A DNA stretch of 64,000 nt from Panorpa germanica. Lineage: Eukaryota; Arthropoda; Insecta; Mecoptera; Panorpidae. A program made the position numbers and the translations under genes. Position 1 is the first letter of the stretch. Each line of letters opens with the position of its first letter. Location of the stretch: positions 13,403,807-13,467,806 of the forward strand of contig OY783206.1 in assembly GCA_963678705.1 (NCBI GenBank), written 5' to 3'. This document shows, piece after piece, positions 1 through 64,000 of this stretch. The notes beneath the pieces are model-generated. The model was not told the DNA's origin. It saw only the letters and a program-made list of their open reading frames with translations, and did no database searches.

Positions 1-1090
1 ATGACCGGAGTTATAAACTTGACACTAGTAGGGATGGCAGGGGTATAAAACTTAATGGAATTCTACTTTTTAGAGTCTGCAAAATATAAATATTTAAATG
101 AAGAAATAAATAGATGTAATCTTTAGTACGGCTCGTGATTTTTTTAATGAATATTATTCATCTTCAACAATACTCGTTATATTAGTTTTTTACATTGTTT
201 TGGTGATTCAAAAATCCACGATCGGCAGGTCTGCGTTAGGTTTAAAACCTCTGTCTTACCCTCGCAGCTTAGAATATTCGTTTAAAAACATTATATTCGG
301 AGATTGAGGGAGACAGCGTGTGCCTATTACCATTAAAGAAATATTGGTTGAAAAAGGATAGCATATACTTTAAACATACTGTACTGAACGAAATACTATA
401 CAAGTGTAACGGCGAAAAATATATTTTACTTGTCTAACCGCATCTCGTTTCTCTCTCATATTTGGAATAAATGAGATGAAAGTGAACTTAAAAAAAATAT
501 ATCCATGTGTGAAAGAAACAGAAATACTTAATGAATGATGTTGGAAAAAGAAAGAATATTATTATGAAAAAAATCTAACAACTAACACAAAATCTGTGAC
601 AGGTAGAGAATGAATTTTAACTAAAAGCGATTTTTGTGTACCACTTTTGAACTATTAACGAACTTGCTAAGACTACATATATCAGATTTTATTTCACAAA
701 ATCTTGACAGGTAGGGAATAAATTTGAACTAAAATTGGTTTCTGTGTTGTTGCTTAGAACTTGTAAAGCGTTAGAATAGAATTGTACGAGTGACTCTAAC
801 TTCACCAAATAGGGCACTTCACCAAATTGTTTACTGGGTATAGACCTATAGGTTTCATTTTAGTCGTTAATATTTCATTATCTCATAGTTCTTCATAGCA
901 CCTCTTCACCCTTAGTTCTAGATGACACATATCTTAGTTGAGCAGTTCACAAATCATTTTTGATGTAATTTAAAACAATATTCTTTATTTGTACTGAAAG
1001 TGTTTGCTGGCTTTTAGATTTATGCTTTTCATGATATGATTTTACTTTTTTGCACTAAATATATTTATTAATATGTATTTTATTTTACAG
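1..1090 (+). other. 3' part of the 5' UTR intron of bZIP gene A1
   Basis: This noncoding stretch aligns with the introns of A2-A5 and ends in a pyrimidine-rich acceptor (TTTTATTTTACAG) just before the exon that holds the ATG. The matching promoter and first exon of A1 would lie before the window start. No other gene is visible in it. Confidence 0.75.
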
Positions 1091-1112
1091 ATTTCGTTCG
1101 AAAAAAACAACA

Positions 1113-1862
1113 ATGTTTCCATTACGGTCTCCTAATCCTTTACCTGAGGCGTTAGACCTGTCTTGCCCGCGTCGTAGTGATAGTGTGGAAACACACAAAT
1201 CTCCATCCCCGCCGATGAGCTCTCAGTCATCAGAGCAAGGATCTAATAATCCTGAATCTTCCAAAAGTTCCCCTAACGAATACAAACCTACCACTCACAC
1301 GAACAACCATTTTGGTGTTCCCATTGCCAATATGTCAACGTATCCAGGTTTTCTGCCGCTATATCCGAGTATGTTTTTCGATCAGCAGACGCAGAATCAA
1401 TTCTTTGCACATACCGTTGCTCACCAAATGCTCCAAATCGGCACTCCAAAAAGAAACTCCGAAACACCTGAGTCAGAATCGATAACAAGAACTACTAATC
1501 AAAATGTCAGAGCAGTAGCTACTTCGACTTCAACGCCGAACAGTCGTAAAAGAGTTCGTCCTTTTACGAACTACCCAAGAGACCCAGCAGAAAATAATGA
1601 AGCTTATACAAAGTTTCGAGAAGTGGAAATGGCAAAAATAAATGCTTTGAATGGGGGTCAACCCACAGTCACAAACCCCAAAATGCGCCGAACTGTTCCT
1701 TCTAATAAGGTGTCAGAACAAGGATCTTCAGAAGGTGACGCTGATGGGAGTTCCAACCCTATAAAGGATCCAGCTTATTATGAGCGACGAATGAAGAATA
1801 ATGAAGCTGCTAAAAAATCGAGAGACAAAAGAAGAATTAATGAGCACGAATTAGCGAATTAG
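1113..1862 (+). CDS. Class A bZIP protein A1, truncated before the leucine zipper
   Basis: The product (249 aa) is a Ser/Pro/Asn-rich, probably nuclear protein that ends in a PAR/Giant-type basic region. LDLS (residues 14-17) resembles a CtBP-binding PxDLS-type motif, and a RRSDSVET..SPSPP segment follows it. The basic region KNNEAAKKSR with downstream RR is complete, so DNA contacts could be made. An 8-bp tandem duplication (GAATTAGC) at about 1853-1866 then shifts the frame into an immediate TAG, so no zipper is translated. The start is the first ATG after the acceptor at 1090, in a good insect context (AACAACAATG). Such a protein should not dimerise through a zipper. It may be a pseudogene or an altered-function form. 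A5 carries the identical lesion. Confidence 0.75.
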   Translation: MFPLRSPNPLPEALDLSCPRRSDSVETHKSPSPPMSSQSSEQGSNNPESSKSSPNEYKPTTHTNNHFGVPIANMSTYPGFLPLYPSMFFDQQTQNQFFAHTVAHQMLQIGTPKRNSETPESESITRTTNQNVRAVATSTSTPNSRKRVRPFTNYPRDPAENNEAYTKFREVEMAKINALNGGQPTVTNPKMRRTVPSNKVSEQGSSEGDADGSSNPIKDPAYYERRMKNNEAAKKSRDKRRINEHELAN

Positions 1863-1954
1863 CCATCCACAATAAATTCTTACATAATGAAGTTGCGATG
1901 CTTCGTGCTGAAGTTAATGCGTTACGAGAGCAATTGAAGAGGCATCAGAATTAG
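1863..1954 (+). pseudogene. Frameshifted leucine-zipper remainder of A1
   Basis: In another frame this segment still encodes the four-heptad zipper seen in A2 and A3 and ends at the original stop (TAG, 1952-1954). The sequence is otherwise undamaged, which implies that the 8-bp duplication is recent. Confidence 0.75.
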
Positions 1955-2234
1955 CTTAATTTTTTCCATGTTCCATGTTCTTCAATGGAGTAAAATTATT
2001 TATTAAATACAACAATTTTTGAATTATGTATTGAACAATTATAGAATAACAATTTTACAAACCCAGTAAATTGGTGATATATCATGTGATTTTTAATTTG
2101 ATACTGTTTTATATTTAAGAGATCTGAATTATCGATACCACCTCTAAGGTTGACTGATTGCTGATACAAATGTAGTTAATAACGTAGTGTATATATGTAT
2201 ATCATATTTCTTGTAATGTGTTTTATAAAAACCC

Positions 2235-2240
2235 AATAAA
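2235..2240 (+). terminator. Polyadenylation signal of A1
   Basis: AATAAA lies about 280 nt after the original stop and is conserved in position in the other class A copies. Confidence 0.55.
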
Positions 2241-3736
2241 ATAAAATAATCAAATATCTGGGAATAATCATTTGTATACCTTGAGTTTTGGCTTACATTT
2301 TGAGAAACAATTTAATATAATGACGTCATTTGTTTTATAAGGTAATATTGGCAAATGGAAAAGTTTTGAACAGCATAGTACAATAAAATATATACAGTTT
2401 AAATTACGAGAGTTCGCCGGCGACTCATGGTTAAAACAGGATGTGCCGTATAAATCTGCGATACAATGGAAAAGCACCTTGTCACACATTTTTCTACAAT
2501 GTTTATTGTAACTAATAAGTTAAAATCCCATCACCATCGTATCACCATTTATGCGACTTTTATAACCTCTTTCAGGCATAAGGCATCGCCGAACTCTCGC
2601 TATTTCGATTATATTCAAATCTTCATATCAAAGAATGTGTGCAATAATTGTTGCAGCGATTTAGGCGTTGCGTTTCCCATTAAATAAAACTGCATATTAG
2701 TGTAGATAAAAGATATTATAAATTATCATATAATTAGATATTATAATTATAAAGTATATAAGTGGATGTATCGCGTAATAATATGTAATATTAAAAAGGC
2801 TTAGACGTGACCAGATACCATCATAGATATATTTGTTGTAGCATTTAATTAGTCAAGGCCATAGATTGAGGAGCCAAACTGTGAACAAGTAGCTGGGACT
2901 GGGACCTGTAAATTAATTGCCCACAATTTAATACGCCTCTGATAGTGAATAGAATTAATGAGAACTTTACAATTTAAAATATTGGTTTTACTGTTTTTAG
3001 ATGTATAGTGGAATTTTAGGCAATTATAACATTGAGCTATTGATTGTAAATACGAGTCGCAGTAATATTTTATTCTCCATAAATAAATAAATTCCGGAAT
3101 TTGCTGTCATTGAAAACTTGTTTTTATCGTAGTACTGGGAAGATATTTTATTTCATTGTCAATTAATATTTTTCTATATAATCTCTGAATTTTAGTTGCA
3201 ACAAATGGAAAAATTCAATATTATTTAGTATAGTTACTTCGTCATAATCGATATCAAATCTTTTAACAATAGCAGATCCAAAAATACGAAATGTAAGCTA
3301 TATAATTATACTTTTCTAATGTTGAATATAATACAATTTTGTTTGCACATTTTGCTGTAGATAGCATTCTATTACTACACTATTTTTGGCACCTTTTTAA
3401 ATTTCTATAATATCTTTTTTGTTGCTAATTTTACAAACAATTTCTGCTCATTTCAATGAACTAAATTTTATATAATTTACTTCGTTATTAGTCCTTTTAT
3501 TACTTTATATGTTGGGTAAGTTTTTTGTATATTATATAAAATAATTGTCCTTTTTCATTGTTGTTTCAATTATATATAAAGTTCTTTCCATCGTTCTGTT
3601 TATTTTTATTTGATCTAATTCTACCTTCTTCTGCGGGAGAATGTCCTCCGCCATGGTGTGTTGTGGTAAATATGTGTTTTTTTTTATGTACACAAATTAA
3701 TTTTTTTTTATATAATGTATAGATAATATCTATTAT
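2241..3736 (+). other. Noncoding 3' flank of A1
   Basis: AT-rich sequence shared by all class A units. Short ORFs inside it are not kept open in every copy: A4 has a 2-bp deletion in the longest one. Apart from the CRE palindrome at 2321, I see no gene here. Confidence 0.6.
2321..2328 (+). promoter_or_regulatory. CRE palindrome TGACGTCA downstream of A1
   Basis: An exact 8-bp CRE/ATF site, a classical bZIP-dimer target, lies about 85 bp after the poly(A) signal. The same site follows eight of the nine bZIP genes. Regulatory use is inferred. Confidence 0.4.
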
Positions 3737-5920
3737 AGCCCGGTCAAATTAAACCAAAAAATAAGAGTAAAGTTACATAAATTCCCACCTAGCTGAAAAT
3801 CGGTAAGATTGTTTAAAATATCATTAAAAACAAAATTTGAAAACTCCCCATCTTTCCCCTGTACGGAAAAATTTTTATTCAAGGTCAAAGGTCAAAGAAA
3901 TGAGTTTTTCGCGATTTTCAGCAAAACGGTAAGTTTTATCATAAAAATACCTCAGACAAAAATTGTAGATCATAAAATTATCTACAAAAAATTTATTAAT
4001 ACTTTTTTCTCTGCGAGCTACCGTTTTTGAGATATAACGATTCAAAAAGTTGTAATCGTCATAATATGCATGAGTACGCCACGTATATATACATCTCTAT
4101 AGTTGTAATATATGTTAAAATATTTTTCTATCGGTCGTTGTAACTTACACTACTAATATAAAATATACATAAGTTATATATATAAATAAATAACTGTCGT
4201 ATTTGATGGCTATAATGATTGCACGAGAAATACCAAAGCTGCAGAACAGCGTCGTCGAACTTTAGCAACATCTTCATCAATTGATATTTTATTTGATGAA
4301 AATATGACAGTTCCAACCAGCCAACAAAAATTTCTTTCTAATACTCACAACAAGTCTCGGTTCATTTCAATGTTGAAAGAAAGATTTACTACGGAAAATA
4401 TATTGGTAAGACAAGCTAATAATGATGCTGATGTATTGATAATTGAAACAGCAATTGAGCAATTCAATTTGACAAATACAACTATTGTTGTTGGTGAAGA
4501 TATAGACTTACTCGTATTACTGACTGCTCGAACTCTAACTGAAAAAATTATTTTCTTCTTAAAACCAGGAAAAGCTCAACATCAATCGGAAATGTATTCA
4601 TCAAAAAGTTTATCTACTTTTGCAAAGTGTAAAAATCATGTACTATTTTTACACGCAATAACTGGCTGTGATACGACATCTGCATTTTACAGGAGGGGTA
4701 AAATAACAGTTTTCAAACTATTTGAGAAACAAAATTTAATTGAATGTGCTGAAGTTTTTAAAAATAGTAATTCTACTCGACAAGAAATTATTACTAACGG
4801 CATTCGCTTTCTTCTTTCTATGTACGGAGCTCTTAAAGAAACTACCTGCTTAGATAAGTATAGATATGCATGTTTCGTTAAAAACACCAAAAGTAAAAAA
4901 CAAGTACAATTAGCTTGTCTTCCTCCAACCTCAGTTGCTGCTCATCAACATCTTTTTAGGGTATATTACCAAGTTCAAGTGTGGCTTGGTTATCAGCTAG
5001 ACCCTACAGACTGGGGTTGGAAGTTGGTCAACAATTCATTAGAACCAGTGCACACTTTACTTCCACCTGCGCCGGAAAAACTGCTGAACTCGATTTTTTG
5101 CAACTGCAAAAAGGGATGCAGTGCTAAATGTGGTTGCAAAAAAGTCGGACTATTCTGTTCTCCGGCATGTACACATTGTCAAGGCCGGTTGTGCTCTAAT
5201 ATTGAATCACCAACAGTAGAGGATCCGTTTGATTCCAACGAGGCAACATGCGATACATCGCTATTAACGCAGTTTACATGCACTCAGGATGAAGATGAAG
5301 AAGAACAAGAACAAGAACAAGAAGAACAAGAACAAGACGAACAAGAACAAGAAGATCAAGAAGAAGAACCAGAAGAAGATTTTGAAAGTTACGACTCGGA
5401 CGATTAAATTTCACTACTTTTTTTAACTTAAATTGCTTTTATCTTTTCAATCTCTGCTAATATCCATTATTTTTCAATAGTTTCAAATTAAACAGGATCA
5501 AAACTGACCCGTGGAATAGGCCTACTGGGGAAACTACGTTAAAAAAAACGCGCTAAGTACACTACCTCATAGGTGGCGAGGAAACGTGTGCATATTATGA
5601 CGATTACAACTTTTACAACTTTTTGAATCGTTATATCTCAGAAACGGTGGCTCGTAGAGAAAAAAGTATTAAAAATTTTTTGTAGATAATTTTATGATCT
5701 ACAATTTTTGTCTGAGGTATTTTTATGATAAAACTTACCGTTTTGCTGAAAATCGCGAAAAACTCATTTCTTTGACCTTTGACCTTGAATAAAAATTTTT
5801 CCGTACAGGGGATAGATGGGGAGTTTTCAAATTTTGTTTTTAATGATATTTTAAACAATCTTACCGATTTTCAGCTAGGTGGGAATTTATGTAACTTCGA
5901 ATGTCTAACTTGACCGGGCT
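3737..5920 (+). mobile_element. DNA transposon with long terminal inverted repeats, copy 1
   Basis: The ends are AGCCCGGTCAA and TTGACCGGGCT. The left inverted repeat (about 3737-4070) matches the right one (about 5590-5920) apart from small indels near the tip and a 9-bp insertion in the right arm. Comparison with the unoccupied site downstream of A4 gives a target duplication of ATTAT, or TATTAT if the outer base is counted differently. The only gene inside is a PIN-like/CXC ORF that lacks its expected N-terminal part. The copy is therefore probably an internally deleted derivative. The superfamily is not assigned. Confidence 0.85.
4304..5407 (+). CDS. Transposon-encoded PIN/FEN1-like and CXC-domain protein, N-terminally incomplete
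   Basis: The 367-aa ORF resembles the C-terminal part of larger transposon-linked hypothetical proteins common in arthropods. VVGEDIDLLVLL (about 62-73) and HAITGCDTTSAF (about 117-128) recall the acidic and GCD motifs of PIN/FEN1-like nucleases. A cysteine cluster (about 268-302, CNCKKGCSAKCGCKK) matches the Tesmin/TSO1-type CXC DNA-binding fold. The tail is a Glu/Gln/Asp-rich stretch. The frame is open upstream to 4190 and encodes a conserved-looking VVFDGY segment before the first ATG, so this Met is probably internal and the upstream exons are missing. Nuclease function is inferred from motifs only. Confidence 0.65.
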   Translation: MTVPTSQQKFLSNTHNKSRFISMLKERFTTENILVRQANNDADVLIIETAIEQFNLTNTTIVVGEDIDLLVLLTARTLTEKIIFFLKPGKAQHQSEMYSSKSLSTFAKCKNHVLFLHAITGCDTTSAFYRRGKITVFKLFEKQNLIECAEVFKNSNSTRQEIITNGIRFLLSMYGALKETTCLDKYRYACFVKNTKSKKQVQLACLPPTSVAAHQHLFRVYYQVQVWLGYQLDPTDWGWKLVNNSLEPVHTLLPPAPEKLLNSIFCNCKKGCSAKCGCKKVGLFCSPACTHCQGRLCSNIESPTVEDPFDSNEATCDTSLLTQFTCTQDEDEEEQEQEQEEQEQDEQEQEDQEEEPEEDFESYDSDD

Positions 5921-5952
5921 ATTATTTATAATTGTTATAATTTGTTATAAAT

Positions 5953-6248
5953 TATTGAAGCAGATATTATATGCACAGTTATATATTAAATATTTTATTA
6001 ATTAATAAGTCCTCAGACTGAAATTATACAGAAAGTCCTCAGACAATATTTCTCAGATACTGAAGACAATATTAAAAAACAGATATTATACAATTGAATA
6101 AATTCAATAAATTCAAATAAAGTAAACAATTCAAACAATTCAGGAGATTAAATAGGAAACAATTGAATTTAATATATTTTTTATATAAACAAAAACAAAA
6201 CAAGTTTAAGTAATTTAATTTAAGAATGAATGTATTGTAATTCCAACA
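5953..6248 (-). repeat. Copia 3' LTR (left end in window orientation)
   Basis: On the minus strand it begins TGTTGGAATTAC and ends CTGCTTCAATA, so the outer end is AATA rather than the usual AACA. Confidence 0.9.
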
Positions 6249-6262
6249 CACCCCCTCAAGAC
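6249..6262 (-). other. Copia polypurine tract
   Basis: Read on the minus strand this is GTCTTGAGGGGGTG directly before the 3' LTR, the expected place for plus-strand priming. Confidence 0.7.
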
Positions 6263-6277
6263 ATTCATTTCAACAAT

Positions 6278-9200
6278 TTAAATAATTTGAAGTCCCAATC
6301 CTTCAGTGAATTTTTCATGTAACTCTCTTGGCAGTGCTTTTGTTAAAATATCCGCAACCATTTCATTAGTTGATACATGACGTAATTTAATAATTCCTTC
6401 ATCAACTACATCACGAACAAAATAATGACGAATATCTATATGTTTTGTACGTGCATGATAAATCGAGTTCATTGCCAGTTGTTCAGCTCCACGATTGTCA
6501 ATTAATATTTTAATTTTCAAAAATTTTTCTTGCTCTAGTTCAGTCAATAAATCATTTAAATATATTGCTTCTTTTACAGCTTCTGATAAACTAACATATT
6601 CTGATTCAGTAGATGAAAGTGCCACAGTTCTTTGTTTTTGAGATTTCCAGCTCACAGCACCCCCTGCCAACATAAATACATATCCAGAATATGATCTTCG
6701 ATCTTCAAGACAACCTCCCCAATCAGCATCACAGTATCCAATCATAGATTTTGTTTCTTTAGTATAAAGTATTCCTAATTCTATTGTACCAGCTAAATAT
6801 CTCAATATTCTCTTAACTCCCAACCAATCTTGTTTACTTGGTTTGTTTACAAATTGAGCTAATCTTGAAACAGTATTTGCAATATCTGGTCGAGTTCCAA
6901 CCACTAAATACATTAGTGCTCCAATAACTTCTCTATAAAATTTACTATTAATTTCTTCTTTTTCAGTTGAATAAAATATTTTCTTCTTTTGTAATTCATT
7001 TAAATAGGCAGTTACAACATCAAATTGTCTTATTACAAGTTTTAATTCCACAGACAATGCAATTAAAAGTCTCATTGATTCCATTCTTGCAACTGGAGCA
7101 AAAGTTTGATCATAATCAATACCATATTTCTGACTATAACCTTTTGCAACAATACGAGCTTTTCTTTTTTCAATAAGCCCATCTGATCCAAATTTATTTG
7201 TTAAAATCATTCGACTTCCCACAACACTTTGACCTTCAGGTAATTTTACAATATTCCAAGTATCATTTTTTAATAAACTTATGACTTCTGATTTAATTGC
7301 TCTCTTCCACTCAGCACACTCTTGAGAATTAATAGCATCTTCCAATTTAACTTCAGCTACTCCAACAAATATATTATCATTATCATTATCATCTTCATTA
7401 GAATCAGATTCAATCCTTTCTTTAACTTCACAATTATTAACTTTTGAAAATAATTTTCTGGGACGTCCTTTCAAACCTGTTTTAATTAATTTTGGTCTTC
7501 CTGGTACTCTTCTTTCTTCTCTAGTATATTCTCTTGAGTTTCTTCTAGGAGATTCTTGAATAGATGATTGAATACCAGATGAATTTTCATTTTCTTCATT
7601 ATCTTCTAAATTTTCTTCTGGAATTCCATCTAAAGTTTCTGTCTCATTACTATTTTTAAATCCTGTTATCAATTCAATCCATGGTTTATCCTTGTTTCCA
7701 AAATCATTAATAATCAGCTGTTTAATCTCTTGGTTCTTTAAAACTGTAGTAACATTATCTTCAATAAATTTCACATCACGAGCAACAATAAATTTTCTCT
7801 TTTCTGGTAACCAAATTCTGTATCCTTTTGATTCACGTGGATAACCTACAAAAATTCCTTTCATTGATCTATCAGATAATTTGCCTTTTGTTGGATCTTT
7901 ATCTAAGACATATACAGTTGATCCAAATGCTCGTAAATAATTTAAATGAACTTTATCCCTGTTGAACCATCTCTGATAAGGAGTATCTCCATTAATACTT
8001 CTTGAAGGACATCTGTTTCTCAAATGACATGCTGTAGCTACAGCATCAGTCCAAAACATATCCGATAAATTTGATTGAAGTAATAAACATCGTCCCATTT
8101 CAACTAATGTTCGATTTAAACGTTCAGCAACACCATTTTGCTGAGGTGTTCTTACAACACTTAATCGACGTTGAATACCTTGATTACGCAGGAAAGAATC
8201 CATCTCAGTATTACAATACTCTTTACCATTATCACTTTGAAGATACTTAATCTTCTTCCCTGTCATACGTTCAGCTTGATTTTGATACATTTTGAAAGCT
8301 TCTAGTGCACCACTCTTCTGTTTAAGAAAGTATACTTCACACCATCGAGAATAATCATCAATAAATGTAATAAAATATTTTGCTCCATTCACTGATTGTG
8401 TCCTAAACGGTCCAACAATATCTGTATGAACTATTTCAAGAAGTTCTTCACTCTGTCGTTCACTTCCTGAAAACGGTAACCCTGTCATCTTGCCTCGTAG
8501 ACACACTTCACATCTTGACAAACATTTCAATTGTTCAGAGGTTACTTTACTTGTAGTATTCTGATTAATCACCCGAAATAAATCCTTAGCATTTAAATGA
8601 CCCATACGACAATGCCACATCAATAACTCAGAATTAGCTTTATCTTCTCCAATACAAGCTTCTTCATTACCTTCTTGTAAATAATAGAGATCACCACGCC
8701 TTTCAGCAACAAATTTAACATTTCCAGTCATATCCATAATTACAGCTGAATCTTTTTTAAATAGAATTTCATGATCCTTATTAGTAATTTTAGCAACTGA
8801 TACTAGATTTGACCTTAAATCTGGTACAAATAATGTGTTTGAAAAATCTACTGACCTCAGCTGTTTACCATTACTAATCGACAAATTAACAGTACCTTTT
8901 CCTTTGATTTCACTATTTGCTTGATTAGCCAAATTTATTTTCCCACTAATTTCTTCATTTAAAGACTTAAATAATTGTTTATCACCACATAAATGTGTTG
9001 TACAGCCACTATCAAGAATCCAAGGTCGACAACTTGGAACACTACCAGCAAATTCAACATTAAGTACTGCAAAAGTATCATCATCCGCTTGAGAACATTG
9101 GTTTTCTTGTGTGTATCTATTTTGTCTATCTGGTCTATTTCTTCTGAAATTTGGTTTCAATTGAGTTGGACATTCAGGAGACTTATGTCCTTGTTTTCCA

Positions 9201-9889
9201 CATTTAAAACAATATCCTTTAAAAATATTTTTGTAACTCGGTTGATTTTCAGCCCTTACATTTCCAGCTAACTCAACAACTGAATTTGAACCAATTTCAC
9301 TCTTCTCAAGTATCTTAACCTTAAGAGCTTCAACCTCCAAGAGTTCATCACGTGATTCCATAGCACATTTAAAACCTTCATAGCTATCTGGTAGACTATA
9401 TAATAACATTACAGACAATAAATCTTTATTCACTTCAATATCCATAGCTCCAAGTCGATCAACTATATCCGAAAACTTGTTTACATGATCCCTGACATCA
9501 CCACTTTCAGACATCTTGTGAAGCATAAGTTGCTTAAGTAATAAAGCTTTTCTTGCAGGTCCTTTGGAAGCATAAACTGAGGCAAGTTTTTGCCAAACTT
9601 CATGAGAAGTATTACAACCTCGGACATGCTGCAATTCCGTTGAACTAATTGCTAATATTACTTCTGACTTAGCTTTACGATCAATTTTTATCCATCCATT
9701 TCTTTCTTCTTGATTATTTTCCGCAGCAACAGGAATCGGTTTTTCACCACTGACATATTCCCACAAATCATTTTTGATCAATAGCGCCTCAACATGAATT
9801 TTCCAGGCTTCATAATTGTCCTTACTCAACAGCTCAAATCTTGTAGCACTCACTGATGTCGTCATATTAATTTTTTTAATTAAAGCCAA
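6278..9889 (-). CDS. Copia Gag-Pol polyprotein with the RT active-site region deleted
   Basis: The single ORF is 1203 aa; intact copia polyproteins are about 1400. Domains in order: a UBN2-type Gag; a zinc knuckle CFKCGKQGHKSPEC (about 228); a protease with DSG (about 290); a GAG-pre-integrase HCRMGHLN (about 425); an integrase with HTD, SDNGKEY and NGVAERLNR (about 483-590); an RT start (about 850-965); and an RNase H with YCDADWGG (about 1050). After FDVVTAYLNEL the sequence jumps to a segment that normally follows the RT palm, so the YVDD catalytic motif and roughly 200 residues are missing while the frame stays open. This copy could not reverse-transcribe itself. Protease and integrase appear complete. 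Confidence 0.92.
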   Translation of the reverse strand: MALIKKINMTTSVSATRFELLSKDNYEAWKIHVEALLIKNDLWEYVSGEKPIPVAAENNQEERNGWIKIDRKAKSEVILAISSTELQHVRGCNTSHEVWQKLASVYASKGPARKALLLKQLMLHKMSESGDVRDHVNKFSDIVDRLGAMDIEVNKDLLSVMLLYSLPDSYEGFKCAMESRDELLEVEALKVKILEKSEIGSNSVVELAGNVRAENQPSYKNIFKGYCFKCGKQGHKSPECPTQLKPNFRRNRPDRQNRYTQENQCSQADDDTFAVLNVEFAGSVPSCRPWILDSGCTTHLCGDKQLFKSLNEEISGKINLANQANSEIKGKGTVNLSISNGKQLRSVDFSNTLFVPDLRSNLVSVAKITNKDHEILFKKDSAVIMDMTGNVKFVAERRGDLYYLQEGNEEACIGEDKANSELLMWHCRMGHLNAKDLFRVINQNTTSKVTSEQLKCLSRCEVCLRGKMTGLPFSGSERQSEELLEIVHTDIVGPFRTQSVNGAKYFITFIDDYSRWCEVYFLKQKSGALEAFKMYQNQAERMTGKKIKYLQSDNGKEYCNTEMDSFLRNQGIQRRLSVVRTPQQNGVAERLNRTLVEMGRCLLLQSNLSDMFWTDAVATACHLRNRCPSRSINGDTPYQRWFNRDKVHLNYLRAFGSTVYVLDKDPTKGKLSDRSMKGIFVGYPRESKGYRIWLPEKRKFIVARDVKFIEDNVTTVLKNQEIKQLIINDFGNKDKPWIELITGFKNSNETETLDGIPEENLEDNEENENSSGIQSSIQESPRRNSREYTREERRVPGRPKLIKTGLKGRPRKLFSKVNNCEVKERIESDSNEDDNDNDNIFVGVAEVKLEDAINSQECAEWKRAIKSEVISLLKNDTWNIVKLPEGQSVVGSRMILTNKFGSDGLIEKRKARIVAKGYSQKYGIDYDQTFAPVARMESMRLLIALSVELKLVIRQFDVVTAYLNELQKKKIFYSTEKEEINSKFYREVIGALMYLVVGTRPDIANTVSRLAQFVNKPSKQDWLGVKRILRYLAGTIELGILYTKETKSMIGYCDADWGGCLEDRRSYSGYVFMLAGGAVSWKSQKQRTVALSSTESEYVSLSEAVKEAIYLNDLLTELEQEKFLKIKILIDNRGAEQLAMNSIYHARTKHIDIRHYFVRDVVDEGIIKLRHVSTNEMVADILTKALPRELHEKFTEGLGLQII

Positions 9890-9903
9890 TTTTTTTAATT
9901 AAT

Positions 9904-9917
9904 CTGGGCCCATAACC
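9904..9917 (-). other. Copia primer-binding site
   Basis: The minus strand reads GGTTATGGGCCCAG right after the 5' LTR. This is the motif used by copia, which primes from an internal fragment of initiator tRNA-Met. Confidence 0.8.
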
Positions 9918-10213
9918 TATTGAAGCAGATATTATATGCACAGTTATATATTAAATATTTTATTAATTAATAAGTCCTCAGACTGAAATTATACAGAAAG
10001 TCCTCAGACAATATTTCTCAGATACTGAAGACAATATTAAAAAACAGATATTATACAATTGAATAAATTCAATAAATTCAAATAAAGTAAACAATTCAAA
10101 CAATTCAGGAGATTAAATAGGAAACAATTGAATTTAATATATTTTTTATATAAACAAAAACAAAACAAGTTTAAGTAATTTAATTTAAGAATGAATGTAT
10201 TGTAATTCCAACA
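9918..10213 (-). repeat. Copia 5' LTR (right end in window orientation)
   Basis: Same 296-bp length as the other LTR and no difference seen by eye. The TAAAT target duplication follows. Confidence 0.9.
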
Positions 10214-10935
10214 TAAATATATGAAAATAAGTATTAATATCATCAAAATAATTGTTACAAGACACGACAAAATATATAAGATAATGTTACACAACAAAAA
10301 CAATAACGACTAATCACTAGCATTGGTTTTGTACAAACGTTGGTTATCGTAGTAGTTTTTACTAAAACACTTCCCCTAAAACGATATTAAATTCTTACTA
10401 AACCGCGAATTGCGAATTTGTAAATTTTAATTATGTTAGATTTCATTTTCCCCAGTCTAAATATATCTCGGGTTTCATTAAAATTCTAACATATATCTGC
10501 GACTTATAATACCTATTATTTATCCATTTTTCTAGTAGTGTACACGTTAATTTGGGCTCTGAAAAATATCTTAAATTCTAGAAATGTATATTATATGTAC
10601 TGATAAAGTAAACTATCAGGATCTCAAATGCGATTTCTTTAAATAATCAATTTTAAAAGGCAATATTATTCAAGATATTAACAATTAAAACAGTCAATTA
10701 AAGAACCAGGGTTAATTATTTTTTAATTAAATTGCGATAGCTATTCTATTGTGTGAATCAGCTTCTTCTGAATTAAATTCTATAAAAAACAAATTTAGAA
10801 ATATTGAAGAATATTACAATACAAAATACAATAAACAACAACAAAAACTCCACCGATTGTTATAATTTACCAATTCAATTTGTATTTTTAATGTCAATTC
10901 TTCATTTTTGAAGTATCGTGATTATCTATCGTATT
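10214..10935 (+). other. Noncoding spacer between A1 and B1
   Basis: AT-rich sequence conserved in all four A-to-B spacers. B1 and B2 copies share a block (about 10601-10635) that is absent from the B3 and B4 copies. No gene is seen. Confidence 0.5.
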
Positions 10936-11857
10936 AAACTTTCTTTGAAATGTGAAATGTTTTCTTTAAAATGTAAAGGAGGTGTACGTCCTTAATTTTT
11001 CACAGGATACAACCCTTAAGCCTGCTGCATATGTAGCGTGTTTTAACCCGCGCGGAACGTGTTTTCACCCGGACGGAACGGGACGACAATATCATTATCG
11101 ATATTGTCGTCCCGTTCCGTCCGGGTGAAAACACGTTCCGCGCGGGTTAAAACACGCTACGTGTGAAGCAGGCTTTAAAGTGACGTCTCAGTTTCAGGTA
11201 ATTTGCATACAAAAGTTATTGCATTCGTTATTATGTCGAAATTTGTAAAGAAAGAATATTGTGAAAGCAATAAAATTTATAACCCTTTTTAAATAATTTC
11301 TAAATTAATGTAAATTTAAGTTTGGAATTCCGACCTTGTAAACCAGGACCGCACAAATTTACCAGTCGTTTGCCCAATGCTCAATATGTTCCCCTTTTGT
11401 TTTAGGATATTCTAATTACAATGATGACCTATCCTACATTACATATATTCTATAATATCTATTTTATTGATTTAATTAATCTGTATTGATTCTTTTGTGT
11501 TCTAAATGGTTGTACAGTAAGCTTAACATGTTACCAAATTTGTTGGGATCATTGGTATGTTCTTGTGTAAGCCTGCCAATATCTTTGTTGAACTATTAAT
11601 GGTTTTTAGTTTTTCATATTGGGCATAATGTACATCAGAGTTGTTTTTCAATTATTGTTCTTAACGGTTCTAAATATACTTCAATTGGCACAGGTGTACT
11701 GCCATCTTACTTTGTTTTATTACAAAAAGTGAGCACTGAGATATTATAAAAGATAAGTTTATTATTATATATGTATGTACATAATGAATTTAACCCAGAA
11801 AATATAACTCTAGTTCAGGGTCGAACTCGAAGACTCAGCAGTCAGTATCAAGCTATT
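10936..11857 (+). repeat. B-flank repeat, upstream arm of B1
   Basis: Starts AAACTTTCTTTGAAATG and is repeated in direct orientation downstream of B1 (14887-15264). This arm is longer because it holds the palindromic element and about 380 bp of extra sequence. Its last 78 bp (11780-11857) are a decayed minus-strand SINE: read in reverse they match the tRNA-like B box and the following TTTTCTGGGTT region of the SINE at 18543. Confidence 0.7.
11019..11174. mobile_element. GC-rich near-perfect palindromic (foldback/MITE-like) element, full copy
   Basis: Two arms of about 75 bp (AGCCTGCT... and its reverse complement) are separated by a 6-bp centre. They differ only near the outer ends. The empty allele upstream of B3 (CCCTTAAAGTGACG) shows insertion at TTA or TTAA. 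The local GC content is far above the surroundings. TTAA targeting would fit a piggyBac- or Kolobok-type source, but no transposase is visible. Confidence 0.8.
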
Positions 11858-12537
11858 CTATGCAAAAAGTTTAGTTTTGGTCTTCCATATCAGCCTCCTT
11901 TTACACGCTGAGAATCTATTTTTTCTGTGTATCGGTGAGAATTGGGTCCACAATTAATTGCAAGTGTATTCATGATATGTAATACTTAATATGTACCTTC
12001 ATGAAATATACAAGCAGTAACATATGCAGCAATTTTTACAATGGTACTGCTACTGCACACTGGTTTTGTGCTCATTTTCCAGACTAGCTGAATGAAGCTT
12101 TCATTATTGTTTTTATTGAATCCACTAATACACCTAGAGAATAAATTATCACTACTCAGATCTTCATAAATTGGACTGCATCTCAGCCCTCAAGTAAGTT
12201 GGCTTATAGGTGATATATGTAACCAGTATACAATAATTATTGAAAAAGTACGATTTCTTCAATATTTAGGATACTTTATCATGGTTATAGACTTATAGGT
12301 TTCATTTTACTTGTAAATATTTCACTATCTCTTAGTTCTTCATAGCACCTCTTCACCCATAGTTCTAGATGATACATATCTTAGTTGAGCAGTTTACAAA
12401 TCATTTTTGATGTAATTTAAAACAATATTCTTTATTTGCACTGAAAGTGTTTGCTGATTTTTAGATTTATGCTTTTCATGATATGATTTTATTTTTTTGT
12501 ACTAAATATATTTATTAATATGTATTTAATTTTGCAG
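11858..12537 (+). other. Upstream region and intron acceptor of B1
   Basis: From about 12190 this aligns with the class A intron and ends in a TTTTGCAG acceptor at 12537, so B1 should also be spliced at its 5' end. I could not find a TATA/Inr promoter or first exon here. Confidence 0.5.
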
Positions 12538-12559
12538 ATTTCGTTCGAAAAAAACAACA

Positions 12560-13288
12560 ATGTTTCCATTACGGTATCCTAATCCTTTACCTGAGGCGTC
12601 GATGAGCTCTCAGTCATCAGAGCATGGATCTAATAATCCCGAATCTTCAAGAACTTCCCCTAACGAATACAAACCTACGACACAGACAATCAACCATTTT
12701 TGTGTTTTAAATCGCATTGCCAATATGTCAACGTATCAAGGTTCACCGCCGGTATATCCGGGTATGCATTTCGATAAGCAGACGCAGAATCAATTCTTCG
12801 CACGTACCTCAGAAACACCTGAGTCAAAATCGGAAGCACCAGCTAGTAATCAAGAAGTCAGAGCTGATTCGACTTCACAGCCGTGCAGTTTTAAGCACTA
12901 CCTCAAAAACTCCAAAAAATTTCTAGCATATTTTAATGATGCAGAGTATATGAAGTTTCGAGAGGTGAAAATGGCAGAAATACATGCTTCGAAGGGGGGC
13001 CGAACTGTTCCTTCTAATAAAATATCAGAACAAGGATCTTCAGAAGGTGACGGTGATGGGAGTTCCAACCCTAAAAAGGATCCAGCTTATTACGAGCAAC
13101 AAATGAGGAGTAATGCAGCTGCTAAAAAATCGAGAGACAAAAGAAGAATTCCTTTAGACGAATTAGCCTTCCGCCATGAATTCTTGGAAAATGAAAATGC
13201 GAAGCTTCGTGCTGAAAATAATGCGTTACGAGAGCAATTGAACAGGCATCAGAAATCAGATGATGCAAAAAGAGTAAAATTATTTTAA
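12560..13288 (+). CDS. Class B bZIP protein B1
   Basis: This 242-aa protein starts like class A (MFPLR.PNPLPEA) but then skips the 20-residue LDLS/SVET/SPSPP block and the AHQMLQIG segment. The bZIP is C-terminal: basic region RSNAAAKKSR at about 183-192 with RR after it, then leucines at about 202, 209, 216 and 223 with ideal nine-residue spacing from the basic region. A class-specific charged tail (KSDDAKRVKLF) ends the protein. It is likely a nuclear, dimerising DNA-binding protein. The start is the ATG after the conserved acceptor. Among the class B copies only B1 keeps Lys at residue 189. Without the putative corepressor motif it could act as an activator or as an antagonist of class A; this is inferred. 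Confidence 0.85.
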   Translation: MFPLRYPNPLPEASMSSQSSEHGSNNPESSRTSPNEYKPTTQTINHFCVLNRIANMSTYQGSPPVYPGMHFDKQTQNQFFARTSETPESKSEAPASNQEVRADSTSQPCSFKHYLKNSKKFLAYFNDAEYMKFREVKMAEIHASKGGRTVPSNKISEQGSSEGDGDGSSNPKKDPAYYEQQMRSNAAAKKSRDKRRIPLDELAFRHEFLENENAKLRAENNALREQLNRHQKSDDAKRVKLF

Positions 13289-13732
13289 ATCAAAGACAAC
13301 AATTTTTGGAATTTGGCAACGTTGCCAATAACAATTTTGCACAACCCAGTAAATCATTTGGTGAAATGTCTTACAGTACGTTTTGTTCATTTCACCTCAA
13401 ATTCTCTATGAATTTGAAGTAGAAGAGAAATCACTCGGACTCCTAATTCATTTCACTGCGCTTTATACTTTTTAAAATAATATATTTTATTAGTTAAAGC
13501 AAAGGGCTTTTATTGGGTAGTGTTAATAAATAGATATTTGATATTTAGAAAATTTACTTCAATCTTTTGAAGTTATATCACGTGACTTTTTAGTTGATAG
13601 TTTTATATTTAAGGGATCTGAATTAATGATACCTGCTCAAAGGTTGACTGATTGCTGATACAAATTTAGTTAATAATGTAATATATGAGTCTATGTATAT
13701 CATATTTTTTGTAATGCATTATAGAAAAACCC

Positions 13733-13738
13733 AATAAA
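13733..13738 (+). terminator. Polyadenylation signal of B1
   Basis: AATAAA about 445 nt after the stop, in the same local context as in class A. Confidence 0.5.
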
Positions 13739-14702
13739 ATATAATAATCAAATATCTGGGAATAATAATTTGTATGCCTTGAGTTTTGGATTACATTTTG
13801 AGAAACAATTTCTTTAAGGTAAATAATTGTTACAGAAACCTTGCTGTTGTTTGAAATATAATGACGTCATTTATTTTATAAGGTAATATTGACAAATGGA
13901 AAAGTTTACTGTTGGTGAGCTGTTAAATTGTTCACATAATGTTACATATTAAGATAATATATTTGAAAAGAGTTTCGATTCGTATTTATCTATATAAGAT
14001 AAATGCAAGGTAAAATTTATTTTCACACTATTTACTGTAAACCTTATTAATTTATGTTTTTAACAATACTCAGCACTCGCTCCTAATCATCTCTAACCCC
14101 ATCTCTTCGCGCCGCTACTGTACTCAAATTTCGCATTTCTAATTATTAATGTTTTTATATCTATTTCCTATTCTTTATGTCTATATTCATTTTACTAGAG
14201 CAATTTTTGAAAAATTGTCTGTTAGTGAAAATCATTCTACAGAGAGGCAAAAATAAAAATAGAAAATGTAGGGACCTTCCATACATTATAGAAGCTCAAA
14301 ATAAAAGAAAGAAATCGAGAGATTTAAGTTTGTTTGCGTTTTTTAATTATGTATTTTTCTATTCATAACATTGTATTTTGTACTGAAGAACAATTATATA
14401 GAATTCGTTATCTACAGAAGACCCCTAGACTGTATGTTCATAGTATCCAAAAGTTTATATCTGCTACAGTATTATATAACCGACAGAGGAGTATAATAAA
14501 GTTATACATTAGTTCAGACATTCAGAATTTGTTAAATATTTTTACTTTTATTATCTTATTTTGAAAATTTAGGTAAAAGAATTTGCATTAGTTGTAAATT
14601 ACAACTCTTTTACAAAGATATATTTGTTATTCAAGGCTGTATGAGTTCTTAAGGGGGATCGTTGAATATATATGGTATTCTTTTAAAAGAAACTGTTAAG
14701 CC
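13739..14702 (+). other. Noncoding 3' flank of B1
   Basis: AT-rich and conserved after every B gene. Its small ORFs simply reflect the high identity between copies; none has a recognisable product. A short inverted repeat (GGGGGATCG...CGATCCCC) lies near the right end. Confidence 0.5.
13862..13869 (+). promoter_or_regulatory. CRE palindrome TGACGTCA downstream of B1
   Basis: Same 8-bp site as after the A genes, in homologous context. Confidence 0.4.
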
Positions 14703-14814
14703 CGATCCCCGAAGCAAAGTATATGTACACACATAACCATGAACTTCTCAGACGGCAACGCCACCATATAAACTGCCAACATAGTAGAAGGTATCGGTTT
14801 TAGTACACTCAAGA
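14703..14814 (+). repeat. Old SINE relic, plus orientation
   Basis: Runs from a B-box-like CGATCCCCG through CATGAACTT and ACTGCCAACAT to a sequence like the 3' part of the SINE at 18543. It is diverged and internally shortened. Confidence 0.55.
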
Positions 14815-14886
14815 GAAGTGCCATTTTCAAAGATTCCCGTCAAGCTTTTCAGGCATTCGTGGCCTGTTTATTAACTATCTCCTGTC

Positions 14887-15264
14887 AAACTTTCTTTGAA
14901 ATGTGAAATGTTTTCTTTAAAATGTAAAGGAGGTGTACGTCCTTAATTTTTCACAGGATAGCTAATGCAACCCTTAAAGTGACGTCTCAGTTTCAGGTAA
15001 TTTGCATACAAAAGTTATTGCATTCGTTATTTTGTCGAAATTTGTAAAGAAAGAATATTGTGAAAGCTGTAAAATTAATAACCCTTTTAAAATAATTTCT
15101 AACTCAAGGTAAATTTAAGTTTGGAATTCCGACCTTGTAAACCAGGACCGCACAAATTTACCTTACTTTATTTTGTAAATTAAGTACATAATGAATTTAA
15201 CCCAGAAAACATAACTCTTATTCAGGGTCGAACTCGAAGACACAGCAGTCAGTATCAAGCTATT
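14887..15264 (+). repeat. B-flank repeat, downstream arm of B1
   Basis: Direct repeat of the upstream arm without the palindromic element; the last 78 bp (15187-15264) are the same minus-strand SINE relic. The two arms bracket B1 about 3.95 kb apart. Confidence 0.7.
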
Positions 15265-15750
15265 AAATAAAATGTGACAAACATTGTTCTAAATTGCAAA
15301 CAGGTTGTGCGGCCCAGCAGCTGAAGAAGAGTTGCATTTGCCTAACTAATCTCTCCCATTTCTCCATTATCTTATTGCAATCTTGTACGACACAGACTCT
15401 GTACTCTGTGCGAATAAGTGTGGCCCCCGTTATCTTTACACTATTTGAATATGTGCCGTATAGAACATTTTCAAAATCCGACCTTAACTTTCTTCAATTT
15501 GGTACTTGTACCATTTTCTAAATATGTTGCAGAATGTGTTATAATTTCGACGAAGCAATTGTAACTGGACTTTATCAAAAACCAATTATGACTAGATACA
15601 ATTGATTTCCACTTGGGCAATGGCTGCAGAAGTGTTAATCAGGCTCTGCTAATATTACTGTAAGATGTCATCTATATTGTTATGTTATGAGAGGTCCAAT
15701 GTTCACGCTGCGAGTCTTATCAACTATACGAGTATATGCGTATTAAAATA

Positions 15751-15830
15751 ACGTTCGGAAAGGATTCGATCCCAGATCTTCTGTTTAGTACACAGCTGCT
15801 GTCACGCTTGCTGACACGATCTCTTACTGA
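15751..15830 (-). repeat. tRNA-like (SINE head) relic
   Basis: The minus strand contains a B-box-like GGGATCGAATCC about 50 nt after an A-box-like segment (GTGTCAGCAAGCGTG). It differs from the SINE at 18543. No mature tRNA fold is evident. Confidence 0.4.
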
Positions 15831-16405
15831 TAAATTATACTAATTTTTAATCATAGACAAGTACTCGTTGCCTAGGTCGTTGGACAAAGAGGTGTTTTCT
15901 GTGACATTCCTAACCCTATTCCTTGGCACTGCGCAACATAATATGAGCTATGACGTAGGCTCATCTGCCGTAAGTTTTCTATCACCGTTCCACAGTCTTA
16001 CGTTACCTACACATTACGCTACCTGAACTATAAACCATACCAGAAATTCTTTTCTTTTTCAATGAAAGGGTATAACTTTGAAGGATATGCAAATAAAACA
16101 GTAAATGACCTCACAGGATTTGTAAATCATGCAAAAATGTTTTATGGTTTTATAACTAAACATGAAATATCTTTAGAGGAATTTTATGTTAATGGCTTGA
16201 AATATAAATATTTAATAAAATGTATCAGGCATGGACTATATTGGACAAATATCAGTCCTTGGTAATGTGGAGTCCATGAAATTAAAATCATAAACAGGGC
16301 CGCTCTGAAAGAATTTTTAGTAGATGCGAGATGCGAGGCGGTTCCACTAATTCAAAGATTCTCCGGAGTGTTGTCCACCCCCCTTAGGGAAGCCTATAAC
16401 CACCG

Positions 16406-16449
16406 CGCTTAACGAGCATAATACGTTTCAGAATCTTACTTGTTAAGCG
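16406..16449. other. Inverted repeat CGCTTAACGAG / CTCGTTAAGCG
   Basis: Eleven-base arms around a 22-nt loop. The right arm has one mismatch here (TTGTTAAGCG); the B2 and B4 units have both arms perfect. The role is unknown. Confidence 0.5.
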
Positions 16450-17087
16450 AAACAGTTTTCTTTCACAAATTAATGTAAAATACGATAATACTTTCCACGC
16501 CGAAAAAATACTCAAAATATTTTGTACAAAGTTTATTCAAAGAGAATTATATAAAGAGTATATACAATGTTAGGAACGTGATTAATCTTCCTCTTCTATC
16601 GCGGAAGGAACGAATCTGGAATGACATCAGCTCTGGGCTGTGTTCTTCCACAGGCTCATCGATATCTCCACTCCCATGATCTTGCCAAAGACACAATCTC
16701 GTTGACTACATCTTGAGGCAGAAAGTGATATTTCCAAAACTATCTGAGAGTGAGATTGGTCCATTTAGTCATCTCCAAACAACGCTCAAAAACGCGTTGT
16801 GTAGAGCTTCTAAAAGTTAGAAATAACATTATTCTACATTTTATTTCTAACGAAATTTCGTTCATTTAAAAAAAAATTGACAATTTTCAAAATAATAGGA
16901 AATATATTAAGCAAGATTCTAAAAATTGAGTTCATTTAATTGAAATTAGATTAGCTTTAGCATTTTTATCACGGTCCAATTATTAATAATTTATATATAT
17001 TTTTGAATATTTTCCCCCCACCATTAATATTTTTGCAAAATATGAAACAGAAACCCTTTTATGTCTCAGGTTTAAATATTCATCCTG

Positions 17088-17158
17088 ATTGGTCGTAAAC
17101 TGAATGGCTTAAGTGACCATTGGGTATTATAAACGCACTGTATTTTGAAAAAAAATCA
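17088..17158 (+). promoter_or_regulatory. Core promoter of A2 (CCAAT, TATA, Inr)
   Basis: A reversed CCAAT box (ATTGG) lies at 17088, TATAAA at 17128-17133 and an arthropod initiator TCATTT at 17156-17161. The TATA starts exactly 30 bp before the initiator A (17158). This copy reads TATTATAAA, where A3 and A4 read TATATAAA. Confidence 0.8.
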
Positions 17159-17299
17159 TTTAGTATCTGTTGAAGGGTAGTACACGTTACTCATAGCTCC
17201 GCATATTATTCATTGCAAATAAATTTTGTGATTTTATTTTAAGTGAAACGCGTGTCAAGTGTGTTCATAAACATTGGATTTTCTATTGCCAGATCAGAT
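17158..17299 (+). other. A2 exon 1 (5' UTR)
   Basis: 142 nt from the predicted initiator to a strong donor, CAGAT|GTAAGT. No ORF in it joins the coding frame. Confidence 0.65.
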
Positions 17300-19372
17300 G
17301 TAAGTATTTTTAAATTTAATTATTAATATTGTTTTTTTCTTTTCGTCTCTTCTTAAGTAAATTGTCTCGTAGGTGATATCCCAGTAAACATTTTGGAGTA
17401 AATTCGACTTAATTTCTATTACATATCATGAATTTTTTGTCTGGAACGTGTTCGTTTTCTATTCAGTCGTTCATAGGAAAGGTCCTTTTTATGAGCTACA
17501 GACATTGCAACGACAGTTCACTGCTGAATTAAAAGCGGAGTAGGTTTATGATTTATGACCGGATAATAAAAATATACCCATGTGGGAAAGAAACAGAAAT
17601 ACTTAATGAATGATGTTGGAAAAAGAAAGAATATTATTATGAAAAACTAACACAAAATCTGTGACAGGTAGAGAACTTGTAAAGCGTTAGAATAGAATTG
17701 TACGAGTGACTCGAACTTCACCAAATAGGACACTTCACCAAATTGTTTACTGGGATATGTAACCAGTATAAATTATTTACTAGAAAAGTACGATTTCTTC
17801 AATATTTAGGATACTTTATCATGGTTACCCAGTAAACATTTTGGAGTAAATTCTACTTAATTTCTATTACACATCATGAGTTTTTTGTCTGGAACGTGTT
17901 CGTTTTCTATTCAGTCGTTCATAGGAAAGGCCCTCTTTATGACCTTAAGAGATCGCAACGACGGTTCACTGCTGAATTAAAAGCGGAGTCGGTTTATGAT
18001 TTATGACCGGAGTTATAAACTTGACACTAGCAGGGATGGCAGGGGTATAAAACTTAATGGAATTCTACTTTTTAGAGTCTGCAAAATATAAATATTTAAA
18101 TGAAGAAATAAATAGATGTAATCTTTAGTACGGCTCGTGATTTTTTTAATGAATATTATTCATCTTCAACAATACTCGTTATATTAGTTTTTTACATTGT
18201 TTTGGTGATTCAAAAATCCACGATCGGCAGGTCTGCGTTAGGTTTAAAACCTCTGTCTTACCCTCGCAGCTTAGAATATTCGTTTAAAAACATTATATTC
18301 GGAGATTGAGGGAGACAGCGTGTGCCTATTACCATTAAAGAAATATTGGTTGAAAAAGGATAGCATATACTTTAAACATACTGTACTGAACGAAATACTA
18401 TACAAGTGTAACGGCGAAAAATATATTTTACTTGTCTAACCGCATCTCGTTTCTCTCTCATATTTGGAATAAATGAGATGAAAGTGAACTTAAAAAAAAT
18501 ATATCCATGTGTGAAAGAAACAGAAATACTTAATGAATGATGACACAGTGGGCGAGAGCATTGATGCTTGACGCCGACTGCTGTGTCTTCGGGTTCGATC
18601 CCCGGACCAGATATATATTTTCTGGGTTTGGTTATTATGAACTTATATTGATTATGGTCATACATAATCATACAGTTATTAGGCAGTGGTGTAGCCCACA
18701 TATATGAGGCCACGACACTATAAATACTGCCAACATTGAAGGAGGTCGTCGGTGATAGGACTCAGCATCGGAAATAGGCCGACGTTAAATAAAAAAAAAA
18801 AAAAAAAAAATAATGAATGATGTTGGAAAAAGAAAGAATATTATTATGAAAAAAATCTAACAACTAACACAAAATCTGTGACAGGTAGAGAATGAATTTT
18901 AACTAAAAGCGATTTTTGTGTACCACTTTTGAACTATTAACGAACTTGCTAAGACTACATATATCAGATTTTATTTCACAAAATCTTGACAGGTAGGGAA
19001 TAAATTTGAACTAAAATTGGTTTCTGTGTTGTTGCTTAGAACTTGTAAAGCGTTAGAATAGAATTGTACGAGTGACTCGAACTTCACCAAATAGGGCACT
19101 TCACCAAATTGTTTACTGGGTATAGACCTATAGGTTTCATTTTAGTCGTTAATATTTCATTATCTCATAGTTCTTCATAGCACCTCTCCTCCCATAGTTC
19201 TAGATGACACATATCTTAGTTGAGCAGTTCACAAATCATTTTTGATGTAATTTAAAACAATATTCTTTATTTGTACTGAAAGTGTTTGCTGGCTTTTAGA
19301 TTTATGCTTTTCATGATATGATTTTACTTTTTTGCACTAAATATATTTATTAATATGTATTTTATTTTACAG
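17300..19372 (+). other. A2 5' UTR intron, enlarged
   Basis: At 2073 bp it is about 660 bp longer than in A3-A5. Part comes from the SINE and part from an internal repeat: the CCCAGTAAACATTTTGGAG segment occurs near 17381 and again near 17826, the first copy carrying deletions. Confidence 0.7.
18543..18810 (+). mobile_element. tRNA-derived SINE, recent insertion
   Basis: It has a tRNA-like head with B box GGGTTCGATCCCCGG, an unrelated body and a poly(A) tail. A 12-bp target duplication, TAATGAATGATG, flanks it at 18531-18542 and 18811-18822. The introns of A3-A5 show the empty site. Confidence 0.9.
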
Positions 19373-19394
19373 ATTTCGTTCGAAAAAAACAACA

Positions 19395-20228
19395 ATGTTT
19401 CCATTACGGTCTCCTAATCCTTTACCTGAGGCGTTAGACCTGTCTTGCCCGCGTCGTAGTGATAGTGTGGAAACACACAAATCTCCATCCCCGCCGATGA
19501 GCTCTCAGTCATCAGAGCAAGGATCTAATAATCCTGAATCTTCCAGAAGTTCCCCTAACGAATACAAACCTACCACTCACACGATCAACCATTTTGGTGT
19601 TCCCATTACCAATATGTCAACGTATCCAGGTTTTCTGCCGCTATATCCGAGTATGTTTTTCGATCAGCAGACGCAGAATCAATTCTTTGCACATACCGTT
19701 GCTCACCAAATGCTCCAAATCGGCACTCCAAAAAGAAACTCCGAAACACCTGAGTCAGAATCGATAACAACAACTACTAATCAAAATGTCAGAGCAGTAG
19801 CTACTTCGACTTCAACGCCGAACAGTCGTAAAAGAGTTCGTCCTTTTACGAACTACCCAAAAGACCCAGCAGAAAATAATGAAGCTTATACAAAGTTTCG
19901 AGAAGTGGAAATGGCAAAAATAAATGCTTTGAATGGGGGTCAACCCACAGTCACAAACCCCAAAATGCGCCGAACTGTTCCTTCTAATAAGGTGTCAGAA
20001 CAAGGATCTTCAGAAGGTGACGCTGATGGGAGTTCCAACCCTATAAAGGATCCAGCTTATTATGAGCGACGAATGAAGAATAATGCAGCTGCTAAAAAAT
20101 CGAGAGACAAAAGAAGAATTAATGAGCACGAATTAGCCATCCACAATAAATTCTTACATAATGAAGTTGCGATGCTTCGTGCTGAAGTTAATGCGTTACG
20201 AGAGCAATTGAACAGGCATCAGAATTAG
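19395..20228 (+). CDS. Class A bZIP protein A2, intact
   Basis: This 277-aa protein is the best reference copy. The N terminus holds LDLS at 14-17, a candidate CtBP-type corepressor motif, then RRSDSVET and a Ser/Pro run (20-34). The middle is Ser/Thr/Asn/Gln-rich without predicted structure. The bZIP is C-terminal: KDPAYYERR from 218, KNNAAAKKSR at 228-237, nine residues, then zipper leucines at 247, 254, 261 and 268. The pattern fits the PAR/Giant/CES-2 group. It is inferred to be a nuclear DNA-binding repressor acting as a dimer. The start follows a perfect acceptor (19372) and leader. Promoter, 5' exon, intron and poly(A) signal are all visible. Confidence 0.9.
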   Translation: MFPLRSPNPLPEALDLSCPRRSDSVETHKSPSPPMSSQSSEQGSNNPESSRSSPNEYKPTTHTINHFGVPITNMSTYPGFLPLYPSMFFDQQTQNQFFAHTVAHQMLQIGTPKRNSETPESESITTTTNQNVRAVATSTSTPNSRKRVRPFTNYPKDPAENNEAYTKFREVEMAKINALNGGQPTVTNPKMRRTVPSNKVSEQGSSEGDADGSSNPIKDPAYYERRMKNNAAAKKSRDKRRINEHELAIHNKFLHNEVAMLRAEVNALREQLNRHQN

Positions 20229-20508
20229 TTTAATTTTTTCCATGTTCCATGTTCTTCAATGGAGTAAAATTATTTATTAAATACAACAATTTTTGAATTA
20301 TGTATTGAACAATTATAGAATAACAATTTTACAAACCCAGTAAATTGGTGATATATCATGTGATTTTTAATTTGATACTGTTTTATATTTAAGAGATCTG
20401 AATTATCGATACCACCTCTAAGGTTGACTGATTGCTGATACAAATGTAGTTAATAACGTAGTGTATATATGTATATCATATTTCTTGTAATGTTTTTTAT
20501 AAAAACCT

Positions 20509-20514
20509 AATAAA
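20509..20514 (+). terminator. Polyadenylation signal of A2
   Basis: AATAAA about 280 nt after the stop; the local sequence is CTAATAAA rather than CCAATAAA. Confidence 0.55.
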
Positions 20515-22014
20515 ATAAAATAATCAAATATCTGGGAATAATCATTTGTATAACTTGAGTTTTGGCTTACATTTTGAGAAACAATTTAATATAATGACGT
20601 CATTTGTTTTATAAGGTAATATTGGCAAATGGAAAAGTTTTGAACAGCATAGTACAATAAAATATATACAGTTTAAATTACGAGAGTTCGCCGGCGACTC
20701 ATGGTTAAAACAGGATGTGCCGTATAAATCTGCGATACAATGGAAAAGCACCTTGTCACACATTTTTCTACAATGTTTATTGTAACTAATAAGTTAAAAT
20801 CCCATCACCATCGTATCACCATTTATGCGACTTTTATAACCTCTTTCAGGCATAAGGCATCGCCGAACTCTCGCTATTTCGATTATATTCAAATCTTCAT
20901 ATCAAAGAATGTGTGCAATAATTGTTGCAGCGATTTAGGCGTTGCTGTTGCCATTAAATAAAACTGCATATTAGTGTAGATAAAAGATATTATAAATTAT
21001 CATATAATTAGATATTATAATTATAAAGTATATTAGTGGATGTATCGCGTAATAATATGTAATATTAAAAAGGCTAAGACGTGACCAGATACCATCATAG
21101 ATATATTTGTTGTAGCATTTAATTAGTCAAGGCCATAGATTGAGGAGCCAAACTGTGAACAAGTAGCTGGGACTGGGACCTGTAAATTAATTGCCCACAA
21201 TTTAATACGCCTCTGATAGTGAATAGAATTAATGAGAACTTTACAATTTAAAATATTGGTTTTACTGTTTTTAGATGTATAGTGGAATTTTAGGCAATTA
21301 TAACATTGAGCTATTGATTGTAAATACGAGTCGCAGTAATATTTTATTCTCCATAAATAAATAAATTCCGGAATTTGCTGTCATTGAAAACTTGTTTTTA
21401 TCGTAGTACTGGGAAGATATTTTATTTCATTGTCAATTAATATTTTTCTATATAATCTTTGAATTTTAGTTGCAACAAATGAAAAAATTCAACATTATTT
21501 AGAATAGTTACTTCGTCATAATCGATATCAAATCTTTTAACAATAGCAGATCCAAAAATACGAAATGTAAGCTATATAATTATACTTTTCTAATGTTGAA
21601 TATAATACAATTTTGTTTGCAAGTTTTGCTGTATATAGCTTTCTATTACTACTCTATTTTTAACAACTTTTTAAATTTCTATATTATCTTTTTTGTTGCT
21701 AATTTTACAAACAATTTCTGCTCATTTCAATGAACAAAAATTTTATATAATTTACTTCGTTATTAGTCCTTTTATCACTTTATATGTTGTATAAGTTTTT
21801 TTTTGTATATTATATAAAATAATTGTCCTTTTTCATTGTTGTTTCAATTATATATAAAATTCTTTCCATCGTTCTGTTTATTTTTATTTGATCTAATTCT
21901 ACCTTCTTCTGCGGGAGAATGTCCTCCGCCATGGTGTGTTGTGGTAAATATGTGTTTTTTTTTATGTACACAAATTAATTTTTTTTTATATAATGTATAG
22001 ATAATATCTATTAT
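20515..22014 (+). other. Noncoding 3' flank of A2
   Basis: Homologous to 2241-3736 with scattered substitutions and small indels. No gene recognised. Confidence 0.6.
20595..20602 (+). promoter_or_regulatory. CRE palindrome TGACGTCA downstream of A2
   Basis: Conserved 8-bp bZIP-type site. Confidence 0.4.
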
Positions 22015-24200
22015 AGCCCGGTCAAATTAAACCAAAAAATAAGAGTAAAGTTACATAAATTCCCACCTAGCTGAAAATCGGTAAGATTGTTTAAAATAGC
22101 ATTAAAAACAAAATTTGAAAACTCCCCATCTTTCCCCTGTACGGAAAAAATTTTATTCAAGGTCAAATGTCAAAGAAATGAGTTTTTCGCGATTTTCAGC
22201 AAAACGGTAAGTTTTATCATAAAAATACCTCAGACAAAAATTGTAGATCATAAAATTATCTACAAAAAATTTATTAATACTTTTTTCTCTACGAGCTACC
22301 GTTTTTGAGATATAACGATTCAAAAAGTTGTAATCGTCATAATATGCATGAGTACGCCACGTATATATACATCTCTATAGTTGTAATATATGTTAAAATA
22401 TTTTTCTATCGGTCGTTGTAACTTACACTACTAATATAAAATATACATAAGTTATATATATAAATAAATAACTGTCGTATTTGATGGCTATAATGATTGC
22501 ACGAGAAATACCAAAGCTGCAGAACAGCGTCGTCGAACTTTAGCAACATCTTCATCAATTGATATTTTATTTGATGAAAATATGACAGTTCCAACCAGCC
22601 AACAAAAATTTCTTTCTAATACTCACAACAAGTCTCGGTTCATTTCAATGTTGAAAGAAAGATTTACTACGGAAAATATATTGGTAAGACAAGCTAATAA
22701 TGATGCTGATGTATTGATAATTGAAACAGCAATTGAGCAATTCAATTTGACAAATACAACTATTGTTGTTGGTGAAGATATAGACTTACTCGTATTACTG
22801 ACTGCTCGAACTCTAACTGAAAAAATTATTTTCTTCTTAAAACCAGGAAAAGCTCAACATCAATCGGAAATGTATTCATCAAAAAGTTTATCTACTTTTG
22901 CAAAGTGTCAAAATCATGTACTATTTTTACACGCAATAACTGGCTGTGATACGACATCTGCATTTTACAGGAGGGGTAAAATAACAGTTTTCAAACTATT
23001 TGAGAAACAAAATTTAATTGAATGTGCTGAAGTTTTTAAAAATAGTAATTCTACTCGACAAGAAATTATTACTAACGGCATTCGCTTTCTTCTTTCTATG
23101 TACGGAGCTCTTAAAGAAACTACCTGCTTAGATAAGTATAGATATGCATGTTTCGTTAAAAACACCAAAAGTAAAAAACAAGTACAATTAGCTTGTCTTC
23201 CTCCAACCTCAGTTGCTGCTCATCAACATCTTTTTAGGGTATATTACCAAGTTCAAGTGTGGCTTGGTTATCAGCTAGACCCTACAGACTGGGGTTGGAA
23301 GTTGGTCAACAATTCATTAGAACCTGTGCACACTTTACTTCCACCTGCGCCGGAAAAACTGCTGAACTCGATTTTTTGCAACTGCAAAAAGGGATGCAGT
23401 GCTAAATGTGGTTGCAAAAAAGTCGGACTATTCTGTTCTCCGGCATGTACACATTGTCAAGGCCGGTTGTGCTCTAATATTGAATCACCAACAGTAGAGG
23501 ATCCGTTTGATTCCAACGAGGCAACATGCGATACATCGCTATTAACGCAGTTTACATGCACTCAGGATGAAGATGAAGAAGAACAAGAACAAGAACAAGA
23601 AGAACAAGAACAAGACGAACAAGAACAAGAAGATCAAGAAGAAGAACCAGAAGAAGATTTTGAAAGTTACGACTCGGACGATTAAATTTCACTACTTTTT
23701 TTTAACTTAAATTGCTTTTATCTTTTCAATCTCTGCTAATATCCATTATTTTTCAATAGTTTCAAATTAAACAGGATCAAAACTGACCCGTGGAATAGGC
23801 CTACTGGGGAAACTACGTTAAAAAAAACGCGCTAAGTACACTACCTCATAGGTGGCGAGGAAACGTGTGCATATTATGACGATTACAACTTTTACAACTT
23901 TTTGAATCGTTATATCTCAGAAACGGTGGCTCGTAGAGAAAAAAGTATTAATAAATTTTTTGTAGATAATTTTATGATCTACAATTTTTGTCTGAGGTAT
24001 TTTTATGATAAAACTTACCGTTTTGCTGAAAATCGCGAAAAACTCATTTCTTTGACCTTTGACCTTGAATAAAAATTTTTCCGTACAGGGGATAGATGGG
24101 GAGTTTTCAAATTTTGTTTTTAATGATATTTTAAACAATCTTACCGATTTTCAGCTAGGTGGGAATTTATGTAACTTCGAATGTCTAACTTGACCGGGCT
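22015..24200 (+). mobile_element. DNA transposon with long inverted repeats, copy 2
   Basis: Same site, ends and ATTAT target duplication as copy 1, and nearly identical to it. It was therefore copied with the unit rather than inserted anew. It has no copia element next to it. Confidence 0.85.
22582..23685 (+). CDS. Transposon-encoded PIN/FEN1-like and CXC-domain protein, copy 2
   Basis: This 367-aa ORF differs from copy 1 by one residue that I noticed (Lys to Gln in the segment before HAITGCDTT). At least one other substitution is silent. The frame again opens upstream of the ATG, from about 22468, with the VVFDGY segment. The intact reading frame in both copies could reflect selection or merely a recent duplication. 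Confidence 0.65.
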   Translation: MTVPTSQQKFLSNTHNKSRFISMLKERFTTENILVRQANNDADVLIIETAIEQFNLTNTTIVVGEDIDLLVLLTARTLTEKIIFFLKPGKAQHQSEMYSSKSLSTFAKCQNHVLFLHAITGCDTTSAFYRRGKITVFKLFEKQNLIECAEVFKNSNSTRQEIITNGIRFLLSMYGALKETTCLDKYRYACFVKNTKSKKQVQLACLPPTSVAAHQHLFRVYYQVQVWLGYQLDPTDWGWKLVNNSLEPVHTLLPPAPEKLLNSIFCNCKKGCSAKCGCKKVGLFCSPACTHCQGRLCSNIESPTVEDPFDSNEATCDTSLLTQFTCTQDEDEEEQEQEQEEQEQDEQEQEDQEEEPEEDFESYDSDD

Positions 24201-24948
24201 ATTATTTATAATTGTTATAATTTGTTATAAATATATGAAAATAAGTATTAATATCATCAAAATAATTGTTACAAACACGACAAAATATATAAGATAATGT
24301 TACACAACAAAAACAATAACGACTAATCACTAGCATTGGTTTTGTACAAACGTTGGTTATCGTAGTAGTTTTTACTAAAACACTTCCCCTAAAACGATAT
24401 TAAATTCTTACTAAACCGCGAATTGCGAATTTGTAAATTTTAATTATGTTAGATTTCATTTTCTCCAGTCTAAATATATCTCGGGTTTCATTAAAATTCT
24501 AACATATATCTGCGACTTATAATACCTATTATTTATCCATTTTTCTAGTAGTGTACACGTTAATTTGGGCTCTGAAAAATATCTTAAATTCTAGAAATGT
24601 ATATTATATGTACTGATAAAGTAAACTATCAGGATCTCAAATACGATTTCTTTAAATAATCAATTTTAAAAGGCAATATTATTCAAGATATTAACAATTA
24701 AAACAGTCAATTAAAGAACCAGGGTTAATTATTTTTTAATTAAATTGCGATAGCTATTCTATTGTGTGAATCAGCTTCTTCTGAATTAAATTCTATAAAA
24801 AACAAATTTAGAAATATTGAAGAATATTACAATACAAAATACAATAAACAACAACAAAAATTCCATCGATTGTAATAATTTACCAACTCAATTCGTATTT
24901 TTAATGTCAATTCTTCATTTTTGGAGTATCGTGATTATCTATCGTATT
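24201..24948 (+). other. Noncoding spacer between A2 and B2
   Basis: Matches 10214-10935 and shows the uninterrupted copia target site near 24228-24240. No gene seen. Confidence 0.5.
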
Positions 24949-25870
24949 AAACTTTCTTTGAAATGTGAAATGTTTTCTTTAAAATGTAAAGGAGGTGTAC
25001 GTCCTTAATTTTTCACAGGATGCAACCCTTAAGCCTGCTGCATATGTAGCGTGTTTTAACCCGCGCGGAACGTGTTTTCACCCGGACGGAACGGGACGAC
25101 AATATCATTATCGATATTGTCGTCCCGTTCCGTCCGGGTGAAAACACGTTCCGCGCGGGTTAAAACACGCTACGTGTGAAGCAGGCTTTAAAGTGACGTC
25201 TCAGTTTCAGGTAATTTGCATACAAAAGTTATTGCATTCGTTATTATGTCGAAATTTGTAAAGAAAGAATATTGTGAAAGCAATAAAATTTATAACCCTT
25301 TTTAAATAATTTCTAAATTAATGTAAATTTAAGTTTGGAATTCCGACCTTGTAAACCAGGACCGCACAAATTTACCAGTCGTTTGCCCAATGCTCAATAT
25401 GTTCCCCTTTTGTTTTAGGATATTCTAATTACAATGATGACCTATCCTACATTACATATATTCTATAATATCTATTTTATTGATTTAATTAATCTGTATT
25501 GATTCTTTTGTGTTCTAAATGGTTGTACAGTAAGCTTAACATGTTACCAAATTTGTTGGGATCATTGGTATGTTCTTGTGTAAGCCTGCCAATATCTTTG
25601 TTGAACTATTAATGGTTTTTAGTTTTTCATATTGGGTATAATGTACATCAGAGTTGTTTTTCAATTATTGTTCTTAACGGTTCTAAATATACTTCAATTG
25701 GCACAGGTGTACTGCCATCTTACTTTGTTTTATTACAAAAAGTGAGCACTGAGATATTATAAAAGATAAGTTTATTATTATATATGTATGTACATAATGA
25801 ATTTAACCCAGAAAATATAACTCTAGTTCAGGGTCGAACTCGAAGACTCAGCAGTCAGTATCAAGCTATT
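24949..25870 (+). repeat. B-flank repeat, upstream arm of B2
   Basis: Contains the full palindromic element and ends in the minus-strand SINE relic (25793-25870). Confidence 0.65.
25032..25187. mobile_element. Palindromic element, full copy at B2
   Basis: Same length and site as the B1 copy, with both arms complete. Confidence 0.8.
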
Positions 25871-26549
25871 CTATGCAAAAAGTTTAGTTTTGGTCTTCCA
25901 TATCAGCCTCCTTTTACACGCTGGAATATTTTTTTTCTGTGTATCGGTGAGAATTGGGTCCACAATTAATTGCAAGTGTATTCATGATATGTAATACTTA
26001 ATATGTACCTTCATGAAATATACAAGCAGTAACATATGCAGCAATTTTTACAATGGTACTGCTACTGCACACTGGTTTTGTGCTCATTTTCCAGACTAGC
26101 TGAATGAAGCTTTCATTATTGTTTTTATTGAATCCACTAATACACCTAGAGAATAAATTATCACTACTCAGATCTTCATAAATTGGACTGCATCTCAGCC
26201 CTCAAGTAAGTTGGCTTATAGGTGATATATGTAACCAGTATACAATAATTATTGAAAAAGTACGATTTCTTCAATATTTAGGATACTTTATCATGGTTAT
26301 AGACCTATAGGTTTCATTTTACTTGTAAATATTTCACTATCTCTTAGTTCTTCATAGCACCTCTTCACCCATAGTTCTAGATGATACATATCTTAGTTGA
26401 GCAGTTTACAAATCATTTTTGATGTAATTTAAAACAATATTCTTTATTTGCACTGAAAGTGTTTGCTGATTTTTAGATTTATGCTTTTCATGATATGATT
26501 TTATTTTTTTGTACTAAATATATTTATTAATATGTATTTAATTTTGCAG
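25871..26549 (+). other. Upstream region and intron acceptor of B2
   Basis: Ends in a TTTTGCAG acceptor at 26549. No TATA/Inr pair is seen. Confidence 0.5.
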
Positions 26550-26571
26550 ATTTCGTTCGAAAAAAACAACA

Positions 26572-27300
26572 ATGTTTCCATTACGGTATCCTAATCCTTT
26601 ACCTGAGGCGTCGATGAGCTCTTAGTCATCAGAGCATGGATCTAATAATCCCGAATCTTCAAGAACTTCCCCTAACGAATACAAACCTACGACACAGACA
26701 ATCAACCATTTTGGTGTTATAAATCGCATTGCCAATATGTCAACGTATCAAGGTTCACCGCCGGTATATCCGGGTATGCATTTCGATCAGCAGACGCAGA
26801 ATCAATTCTTCGCACGTACCTCAGAAACACCTGAGTCAAAATCGGAAGCACCAGCTAGTAATCAAGAAGTCAGAGCTGATTCGACTTCACAGCCGTGCAG
26901 TTTTAAGCACTACCTCAAAAACTCCAAAAAATTTCTAGCATATTTTAATGATGCAGAGTATATGAAGTTTCGAGAGGTGAAAATGGCAGAAATACATGCT
27001 TCGAAGGGGGGCCGAACTGTTCCTTCTAATAAAATATCAGAACAAGGATCTTCAGAAGGTGACGGTGATGGGAGTTCCAACCCTAAAAAGGATCCAGCTT
27101 ATTACGAGCAACAAATGAGGAGTAATGCAGCTGCTGAAAAATCGAGAGACAAAAGAAGAATTCCTTTAGACGAATTAGCCTTCCGCCATGAATTCTTGGA
27201 AAATGAAAATGCGAAGCTTCGTGCTGAAAATAATGCGTTACGAGAGCAATTGAACAGGCATCAGAAATCAGATGATGCAAAAAGAGTAAAATTATTTTAA
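26572..27300 (+). pseudogene. Class B bZIP gene B2 with premature stop
   Basis: The frame is collinear with B1 over 243 codons, but codon 18 is TAG (26623-26625) where the others have CAG (Gln). Reinitiation at the Met at 26737 would give a 187-aa protein that keeps the whole basic region and zipper. The basic region carries Glu in place of Lys (RSNAAAEKSR). No other disabling change is visible, so the nonsense change is probably young. The copy may be a pseudogene or an N-terminally shortened form. Confidence 0.8.
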
Positions 27301-27744
27301 ATCAAAGACAACAATTTTTGGAATTTGGCAACGTTGCCAATAACAATTTTGCACAACCCAGTAAATCATTTGGTGAAATGTCTTACAGTACGTTTTGTTC
27401 ATTTCACCTCAAATTCTCTATGAATTTGAAGTAGAAGAGAAGTCACTCGGACTCCTAATTCATTTCACTGCGCTTTATACTTTTTAAAATAATATATTTT
27501 ATTAGTTAAAGCAAAGTGCTTTTATTGGGTAGTGTTAATAAATAGATATTTGATATTTAGAAAATTTACTTCAATTTTTTGAAGTTATATCACGTGACTT
27601 TTTAGTTGATAGTTTTATATTTAAGAGATCTGAATTAATGATACCTGCTCAAAGGTTGACTGATTGCTGATACAAATGTAATTAATAATGTAATATACTC
27701 GTATATGTATATCATATTTTTTGTAATGCATTATATAAAAACCC

Positions 27745-27750
27745 AATAAA
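27745..27750 (+). terminator. Polyadenylation signal of B2
   Basis: AATAAA about 445 nt after the stop. Confidence 0.5.
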
Positions 27751-28715
27751 ATATAATAATCAAATATCTGGGAATAATCATTTGTATGCCTTGAGTTTTG
27801 GATTACATTTTGAGAAACAATTTGTTCAAGGTAAATAATTGTTACAGAAACCTTTCTGTTGTTTGAAATATAATGACGTCATTTATTTTATAAGGTAATA
27901 TTGACAAATGGAAAAGTTTACTGTTGGTGAGCTGTTAAATTGTTCACATAATGTTACATATTAAGATAATATATTTGAAAAGAGTTTCGATTCGTATTTA
28001 TCTATATAAGATAAATGCAAGGTAAAATTTATTTTCACACTTTTTACTGTAAACCTTATTAATTTATGTTTTTAACAGTACTCAGCACTCGCTCCTAATC
28101 ATCTCTAACCCCATCTCTTCGCGCCGCTACTGTACTCAAATTTCGCATTTCTAATTATTAATGTTTTTATATCTATTTCCTATTCTTTATGTCTATATTC
28201 ATTTTACTAGAGCAATTGTTGAAAAATTGTCTGTTAGTGAAAATCATTCTACAGAGAGGCAAAAATAAAAATAGAAAATGTAGGGACCTTCCATACATTA
28301 TAGAAGCTCAAAATAAAAGAAAGAAATCGAGATATTTAAGTTTGTTTGCGTTTTTTAATTATGTATTTTTCTAATCATAACATTGTATTTTGTACTGAAG
28401 AACAATTATATAGAATTCGTTATCTACAGAAGACCCCTAGACTGTATGTTCATAGTATCCAAAAGTTTATATCTGCTACAGTATTATATAACCGACAGAG
28501 GAGTATAATAAAGTTATACATTAGTTCAGACATTCAGAATTTGTTAAATATTTTTACTTTTATTATCTTATTTTGAAAATTTAGGTAAAAGAATTTGCAT
28601 TAGTTTGTAAATTACAACTCTTTTACAAAGATATATTTATTATTCAAGGCTGTATAAGTTCTTAAGGGGGATCGTTGAATATATATGGTATTCTTTTAAA
28701 AGAAACTGTTAAGCC
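27751..28715 (+). other. Noncoding 3' flank of B2
   Basis: Homologous to the B1 flank; no gene recognised. Confidence 0.5.
27874..27881 (+). promoter_or_regulatory. CRE palindrome TGACGTCA downstream of B2
   Basis: Conserved 8-bp site. Confidence 0.4.
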
Positions 28716-28827
28716 CGATCCCCGAAGCAAAGTATATGTACACACATAACCATAAACTTCTCAGACGGCAACGCCACCATATAAACTGCCAACATAGTAG
28801 AAGGTATCGGTTTTAGTACACTCAAGA
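28716..28827 (+). repeat. Old SINE relic, plus orientation (B2 unit)
   Basis: Counterpart of 14703-14814. Confidence 0.5.
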
Positions 28828-28899
28828 GAAGTGCCATTTTCAAAGATTCCCGTCAAGCTTTTCAGGCATTCGTGGCCTGTTTATTAACTATCTCCTGTC

Positions 28900-29260
28900 A
28901 AACTTTCTTTGAAATGTGAAATGTTTTCTTTAACATGCAAAAGAGGTGTACATCCTTAAGTTTCACATGATACTTAATACAACCCTTAAAATGACTAAAC
29001 AATTTCAGGTAATTTGCATACAAAAGTTATTGCATTTGTAATTTTTTCGAAATTTGTGAAAGTTGTAAAATTTATAACCCTTTTAAAATAATTTCTAACT
29101 CAAGGTAAATTTAAGTTTGGAATTCCGACATTGTAAACCAGAGCCGCAAAAATTTACCTTACCTCATTTTGTAAATTAAGTACATAATGAATTTAACCCA
29201 GAAAATATAACTCTTATTCAGGGTCGAACTCGAAGACACAGCAGTCAGTATCAAGCTATT
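28900..29260 (+). repeat. B-flank repeat, downstream arm of B2
   Basis: Belongs to a diverged subtype (CTTAAGTTTCACATGATAC) shared with the B3 downstream arm, unlike the B1/B4 type. The SINE relic is at 29183-29260. Confidence 0.65.
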
Positions 29261-29746
29261 AAATAAAATGTGACAAACATTGTTCTAAATTGCAAACAGG
29301 TTGTGCGGCCCAGCAGCTGAAGAAGAGTTGCATTTGCCTAACTAATCTCTCCCATTTCTCCATTATCTTATTGCAATCTTGTACGACACAGAATCTGTAC
29401 TCTGTGCGAATAAGTGTGGCCCCCGTTATCTTTACACTATTTGAATATGTGCCGTATAGAACATTTTCAAAATCTGACCTTAACTTTCTTCAATTTGGTA
29501 CTTGTACCATTTTCTAAATATGTTGCAGAATGTGTTATAATTTCGACGAAGCAATTGTAACTGGACTTTATCAAAAACCAATTATGACTAGATACAATTG
29601 ATTTCCACTTGCGCAATGGCTACAGAAGTGTTAATCAGGCTCTGCTAATATTACTGTAAGATGTCATCTATATTGTTATGTTATGAGAGGTCCAATGTTC
29701 ACGCTACGAGTCTTATCAACTATACGAGTATATGCGTATTAAAATA

Positions 29747-29826
29747 ACGTTCGGAAAGGATTCGATCCCAGAACTTCTGTTTAGTACACAGCTGCTGTCA
29801 CGCTTGCTGACACGATCTCTTACTGA
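29747..29826 (-). repeat. tRNA-like relic (B2 unit)
   Basis: Counterpart of 15751-15830. Confidence 0.4.
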
Positions 29827-30189
29827 TAAATTATACTAATTTTTAATCATAGACAAGTACTCGTTGCCTAGGTCGTTGGAAAAAGAGGTGTTTTCTGTGA
29901 CATTTGTAAACTGTGCAAGAATATTTTATGGTTTTATAACTAAACATGAAATATCTTTAGAGGAATTTTATGTTAATGGCTTGAAATATAAATATTTAAT
30001 AAAATGTATCAGGCATGGACTATATTGGACAAATATCAGTCCTTGGTAATGTGGAGTCCATGAAATTAAAATCATAAACAGGGCCGCTCTGAAAGAATTA
30101 TTAGTAGATGCGAGATGCGAGGCGGTTCCACTAATTCAAAGATTCTCCGGAGTGTTGTCCACCCCCCTTAGGGAAGCCTATAACCACCG

Positions 30190-30233
30190 CGCTTAACGAG
30201 CATAATACGTTTCAGAATCTTACTCGTTAAGCG
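30190..30233. other. Perfect 11-bp inverted repeat (B2 unit)
   Basis: Both arms are intact: CGCTTAACGAG and CTCGTTAAGCG. Confidence 0.55.
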
Positions 30234-30870
30234 AAACAGTTTTCTCACACAAATTAATGTAAAATACGATAATACTTTCCACGCCGAAAAAATACTCAAA
30301 ATATTTTGTACAAAGTTTATTCAAAGAGAATTATATAAAGAGTATATACAATGTTAGGAACGTGATTAATCTTCCTCTTCTATCGCGGAAGGAACGAATC
30401 TGGAATGACATCAGCTCTGGGCTGTGTTCTTCCACAGGCTCATCGATATCTCCACTCCCATGATCTTGCCAAAGACACAATCTCGTTGACTACATCTTGA
30501 GGCAGGAAGTGATATTTCCAAAACTATCTGAGAGTGAGATTGGTCCATTTAGTCATCTCCAAACAACGCTCAAAAACGCGTTGTGTAGAGCTTCTAAAAG
30601 TTAGAAATAACATTATTCTACATTTTATTTCTAACGAAATTTCGTTCATTTAAAAAAAAATTGACAATTTTCAAAATAATAGGAAATATATTAAGCAAGA
30701 TTCTAAAAATTGAGTTCATTTAATTGAAATTAGATTAGCTTTAGCATTTTTCTCACGGTCCAATTATTAATAATAGATAATATTTTTGAATATTTTCCCC
30801 CCACCATTAATATTTTTGCAAAATATGAAACAGAAACCCTTTTATGTCTCAGATTTAAATATTCGTCGTG

Positions 30871-30940
30871 ATTGGTCGTAAACTGAATGGCTTAAGTGAC
30901 CATTGGGTATATAAACGCACTCTATTTTGAAAAAAAATCA
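30871..30940 (+). promoter_or_regulatory. Core promoter of A3
   Basis: ATTGG at 30871, TATATAAA at 30908-30915, and initiator TCATTT with its A at 30940, exactly 30 bp after the T of TATAAA. Confidence 0.8.
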
Positions 30941-31081
30941 TTTAGTATCTGTTGAAGGGTAGTACACGTCACTCATAGCTTCGCATATTATTCATTGCAA
31001 ATAAATTTTGTAATTTTATTTTAAGTGAAACGCGTGTCAAGTGTGTTCATAAACATTGGATTTTCTATTGCCAGATCAGAT
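30940..31081 (+). other. A3 exon 1 (5' UTR)
   Basis: 142 nt, ending at donor CAGAT|GTAAGT. Confidence 0.65.
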
Positions 31082-32492
31082 GTAAGTGTTTTTAAATTTA
31101 ACTATTAATATTGTTTGTTTTTTTTCGTCTCTTCTTAAGTAAATTGTCTCAGAGGTGATATGTGTAACCAGTATAAATTATTTACTAGAAAAGTACGATT
31201 TCTTCAATATTTAGGATACTTTATCATGGTTACCCAGTAAACATTTTGGAGTAAATTCTACTTAATTTCTATTACATATCATGAGTTTTTTGTCTGGAAC
31301 GTATTCGTTTTCTATTCAGTCGTTCATAGGAAAGGCCCTTTTTATGACCTAAAGAGATCGCAACGACGGTTCACTGAAGAATTAAAAGCGGAGTCGGTTT
31401 ATGATTTATGACCGGAGTTATAAACTTGACACTAGCAGGGATGACAGGGGTTTAAAACTTAATGGAATTCTACTTTTTGGTCTGCAAAATATAAATATTT
31501 AAATGAAGAAATTAATAGATGTAATCTTTAGTACGGATCGTGATTTTTTTAATGAACATTATTCATCTTCAACAATACTCGTTATATTAGTTTTTTACAT
31601 TGTTTTGGTGATTCAAAAATCCACGATCGGCAGGTCTGCGTTAGGTTTAAAACCTCTGTCTTACCCTCGCAGCTTAGAATATTCGTTTAAAAACATTATA
31701 TTCGGAGATTGAGGGAGACAGCGTGCGCCTATTACCATTAAAGAAATATTGGTTGAAAAAGGATAACATATACTTTAAACATACTGTACTGAACGAAATA
31801 CTATACAAGTGTAACGGCGAAAAATATATTTTACTTGTCTAACCGCATCTCGTTTCTCTCTCATATTTGGAATAAATGAGATGAAAGTGAACTTAAAAAA
31901 AATATATCCATGTGTGAAAGAAACAGAAATACTTAATGAATGATGTTGGAAAAAGAAAGAATATTATTATAAAAAAATTCTAACTAACACAAAAGCTGTG
32001 ACAGGTAGAGAATGAATTTTAACTAAAAGCGACTTTTGTGTACCACTTTTGAACTATTAACGAACTTGCTAAGACTACATATATCAGATTTTATTTCACA
32101 AAATCTTGACAGGTAGGGAATAAATTTGAACTAAAATTGGTTTGTGTGTTGTTGCTTAGAACTTGTAAAGCGTTAGAATAGAATTGTACGAGTGACTCGA
32201 ACTTTACCAAATAGGGCACTTCACCAAATTGTTTACTGGGCATAGACCTATAGGTTTCATTTTAGTCGTTAATATTTCATTATCTCATAGTTCTTCATAG
32301 CACCTCTTCACCCTTAGTTCTAGATGACACATATCTTAGTTGAGCAGTTCACAAATCATTTTTGATGTAATTTAAAACAATATTCTTTATTTGTACTGAA
32401 AGTGTTTGCTGGCTTTTAGATTTATGCTTTTCATGATATGATTTTACTTTTTTGTACTATTTATATTTATTAATATGTATTTTATTTTACAG
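31082..32492 (+). other. A3 5' UTR intron
   Basis: 1411 bp, with no SINE or internal duplication; represents the simple state of this intron. Confidence 0.7.
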
Positions 32493-32514
32493 ATTTCGTT
32501 CAAAAAAAACAACA

Positions 32515-33348
32515 ATGTTTCCATTACGGAATCCCAATCCTTTACCTGAGGCGTTAGACCTGTCTTGCCCGCGTCGTAGTGATAGTGTGGAAACACACAA
32601 ATCTCCATCCCCGCCGATGAGCTCTCAGTCATCAGAGCAAGGATCTAATAATCCTGAATCTTCCAGAAGTTCCCCTAACGAAAACAAACCTACCACTCAC
32701 ACGAACAACCATTTTGGTGTTCCCATTGCCAATATGTCAACGTATCCAGGTTTTCTGCCGCTATATCCGGCTATGTTTTTCGATCAGCAGACGCAGAATC
32801 AATTCTTTGCACATACCGTTGCTCACCAAATGCTCCAAATCGGCACTCCAAAAAGAAACTCCGAAACACCTGAGTCAGAATCGATAACAAGAACTACTAA
32901 TCAAAATGTCAGAGCAGTAGCTACTTCGACTTCAACGCCGAACAGTCGTAAAAGAGTTCGTCCTTTTACGAACTACCCAAAAGACCCAGCAGAAAATAAT
33001 GAAGCTTATACAAAGTTTCGAGAAGTGGAAATGGCAAAAATAAATGCTTTGAATGGGGGTCAACCCACAGTCACAAACCCCAAAATGCGCCGAACTGTTC
33101 CTTCTAATAAGGTGTCAGAACAAGGATCTTCAGAAGGTGACGCTGATGGGAGTTCCAACCCTATAAAGGATCCAGCTTATTATGAGCGACGAATGAAGAA
33201 TAATGCAGCTGCTAAAAAATCGAGAGACAAAAGAAGAATTAATGAGCACGAATTAGCCATCCACAATAAATTCTTACACAATGAAGTTGCGATGCTTCGT
33301 GCTGAAGTTAATGCGTTACGAGAGCAATTGAAGGGGCATCAGAATTAG
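32515..33348 (+). CDS. Class A bZIP protein A3, intact
   Basis: This 277-aa protein has the same architecture as A2, with LDLS, a complete basic region (KNNAAAKKSR) and a four-heptad zipper with standard spacing. Differences from A2 are scattered substitutions, such as RNPNP for RSPNP near the start and Lys-Gly in place of Asn-Arg near the C terminus (LKGHQN). The frame is open upstream to 32452, but that part lies before the acceptor at 32492 and would be intron. The ATG at 32515 is therefore the likely start. With A2 it is one of two fully open class A genes here. Confidence 0.88.
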   Translation: MFPLRNPNPLPEALDLSCPRRSDSVETHKSPSPPMSSQSSEQGSNNPESSRSSPNENKPTTHTNNHFGVPIANMSTYPGFLPLYPAMFFDQQTQNQFFAHTVAHQMLQIGTPKRNSETPESESITRTTNQNVRAVATSTSTPNSRKRVRPFTNYPKDPAENNEAYTKFREVEMAKINALNGGQPTVTNPKMRRTVPSNKVSEQGSSEGDADGSSNPIKDPAYYERRMKNNAAAKKSRDKRRINEHELAIHNKFLHNEVAMLRAEVNALREQLKGHQN

Positions 33349-33626
33349 TTTAATTTTTTCCATGTTCCATGTTCTTCAATGGAGTAAAATTATTTATTAA
33401 ATACAACAATTTTTGAATTATGTATTGAACAATTATAGAATAACAATTTTACAAACCCAGTAAATTGGTGATATATCATGTGATTTTTAATTTGATACTG
33501 TTTTATATTTAAGAGATCTGAATTATCGATACCACCTCTAAGGTTGACTGATTGCTGATACAAATGTAGTTAATAATGTAATATATATGTATATCATATT
33601 TCTTGTAATGTGTTTTATAAAAACCC

Positions 33627-33632
33627 AATAAA
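33627..33632 (+). terminator. Polyadenylation signal of A3
   Basis: AATAAA about 280 nt after the stop. Confidence 0.55.
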
Positions 33633-35813
33633 ATAAAATAATCAAATATCTGAGAATAATCATTTGTATGCCTTGAGTTTTGGATTACATTTTGAGAAAC
33701 AATTTAATATAATGACGTCATTTGTTTTATAAGGTAATATTGGCAAATGGAAAAGTTTTGAACAGCATAGTACAATAAAATATATACAGTTTAAATTACG
33801 AGAGTTCGCCGGCGACTCATGGTTAAAACAGGATGTGCCGTATAAATCTGCGATACAATGGAAAAGCACCTTCTCACACATTTTTCTACAATGTTTATTG
33901 TAACTAATAAGTTAAAATCCCATCACCATCGTATCACCATTTATGCGACTTTTATAACCTCTTTCAGGCATAAGGCATCTCCGAACTCTCGCTATTTCGA
34001 TTATATTCAAATCTTCATATCAAAGAATGTGTGCAATAATTGTTGCAGCGATTTAGGCGTTGCTGTTCCCATTAAATAAAACTGCATATTAGTGTAGATA
34101 AAAGATATTATAAATTATCATATAATTAGATATTATAATTATAAAGTATATTAGTGGATGTATCGCGTAATAATATGTAATATTAAAAAGGCTTAGACGT
34201 GACCAGATACCATCATAGATATATTTGTTGTAGCATTTAATTAGTCAAGGCCATAGATTGAGGAGCCAAACTGTGAACAAATAGCTGGGACTGGGACCTG
34301 TAAATTAATTGCCCACAATTTAATACGCCTCTGATAGTGAATAAAATTAATGAGAACTTTACAATTTAAAATATTGGTTTTACTGTTTTTAGATGTATGG
34401 TCGAATTTTAGGCAATTATAACATTGAGCTATTGATTGTAAATACGAGTCGCAGTAATATTTTATTCTCCATAAATAAATAAATTCCGGAATTTGCTGTC
34501 ATTGAAAACTTGTTTTTATCGTAGTACTGGGAAGATATTTTATTTCATTGTCAATTAATATTTTTCTATATAATCTCTGAATTTTAGTTGCAACAAATGG
34601 AAAAATTCAATGTTATTTAGAATAGTTACTTCGTCATAATCGATATCAAGCAGATTTATTGGTCCAAAATTACGAAATGTAAGCTATATAATTATACTTT
34701 TCTAATGTTGAATATAATACAATTTTGTTTGCAAGTTTTGCTGTAGATAGCTTTCTATTACTACTCTATTTTTAACAACTTTTTAAATTTCTATAATATC
34801 TTTTTTGTTGCTAATTTTACAAACAATTTCTGCTCATTTCAATGAACTAAATTTTATATAATTTAATTTGTTATTAGTCCTTTTATTACTTTATATGTTG
34901 GGTAAGTTTTTTGTATATTAAATAAAATAATTGTCCTTTTTCATTGCTGTTTCAATTATATATAAAGTTCTTTCCATCGTTCTGTTTATTTTTATTTGAT
35001 CTAATTCTACCTCCTTCTGCGGTGTGTTGTGGTAAATATGTGTTTATTTTATGTACACAAATTAATTTTTTTATATATAATGTATAGATAATATCTATAA
35101 CAATTGTTATAATTTGTGTATAAAATATATGAAAATAAGTATTAATATCATCAAAATAATTGTTACAAGACACGACAAAATATATAAGATAATGTTACAC
35201 AACAAACACAATAACGACTAATCACTAGCATTGGTTTTGTACAAACGTTGGTTATCGTAGTAGTTTTTACTAAAACACTTCCCCTAAAACGATATTAAAT
35301 TCTTACTAAACCGCGAATTGCGAATTTGTAAATTTTAATTATGTTAGATTTCATTTTCCCCAGTCTAAATATATCTCGGGTTTCATTAAAATTCTAACAT
35401 ATATCTGCGACTTATAATACCTATTATTTATCCATTTTTCTCGTAGTGTACACGTTAATTTGGGCTCTGAAAAATATCTTAAATTCTAGAAATGTATATT
35501 ATATGTACTGATTTCTTTAAATAATCAATTTTAAAAGGCAATATTATTCAAGATATTAACAATTAAAACAGTCATTTAAAGAACCAGGGTTAATTATTTT
35601 TTAATTAAATTGCGATAGCTATTCTATTGTGTGAATCAGCTTCTTCTGAATTAAATTCTATAAAAAACAAATTTAGAAATACTGAAGAATATTACAATAC
35701 AAAATATAATAAACATCAACATAAATTCCATCGATTGTTATAATTTACCAATTCAATTTGTATTTTTAATGTCAATTCTTCATTTTTGAAGTATCGTGAT
35801 TATCTATCGTATT
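33633..35813 (+). other. Noncoding spacer between A3 and B3
   Basis: Lacks the DNA transposon and copia. Near 35098 the sequence reads through the transposon target region with a small deletion. No gene recognised. Confidence 0.55.
33713..33720 (+). promoter_or_regulatory. CRE palindrome TGACGTCA downstream of A3
   Basis: Conserved 8-bp site. Confidence 0.4.
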
Positions 35814-36582
35814 AAACTTTCTTTGAAATGTGAAATGTTTTCTTTAAAATGTAAAGGAGGTGTACGTCCTTAATTTTTCACAGGATAGCTAATGCAACCC
35901 TTAAAGTGACGTCTCAGTTTCAGGTAATTTGCATACAAAAGTTATTGCATTCGTTATTTTGTCGAAATTTGTAAAGAAAGAATATTGTGAAAGCTGTAAA
36001 ATGTACAACCCTTTTAAAATAATTTCTAACTTAAGGTAAATTTAAGTTTGGAATTCCGACCTTGTAAACCAGAGCCGCACAAATTTACCAGTCGTTTGCC
36101 CAATCCTCAATATGTTCCCCTTTTGTTTTAGGATATTCTAATTACGATGATGATCTATCCTACATTACATATATTCTATATTTTATTGATTTAATTATTC
36201 TGTTGAATTCTGTCTTGATTCTTTTGTGTTCTAAATGGTTGTAAAGTTAACATGTTACCAAATTTGTTGGGATCATTGGTATGTTTTTGTGTAAGCCTGC
36301 CAATATCTTTGTTGAACTATTAATGGTTTTTAGTTTTTCATATTGGGTATAATGTACATCAGAGTTGTTTTTCAATTATTGTTCTTAACGGTTCTAAATA
36401 TACTTCAATTGGCATTATACAGGTGTACTGCCATCTTACTTTGTTTTATTACAAAAAGTGAGCACTGAGATATTATAAAAGATAAGTTTATTATTATATA
36501 TGTACATAATGAATTTAACCCAGAAAATATAACTCTAGTTCAGGGTCGAACTCGAAGACACAGCAGTCAGTATCAAGCTATT
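35814..36582 (+). repeat. B-flank repeat, upstream arm of B3
   Basis: The palindromic element is absent: the empty site CCCTTAAAGTGACG is at about 35898-35911. The SINE relic is at 36505-36582. Confidence 0.65.
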
Positions 36583-37220
36583 CTATGCAAAAAGTTTAGT
36601 TTTGGTCTTCCATATCAGCCTCCTTTTACACGCTGAGAATCTATTTTTTCTGTGTATCGGTGAGAATTGAATCCACAATTAATCGCAAGTGTATTCATGA
36701 TATGTAATACTTAATATGTACCTTCATGAAATATACAAGCAGTAACATATGCAGCAATTTTTACAATGGTACTGCTACTGCACACTGGTTTTGTGTTCAT
36801 TTTCCACACTAGCTGAATGAAGCTTTCATTATTGTTTTTATTGAATCCACTAATACACCTAGAGAATAAATTATCATTACTCAGATCTTCATAAATTGGA
36901 CTGTACCAGTATACAATCATTATTAAAAAAGTACGATTTCTTCAATATTTAGGATACTTTATCATGGTTATAGACCTATAGGTTTCATATTAGTCGTTAA
37001 TATTTCATTATCTCATAGTTCTTCATAGCACCTCTTCACCCATAGTTCTAGATGATACATATCTTAGTTGAGCAGTTCACAAATCATTTTTGATGTAATT
37101 TAAAACAATATTCTTTATTTGCACTGAAAGTGTTTGCTGATTTTTAGATTTATGCTTTTCATGATATGATTTTATTTTTTTGTACTAAATATATTTATTA
37201 ATATGTATTTAATTTTGCAG
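36583..37220 (+). other. Upstream region and intron acceptor of B3
   Basis: Lacks about 40 bp present at B1 and B2, including the CAAGTAAGT segment. The TTTTGCAG acceptor ends at 37220. No promoter pair is seen. Confidence 0.5.
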
Positions 37221-37242
37221 ATTTCGTTCGAAAAAAACAACA

Positions 37243-37971
37243 ATGTTTCCATTACGGTATCCCAATCCTTTACCTGAGGCGTCGATGAGCTCTCAGTCAT
37301 CAGAGCATGGATCTAATAATCCCGAATCTTCAAGAACTTCCCCTAACGAATACAAACCTACGACACAGACGATCAACCATTTTGGTGTTATAAATCGCAT
37401 TGCCAATATGTCAACGTATCAAGGTTCACCGCCGGTATATCCGGGTATGCATTTCGATCAGCAGACGCAGAATCAATTCTTCGCACGTACCTCAGAAACA
37501 CCTGAGTCAAAATCGGAAGTATCAGCTGGTAATCAAGAAGTCAGAGCTGATTCGACTTCACAGCCGTGCAGTTTTAAGAACTACCTAAAAAACTCCAAAA
37601 AATTACCAGCATATTTTAATGATGCAAAGTATATGAAGTTTCGAGAGGTGAAAATGGCAGAAATATATGCTTCGAGGGGGGGCCGAACTGTTCCTTCTAA
37701 TAAAATATCAGAACAAGGATCTTCAGAAGGTGACGGTGATGGGAGTTCCAACTCTAAAAAGGATCCAGCTTATTACGAGCAACAAATGAGGAGTAATGCA
37801 GCTGCTGAAAAATCGAGAGACAAAAGAAGAATTCCTTTAGACGAATTAGCCTTCCGCCATGAATTCTTGGAAAATGAAAATGCGAAGCTTCGTGCTGAAA
37901 ATAATGCGTTACGAGAGCAATTGAACAGGCATCAGAAATCAGATGATGCAAAAAGAGTAAAATTATTTTAA
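37243..37971 (+). CDS. Class B bZIP protein B3
   Basis: This 242-aa protein is collinear with B1. The basic region reads RSNAAAEKSR, with Glu at residue 189. The zipper leucines and the KSDDAKRVKLF tail are unchanged. Several substitutions cluster in the central linker (for example SEVSAGN, KKLPAYFNDAKY and IYASRGG). The frame is intact from the ATG after the conserved acceptor. Dimerisation should be normal. DNA affinity or specificity may be changed by the acidic residue, which would fit a dominant-negative or altered-specificity partner; this is inferred. Confidence 0.84.
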   Translation: MFPLRYPNPLPEASMSSQSSEHGSNNPESSRTSPNEYKPTTQTINHFGVINRIANMSTYQGSPPVYPGMHFDQQTQNQFFARTSETPESKSEVSAGNQEVRADSTSQPCSFKNYLKNSKKLPAYFNDAKYMKFREVKMAEIYASRGGRTVPSNKISEQGSSEGDGDGSSNSKKDPAYYEQQMRSNAAAEKSRDKRRIPLDELAFRHEFLENENAKLRAENNALREQLNRHQKSDDAKRVKLF

Positions 37972-38415
37972 ATCAAAGACAACAATTTTTGGAATTTGGC
38001 AACGTTGCCAATAACAATTTTGCACAACCCAGTAAATCATTTGGTGAAATGTCTTACAGTACGTTTTGTTCATTTCACCTCAAATTCTCTATGAATTTGA
38101 AGTAGAAGAGAAATCACTCGGACTCCTAATTCATTTCACTGCGCTTTATACTTTTTAAAATAATATATTTTATTAGTTAAAGCAAAGTGCTTTTATTGGG
38201 TAGTGTTAATAAATAGATATTTGATATTTAGAAAATTTACTTCAATTTTTAGAAGTTTTATCACGTGACTTTTTAGTTGATAGTTTTATATTTAAGGGAT
38301 CTGAATTAATGATACCTGCTCAAAGGTTGACTGATTGCTGATACAAATGTAATTAATAATGTAATATACTCGTATATGTATATCATATTTTTTGTAATGC
38401 ATTATATAAAAACCC

Positions 38416-38421
38416 AATAAA
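38416..38421 (+). terminator. Polyadenylation signal of B3
   Basis: AATAAA about 445 nt after the stop. Confidence 0.5.
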
Positions 38422-39349
38422 ATATAATAATCAAATATCTGGGAATAATAATTTGTATGCCTTGAGTTTTGGATTACATTTTGAGAAACAATTTGTTCAA
38501 GGTAAATAATTGTTACAGAAACCTTTCTGTTGTTTGCCTTTCTGGCAAATGGAAAAGTTTACTGTTGGTGAGCTGTTAAATTGTTCACATAATGATACAT
38601 ATTAAGGTAATATATTTGAAAAGAGTTTCGATTCGTATTTATCTATATAAGATAAATGCAAGGTAAAATTTATTTTCACACTTTTTACTGTAAGCACTCG
38701 CTCCTAATCATCTCTAACCCCATATCTTCGCGCCGCTACTGTACTCAAATTTCGCATTTCTAATTATTGGAAAATGTCGGCAGAGAGAAATTTATTGTTT
38801 TTATATCTATTTCATATTCTTTATGTCTATATTCATTTTACTAGAGCAATTTTTGAAAAATTGTTTGTTAGTGAAAATCATTCTACAGAGAGGCAAAAAT
38901 AAAAATAGAAAATGTAGGGACCTTCCATACATTATAGAAGCTCAAAATAAAAGAAAGAAATCGAGATATTTAAGTTTGTTTGCGTTTTTTAATTATGTAT
39001 TTTTCTAATCATAACATTGTATTTTGTACTGAAGAACAATTATATAGAATTCGTTATCTACAGAAGACCCCTAGACTGTATGTTCATAGTATCCAAAAGT
39101 TTATATCTGCTACAGTATTATATAACCGACAGAGGAGTATAATAAAGTTATACATTAGTTCAGACATTCAGAATTTGTTAAATATTTTTACTTTTATTAT
39201 CTTATTTTGAAAATATAGGTAAAAGAATTTGCATTAGTTTGTAAATTACAACTCTTTTACAAAGATATATTTATTATTCAAGGCTGTATAAGTTCTTAAG
39301 GGGGATCGTTGAATATATATGGTATTCTTTTAAAAGAAACTGTTAAGCC
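38422..39349 (+). other. Noncoding 3' flank of B3
   Basis: A small deletion at about 38536 removed the CRE palindrome present in all other units. No gene recognised. Confidence 0.5.
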
Positions 39350-39461
39350 CGATCCCCGAAGCAAAGTATATGTACACACATAACCATGAACTTCTCAGAC
39401 TGCAACGCCACCATAAAAACTGCCAACATAGTAGAAGGTATCGGTTTTAGTACACTCAAGA
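39350..39461 (+). repeat. Old SINE relic, plus orientation (B3 unit)
   Basis: Counterpart of 14703-14814. Confidence 0.5.
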
Positions 39462-39514
39462 GAAGTGCTAGAAGAGTAGGTATTCAGTGGCCTGTATATT
39501 AACTATCTCCTGTC

Positions 39515-39875
39515 AAACTTTCTTTGAAATGTGAAATGATTTCTTTAACATGCAAAAGAGGTGTACGTCCTTAAGTTTCACATGATACTTAATACAACCC
39601 TTAAAATGACTAAACAATTTCAGGTAATTTGCATACAAAAGTTATTGCATTTGTAATTTTTTCGAAATTTGTGAAAGTTGTAAAATTTATAACCCTTTTA
39701 AAATAATTTCTAACTCAAGGTAAATTTAAGTTTGGAATTCCGACCTTGTAAACCAGAGCCGCAAAAATTTACCTTACCTCATTTTGTAAATTAAGTACAT
39801 AATGAATTTAACCCAGAAAATATAACTCTTATTCAGGGTCGAACTCGAAGACACAGCAGTCCGTATCAAGCTATT
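39515..39875 (+). repeat. B-flank repeat, downstream arm of B3
   Basis: Same subtype as the B2 downstream arm; the SINE relic is at 39798-39875. Confidence 0.65.
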
Positions 39876-40361
39876 AAATAAAATGTGACAAACATTGTTC
39901 TAAATTGCAAACAGGTTGTGCGGCCCAGCAGCTGAAGAAGAGTTGCATTTGCCTAACTAATCTCTCCCATTTCTCCATTATCTTATTACAATCTTGTACG
40001 ACACAGAATCTGTACTCTGTGCGAATAAGTGTGGCCCCCGTTATCTTTACACTATTTGAATATGTGCCGTATAGAACATTTTCAAAATCTGACCTTAACT
40101 TTCTTCAATTTGGTACTTGTACCATTTTCTAAATATGTTGCAGAATGTGTTATAATTTCGACGAAGCAATTGTAACTGGACTTTATCAAAAACCAATTAT
40201 GACTAGATACAATTGATTTCCACTTGCGCAATGGCTACAGAAGTGTTAATCAGGCTCTGCTAATATTACTGTAAGATGTCATCTATATTGTTATGTTATG
40301 AGAGGTCCAATGTTCACGCTACGAGTCTTATCAACTATACGAGTATATGCGTATTAAAATA

Positions 40362-40441
40362 ACGTTCGGAAAGGATTCGATCCCAGAACTTCTGTTTAGT
40401 ACACAGCTGCTGTCACGCTTGCTGACACGATCTCTTACTGA
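40362..40441 (-). repeat. tRNA-like relic (B3 unit)
   Basis: Counterpart of 15751-15830. Confidence 0.4.
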
Positions 40442-41016
40442 TAAATTATACTAATTTTTAATCATAGACAAGTACTAGTTGCCTAGGTCGTTGGACAAAG
40501 AGGTGTTTTCTGTGACATTCCTAAGCCTATTCCTTGGCACTGCGCAACATAATATGAGCTATGACGTAGGCTCATCTGCCGTAAGTTTTCTATCACCGTT
40601 CCACAGTCTTACGTTACCTACACATTACGCTACCTGAACTATAAACCATACCAGAAATTCTTTTCTTTTTCAATGAAAGGGTATAACTTTGAAGGATATG
40701 CAAATAAAACAGTAAATGACCTCACAGGATTTGTAAATCATGCAAAAATGTTTTATGGTTTTATAACTAAACATGAAATATCTTTAGAGGAATTTTATGT
40801 TAATGGCTTGAAATATAAATATTTAATAAAATGTATCAGGCATGGACTATATTGGACAAATATCAGTCCTTGGTAATGTGGAGTCCATGAAATTAAAATC
40901 ATAAACAGGGCCGCTCTGAAAGAATTATTAGTAGATGCGAGATGCGAGGCGGTTCCACTAATTCAAAGATTCTCCGGAGTGTTTTCCACCCCCCTTAGGG
41001 AAGCCTATAACCACCG

Positions 41017-41060
41017 CGCTTAACAAGCATAATACGTTTCAGAATCTTACTCGTTAAGCG
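41017..41060. other. 11-bp inverted repeat (B3 unit)
   Basis: The left arm carries one change (CTTAACAAG); the right arm is perfect. Confidence 0.5.
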
Positions 41061-41703
41061 AAACAGTTTTCTCACACAAATTAATGTAAAATACGATAAT
41101 ACGTTCCACGCCGAAAAAATACTCAAAATATTTTGTACAAAGTTTATTCAAAGAGAATTATATAAAGAGTATATACAATGTTAGGAACGTGATTAATCTT
41201 CCTCTTCTATCGCGGAAGGAACGAATCTGGAATGACATCAGCTCTGGGCTGTGTTCTTCCACAGGCTCATCGATATCTCCACTCCCATGATCTTGCCAAA
41301 GACACAATCTCGTTGACTACATCTTGAGGCAGGAAGTGATATTTCCAAAACTATCTGAGAGTGAGATTGGTCCATTTAGTCATCTCCAAACAACGCTCAA
41401 AAACGCGTTGTGTAGAGCTTCTAAAAGTTAGAAATAACATTATTCTACATTTTATTTCTAACGAAATTTCGTTCATTTAAAAAAAAATTGACAATTTTCA
41501 AAATAATAGGAAATATATTAAGCAAGATTCTAAAAATTGAGTTCATTTAATTGAAATTAGATTAGCTTTAGCATTTTTCTCACGGTCCAATTATTAATAA
41601 TAAATAATATTTTTGAATATTTTCTATGTATCCCCACCATAAATATTTTTGCAAAATATGAATCACAAACCCTTTTATGTCACAGGTTTAAATATTCGTC
41701 CTG

Positions 41704-41773
41704 ATTGGTCGAAAACTGAATGGCTTAAGTGATCAGTGGGTATATAAACGCACTCTATTTTGAAAAAAAATCA
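41704..41773 (+). promoter_or_regulatory. Core promoter of A4
   Basis: ATTGG at 41704, TATATAAA at 41741-41748, and the initiator TCATTT A at 41773, again with 30-bp spacing. Confidence 0.8.
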
Positions 41774-41910
41774 TTTAGTATCTGTTAATAGTACACGTTA
41801 CTCATAGCTCCGCATATTATTCATTGCAAATAAATTTTGTAATTTTATTTTAAGTGAAACGCGTGTCAAGTGTGTTCATAAACATTGGATTTTCTATTGC
41901 CAGATCAGAT
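41773..41910 (+). other. A4 exon 1 (5' UTR)
   Basis: 138 nt, slightly shorter than the others because of a small deletion after CTGTT; donor CAGAT|GTAAGT. Confidence 0.65.
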
Positions 41911-43638
41911 GTAAGTGTTTTTAAATTTAACTATTAATATTGTTTGTTTTTTTTCGTCTCTTCTTAAGTAAATTGTCTCATAGGTGATATGTGTAACCAG
42001 TATAAATTATTTACTAGAAAAGTACGATTTCTTCAATATTTAGGATACTTTATCATGGTTACCCAGTAAACATTTTGGAGTAAATTCTACTTAATTTCTA
42101 TTACATATCATGAGTTTTTTGTCTGGAACGTATTCGTTTTCTATTCAGTCGTTCATAGGAAAGGCCCTTTTTATGACCTAAAGAGATCGCAACGACGGTT
42201 CACTGCTGAATTAAAAGCGGAGTCGGTTTATGATTTATGACCGGAGTTATAAACTTGACACTAGCAGGGATGGCAGGGGTATAAAACTTAATGGAATTCT
42301 ACTTTTTAGAGTCTGCAAAATATAAATATTTAAATGAAGAAATAAATAGATGTATTCTTTAGTACGGATCGTGATTTTTTTAATGAATATTATTCATCTT
42401 CAACAATACTCGTTATATTAGTTTTTTACATTGTTTTGGTGATTCAAAAATCCACGATCGGCAGGTCTGCGTTAGGTTTAAAACCTCTGTCTTACCCTCG
42501 CAGCTTAGAATATTCGTTTAAAAACATTATATTCGGAGATTGAGGGAGACAGCGTGTGCCTATTACCATTACAGAAATATTGGTTGAAAAAGGATAGCAT
42601 ATACTTTAAACATACTGTACTGAACAAAATACTATACAAGTGTAACGGCGAAAAATATATTTTACTTGTCTAACCGCATCTCGTTTCTCTCTCATATTTG
42701 GAATAAATGAGATGAAAGTGAACTTAAAAAAAATATATCCATGTGTGAAAGAAACAGAAATACTTAATGAATGATGTTGGAAAAAGAAAGAATATTATTA
42801 TGAAAAAATTCTAACTAACACAAAATCTGTGACAGGTAGATAATGAATTTTAACTAAAAGCGACTTTTGTGTACCACTTTTGAACTATTAACGAACTTGC
42901 TAAGACTACATATATCAGATTTTATTTCACAAAATCTTGACAGGTAGGGAATAAATTTGAACTAAAATTGGTTTCTGTGTTGTTGCTTAGAACTTGTAAA
43001 GCGTTAGAATAGAATTGTACGAGTGACTCAAACTTCACCAAATAGGGCACTTCACCAAATTGTTTACTGGGTATAGACCTATAGGTTTCATTTTAGTCGT
43101 TAATATTTCATTATCTCATAGTTCTTCATAGCACCTCTCCTCCCATAGTTCTAGATGACACATATCTTAGTTGAGCAGTTCACAAATCATTTTTGATGTA
43201 ATTTAAAACAATATTCTTTATTTGTACTGAAAGTGTTTGCTGGCTTTTAGATTTATGCTTTTCATGATATGATTTTACTTTTTTGTACTAAATATATTTA
43301 TTAATATGTATTTTATTTTACAGATTTCGTTCGACAATGTTTCCATATTCTTTACCGACAAAAACAACAATGTTTCCATATTCTTTACCCGAGTCGTTAG
43401 ACCTGTCTTGCCCGCGTCGTAGTGATAGTGTGGAAACACACAAATCTCCATCTCCGCCGATGAGCTCTCAGTCATCAGAGCAAGGATCTAATAATCCTGA
43501 ATCATTTTTGATGTAATTTAAAACAATATTCTTTATTTGTACTGAAAGTGTTTGCTGGCTTTTAGATTTATGCTTTTCATGATATGATTTTACTTTTTTG
43601 TACTAAATATATTTATTAATATGTATTTTATTTTACAG
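41911..43638 (+). other. A4 5' UTR intron with two acceptors
   Basis: The intron can end at 43323 or, because of a tandem duplication, at 43638. Both acceptors have the same TTTTATTTTACAG sequence. Confidence 0.7.
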
Positions 43639-43815
43639 ATTTCGTTCGACAATGTTTCCATATTCTTTACCGACAAAAACAACAATGTTTCCATATTCTT
43701 TACCCGAGTCGTTAGACCTGTCTTGCCCGCGTCGTAGTGATAGTGTGGAAACACACAAATCTCCATCTCCGCCGATGAGCTCTCAGTCATCAGAGCAAGG
43801 ATCTAATAATCCTGA
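43186..43815 (+). repeat. 315-bp tandem duplication across the A4 acceptor and 5' coding region
   Basis: 43186-43500 and 43501-43815 are near-identical direct repeats. They cover the intron end, acceptor, leader, ATG and the first ~55 codons. The join lies in a short AATC shared by intron and coding sequence. Confidence 0.9.
43337..43516 (+). pseudogene. Duplicated first coding segment of A4 (59-aa ORF)
   Basis: If the upstream acceptor is used, translation from 43337 includes the LDLS motif. It then runs into duplicated intron sequence and stops (PESFLM, TAA at 43514), with no bZIP. If the transcript uses the downstream acceptor, this segment is intronic. Confidence 0.7.
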
Positions 43816-44515
43816 ATCTTCCAGAAGTTCCCTTAACGAATACAAACCTACCACTCACACGAACAACCATTTTGGTGTTCCCATTGCCAATATGTCAACG
43901 TATCCAGGTTCTCTGCCGCTATATCCGGCTATGTTTTTCGATCAGCAGACGCAGAATCAATTCTTTGCACATACCGTTGCTCACCAAATGCTCCAAATCG
44001 GCACTCCAAAAAGAAACTCCGAAACACCTGAGTCAGAATCGATAACAACAACTACTAATCAAAATGTCAGAGCAGTAGCTACTTCGACTTCAACGCCGAT
44101 CAGTCGTAAAAGAGTTTGTCCTTTTACGAACTACCCAAAAGACCCAGCAGGATTAGCAGCATATTTTAATGCTGAAAATAATGAAGCTTATACAAAGTTT
44201 CGAGATGCTTTGAATGGGGGTCAACCCACAGTCACAAACCCCAAAATGCGCCGAACTGTTCCTTCTAATAAGGTGTCAGAACAAGGATCTTCAGAAGGTG
44301 ACGCTGATGGGAGTTCCAACCCTAAAAAGGATGAAGCTTATTATGAGCGAAGAATGAAGAATAATGCAGCTGCTAAAAAATCGAGAGACAAAAGAAGAAT
44401 TAATGAGCTAATTAACGAATTAGCCATCCACAATAAATTCTTACACAATGAAAATGCGATGCTTCGTGCTGAAGTTAATGCGTTACGAGAGCAATTGAAC
44501 AGGCATCAGAATTAG
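43652..44515 (+). CDS. Class A bZIP protein A4, divergent
   Basis: This 287-aa protein starts from the second acceptor (43638). A short duplication gives MFPYSLP twice, and LDLS is at 21-24. A segment GLAAYFNA, resembling class B, is kept here but deleted from the other class A copies; in turn seven residues (EVEMAKI region) are missing. The basic region KNNAAAKKSR is intact. The join to the zipper reads INELINELA instead of INEHELA, two residues longer. Basic-to-zipper spacing is invariant in bZIP proteins, so the helix phase between DNA-binding and dimer surfaces is altered. Expression and function are therefore uncertain. Confidence 0.82.
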   Translation: MFPYSLPTKTTMFPYSLPESLDLSCPRRSDSVETHKSPSPPMSSQSSEQGSNNPESSRSSLNEYKPTTHTNNHFGVPIANMSTYPGSLPLYPAMFFDQQTQNQFFAHTVAHQMLQIGTPKRNSETPESESITTTTNQNVRAVATSTSTPISRKRVCPFTNYPKDPAGLAAYFNAENNEAYTKFRDALNGGQPTVTNPKMRRTVPSNKVSEQGSSEGDADGSSNPKKDEAYYERRMKNNAAAKKSRDKRRINELINELAIHNKFLHNENAMLRAEVNALREQLNRHQN

Positions 44516-44795
44516 CTTAATTTTTTCCATGTTCCATGTTCTTCAATGGAGTAAAATTATTTATTAAATACAACAATTTTTGAATTATGTATTGAACAAT
44601 TATAGAATAACAATTTTACAAACCCAGTAAATTGGTGATATATCATGTGATTTTTAATTTGATACTGTGTTATATTTAATAGATCTGAATTATCGATACC
44701 ACCTCTAAGGTTGACTGATTGCTGATACAAATGTAGTTAATAACGTAGTATATATATGTATATCATATTTCTTGTAATGTGTTATATAAAAATCC

Positions 44796-44801
44796 AATAA
44801 A
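44796..44801 (+). terminator. Polyadenylation signal of A4
   Basis: AATAAA about 280 nt after the stop. Confidence 0.55.
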
Positions 44802-47013
44802 ATAAAATAATTTGTATAACTTGAGTTTTGGCTTACATTTTGAGAAACAATTTCTTTAAGGTAAATGATTGTTACAGAAAATGTTCTGTTGTTTTAAATA
44901 TAATGACGTCATTTGTTTTATAAGGTAATATTGGCAAATGGAAAAGTTTTGAACAGCATAATACAATAAAATATATACAGTTTAAATTACGAGAGTTCGC
45001 CGGCGACTCATGGTTAAAACAGGATGTGCCGTATAAATCTGCGTTACAATGGAAAAGCACCTTGTCACACATTTTTCTACAATGTTTATTGTAACTAATA
45101 AGTTAAAATCCCATCACCATCGTATCACCATTTATGCGACTTTTATAACCTCTTTCAGGCATAAGGCATCGCCGAACTCGCTATTTCGATTATATTCAAA
45201 TCTTCATATCAAAGTATGTGTGCAATAATTGTTGCAGCGATTTAGGCGTTGCGTTTCCCATTAAATAAAACTGCATATTAGTGTAGATAAAAGATATTAT
45301 AAATTATCATATAATTAGATATTATAATTATAAAGTATATTAGTGGATGTATCGCGTAATAATATGTAATATTAAAAAGGCTAAGACGTGACCAGATACC
45401 ATCATAGATATATTTGTTGTAGCATTTAATTAGTCAAGGCCATAGATTGAGGAGCCAAACTGTGAACAAGTAGCTGGGACTGGGACCTGTAAATTAATTG
45501 CCCACAATTTAATACGCCTCTGATAGTGAATAGAATTAATAAGAACTTTACAATTTAAAATATTGGTTTTACTGTTTTTAGATGTATGGTCGAATTTTAG
45601 GCAATTATAACATTGAGCTATTGATTGTAAATACGAGTCGCAGTAATATTTTATTCTCCATAAATAAATAAATTCCGGAATTTGCTGTCATTGAAAACTT
45701 GTTTTTATCGTAGTACTGGGAAGATATTTTATTTCATTGTCTATTAATATTTTTCTATATAATCTTTGAATTTTAGTTGCAACAAGTGGAAAAATTCAAT
45801 ATTATTTAGTATAGTTACTTCGTCATAATCGATATCAAGCAGATTTATTGGTCCAAAATTACGAAATGTAAGCTATATAATTATACTTTTCTAATGTTGA
45901 ATATAATACAATTTTGTTTGCAAGTTTTGCTGTAGATAGCATTCTATTACTACTCTATTTTTGGCACCTTTTTAAATTTCTATAATTTTTTTTTGTTGCT
46001 AATTTTACAAACAATTTCTGCTCATTTCAATGAACTAAATTTTATATAATTTACTTTGTTATTAGTCCTTTTATTACTTTATATGTTGGGTAAGTTTTTT
46101 GTATATTAAATAAAATAATTGTCCTTTTTCATTGTTGTTTCAATTATATATAAAGTTCTTTCCATCGTTCTGTTTATTTTTATTTGATCTAATTCTACCT
46201 CCTTCTGCGGTGAGTTGTGGTAAATATGTGTTTATTTTATGTACACAAATTAATTTTTTTTTTATATAATGTATAGATAATATCTATTATTTATAATTGT
46301 TATAATTTGTGTATAAAATATATGAAAATAAGTATTAATATCATCAAAATAATTGTTACAAGACACGACAAAATATATAAGATAATGTTACACAACAAAC
46401 ACAATAACGACTAATCACTAGCATTGGTTTTGTACAAACGTTGGTTATCGTAGTAGTTTTTACTAAAACACTTCCCCTAAAACGATATTAAATTCTTACT
46501 AAACCGCGAATTGCGAATTGCGAATTCGTAAATTTTAATTATGTTAGATTTCATTTTCCCCAGTCTAAATATATCTCGGGTTTCATTAAAATTCTAACAT
46601 ATATCTGCGACTTATAATACCTATTATTTATCCATTTTTCTCGTAGTGTACACGTTAATTTGGGCTCTGAAAAATATCTTAAATTCTAGAAATGTATATT
46701 ATATGTACTGATTTCTTTAAATAATCAATTTTAACAGGCAATATTATTCAAGATATTAACAATTAAAACAGTCATTTAAAGAACCAGGGTTAATTATTTT
46801 TTAATTAAAATGCGATACCTATTCTATTGTGTGAATCAGCTTCTTCTGAATTAAATTCTATAAAAAACAAATTTAGAAATACTGAAGAATATTACAATAC
46901 AAAATATAATAAACATCAACATAAATTCCATCGATTGTTATAATTTACCAACTCAATTCGTATTTTTAATGTCAATTCTTCATTTTTGGAGTATCGTGAT
47001 TATCTATCGCATT
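44802..47013 (+). other. Noncoding spacer between A4 and B4
   Basis: Provides the clean empty site for the DNA transposon (CTATTATTTATAATTG, about 46283-46298). No gene recognised. Confidence 0.55.
44904..44911 (+). promoter_or_regulatory. CRE palindrome TGACGTCA downstream of A4
   Basis: Conserved 8-bp site. Confidence 0.4.
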
Positions 47014-47910
47014 AAACTTTCTTTGAAATGTGAAATGTTTTCTTTAAAATGTAAAGGAGGTGTACGTCCTTAATTTTTCACAGGATAGCTAATGCAACCC
47101 TTAAGCCTGCTGCATATGTAGCGTGTTTTAACCCGCGCGGAACGTGTTTTCACCCGGACGGAACGGGACGACAATATCAAACACGTTCCGCGCGGGTTAA
47201 AACACGCTACGTGTGAAGCAGGCTTTAAAGTGACGTCTCAGTTTCAGGTAATTTGCATCGAAAGTTATTGCATTCGTTATTTTGTCGAAATTTGTAAAGA
47301 AAGAATATTGTGAAAGCTGTAAAATGTACAACCCTTTTAAAATAATTTCTAACTTAAGGTAAATTTAAGTTTGGAATTCCGACCTTGTAAACCAGAGCCA
47401 CACAAATTTACCAGTCGTTTGCCCAATCCTCAATATGTTCCCCTTTTGTTTTAGGATATTCTAATTACGATGATGATCTATCCTACATTACATATATTCT
47501 ATATTTTATTGATTTAATTATTCTGTTGAATTCTGTCTTGATTCTTTTGTGTTCTAAATGGTTGTACAGTAAGCTTAACATGTTACCAAATTTGTTGGGA
47601 TCATTGGTATGTTTTTGTGTAAGCCTGCCAATATCTTTGTTGAACTATTAATGGTTTTTAGTTTTTCATATTGGGTATAATGTACATCAGAGTTGTTTTT
47701 CAATTATTGTTCTTAACGGTTCTAAATATACTTTAATTGGCATTATACAGGTGTACTGCCATCTTACTTTGTTTTATTACAAAAAGTGAGCACTGAGATA
47801 TTATAAAAGATAAGTTTATTATTATATATGTACATAATGAATTTAACCCAGAAAATATAACTCTAGTTCAGGGTCGAACTCGAAGACACAGCAGTCAGTA
47901 TCAAGCTATT
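47014..47910 (+). repeat. B-flank repeat, upstream arm of B4
   Basis: Contains the shortened palindromic element; the SINE relic is at 47833-47910. Confidence 0.65.
47104..47224. mobile_element. Palindromic element, centre-deleted copy at B4
   Basis: At 121 bp it has lost about 35 bp from the centre and one arm. The outer parts and insertion site are the same as at B1 and B2. Centre deletions are typical of palindromes. Confidence 0.8.
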
Positions 47911-48548
47911 CTATGCAAAAAGTTTAGTTTTGGTCTTCCATATCAGCCTCCTTTTACACGCTGAGAATCTATTTTTTCTGTGTATCGGTGAGAATTGGGT
48001 CCACAATTAATCGCAAGTGTATTCATGATATGTAATACTTAATATGTACCTTCATGAAATATACAAGCAGTAACATATGCAGCAATTTTTACAATGGTAC
48101 TGCTACTGCACACTGGTTTTGTGTTCATTTTCCACACTAGCTGAATGAAGCTTTCATTATTGTTTTTATTGAATCCACTAATACACCTAGAGAATAAATT
48201 ATCATTACTCAGATCTACATAAATTGGACTGTACCAGTATACAATAATTATTAAAAAAGTACGATTTCTTCAATATTTAGGATACTTTATCATGGTTATA
48301 GACCTATAGGTTTCATTTTACTTGTAAATATTTCACTATCTCTTAGTTCTTCATAGTACCTCTTCACCTATAGTTCTAGATGACACATATCTTAGTTGAG
48401 CAGTTCACAAATCATTTTTGATGTAATTTAAAACAATATTCTTTATTTGCACTGAAAGTGTTTGCTGATTTTTAGATTTATGCTTTTCATGATATGATTT
48501 TATTTTTTTGTACTAAATATATTTATTAATATGTATTTAATTTTACAG
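47911..48548 (+). other. Upstream region and intron acceptor of B4
   Basis: Carries the ~40-bp deletion shared with B3. The acceptor is TTTTACAG, as in class A, where the other B copies have TTTTGCAG. Confidence 0.5.
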
Positions 48549-48570
48549 ATTTCGTTCGAAAAAAACAACA

Positions 48571-49302
48571 ATGTTTCCATTCCGGTATCCTAATCCTTTA
48601 CCTGAGGCGTCGATGAGCTCTCAGTCATCAGAGCATGGATCTAATAATCCCGAATCTTCAAGAACTTCCCCTAACGAATACAAACCTACGACACAGACGA
48701 TCAACCATTTTGGTGTTATAAATCGCATTGCCAATATGTCAACGTATCAAGGTTCACCGCCGGTATATCCGGGTATGCATTTCGATCAGCAGACGCAGAA
48801 TCAATTCTTCGCACGTACCTCAGAAACACCTGAGTCAAAATCGGAAGCATCAGCTAGTAATCAAGAAGTCAGAGCTGATTCGACTTCACAGCCTTGCAGT
48901 TTTAAGAACTACCTAAAAAACTCCAAAAAATTACCAGCATATTTTAATGATGCAAAGTATATGAAGTTTCGAGAGGTGAAAATGGCTGAAATACTTGCTT
49001 CGAAGGGGGGCCGAACTGTTCCTTCTAATAAAATATCAGAACAAGGATCTTCAGAAGGTGACGGTGATGGGAGTTCCAACCCTAAAAAGGATCCAGCTTA
49101 TTACGAGCAACAAATGAGGAGTAATGCAGCTGCTGAAAAATCGAGAGACAAAAGAAGAATTCCTCTAGACGAATTAGCCTTCCGCAATGAATTCTTGGAA
49201 AATGAAAATGCGCAGCTTCGTGCTGAAGTTAATGCGATACGAGAACAACAGTCAGAGAGGCATCAGAAATCAGATGATGCAAAAAGAGTAAAATTATTTT
49301 AA
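48571..49302 (+). CDS. Class B bZIP protein B4
   Basis: This 243-aa protein has an intact frame. The basic region is RSNAAAEKSR, with the acidic change shared with B2 and B3. The zipper is partly class A-like (RAEVNA). Its fourth heptad position is Ile instead of Leu, followed by REQQSERHQK in place of REQLNRHQK, so dimer strength or partner choice may differ. The class B tail is kept. The gypsy element lies about 2.4 kb downstream and does not interrupt the gene. Confidence 0.84.
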   Translation: MFPFRYPNPLPEASMSSQSSEHGSNNPESSRTSPNEYKPTTQTINHFGVINRIANMSTYQGSPPVYPGMHFDQQTQNQFFARTSETPESKSEASASNQEVRADSTSQPCSFKNYLKNSKKLPAYFNDAKYMKFREVKMAEILASKGGRTVPSNKISEQGSSEGDGDGSSNPKKDPAYYEQQMRSNAAAEKSRDKRRIPLDELAFRNEFLENENAQLRAEVNAIREQQSERHQKSDDAKRVKLF

Positions 49303-49746
49303 ATCAAAGACAACAATTTTTGGAATTTGGCAACGTTGCCAATAACAATTTTGCACAGCCCAGTAAATCATTTGGTGAAATGTCTTACAGTACGTTTTGT
49401 TCATTTCACCTCAAATTCTCTATGAATTTGAAGTAGAAGAGAAGTCACTCGGACTCCTAATTCATTTCACTGCGCTTTATACTTTTTAAAATAATATATT
49501 TTATTAGTTAAAGCAAAGTGCTTTTATTGGGTAGTGTTAATAAATAGATATTTGATATTTAGAAAATTTACTTCAATCTTTTGAAGTTATATCACGTGAC
49601 TTTTTAGTTGATAGTTTTATATTTAAGAGATCTGAATTAATGATACCTGCTCAAAGGTTGACTGATTGCTGATACAAATGTAGTTAATAATGTAATATAC
49701 GAGTATATGTATATCATATTTTTTGTAATGCATTATATAAAAACCC

Positions 49747-49752
49747 AATAAA
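49747..49752 (+). terminator. Polyadenylation signal of B4
   Basis: AATAAA about 445 nt after the stop. Confidence 0.5.
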
Positions 49753-50716
49753 ATATAATAATCAAATATCTGGGAATAATCATTTGTATGCCTTGAGTTT
49801 TGGATTACATTTTGAGAAACAATTTCTTTAAAGTAAATAATTGTTACAGAAACCTTTCTGTTGTTTGAAATATAATGACGTCATTTATTTTATAAGGTAA
49901 TATTGACAAATGGAAAAGTTTACTGTTGGTGAGCTGTTAAATTGTTCACATAATGTTACATATTAAGATAATATATTTGAAAAGAGTTTCGATTCGTATT
50001 TATCTATATAAGATAAATGCAAGGTAAAATTTATTTTCACACTTTTTACTGTAAACCTTATTAATTTATGTTTTTAACAGTGCTCAGCACTCGCTCCTAA
50101 TCATCTCTAACCCCATCTCTTCGCGCCGCTACTGTACTCAAATTTCGCATTTCTAATTATTAATGTTTTTATATCTATTTCCTATTCTTTATGTCTATAT
50201 TCATTTTACTAGAGCAATTGTTGAAAAATTGTCTGTTAGTGAAAATCATTCTACAGAGAGGCAAAAATAAAATAGAAAATGTAGGGACCTTCCATACATT
50301 ATAGAAGCTCAAAATAAAAGAAAGAAATCGAGATATTTAAGTTTGTTTGCGTTTTTTAATTATGTATTTTTCTAATCATAACATTGTATTTTGTACTGAA
50401 GAACAATTATATAGAATTCGTTATCTACAGAAGACCCCTAGACTGTATGTTCATAGTATCCAAAAGTTTATATCTGCTACAGTATTATATAACCGACAGA
50501 GGAGTATAATAAAGTTATACATTAGTTCAGACATTCAGAATTTGTTAAATATTTTTACTTTTATTATCTTATTTTGAAAATTTAGGTAAAAGAATTTGCA
50601 TTAGTTTGTAAATTACAACTCTTTTACAAAGATATATTTATTATTCAAGGCTGTATAAGTTCTTAAGGGGGATCGTTGAATATATATGGTATTTTTTTAA
50701 AAGAAACTGTTAAGCC
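49753..50716 (+). other. Noncoding 3' flank of B4
   Basis: Homologous to the B1 flank; no gene recognised. Confidence 0.5.
49876..49883 (+). promoter_or_regulatory. CRE palindrome TGACGTCA downstream of B4
   Basis: Conserved 8-bp site. Confidence 0.4.
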
Positions 50717-50828
50717 CGATCCCCGAAGCAAAGTATATGTACACACATAACCATAAACTTCTCAGACGGCAACGCCACCATATAAACTGCCAACATAGTA
50801 GAAGGTATCGGTTTTAGTACACTCAAGA
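50717..50828 (+). repeat. Old SINE relic, plus orientation (B4 unit)
   Basis: Counterpart of 14703-14814. Confidence 0.5.
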
Positions 50829-50900
50829 GAAGTGCCATTTTCAAAGATTCCCGTCAAGCTTTTCAGGCATTCGTGGCCTGTTTATTAACTATCTCCTGTC

Positions 50901-51278
50901 AAACTTTCTTTGAAATGTGAAATGTTTTCTTTAAAATGTAAAGGAGGTGTACGTCCTTAATTTTTCACAGGATAGCTAATGCAACCCTTAAAGTGACGTC
51001 TCAGTTTCAGGTAATTTGCATACAAAAGTTATTGCATTCGTTATTTTGTCGAAATTTGTAAAGAAAGAATATTGTGAAAGCTGTAAAATTAATAACCCTT
51101 TTAAAATAATTTCTAACTCAAGGTAAATTTAAGTTTGGAATTCCGACCTTGTAAACCAGAGCCGCACAAATTTACCTTACTTTATTTTGTAAATTAAGTA
51201 CATAATGAATTTAACCCAGAAAACATAACTCTTATTCAGGGTCGAACTCGAAGACACAGCAGTCAGTATCAAGCTATT
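50901..51278 (+). repeat. B-flank repeat, downstream arm of B4
   Basis: Same subtype as the B1 downstream arm; the SINE relic is at 51201-51278. Confidence 0.65.
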
Positions 51279-51693
51279 AAATAAAATGTGACAAACATTG
51301 TTCTAAATTGCAAGCAGGTTGTGCGGCCCAGCAGCTGAAGAAGAGTTGCATTTGCCTAACTAATCTCTCCCATTTCTCCATTATCTTATTGCAATCTTGT
51401 ACGACACAGCCTCTGTACTCTGTGCGAATAAGTGTGGCCCCCGTTATCTTTACACTATTTGAATATGTGCCGTATAGAACATTTTCAAAATCCGACCTTA
51501 ACTTTCTTCAATTTGGTACTTGTACCATTTTCTAAATATGTTGCAGAATGTGTTATAATTTCGACGAAGCAATTGTAACTGGACTTTATCAAAAACCAAT
51601 TATGACTAGATACAATTGATTTCCACTTGGGCAATGGCTGCAGAAGTGTTAATCAGGCTCTGCTAATATTACTGTAAGATGTCATCTATATTG
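51279..51693 (+). other. Start of the block upstream of A5, cut by the gypsy element
   Basis: Homologous to the beginning of 15265-17087. The block resumes at 57195 after the retrotransposon. Confidence 0.5.
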
Positions 51694-52487
51694 TGTTGTA
51701 AGTACGCATAAGTCGTACTTATCCTTCCTATTTTTAATATAAATGTTATTTATTTTATAAGAATTATATTACGTTATCTTTAATTTTAGTATTAATATTG
51801 TAATAAATAATTATTTGTTTTTAGCGCTTGTAAACATTGACTCTGGTCTGTGGAGATTTTATATTGTTTTAATGCTGGTAACTCAGTATTGGCATATTGT
51901 GATGTGAAATAAATCATTATATATTAATCTGCACGCTAGTCAGAAAGTCAGTCTTCTCCTGAGTCTCAAAGCAAGCATTACTATTCGCAACTTCGTACGT
52001 ATTGAATAGTGAGCACATTTCAACTATTAATTAAATTATAACACTATAGAATTACATTTTGTTTTATATCTGTCATCTTCGTTAATCTAATAAAATACTA
52101 TTGTAATTAAGTAAGCAGATATAATATTACAACGAATAAATGATATATTTTAATAAAAGTGTTTGTATTAATAGTAATAAAAAGATACTAATTGTTCAAC
52201 CGTCGCATGTCGCAACGAGGTTACTTTAGACCGCTCAAGTATTCTCTAATTGCAACAATACACCGTCTAACAAGAATCCTATTAATCATCTTAAAAGAGT
52301 TAATTCTTATCAACGTGAGTAATTCAAGAAGGTGGATGATCGTCAACTGAAGAGTCTACTTCCAGAAACTAGCAACACTGCGTGATGTATTAGCAAGCTG
52401 AGTAATCTCCTTCTAGAACGAGCATCAGACCTCTTTTTACAACATTGATGTCAAGTGTAACATCCGCCTTCGAATATACTTACAACA
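51694..52487 (+). repeat. Gypsy element 5' LTR
   Basis: 794 bp. It starts with a small inverted repeat (AAGTACG...CGTACTT) and contains AATAAA signals. Confidence 0.9.
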
Positions 52488-52489
52488 AA

Positions 52490-52499
52490 TGGTGTCAGA
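52490..52499 (+). other. Gypsy element primer-binding site
   Basis: TGGTGTCAGA begins 2 nt after the LTR and resembles the tRNA-Leu primer sites used by several insect LTR elements, as recalled. Confidence 0.5.
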
Positions 52500-53584
52500 T
52501 GTGAGGTTTGAAGAGATATTCCTACACATAAATATCCAAGAGGTACGCCCAAAATTTTTTTCTATATATTCTACACCTGGATGCAGATCAATTATTCTGG
52601 ATACCACTACGTCGATCGATTATTTCCAAAATTGCCGAAGAGTACGAGATAGAACGTCAATTCATCTGTATTTCACATAATTTTTCTACAAGTCCGGTGG
52701 ATGCAAAACTACAGCCCGCCGAACCAGAAAAAAAGAAATCTTTTGCCGCCATGCGAATGGATGGATGCTTCTAGAACACATGGAATAATCTAAATCGATG
52801 TTGGTCGCGTCCAGAGCCCTGCACACAGCTGTTTATAGATCATAATCACTGATAAGAAAATCTTTAAGTATAATAAGACAGTATCTTTTTTTTTGTATAT
52901 AATTATTACTATAAATTGATAATTGTATTTTTTTTGAATAGCAACGTTACTAATGAAGCTATGATTTTTTTTTAGTATTATATTCAGTACTTTTGAATAT
53001 TTGCTATAATCTAAGTATTTTTTATTAGCATCATTATTAACGAGGTTATAATTTTTTTTAGTATTATATTCAATACTTTTGAATATTTGCTATAACCTAA
53101 CTTTTTTTGTAGCATCATTGTTTGTCATTGAAGCTATTAATTTTTTTAGTATTATATTCAATACTTTTGAATATTTGCTATAACCTAAGTATTTTTGTAG
53201 CATCATTGTTTGTCATTGAAGCTATTAATTTTTTTTAGTATTATATCCAATACTTTTGCATATTTACTATAATATTTTTTTATAATTGTTTCCACAATTA
53301 TACTAATTTATGTTAATATTTTTTTAGAACAACATCTTTTTTTGAACGAGAGGGAATTTTGAAAAGGAGAAGTAAAGAGCTGAAGCAGTTAGATAGCAGT
53401 CTGTTCAATCAGAGAGACTACCTTCCTGTTACAACTGCAACGTCTGAGCCCCATCGGAAATTTCCTGTGAGTTACTGTTTTCGCTAACAATTTTTCCTTG
53501 TCAGAATCCTATTTTTCGGAGAGTCGTTTATTGGTACAAAATAATCTTTAGTCTGTATATTATATATAACTTTAATTAAGTACA
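52500..53584 (+). other. Gypsy element untranslated leader
   Basis: About 1.1 kb between the primer site and the ORF, including the tandem repeats at 52938-53283. No domain-bearing ORF is found. Confidence 0.6.
52938..53283 (+). repeat. Four tandem ~85-bp repeats in the gypsy leader
   Basis: Each unit holds TTTTAGTATTATATTCAATA and then TTTGAATATTTGCTATAA with minor changes. Units 3 and 4 are the most alike. Confidence 0.75.
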
Positions 53585-56125
53585 ATGGCACCGAACGTTC
53601 ATTCCCTCACATTAGTTGAGAATACAATCAATCTAATTAATGAGTTTTCAAAAAATTTAGAAGTCCAATCAACATCCTTAACAATAGTTGAATTAAAAAT
53701 CAAAAACTTAGATAAAGCTTGGGTTAAATATAGTAGTATCGTAGAAGCACTGCTTCCAATTCTAAAAAATGAAGAAGCTACGGCTATCGTTAGTAAGTCT
53801 ATGGAAGTTGAAAGTATTTATGACGACACTCTTATTTACTTGTTGAATTATAAGCAAACATTTGAGAATGATACACATATTGTAGACGACTCAAAAAGCA
53901 TAGATTCAATAAAAAATCTGAACTTAAGTCCAATGCAACTAACCGTTTTTGATGGAGAATATACTAATTGGCAAAGTTTCATGGAATTATTTACAAATTT
54001 AATTCGTAATAATAGTAAGTTATCAAGCATTGAAAAAATGCACTATTTAAAATTAAATTTGACAGGAGAACCACTCAAACTCATAAAGAATTATCCTTTA
54101 ACAAACGATAATTATGAAATTGTTTGGAACATCCTTTGTAAACGTTATGATAACAAGGTAGCACTTATTGAAACCTATTTAAACAATTTGATAAACTACA
54201 ATGTTATACGTTTAGAATCAGAAACTAATATCAAAAATTTTTTAGACGAAATTAATGAATCGATTAGAGCATTAACCGAGTTGGGAATATATTCTAATCA
54301 TTCAGATTTTATTTTTATACATTTTTTAAAGACCAAGTTAGATTTTAACACATTAAAGGAATGGGAAAACAGAAATACTTCTGAATTACCAACCCTAAAT
54401 GATTTTACGAATTTTCTTGAAACACGGTGGCGCACTCTAGAAAGAAGAAGGCATGTTGAATTTAAAACAGATTCAAGTCATTCTATTTCTAGTAGTGAAC
54501 CAGTTTCAAGTGAACAATTTGCTAACGAAGTCGAAACAAAATTTAAAACTTTTTTTTGTAACTATTGTAAAAAAAATGGTCATTTAGAGAAATATTGTTT
54601 TATCAAGAAGGAAAATGCGGATACGGTATATCCTGTCGCGCAAATTAATATTTGTAGGAGAGATACGGTATTTTCAAAACCTTCTGTTTATTGTAAAAGA
54701 TCGAAACATCTTGAATCTGATGGTCCTCAAGTATCTTTTACTAAAAATACAAAACAAAATTCACGTTCTTTTTATAATCACCATTTACGTAAATTTAATA
54801 GTTTAAATAAAAATATTGAGATTAAAGAAATACAAAATACCAATGATATAACAAATTTTAACTGTAACAATGAAAATGTTATTGACAAGCAAACAGCTGA
54901 CACTGTTCAATTCAGAATAGTCGCAGCCAAAGCAAAGACTGTATCATTTTTATTGGACACTGGTTCTCAAATTTCTTTAATTAAACAAAATAGTTTAAAA
55001 AATAATATCAAAATAGATAGTACATCTAAAGTGTTATTAAAGGGAATCTCTGAAGGCACGCCTTATACTTTAGGTTCACTAAAAACTTCTATAATTTTAG
55101 ATAGTTCTAGGTCGAAACATACTTTTCAGGTTGTGTCAGAGGATTTCCCCATTAAGCATGATGGAATCATAGGATTAGATATTTTACGTACATTTAAAGC
55201 AGTAATTAATTTGGAAACAAACAGCGTACAATTCTCACAACATGGCAAAATATTTGAATTCCCATTATTGAACATAAACAGTATTATCATAGTTCCAGCA
55301 CGTACTAGGAAATTAATTCCTATGTCGGGTTCTACGGTAGGAGTTTGTGTAGCCAAGGAATTGCTACCTGAAGTTTTTTTAGCCAACGCATTAATTAATC
55401 CTGTTAATAATACTTTTTATATATCAATAACTAATTCCTCAGCAAAAGATGTAATACTTGACAATTTTAAACCAGATATTATTCCAATAAATAAATTTAA
55501 TTTTTACCATTTTTTGAAAAGAAATCCTAACGATCCTAAAAGATCCTTACGACATCTTTTATTTAATAATATAGATTTTTCAAATGTTAATTCAAAATAC
55601 TTAACAGATTTAATGGAAATCTGTAATAATTTTAATAACATATTTTTTTTCCCGGTAGATAAGTTATCTTGTGCGAGTGCACTGAGTAACTCACCTAACC
55701 CTGTAAACATTAAGCCGCATAGATTATCTCATGCGCATAAAGAAATTGTTGAGAAGCATATTCAAGAACTGTTGGCTAACAACATTATTGAAAAATGCGA
55801 CTCACAGTTTAACGCACCTCTGTTAATGGTACCTAAAAAAGCAGATGTGTCGGGGAACAAACAATTTTGCGTTGTAATCGACTATCGTAAACTTAATGAA
55901 CAGACGACAAGTGATGTTTATACTTTGCCTCTCGTACATGACATACTAGACCAATTTAGTGGTGCAAAATATTCTTCTACGATTGATTTAGCTACAAATA
56001 AATTTACTAGTAATAAACCAAAATTTAAATTAAATTTTGATAGAAGGGTCAATTCTTTTTTTTCACCTAGAAAGTATACGGTAGTTAATAGGAATAGATT
56101 GAAGAGATTTTGTACCAATGAATAA
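53585..56125 (+). CDS. Gypsy Gag-protease and truncated reverse transcriptase
   Basis: 846 aa. Residues about 115-215 match the DUF1759 family (FDGEYTNWQSF, LTGEPLKLI, YEIVWNILCKRY), best known from BEL/Pao elements. A zinc knuckle (CNYCKKNGHLEKYC, about 325) and an aspartic protease (LLDTGSQISLI, about 455) follow. The RT N-terminal part is Ty3/gypsy-like (VIDYRKLNEQTT at about 764, YSSTIDLA at about 798). The sequence then jumps to a basic tail (NRNRLKRF) that looks like a region beyond integrase, so the palm YxDD, RNase H and integrase are deleted. Gag and protease appear intact. Confidence 0.88.
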   Translation: MAPNVHSLTLVENTINLINEFSKNLEVQSTSLTIVELKIKNLDKAWVKYSSIVEALLPILKNEEATAIVSKSMEVESIYDDTLIYLLNYKQTFENDTHIVDDSKSIDSIKNLNLSPMQLTVFDGEYTNWQSFMELFTNLIRNNSKLSSIEKMHYLKLNLTGEPLKLIKNYPLTNDNYEIVWNILCKRYDNKVALIETYLNNLINYNVIRLESETNIKNFLDEINESIRALTELGIYSNHSDFIFIHFLKTKLDFNTLKEWENRNTSELPTLNDFTNFLETRWRTLERRRHVEFKTDSSHSISSSEPVSSEQFANEVETKFKTFFCNYCKKNGHLEKYCFIKKENADTVYPVAQINICRRDTVFSKPSVYCKRSKHLESDGPQVSFTKNTKQNSRSFYNHHLRKFNSLNKNIEIKEIQNTNDITNFNCNNENVIDKQTADTVQFRIVAAKAKTVSFLLDTGSQISLIKQNSLKNNIKIDSTSKVLLKGISEGTPYTLGSLKTSIILDSSRSKHTFQVVSEDFPIKHDGIIGLDILRTFKAVINLETNSVQFSQHGKIFEFPLLNINSIIIVPARTRKLIPMSGSTVGVCVAKELLPEVFLANALINPVNNTFYISITNSSAKDVILDNFKPDIIPINKFNFYHFLKRNPNDPKRSLRHLLFNNIDFSNVNSKYLTDLMEICNNFNNIFFFPVDKLSCASALSNSPNPVNIKPHRLSHAHKEIVEKHIQELLANNIIEKCDSQFNAPLLMVPKKADVSGNKQFCVVIDYRKLNEQTTSDVYTLPLVHDILDQFSGAKYSSTIDLATNKFTSNKPKFKLNFDRRVNSFFSPRKYTVVNRNRLKRFCTNE

Positions 56126-56400
56126 AACCTTGACGAATAAGATGGATTTTGTCAGGGATGATTGTTTTGTGAGGCAGTGTCAACTCTATACGATGGGATC
56201 AGAATCGTTGTCGACACTTTGCTTCTCTTTTTGTTTTTTTTCCAGAATTGTAACTCGTATATTTTGTTTTTATACGTGTCCCTTTTTTTTTGGAAGGGGG
56301 TGTTGCGATAGTACGACATCGTCCTATCTTCCTTTTTCTTTTTCTTGGAAAGAAACGCATATGTTTGTTTAATATGCGTTCCTTTTTTAGGGTTGAAGGG
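56126..56400 (+). other. Gypsy element 3' untranslated region and polypurine tract
   Basis: Pyrimidine-rich sequence ending in AGGGTTGAAGGG directly before the 3' LTR, a plausible plus-strand primer. The ORF at 56118 has no recognisable domain. Confidence 0.5.
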
Positions 56401-57194
56401 TGTTGTAAGTACGCATAAGTCGTACTTATCCTTCCTATTTTTAATATAAATGTTATTTATTTTATAAGAATTATATTACGTTATCTTTAATTTTAGTATT
56501 AATATTGTAATAAATAATTATTTGTTTTTAGCGCTTGTAAACATTGACTCTGGTCTGTGGAGATTTTATATTGTTTTAATGCTGGTAACTCAGTATTGGC
56601 ATATTGTGATGTGAAATAAATCATTATATATTAATCTGCACGCTAGTCAGAAAGTCAGTCTTCTCCTGAGTCTCAAAGCAAGCATTACTATTCGCAACTT
56701 CGTACGTATTGAATAGTGAGCACATTTCAACTATTAATTAAATTATAACACTATAGAATTACATTTTGTTTTATATCTGTCATCTTCGTTAATCTAATAA
56801 AATACTATTGTAATTAAGTAAGCAGATATAATATTACAACGAATAAATGATATATTTTAATAAAAGTGTTTGTATTAATAGTAATAAAAAGATACTAATT
56901 GTTCAACCGTCGCATGTCGCAACGAGGTTACTTTAGACCGCTCAAGTATTCTCTAATTGCAACAATACACCGTCTAACAAGAATCCTATTAATCATCTTA
57001 AAAGAGTTAATTCTTATCAACGTGAGTAATTCAAGAAGGTGGATGATCGTCAACTGAAGAGTCTACTTCCAGAAACTAGCAACACTGCGTGATGTATTAG
57101 CAAGCTGAGTAATCTCCTTCTAGAACGAGCATCAGACCTCTTTTTACAACATTGATGTCAAGTGTAACATCCGCCTTCGAATATACTTACAACA
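56401..57194 (+). repeat. Gypsy element 3' LTR
   Basis: Same 794-bp length as the 5' LTR; no differences noticed. Confidence 0.9.
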
Positions 57195-57269
57195 ATTGTT
57201 ATGTTATGAGAGGTCCAATGTTCAAGCTGCGAGTCTTATCAACTATACGAGTATATGCGTATTAAAATA

Positions 57270-57349
57270 ACGTTCGGAAAGGATTCGATCCCAGATCTTC
57301 TGTTTAGTACACAGCTGCTGTCACGCTTGCTGACACGATCTCTTACTGA
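57270..57349 (-). repeat. tRNA-like relic (B4 unit)
   Basis: Counterpart of 15751-15830. Confidence 0.4.
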
Positions 57350-57924
57350 TAAATTATACTAATTTTTAATCATAGACAAGTACTCGTTGCCTAGGTCGTT
57401 GGACAAAGAGGTGTTTTCTGTGACATTCCTAAGCCTATTCCTTGGCACTGCGCAACATAATATGAGCTATGACGTAGGCTCATCTGCCGTAAGTTTTCTA
57501 TCACCGTTCCACAGTCTTACGTTACCTACACATTACGCTACCTGAACTATAAACCATACCAGAAATTCTTTTCTTTTTCAATGAAAGGGTATAACTTTGA
57601 AGGATATGCAAATAAAACAGTAAATGACCTCGCAGGATTTGTAAATGGTGCAAAAATGTTTTATGGTTTTATAACTAAACATGAAATATCTTTAGAGGAA
57701 TTTTATGTTAATGGCTTGAAATATAAATATTTAATAAAATATATCAGGCATGGACTATATTGGACAAATATCAGTCCTTGGTAATGTGGAGTCCATGAAA
57801 TTAAAATCATAAACAGGGCCGCTCTGAAAGAATTTTTAGTAGATGCGAGATGCGAGGCGGTTCCACTAATTCAAAGATTCTCCGGAGTGTTGTCCACCCC
57901 CCTTAGGGAAGCCTATAACCACCG

Positions 57925-57968
57925 CGCTTAACGAGCATAATACGTTTCAGAATCTTACTCGTTAAGCG
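57925..57968. other. Perfect 11-bp inverted repeat (B4 unit)
   Basis: Both arms intact, as in the B2 unit. Confidence 0.55.
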
Positions 57969-58604
57969 AAACAGTTTTCTTTCACAAATTAATGTAAAAT
58001 ACGATAATACTTTCCACGCCGAAAAAATACTCAAAATATTTTGTACAAAGTTTATTCAAAGAGAATTATATAAAGAGTATATACAATGTTAGGAACGTGA
58101 TTAATCTTCCTCTTCTATCGCGGAAGGAACGAATCTGGAATGACATCAGCTCTGGGCTGTGTTCTTCCACAGGCTCATCGATATCTCCACTCCCATGATC
58201 TTGCCAAAGACACAATCTCGTTGACTACATCTTGAGGCAGGAAGTGATATTTCCAAAACTATCTGAGAGTGAGATTGGTCATTTAGTCACCTTAAAACAA
58301 CGCTCAAAAACGCGTTGTGTAGAGCTTCTAAAAGTTAGAAATAACATTATTCTACATTTTATTTCTATCGTATTTTCGTTCATTTAAAAAAAAATTGACA
58401 ATTTTCAAAATAATAGAAAATATATTAAGCAAGATTCTAAAAATTGAGTTCATTTAATTGAAATTAGATTAGCTTTAGCATTTTTCTCACGGTCCAATTA
58501 TTAATAATAGATAATATTTTTGAATATTTTCCCCCCACCATTAATATTTTTGCAAAATATGAAACAGAAACCCTTTTATGTCTCAGGTTTAAATATTCAT
58601 CCTG

Positions 58605-58675
58605 ATTGGTCGTAAACTGAATGGCTTAAGTGACCATTGGGTATTATAAACGCACTGTATTTTGAAAAAAAATCA
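58605..58675 (+). promoter_or_regulatory. Core promoter of A5
   Basis: ATTGG at 58605, TATAAA at 58645-58650, and the initiator TCATTT A at 58675 (30-bp spacing). TATTATAAA form, as in A2. Confidence 0.8.
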
Positions 58676-58816
58676 TTTAGTATCTGTTGAAGGGTAGTAC
58701 ACGTTACTCATAGCTCCGCATATTATTCATTGCAAATAAATTTTGTGATTTTATTTTAAGTGAAACGCGTGTCAAGTGTGTTCATAAACATTGGATTTTC
58801 TATTGCCAGATCAGAT
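58675..58816 (+). other. A5 exon 1 (5' UTR)
   Basis: 142 nt, ending at donor CAGAT|GTAAGT. Confidence 0.65.
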
Positions 58817-60232
58817 GTAAGTATTTTTAAATTTAACTATTAATATTGTTTTTTTCTTTTCGTCTCTTCTTAAGTAAATTGTCTCATAGGTGATATATGT
58901 AACCAGTATAAATTATTTACTAGAAAAGTACGATTTCTTCAATATTTAGGATACTTTATCATGGTTACCCAGTAAACATTTTGGAGTAAATTCTACTTAA
59001 TTTCTATTACATATCATGAGTTTTTTGTCTGGAACGTGTTCGTTTTCTATTCAGTCGTTCATAGGAAAGGCCCTCTTTATGACCTAAAGAGATCGCAACG
59101 ACGGTTCACTGCTGAATTAAAAGCGGAGTCGGTTTATGATTTATGACCGGAGTTATAAACTTGACACTAGTAGGGATGGCAGGGGTATAAAACTTAATGG
59201 AATTCTACTTTTTAGAGTCTGCAAAATATAAATATTTAAATGAAGAAATAAATAGATGTAATCTTTAGTACGGCTCGTGATTTTTTTAATGAATATTATT
59301 CATCTTCAACAATACTCGTTATATTAGTTTTTTACATTGTTTTGGTGATTCAAAAATCCACGATCGGCAGGTCTGCGTTAGGTTTAAAACCTCTGTCTTA
59401 CCCTCGCAGCTTAGAATATTCGTTTAAAAACATTATATTCGGAGATTGAGGGAGACAGCGTGTGCCTATTACCATTAAAGAAATATTGGTTGAAAAAGGA
59501 TAGCATATACTTTAAACATACTGTACTGAACGAAATACTATACAAGTGTAACGGCGAAAAATATATTTTACTTGTCTAACCGCATCTCGTTTCTCTCTCA
59601 TATTTGGAATAAATGAGATGAAAGTGAACTTAAAAAAAATATATCCATGTGTGAAAGAAACAGAAATACTTAATGAATGATGTTGGAAAAAGAAAGAATA
59701 TTATTATGAAAAAAATCTAACAACTAACACAAAATCTGTGACAGGTAGAGAATGAATTTTAACTAAAAGCGATTTTTGTGTACCACTTTTGAACTATTAA
59801 CGAACTTGCTAAGACTACATATATCAGATTTTATTTCACAAAATCTTGACAGGTAGGGAATAAATTTGAACTAAAATTGGTTTGTGTGTTGTTGCTTAGA
59901 ACTTGTAAAGCGTTAGAATAGAATTGTACGAGTGACTCTAACTTCACCAAATAGGGCACTTCACCAAATTGTTTACTGGGTATAGACCTATAGGTTTCAT
60001 TTTAGTCGTTAATATTTCATTATCTCATAGTTCTTCATAGCACCTCTTCACCCTTAGTTCTAGATGACACATATCTTAGTTGAGCAGTTCACAAATCATT
60101 TTTGATGTAATTTAAAACAATATTCTTTATTTGTACTGAAAGTGTTTGCTGGCTTTTAGATTTATGCTTTTCATGATATGATTTTACTTTTTTGCACTAA
60201 ATATATTTATTAATATGTATTTTATTTTACAG
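58817..60232 (+). other. A5 5' UTR intron
   Basis: 1416 bp. From 59143 it matches the start of the window base for base apart from one change noticed (C742 versus G59884). Confidence 0.7.
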
Positions 60233-60254
60233 ATTTCGTTCGAAAAAAACAACA

Positions 60255-61004
60255 ATGTTTCCATTACGGTCTCCTAATCCTTTACCTGAGGCGTTAGACC
60301 TGTCTTGCCCGCGTCGTAGTGATAGTGTGGAAACACACAAATCTCCATCCCCGCCGATGAGCTCTCAGTCATCAGAGCAAGGATCTAATAATCCTGAATC
60401 TTCCAAAAGTTCCCCTAACGAATACAAACCTACCACTCACACGAACAACCATTTTGGTGTTCCCATTGCCAATATGTCAACGTATCCAGGTTTTCTGCCG
60501 CTATATCCGAGTATGTTTTTCGATCAGCAGACGCAGAATCAATTCTTTGCACATACCGTTGCTCACCAAATGCTCCAAATCGGCACTCCAAAAAGAAACT
60601 CCGAAACACCTGAGTCAGAATCGATAACAAGAACTACTAATCAAAATGTCAGAGCAGTAGCTACTTCGACTTCAACGCCGAACAGTCGTAAAAGAGTTCG
60701 TCCTTTTACGAACTACCCAAGAGACCCAGCAGAAAATAATGAAGCTTATACAAAGTTTCGAGAAGTGGAAATGGCAAAAATAAATGCTTTGAATGGGGGT
60801 CAACCCACAGTCACAAACCCCAAAATGCGCCGAACTGTTCCTTCTAATAAGGTGTCAGAACAAGGATCTTCAGAAGGTGACGCTGATGGGAGTTCCAACC
60901 CTATAAAGGATCCAGCTTATTATGAGCGACGAATGAAGAATAATGAAGCTGCTAAAAAATCGAGAGACAAAAGAAGAATTAATGAGCACGAATTAGCGAA
61001 TTAG
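60255..61004 (+). CDS. Class A bZIP protein A5, truncated before the zipper
   Basis: The 249-aa product is identical to A1, including the 8-bp duplication and stop after INEHELAN. Promoter, exon 1, donor, acceptor and poly(A) signal are all present, so a transcript is plausible. The product would keep LDLS and the basic region but no dimerisation zipper. Confidence 0.75.
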   Translation: MFPLRSPNPLPEALDLSCPRRSDSVETHKSPSPPMSSQSSEQGSNNPESSKSSPNEYKPTTHTNNHFGVPIANMSTYPGFLPLYPSMFFDQQTQNQFFAHTVAHQMLQIGTPKRNSETPESESITRTTNQNVRAVATSTSTPNSRKRVRPFTNYPRDPAENNEAYTKFREVEMAKINALNGGQPTVTNPKMRRTVPSNKVSEQGSSEGDADGSSNPIKDPAYYERRMKNNEAAKKSRDKRRINEHELAN

Positions 61005-61096
61005 CCATCCACAATAAATTCTTACATAATGAAGTTGCGATGCTTCGTGCTGAAGTTAATGCGTTACGAGAGCAATTGAAGAGGCATCAGAATTAG
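61005..61096 (+). pseudogene. Frameshifted leucine-zipper remainder of A5
   Basis: Same remnant as at 1863-1954. Confidence 0.7.
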
Positions 61097-61376
61097 CTTA
61101 ATTTTTTCCATGTTCCATGTTCTTCAATGGAGTAAAATTATTTATTAAATACAACAATTTTTGAATTATGTATTGAACAATTATAGAATAACAATTTTAC
61201 AAACCCAGTAAATTGGTGATATATCATGTGATTTTTAATTTGATACTGTTTTATATTTAAGAGATCTGAATTATCGATACCACCTCTAAGGTTGACTGAT
61301 TGCTGATACAAATGTAGTTAATAACGTAGTGTATATATGTATATCATATTTCTTGTAATGTGTTTTATAAAAACCC

Positions 61377-61382
61377 AATAAA
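61377..61382 (+). terminator. Polyadenylation signal of A5
   Basis: AATAAA about 280 nt after the original stop. Confidence 0.55.
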
Positions 61383-62878
61383 ATAAAATAATCAAATATC
61401 TGGGAATAATCATTTGTATACCTTGAGTTTTGGCTTACATTTTGAGAAACAATTTAATATAATGACGTCATTTGTTTTATAAGGTAATATTGGCAAATGG
61501 AAAAGTTTTGAACAGCATAGTACAATAAAATATATACAGTTTAAATTACGAGAGTTCGCCGGCGACTCATGGTTAAAACAGGATGTGCCGTATAAATCTG
61601 CGATACAATGGAAAAGCACCTTGTCACACATTTTTCTACAATGTTTATTGTAACTAATAAGTTAAAATCCCATCACCATCGTATCACCATTTATGCGACT
61701 TTTATAACCTCTTTCAGGCATAAGGCATCGCCGAACTCTCGCTATTTCGATTATATTCAAATCTTCATATCAAAGAATGTGTGCAATAATTGTTGCAGCG
61801 ATTTAGGCGTTGCGTTTCCCATTAAATAAAACTGCATATTAGTGTAGATAAAAGATATTATAAATTATCATATAATTAGATATTATAATTATAAAGTATA
61901 TAAGTGGATGTATCGCGTAATAATATGTAATATTAAAAAGGCTTAGACGTGACCAGATACCATCATAGATATATTTGTTGTAGCATTTAATTAGTCAAGG
62001 CCATAGATTGAGGAGCCAAACTGTGAACAAGTAGCTGGGACTGGGACCTGTAAATTAATTGCCCACAATTTAATACGCCTCTGATAGTGAATAGAATTAA
62101 TGAGAACTTTACAATTTAAAATATTGGTTTTACTGTTTTTAGATGTATAGTGGAATTTTAGGCAATTATAACATTGAGCTATTGATTGTAAATACGAGTC
62201 GCAGTAATATTTTATTCTCCATAAATAAATAAATTCCGGAATTTGCTGTCATTGAAAACTTGTTTTTATCGTAGTACTGGGAAGATATTTTATTTCATTG
62301 TCAATTAATATTTTTCTATATAATCTCTGAATTTTAGTTGCAACAAATGGAAAAATTCAATATTATTTAGTATAGTTACTTCGTCATAATCGATATCAAA
62401 TCTTTTAACAATAGCAGATCCAAAAATACGAAATGTAAGCTATATAATTATACTTTTCTAATGTTGAATATAATACAATTTTGTTTGCACATTTTGCTGT
62501 AGATAGCATTCTATTACTACACTATTTTTGGCACCTTTTTAAATTTCTATAATATCTTTTTTGTTGCTAATTTTACAAACAATTTCTGCTCATTTCAATG
62601 AACTAAATTTTATATAATTTACTTCGTTATTAGTCCTTTTATTACTTTATATGTTGGGTAAGTTTTTTGTATATTATATAAAATAATTGTCCTTTTTCAT
62701 TGTTGTTTCAATTATATATAAAGTTCTTTCCATCGTTCTGTTTATTTTTATTTGATCTAATTCTACCTTCTTCTGCGGGAGAATGTCCTCCGCCATGGTG
62801 TGTTGTGGTAAATATGTGTTTTTTTTTATGTACACAAATTAATTTTTTTTTATATAATGTATAGATAATATCTATTAT
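61383..62878 (+). other. Noncoding 3' flank of A5
   Basis: Copy of 2241-3736 without indels. No gene recognised. Confidence 0.6.
61463..61470 (+). promoter_or_regulatory. CRE palindrome TGACGTCA downstream of A5
   Basis: Conserved 8-bp site. Confidence 0.4.
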
Positions 62879-64000
62879 AGCCCGGTCAAATTAAACCAAA
62901 AAATAAGAGTAAAGTTACATAAATTCCCACCTAGCTGAAAATCGGTAAGATTGTTTAAAATATCATTAAAAACAAAATTTGAAAACTCCCCATCTTTCCC
63001 CTGTACGGAAAAATTTTTATTCAAGGTCAAAGGTCAAAGAAATGAGTTTTTCGCGATTTTCAGCAAAACGGTAAGTTTTATCATAAAAATACCTCAGACA
63101 AAAATTGTAGATCATAAAATTATCTACAAAAAATTTATTAATACTTTTTTCTCTGCGAGCTACCGTTTTTGAGATATAACGATTCAAAAAGTTGTAATCG
63201 TCATAATATGCATGAGTACGCCACGTATATATACATCTCTATAGTTGTAATATATGTTAAAATATTTTTCTATCGGTCGTTGTAACTTACACTACTAATA
63301 TAAAATATACATAAGTTATATATATAAATAAATAACTGTCGTATTTGATGGCTATAATGATTGCACGAGAAATACCAAAGCTGCAGAACAGCGTCGTCGA
63401 ACTTTAGCAACATCTTCATCAATTGATATTTTATTTGATGAAAATATGACAGTTCCAACCAGCCAACAAAAATTTCTTTCTAATACTCACAACAAGTCTC
63501 GGTTCATTTCAATGTTGAAAGAAAGATTTACTACGGAAAATATATTGGTAAGACAAGCTAATAATGATGCTGATGTATTGATAATTGAAACAGCAATTGA
63601 GCAATTCAATTTGACAAATACAACTATTGTTGTTGGTGAAGATATAGACTTACTCGTATTACTGACTGCTCGAACTCTAACTGAAAAAATTATTTTCTTC
63701 TTAAAACCAGGAAAAGCTCAACATCAATCGGAAATGTATTCATCAAAAAGTTTATCTACTTTTGCAAAGTGTAAAAATCATGTACTATTTTTACACGCAA
63801 TAACTGGCTGTGATACGACATCTGCATTTTACAGGAGGGGTAAAATAACAGTTTTCAAACTATTTGAGAAACAAAATTTAATTGAATGTGCTGAAGTTTT
63901 TAAAAATAGTAATTCTACTCGACAAGAAATTATTACTAACGGCATTCGCTTTCTTCTTTCTATGTACGGAGCTCTTAAAGAAACTACCTGCTTAGATAAG
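62879..64000 (+). mobile_element. DNA transposon with long inverted repeats, copy 3, cut by window end
   Basis: The left inverted repeat and the start of the ORF are present and collinear with copy 1; the right end lies outside the window. Confidence 0.85.
63446..64000 (+). CDS. Transposon PIN/FEN1-like protein, copy 3, partial
   Basis: The first 185 codons of the 367-aa ORF, with the Lys variant of copy 1 before HAITGCDTT. It includes the EDIDLLVLL and GCDTT motifs. The CXC part is beyond the window. Confidence 0.6.
   Translation, partial: MTVPTSQQKFLSNTHNKSRFISMLKERFTTENILVRQANNDADVLIIETAIEQFNLTNTTIVVGEDIDLLVLLTARTLTEKIIFFLKPGKAQHQSEMYSSKSLSTFAKCKNHVLFLHAITGCDTTSAFYRRGKITVFKLFEKQNLIECAEVFKNSNSTRQEIITNGIRFLLSMYGALKETTCLDK

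Follow-up and report, generated by a model that had tools for sequence, protein, structure and literature searches.

Gap-gene regulators, among them the insect bZIP Giant, a master repressor in embryo patterning, are textbook conserved genes, and the ampliconic multicopy genes of sex chromosomes combine tandem units, mosaic similarity, broken copies and a transposon load. In bZIP proteins an Asn and an Arg are invariant and the zipper begins at the tenth residue after the Arg (excerpts of PMC5662769); an excerpted preprint terms the Asn invariant against 54 human bZIPs and describes Zta(N182S), in which its replacement by Ser shifts the preference to a new site, TCA(C/G)TGA (PMC13228511). CHOP is a bZIP paralogue that uses non-canonical sites and carries changes at positions on which DNA binding depends critically, and titles cited in the same paper refer to its dominant-negative action and its dimerization with C/EBPs (excerpts of PMC5718554). 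The Giant homodimer binds DNA (excerpt of PMC3731213).

The 64-kb window (the whole stretch of DNA analysed here) carries bZIP coding exons of two classes, A and B. The class A basic region and an LDLS repression-type block match a provisional Giant reference sequence; unlike Giant, the genes here form a tandem array of two classes with mostly defective copies, and class B has Ser at the invariant Asn position. Like CHOP, class B is altered at key positions of its basic region; it keeps the zipper leucines and could act as CHOP does. However, CHOP belongs to another bZIP family and pairs with C/EBPs, whereas B1 and B3 are predicted to be poor partners of A2 and A3. The Asn-to-Ser change of class B is identical to that of Zta(N182S), but the latter is a single laboratory change, while class B is natural and carries further alterations. 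With the ampliconic genes the array shares tandem units, mosaicism, broken copies and transposons. Taken as a whole, it resembles an amplification that evolves fast and is partly in decay more than it resembles extra doses of a working regulator.

Array layout and repeat units

Loci were surveyed by tblastn of one class A and one class B protein against the whole window with E values up to 1, which returned nine loci, all on the + strand, and a further partial hit where the start of A4 is duplicated. The exons follow the order A-B-A-B-A-B-A-B-A, that is, four tandem pairs and the start of a fifth, just as the earlier note had described. ARAGORN and Rfam scans gave no matches. The features are as follows.

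1-4858, no strand: repeated block, first copy; matches 59143-64000 with a single difference, at position 742
835-1152, + strand: shared 5' block (acceptor-like site, leader and first codons); identity to the B counterparts, such as 12282-12599, is 94-96%
1113-1862, + strand: A1, class A coding exon, 249 aa; frameshift by an 8-bp duplication directly past the basic region
12560-13288, + strand: B1, open coding exon of class B (242 aa); hinge Pro, and Ser in place of the invariant Asn
19395-20228, + strand: A2, open coding exon of class A (277 aa) with a canonical bZIP
26572-27300, + strand: B2, class B coding exon; TAG at codon 18, rest open
32515-33348, + strand: A3, open coding exon of class A (277 aa) with a canonical bZIP
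37243-37971, + strand: B3, open coding exon of class B (242 aa)
43652-44515, + strand: A4, open coding exon of class A (287 aa); two added residues between basic region and zipper
48571-49302, + strand: B4, open coding exon of class B (243 aa) with N N V Q at the a-positions
59143-64000, no strand: repeated block, second copy; matches 1-4858 and is cut by the window end
60255-61004, + strand: A5, class A coding exon; coding sequence equal to that of A1, including the frameshift

The A+B unit has its phase points at 1, 18003, 31408, 42237 and 59143, which supports the earlier inference that an A+B pair was amplified as a unit; the classes alternate because the exons lie in tandem copies of that one unit, and an argument from chance is unneeded. 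The blocks 1-4858 and 59143-64000 form a near-perfect repeat with a 59-kb period. Since they differ at 1 of 4,858 bases, A5 is not independent of A1. The remaining units are 1.2-2.7% diverged from one another in a mosaic pattern, and units 1-4 mutually differ by substitutions, indels and insertions. The window holds multicopy tandem units with mosaic similarity. Transposons are also present in the array, with certain insertions common to some units, and the start region of A4 is doubled by a perfect tandem repeat of 315 bp.

The normal class end is reached in six of the nine ORFs (A2, A3, A4, B1, B3 and B4). The other three copies carry a frameshift or an early stop, and each break occurs in one copy only or, for the frameshift, in A1 and A5 together; in A1, the rest of the zipper codons continue in a different frame, up to 1951. 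A shared acceptor, leader and bZIP had been proposed for the two classes. The shared 5' block and the bZIP bear this out, but the acceptor is only plausible: a simple pattern scan found no strong splice donor within 2 kb upstream of A2. Upstream of B1 the scan found five, every one outside the shared 5' block.

bZIP classes, their relatives and zipper pairing

The Pfam bZIP_2 profile was scanned against A1-A4, B1, B3, B4 and the open part of B2, with A5 omitted as equal to A1. All eight copies scored above the curated cut-off (31.6-53.2 bits against 22.3), and the match of A1 was limited to profile positions 1-31 of 54. The two classes do differ by an N-terminal block and a C-terminal tail as claimed previously, and the N-terminal block, which comprises 20 residues with the LDLS motif, is found in class A and missing from class B.

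Residue numbering and register were set with NFIL3 as an external alignment. The pattern N-x7-R with Leu ten residues past the Arg is present in A2 and A3 only. In A4 the Asn and Arg are present and the Leu is displaced by two, so that the zipper is out of phase with the basic region, and A1/A5 extend just to the first Leu, with most of the zipper missing. All four B copies have Ser in place of the invariant DNA-contacting Asn, together with a hinge Pro and Gln-Gln; Lys5 is replaced by Glu in B2-B4. The zipper leucines of class B are kept, with four d-position Leu in B1 and B3 and three plus Ile in B4. Judged by these residues, canonical bZIPs are two of the nine copies, A2 and A3, and most copies look broken or altered where the protein would hold DNA or its partner. 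That the canonical copies seen number two only is an observation against the explanation favoured below. All nine coding exons of the earlier note are present as loci, but A1 and A5 are frameshifted, B2 is stopped and A5 duplicates A1. A set of nine functional genes was rejected on these breaks, the phase shift of A4 and the basic-region changes of class B.

Among solved structures, NFIL3 was the sole strong match (E 3.3e-7 for A2, 2.2e-9 for A4 and 5.8e-5 for B3), and C/EBP, ATF-2 and others trail it by far; Giant is absent from that set, so the ranking concerns solved relatives only. The basic region of A2 is identical to a provisional Drosophila Giant reference at 22 of 26 positions, against 17 for NFIL3/E4BP4 (PDB) and, with references that are likewise provisional, 16 for Pdp1 and 15 for Vrille. 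In the zipper of A2, Giant is no better a match than the other references (10/33 for Giant, 8-9 for the others). When a provisional Giant repression stretch was aligned with the class A block LDLS..RR.DSVET..PSP, the score was 52, equalled by none of 5000 shuffles, whereas its score of 25 with B3 was reached by 816 of 5000. This class A block may correspond to the N-terminal CtBP-dependent repression stretch of Giant, and the array proteins are candidate Giant members by their identity to the provisional sequence. The Giant-type bZIP assignment of the earlier note is thus supported as a lead, with the provisional Giant bZIP fitting better than provisional Vrille or Pdp1 and NFIL3 the nearest solved relative.

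Asn/Val mismatches at a-positions strongly destabilise bZIP pairs (excerpts of PMC4335062). Between the zippers of A2/A3 and B1/B3 there are two such internal mismatches, arguing for separate predicted homodimers of A2/A3 and B1/B3. An A/B heterodimer is disfavoured for these copies by the zipper register and the Asn-matching rule. The a-positions of A4 and B4 match if the shift of A4 is allowed for.

Reading-frame retention and selection

All 16 cross-class pairs gave dN/dS values of 0.95-1.41. We judged the codon model by likelihoods at fixed omega; of the kappa values tried, 2.0 was both the best and the smallest. The free fit reached lnL -2043.7; at kappa 2, omega values of 1.0 and 1.5 gave -2044.5 and -2044.4, and 0.6 and 0.3 gave -2050.6 and -2072.2. 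The excess of nonsynonymous changes falls short of significance (66 N and 16 S among fixed differences, neutral share 0.732, p 0.083), and an MK-like table gave p 0.56. Within class B, the three pairs involving B4 have dN/dS of 0.52-0.65, which hints at constraint. In the A4/B4 zipper, pS exceeds pN.

The reading frame was nevertheless kept across the A-B split. In DNA-level alignments, A-B coding indels are multiples of three in 8/8 cases for A2/B3 and A3/B3, 9/9 for A2/B4 and A3/B4, and 7/9 for A2/B1 and A3/B1, against 0/3 in the homologous 3' noncoding block. For four A-B pairs, the probability of no stop under neutral change is 0.010-0.025. Variable sites are mostly indistinguishable between coding and noncoding sequence, and neutral decay of recent copies is therefore possible. 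Like the non-significant excess, the B4 values and the A4/B4 zipper, this speaks against the explanation favoured below. Fast protein change with the frame kept would, we infer, fit a birth-and-death process in which selection is diversifying or relaxed.

Explanations for the array and their meaning

We favour, at a probability of roughly one half, a tandem ampliconic and fast-evolving Giant-like pair in which class A is a repressor-type homodimer and class B a derivative whose DNA binding was altered or lost. A Giant-like bZIP gene would first have duplicated into classes A and B, and an A+B unit of about 11 kb would then have been amplified in tandem, with some units lengthened by transposons. 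Class A (A2 and A3) may bind DNA as a homodimer and, with an LDLS-type co-repressor (CtBP) motif at its N terminus, act as a Giant-like short-range repressor. Class B, with the LDLS block lost, Ser for Asn, the hinge Pro and a zipper that seems to favour itself or a third bZIP over A2/A3, would either have gained a new DNA specificity or bind poorly and titrate another bZIP. The copies would have undergone birth-and-death evolution as in ampliconic conflict genes.

A dead or dying cluster, in which the whole array is non-functional repeat DNA with a drifting bZIP pair, is possible, though we think it unlikely. It would account for the three broken copies of nine, the out-of-phase A4, the transposon load, dN/dS near 1 and coding variation about equal to noncoding in most comparisons. 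However, the frame was retained across 8-9 A-B indels and ~90-108 substitutions with no stop, and each break is confined to one copy or to A1 together with A5.

A sharper form of the Giant-derived pair seems doubtful to us. There class A would be a CtBP-type repressor homodimer and class B a natural Zta(N182S)-like switch with its repression arm lost and its zipper insulated from A by opposite changes at a-positions, Asn to Val in A1-A3 and Val to Asn in B1-B3. Each class would then recognise DNA sites of its own, perhaps as part of a conflict over dosage. Slightly more doubtful still is a CHOP-like inhibitor, with class B as a zipper-only titrator of an ordinary single-copy Giant or other bZIP and class A minor or decaying. 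The altered Asn, the hinge Pro, the Lys5-to-Glu change of B2-B4, the kept leucines and the lost LDLS block are consistent with such a protein, and CHOP offers a precedent (excerpts of PMC5718554). On the other hand, Asn to Ser alone altered and did not abolish Zta binding (excerpts of the preprint PMC13228511), the B1/B3 zippers clash with A2/A3, and the partner is putative.

Very improbable is the model put forward in the earlier note, that amplification of the pair gave many doses of two potentially heterodimerising regulators. Amplification by units, possible co-expression from the shared 5' block and the a-positions of A4 and B4, which match once the A4 shift is allowed for, are in keeping with it, but neither part of the claim found support: A2 and A3, the sole canonical copies, each meet two Asn/Val clashes with B1/B3, A1/A5 lack most of the zipper and B2 is stopped. 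Equally improbable is a false duplication in assembly of the 59-kb-period copy, and perhaps of the 315-bp A4 repeat, as the single difference in 4,858 bases (against 1.2-2.7% among other units) and the perfection of the shorter repeat might suggest, given that the differences among units 1-4 show these not to be assembly copies and that the identity extends to the window edges with no false join visible.

Relatives sought elsewhere were confirmed neither in viral contigs (104 and 60 pattern matches) nor in prokaryote contigs (150 and 102), where little was expected. Among the matches listed from a partial literature collection there was no report of such a Giant-like array, and a peptide-fragment query of the literature gave no match. 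If the favoured reading of an amplified Giant-like pair is true, a fast-evolving, partly broken array with class B altered at an "invariant" residue would be an unusual fate for a gap gene. The array would show, in a natural setting, how paralogous bZIPs avoid cross-talk and shift their DNA specificity, and the region that it marks may be sex-linked or one of multicopy conflict.

Layout of the array and its insertions

The array is real. With A2 and B3, representing the class A and class B coding exons, as queries, tblastn (E up to 1) located nine loci in the window plus a partial duplicate of the start of A4; the nine bZIP coding exons lie in strict alternation, A-B-A-B-A-B-A-B-A, on the + strand, as the earlier note had described. 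Self-comparison of the window placed phase-equivalent points at 1, 18003, 31408, 42237, and 59143, showing that the amplified unit is an A+B pair. The GC content is 25‒36% in 2-kb steps. Units 1‒4 diverge by 1.2‒2.7% when their A and B halves are compared, and which two of them are most alike switches along the sequence, a pattern expected under unequal exchange or gene conversion. Unit 5, the start of a fifth pair containing A5, shows a single-base difference between 59143‒64000 and 1‒4858. This repeat has a period of 59,142 bp, the length of exactly four pairs, and unit 5 thus either belongs to a large duplication that is very recent or was falsely duplicated in the assembly. The following features interrupt or extend the units, and the differences in unit length are chiefly due to insertions.

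3732‒5925, 22010‒24205, and 62874‒64000 (cut by the window end): terminal-inverted-repeat DNA transposon, in units 1, 2, and 5
5947‒10213: copia-type element in unit 1, with 302-bp LTRs 99.3% alike
18543‒18800: tRNA-type SINE with an A-rich tail and target duplication TAATGAATGATG
43185‒43818: perfect tandem repeat of period 315, which gives A4 two copies each of its acceptor-like site, leader, and first codons
51693‒57214: LTR element in unit 4, with 815-bp LTRs 99.1% alike

The DNA transposon has inverted repeats of ~339 bp, a TTA target duplication, and a 405-aa ORF without a Pfam match, and unit 4 has an exact empty site for it at ~46290. In unit 1 it adjoins the copia-type element, whose long ORF on the - strand matches gag, integrase, and partial reverse transcriptase. 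The SINE occurs only in unit 2 among the units in the window. The LTR element of unit 4 carries an 849-aa ORF matching DUF1759 and a retroviral-type protease, and encloses an 88-bp tandem repeat (52954‒53272). The duplication at A4 is either very recent or an assembly effect. Separately, 21-bp repeats lie 5' of three class B copies (11037‒11156, 25050‒25169, and 47122‒47165) and are of two kinds, seemingly inverted versions of each other.

Condition of the copies and family identity

The normal class end is reached by six of the nine ORFs (A2, A3, A4, B1, B3, and B4). A1 and A5 are frameshifted by an identical 8-bp duplication, so that their proteins end just past the basic region, and B2 has an early stop, TAG at codon 18. 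In the numbering used here, the invariant Asn is residue 0 and the invariant Arg is residue 8, with the zipper beginning ten residues past this Arg, according to PMC5662769. A2 and A3 are canonical, with Asn0, Arg8, Leu at 18, 25, 32, and 39, and a-positions N V V L. A4 has Asn0 and Arg8, and two additional residues ahead of the zipper shift it such that the d-positions would be N, K, A, and N if the phase is fixed. The array thus does not amount to nine good genes, and the many doses envisaged in the earlier note are not borne out.

Ser at position 0 and the hinge RRIPLDEL are found in B1, B3, and B4, and, by a separate alignment, in B2. Since the class B Ser aligns with the first residue of the Asn-Asn pair in NFIL3, position 0 is fixed independently of manual counting. 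Position 5 is Glu instead of Lys in B2‒B4, and Lys is retained in B1. B1 and B3 share the a-positions H N N L, and B4 has N N V Q at these sites. The N-terminal block LDLSCPRRSDSVETHKSPSPP is present in class A and absent in class B, and its LDLS core presumably resembles CtBP-binding motifs. Class B ends in a tail, AKRVKLF, which we take to be similar to a nuclear localisation signal of the c-Myc type; no such tail occurs in class A.

13253‒13285, 27265‒27297, 37936‒37968, and 49267‒49299, + strand: AKRVKLF tail of class B

Within its family, the bZIP of the array falls on the NFIL3/PAR side. Among solved structures, NFIL3 was the only strong match (E 3.3e-7 for A2, 2.2e-9 for A4, and 5.8e-5 for B3), and the next matches were at E 0.17, 0.05, and 0.15, respectively. 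The basic region shares 22 of 26 residues with the presumed Giant sequence, versus 15 and 16 with the likewise presumed sequences of Vrille and Pdp1, and 17 with NFIL3. The presumed repression stretch of Giant aligned with class A at a score of 52, which none of 5000 shuffles reached (best 49), and with B3 at a score of 25, which 816 of 5000 reached; since this stretch was picked once the window had been read, the class A alignment is a lead and not a test. The assignment to Giant, founded on these presumed sequences, is likewise a lead. The host is presumably an insect. The viral and prokaryote collections yielded no relative.

Predicted DNA binding and pairing

Asn0 is termed invariant against 54 human bZIPs in a preprint (PMC13228511), which also describes a change from Asn to Ser at this position in viral Zta that creates a new preferred site. 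Class B has the same change as Zta. Since Ser at this otherwise invariant position alters the Zta site, class B would either read other DNA or bind poorly, an option raised by its hinge Pro and by the altered charge at position 5.

An a-position Asn opposite Val strongly destabilises bZIP pairs, as reported in PMC4335062. Pairing of A2 or A3 with B1 or B3 would bring two such clashes, at positions 29 and 36, and the a-positions are matched in the homodimers of A2, A3, B1, and B3. Heterodimerisation of A with B, as proposed in the earlier note, is therefore disfavoured for A2/A3 with B1/B3. B4 would clash with A2/A3 at one position (29). Giant binds DNA as a homodimer, according to PMC3731213. 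N-N-V is common to A4 and B4, allowing for the A4 shift, which suggests that N-N-V may be ancestral and that A1‒A3 and B1‒B3 then diverged in opposite directions.

Rates of change and selection

The dN/dS values were 0.95‒1.41 between classes (16/16 pairs) and 0.52‒2.33 within classes (10 of 12 pairs, where defined), and the lowest, 0.52‒0.65 in the three B4 pairs, hint at some constraint there. In the codon model, the fit with omega 0.3 (lnL -2072.2) was much worse than the free fit (-2043.7), but that with omega 1.0 (-2044.5) was not. Fixed differences comprised 66 nonsynonymous and 16 synonymous changes (neutral share 0.732, p 0.083), and an MK-like table gave p 0.56. Coding variable sites were not clearly fewer than noncoding ones, either in class A (22/701 versus 70/1870 in four units, p 0.55; 12/734 versus 67/2250 in three, p 0.048) or in class B (33/726 versus 150/4389 in four, p 0.13; 18/726 versus 132/4391 in three, p 0.48). 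Strong overall purifying selection was shown by none of dN/dS, the codon model, fixed differences, and variable sites.

Under neutral change, the probability of no stop codon was 0.010‒0.025 for four A-B pairs; the two pairs tested within a class gave 0.30 and 0.34. At the DNA level, A-B coding indels were multiples of three in 8/8 (A2/B3, A3/B3), 9/9 (A2/B4, A3/B4), and 7/9 cases (A2/B1, A3/B1), versus 0/3 in the homologous 3' noncoding block. The low no-stop probability and these indels argue that the reading frame of the proteins was maintained during the A-B split. Change between A2 and B3 clusters in the middle region (pN 0.25, pS 0.15) and zipper (pN 0.18, pS 0.10) rather than the N-terminal part (pN 0.08, pS 0.13), whereas the A4/B4 zipper shows the opposite direction (pN 0.19, pS 0.24), all of these values being based on small counts. 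The 277-bp noncoding portion of the 5' block shared by both classes has 11‒20 differences in the 16 A-B comparisons. For A2/B1, its 18 differences versus 18 at ~140 synonymous sites (p 0.04) could reflect constraint or gene conversion.

The evidence best fits an amplified Giant-like pair that is evolving fast and partly decaying, in which class A would be a conventional regulator and class B a derivative without the repression block, its DNA binding probably changed or lost.
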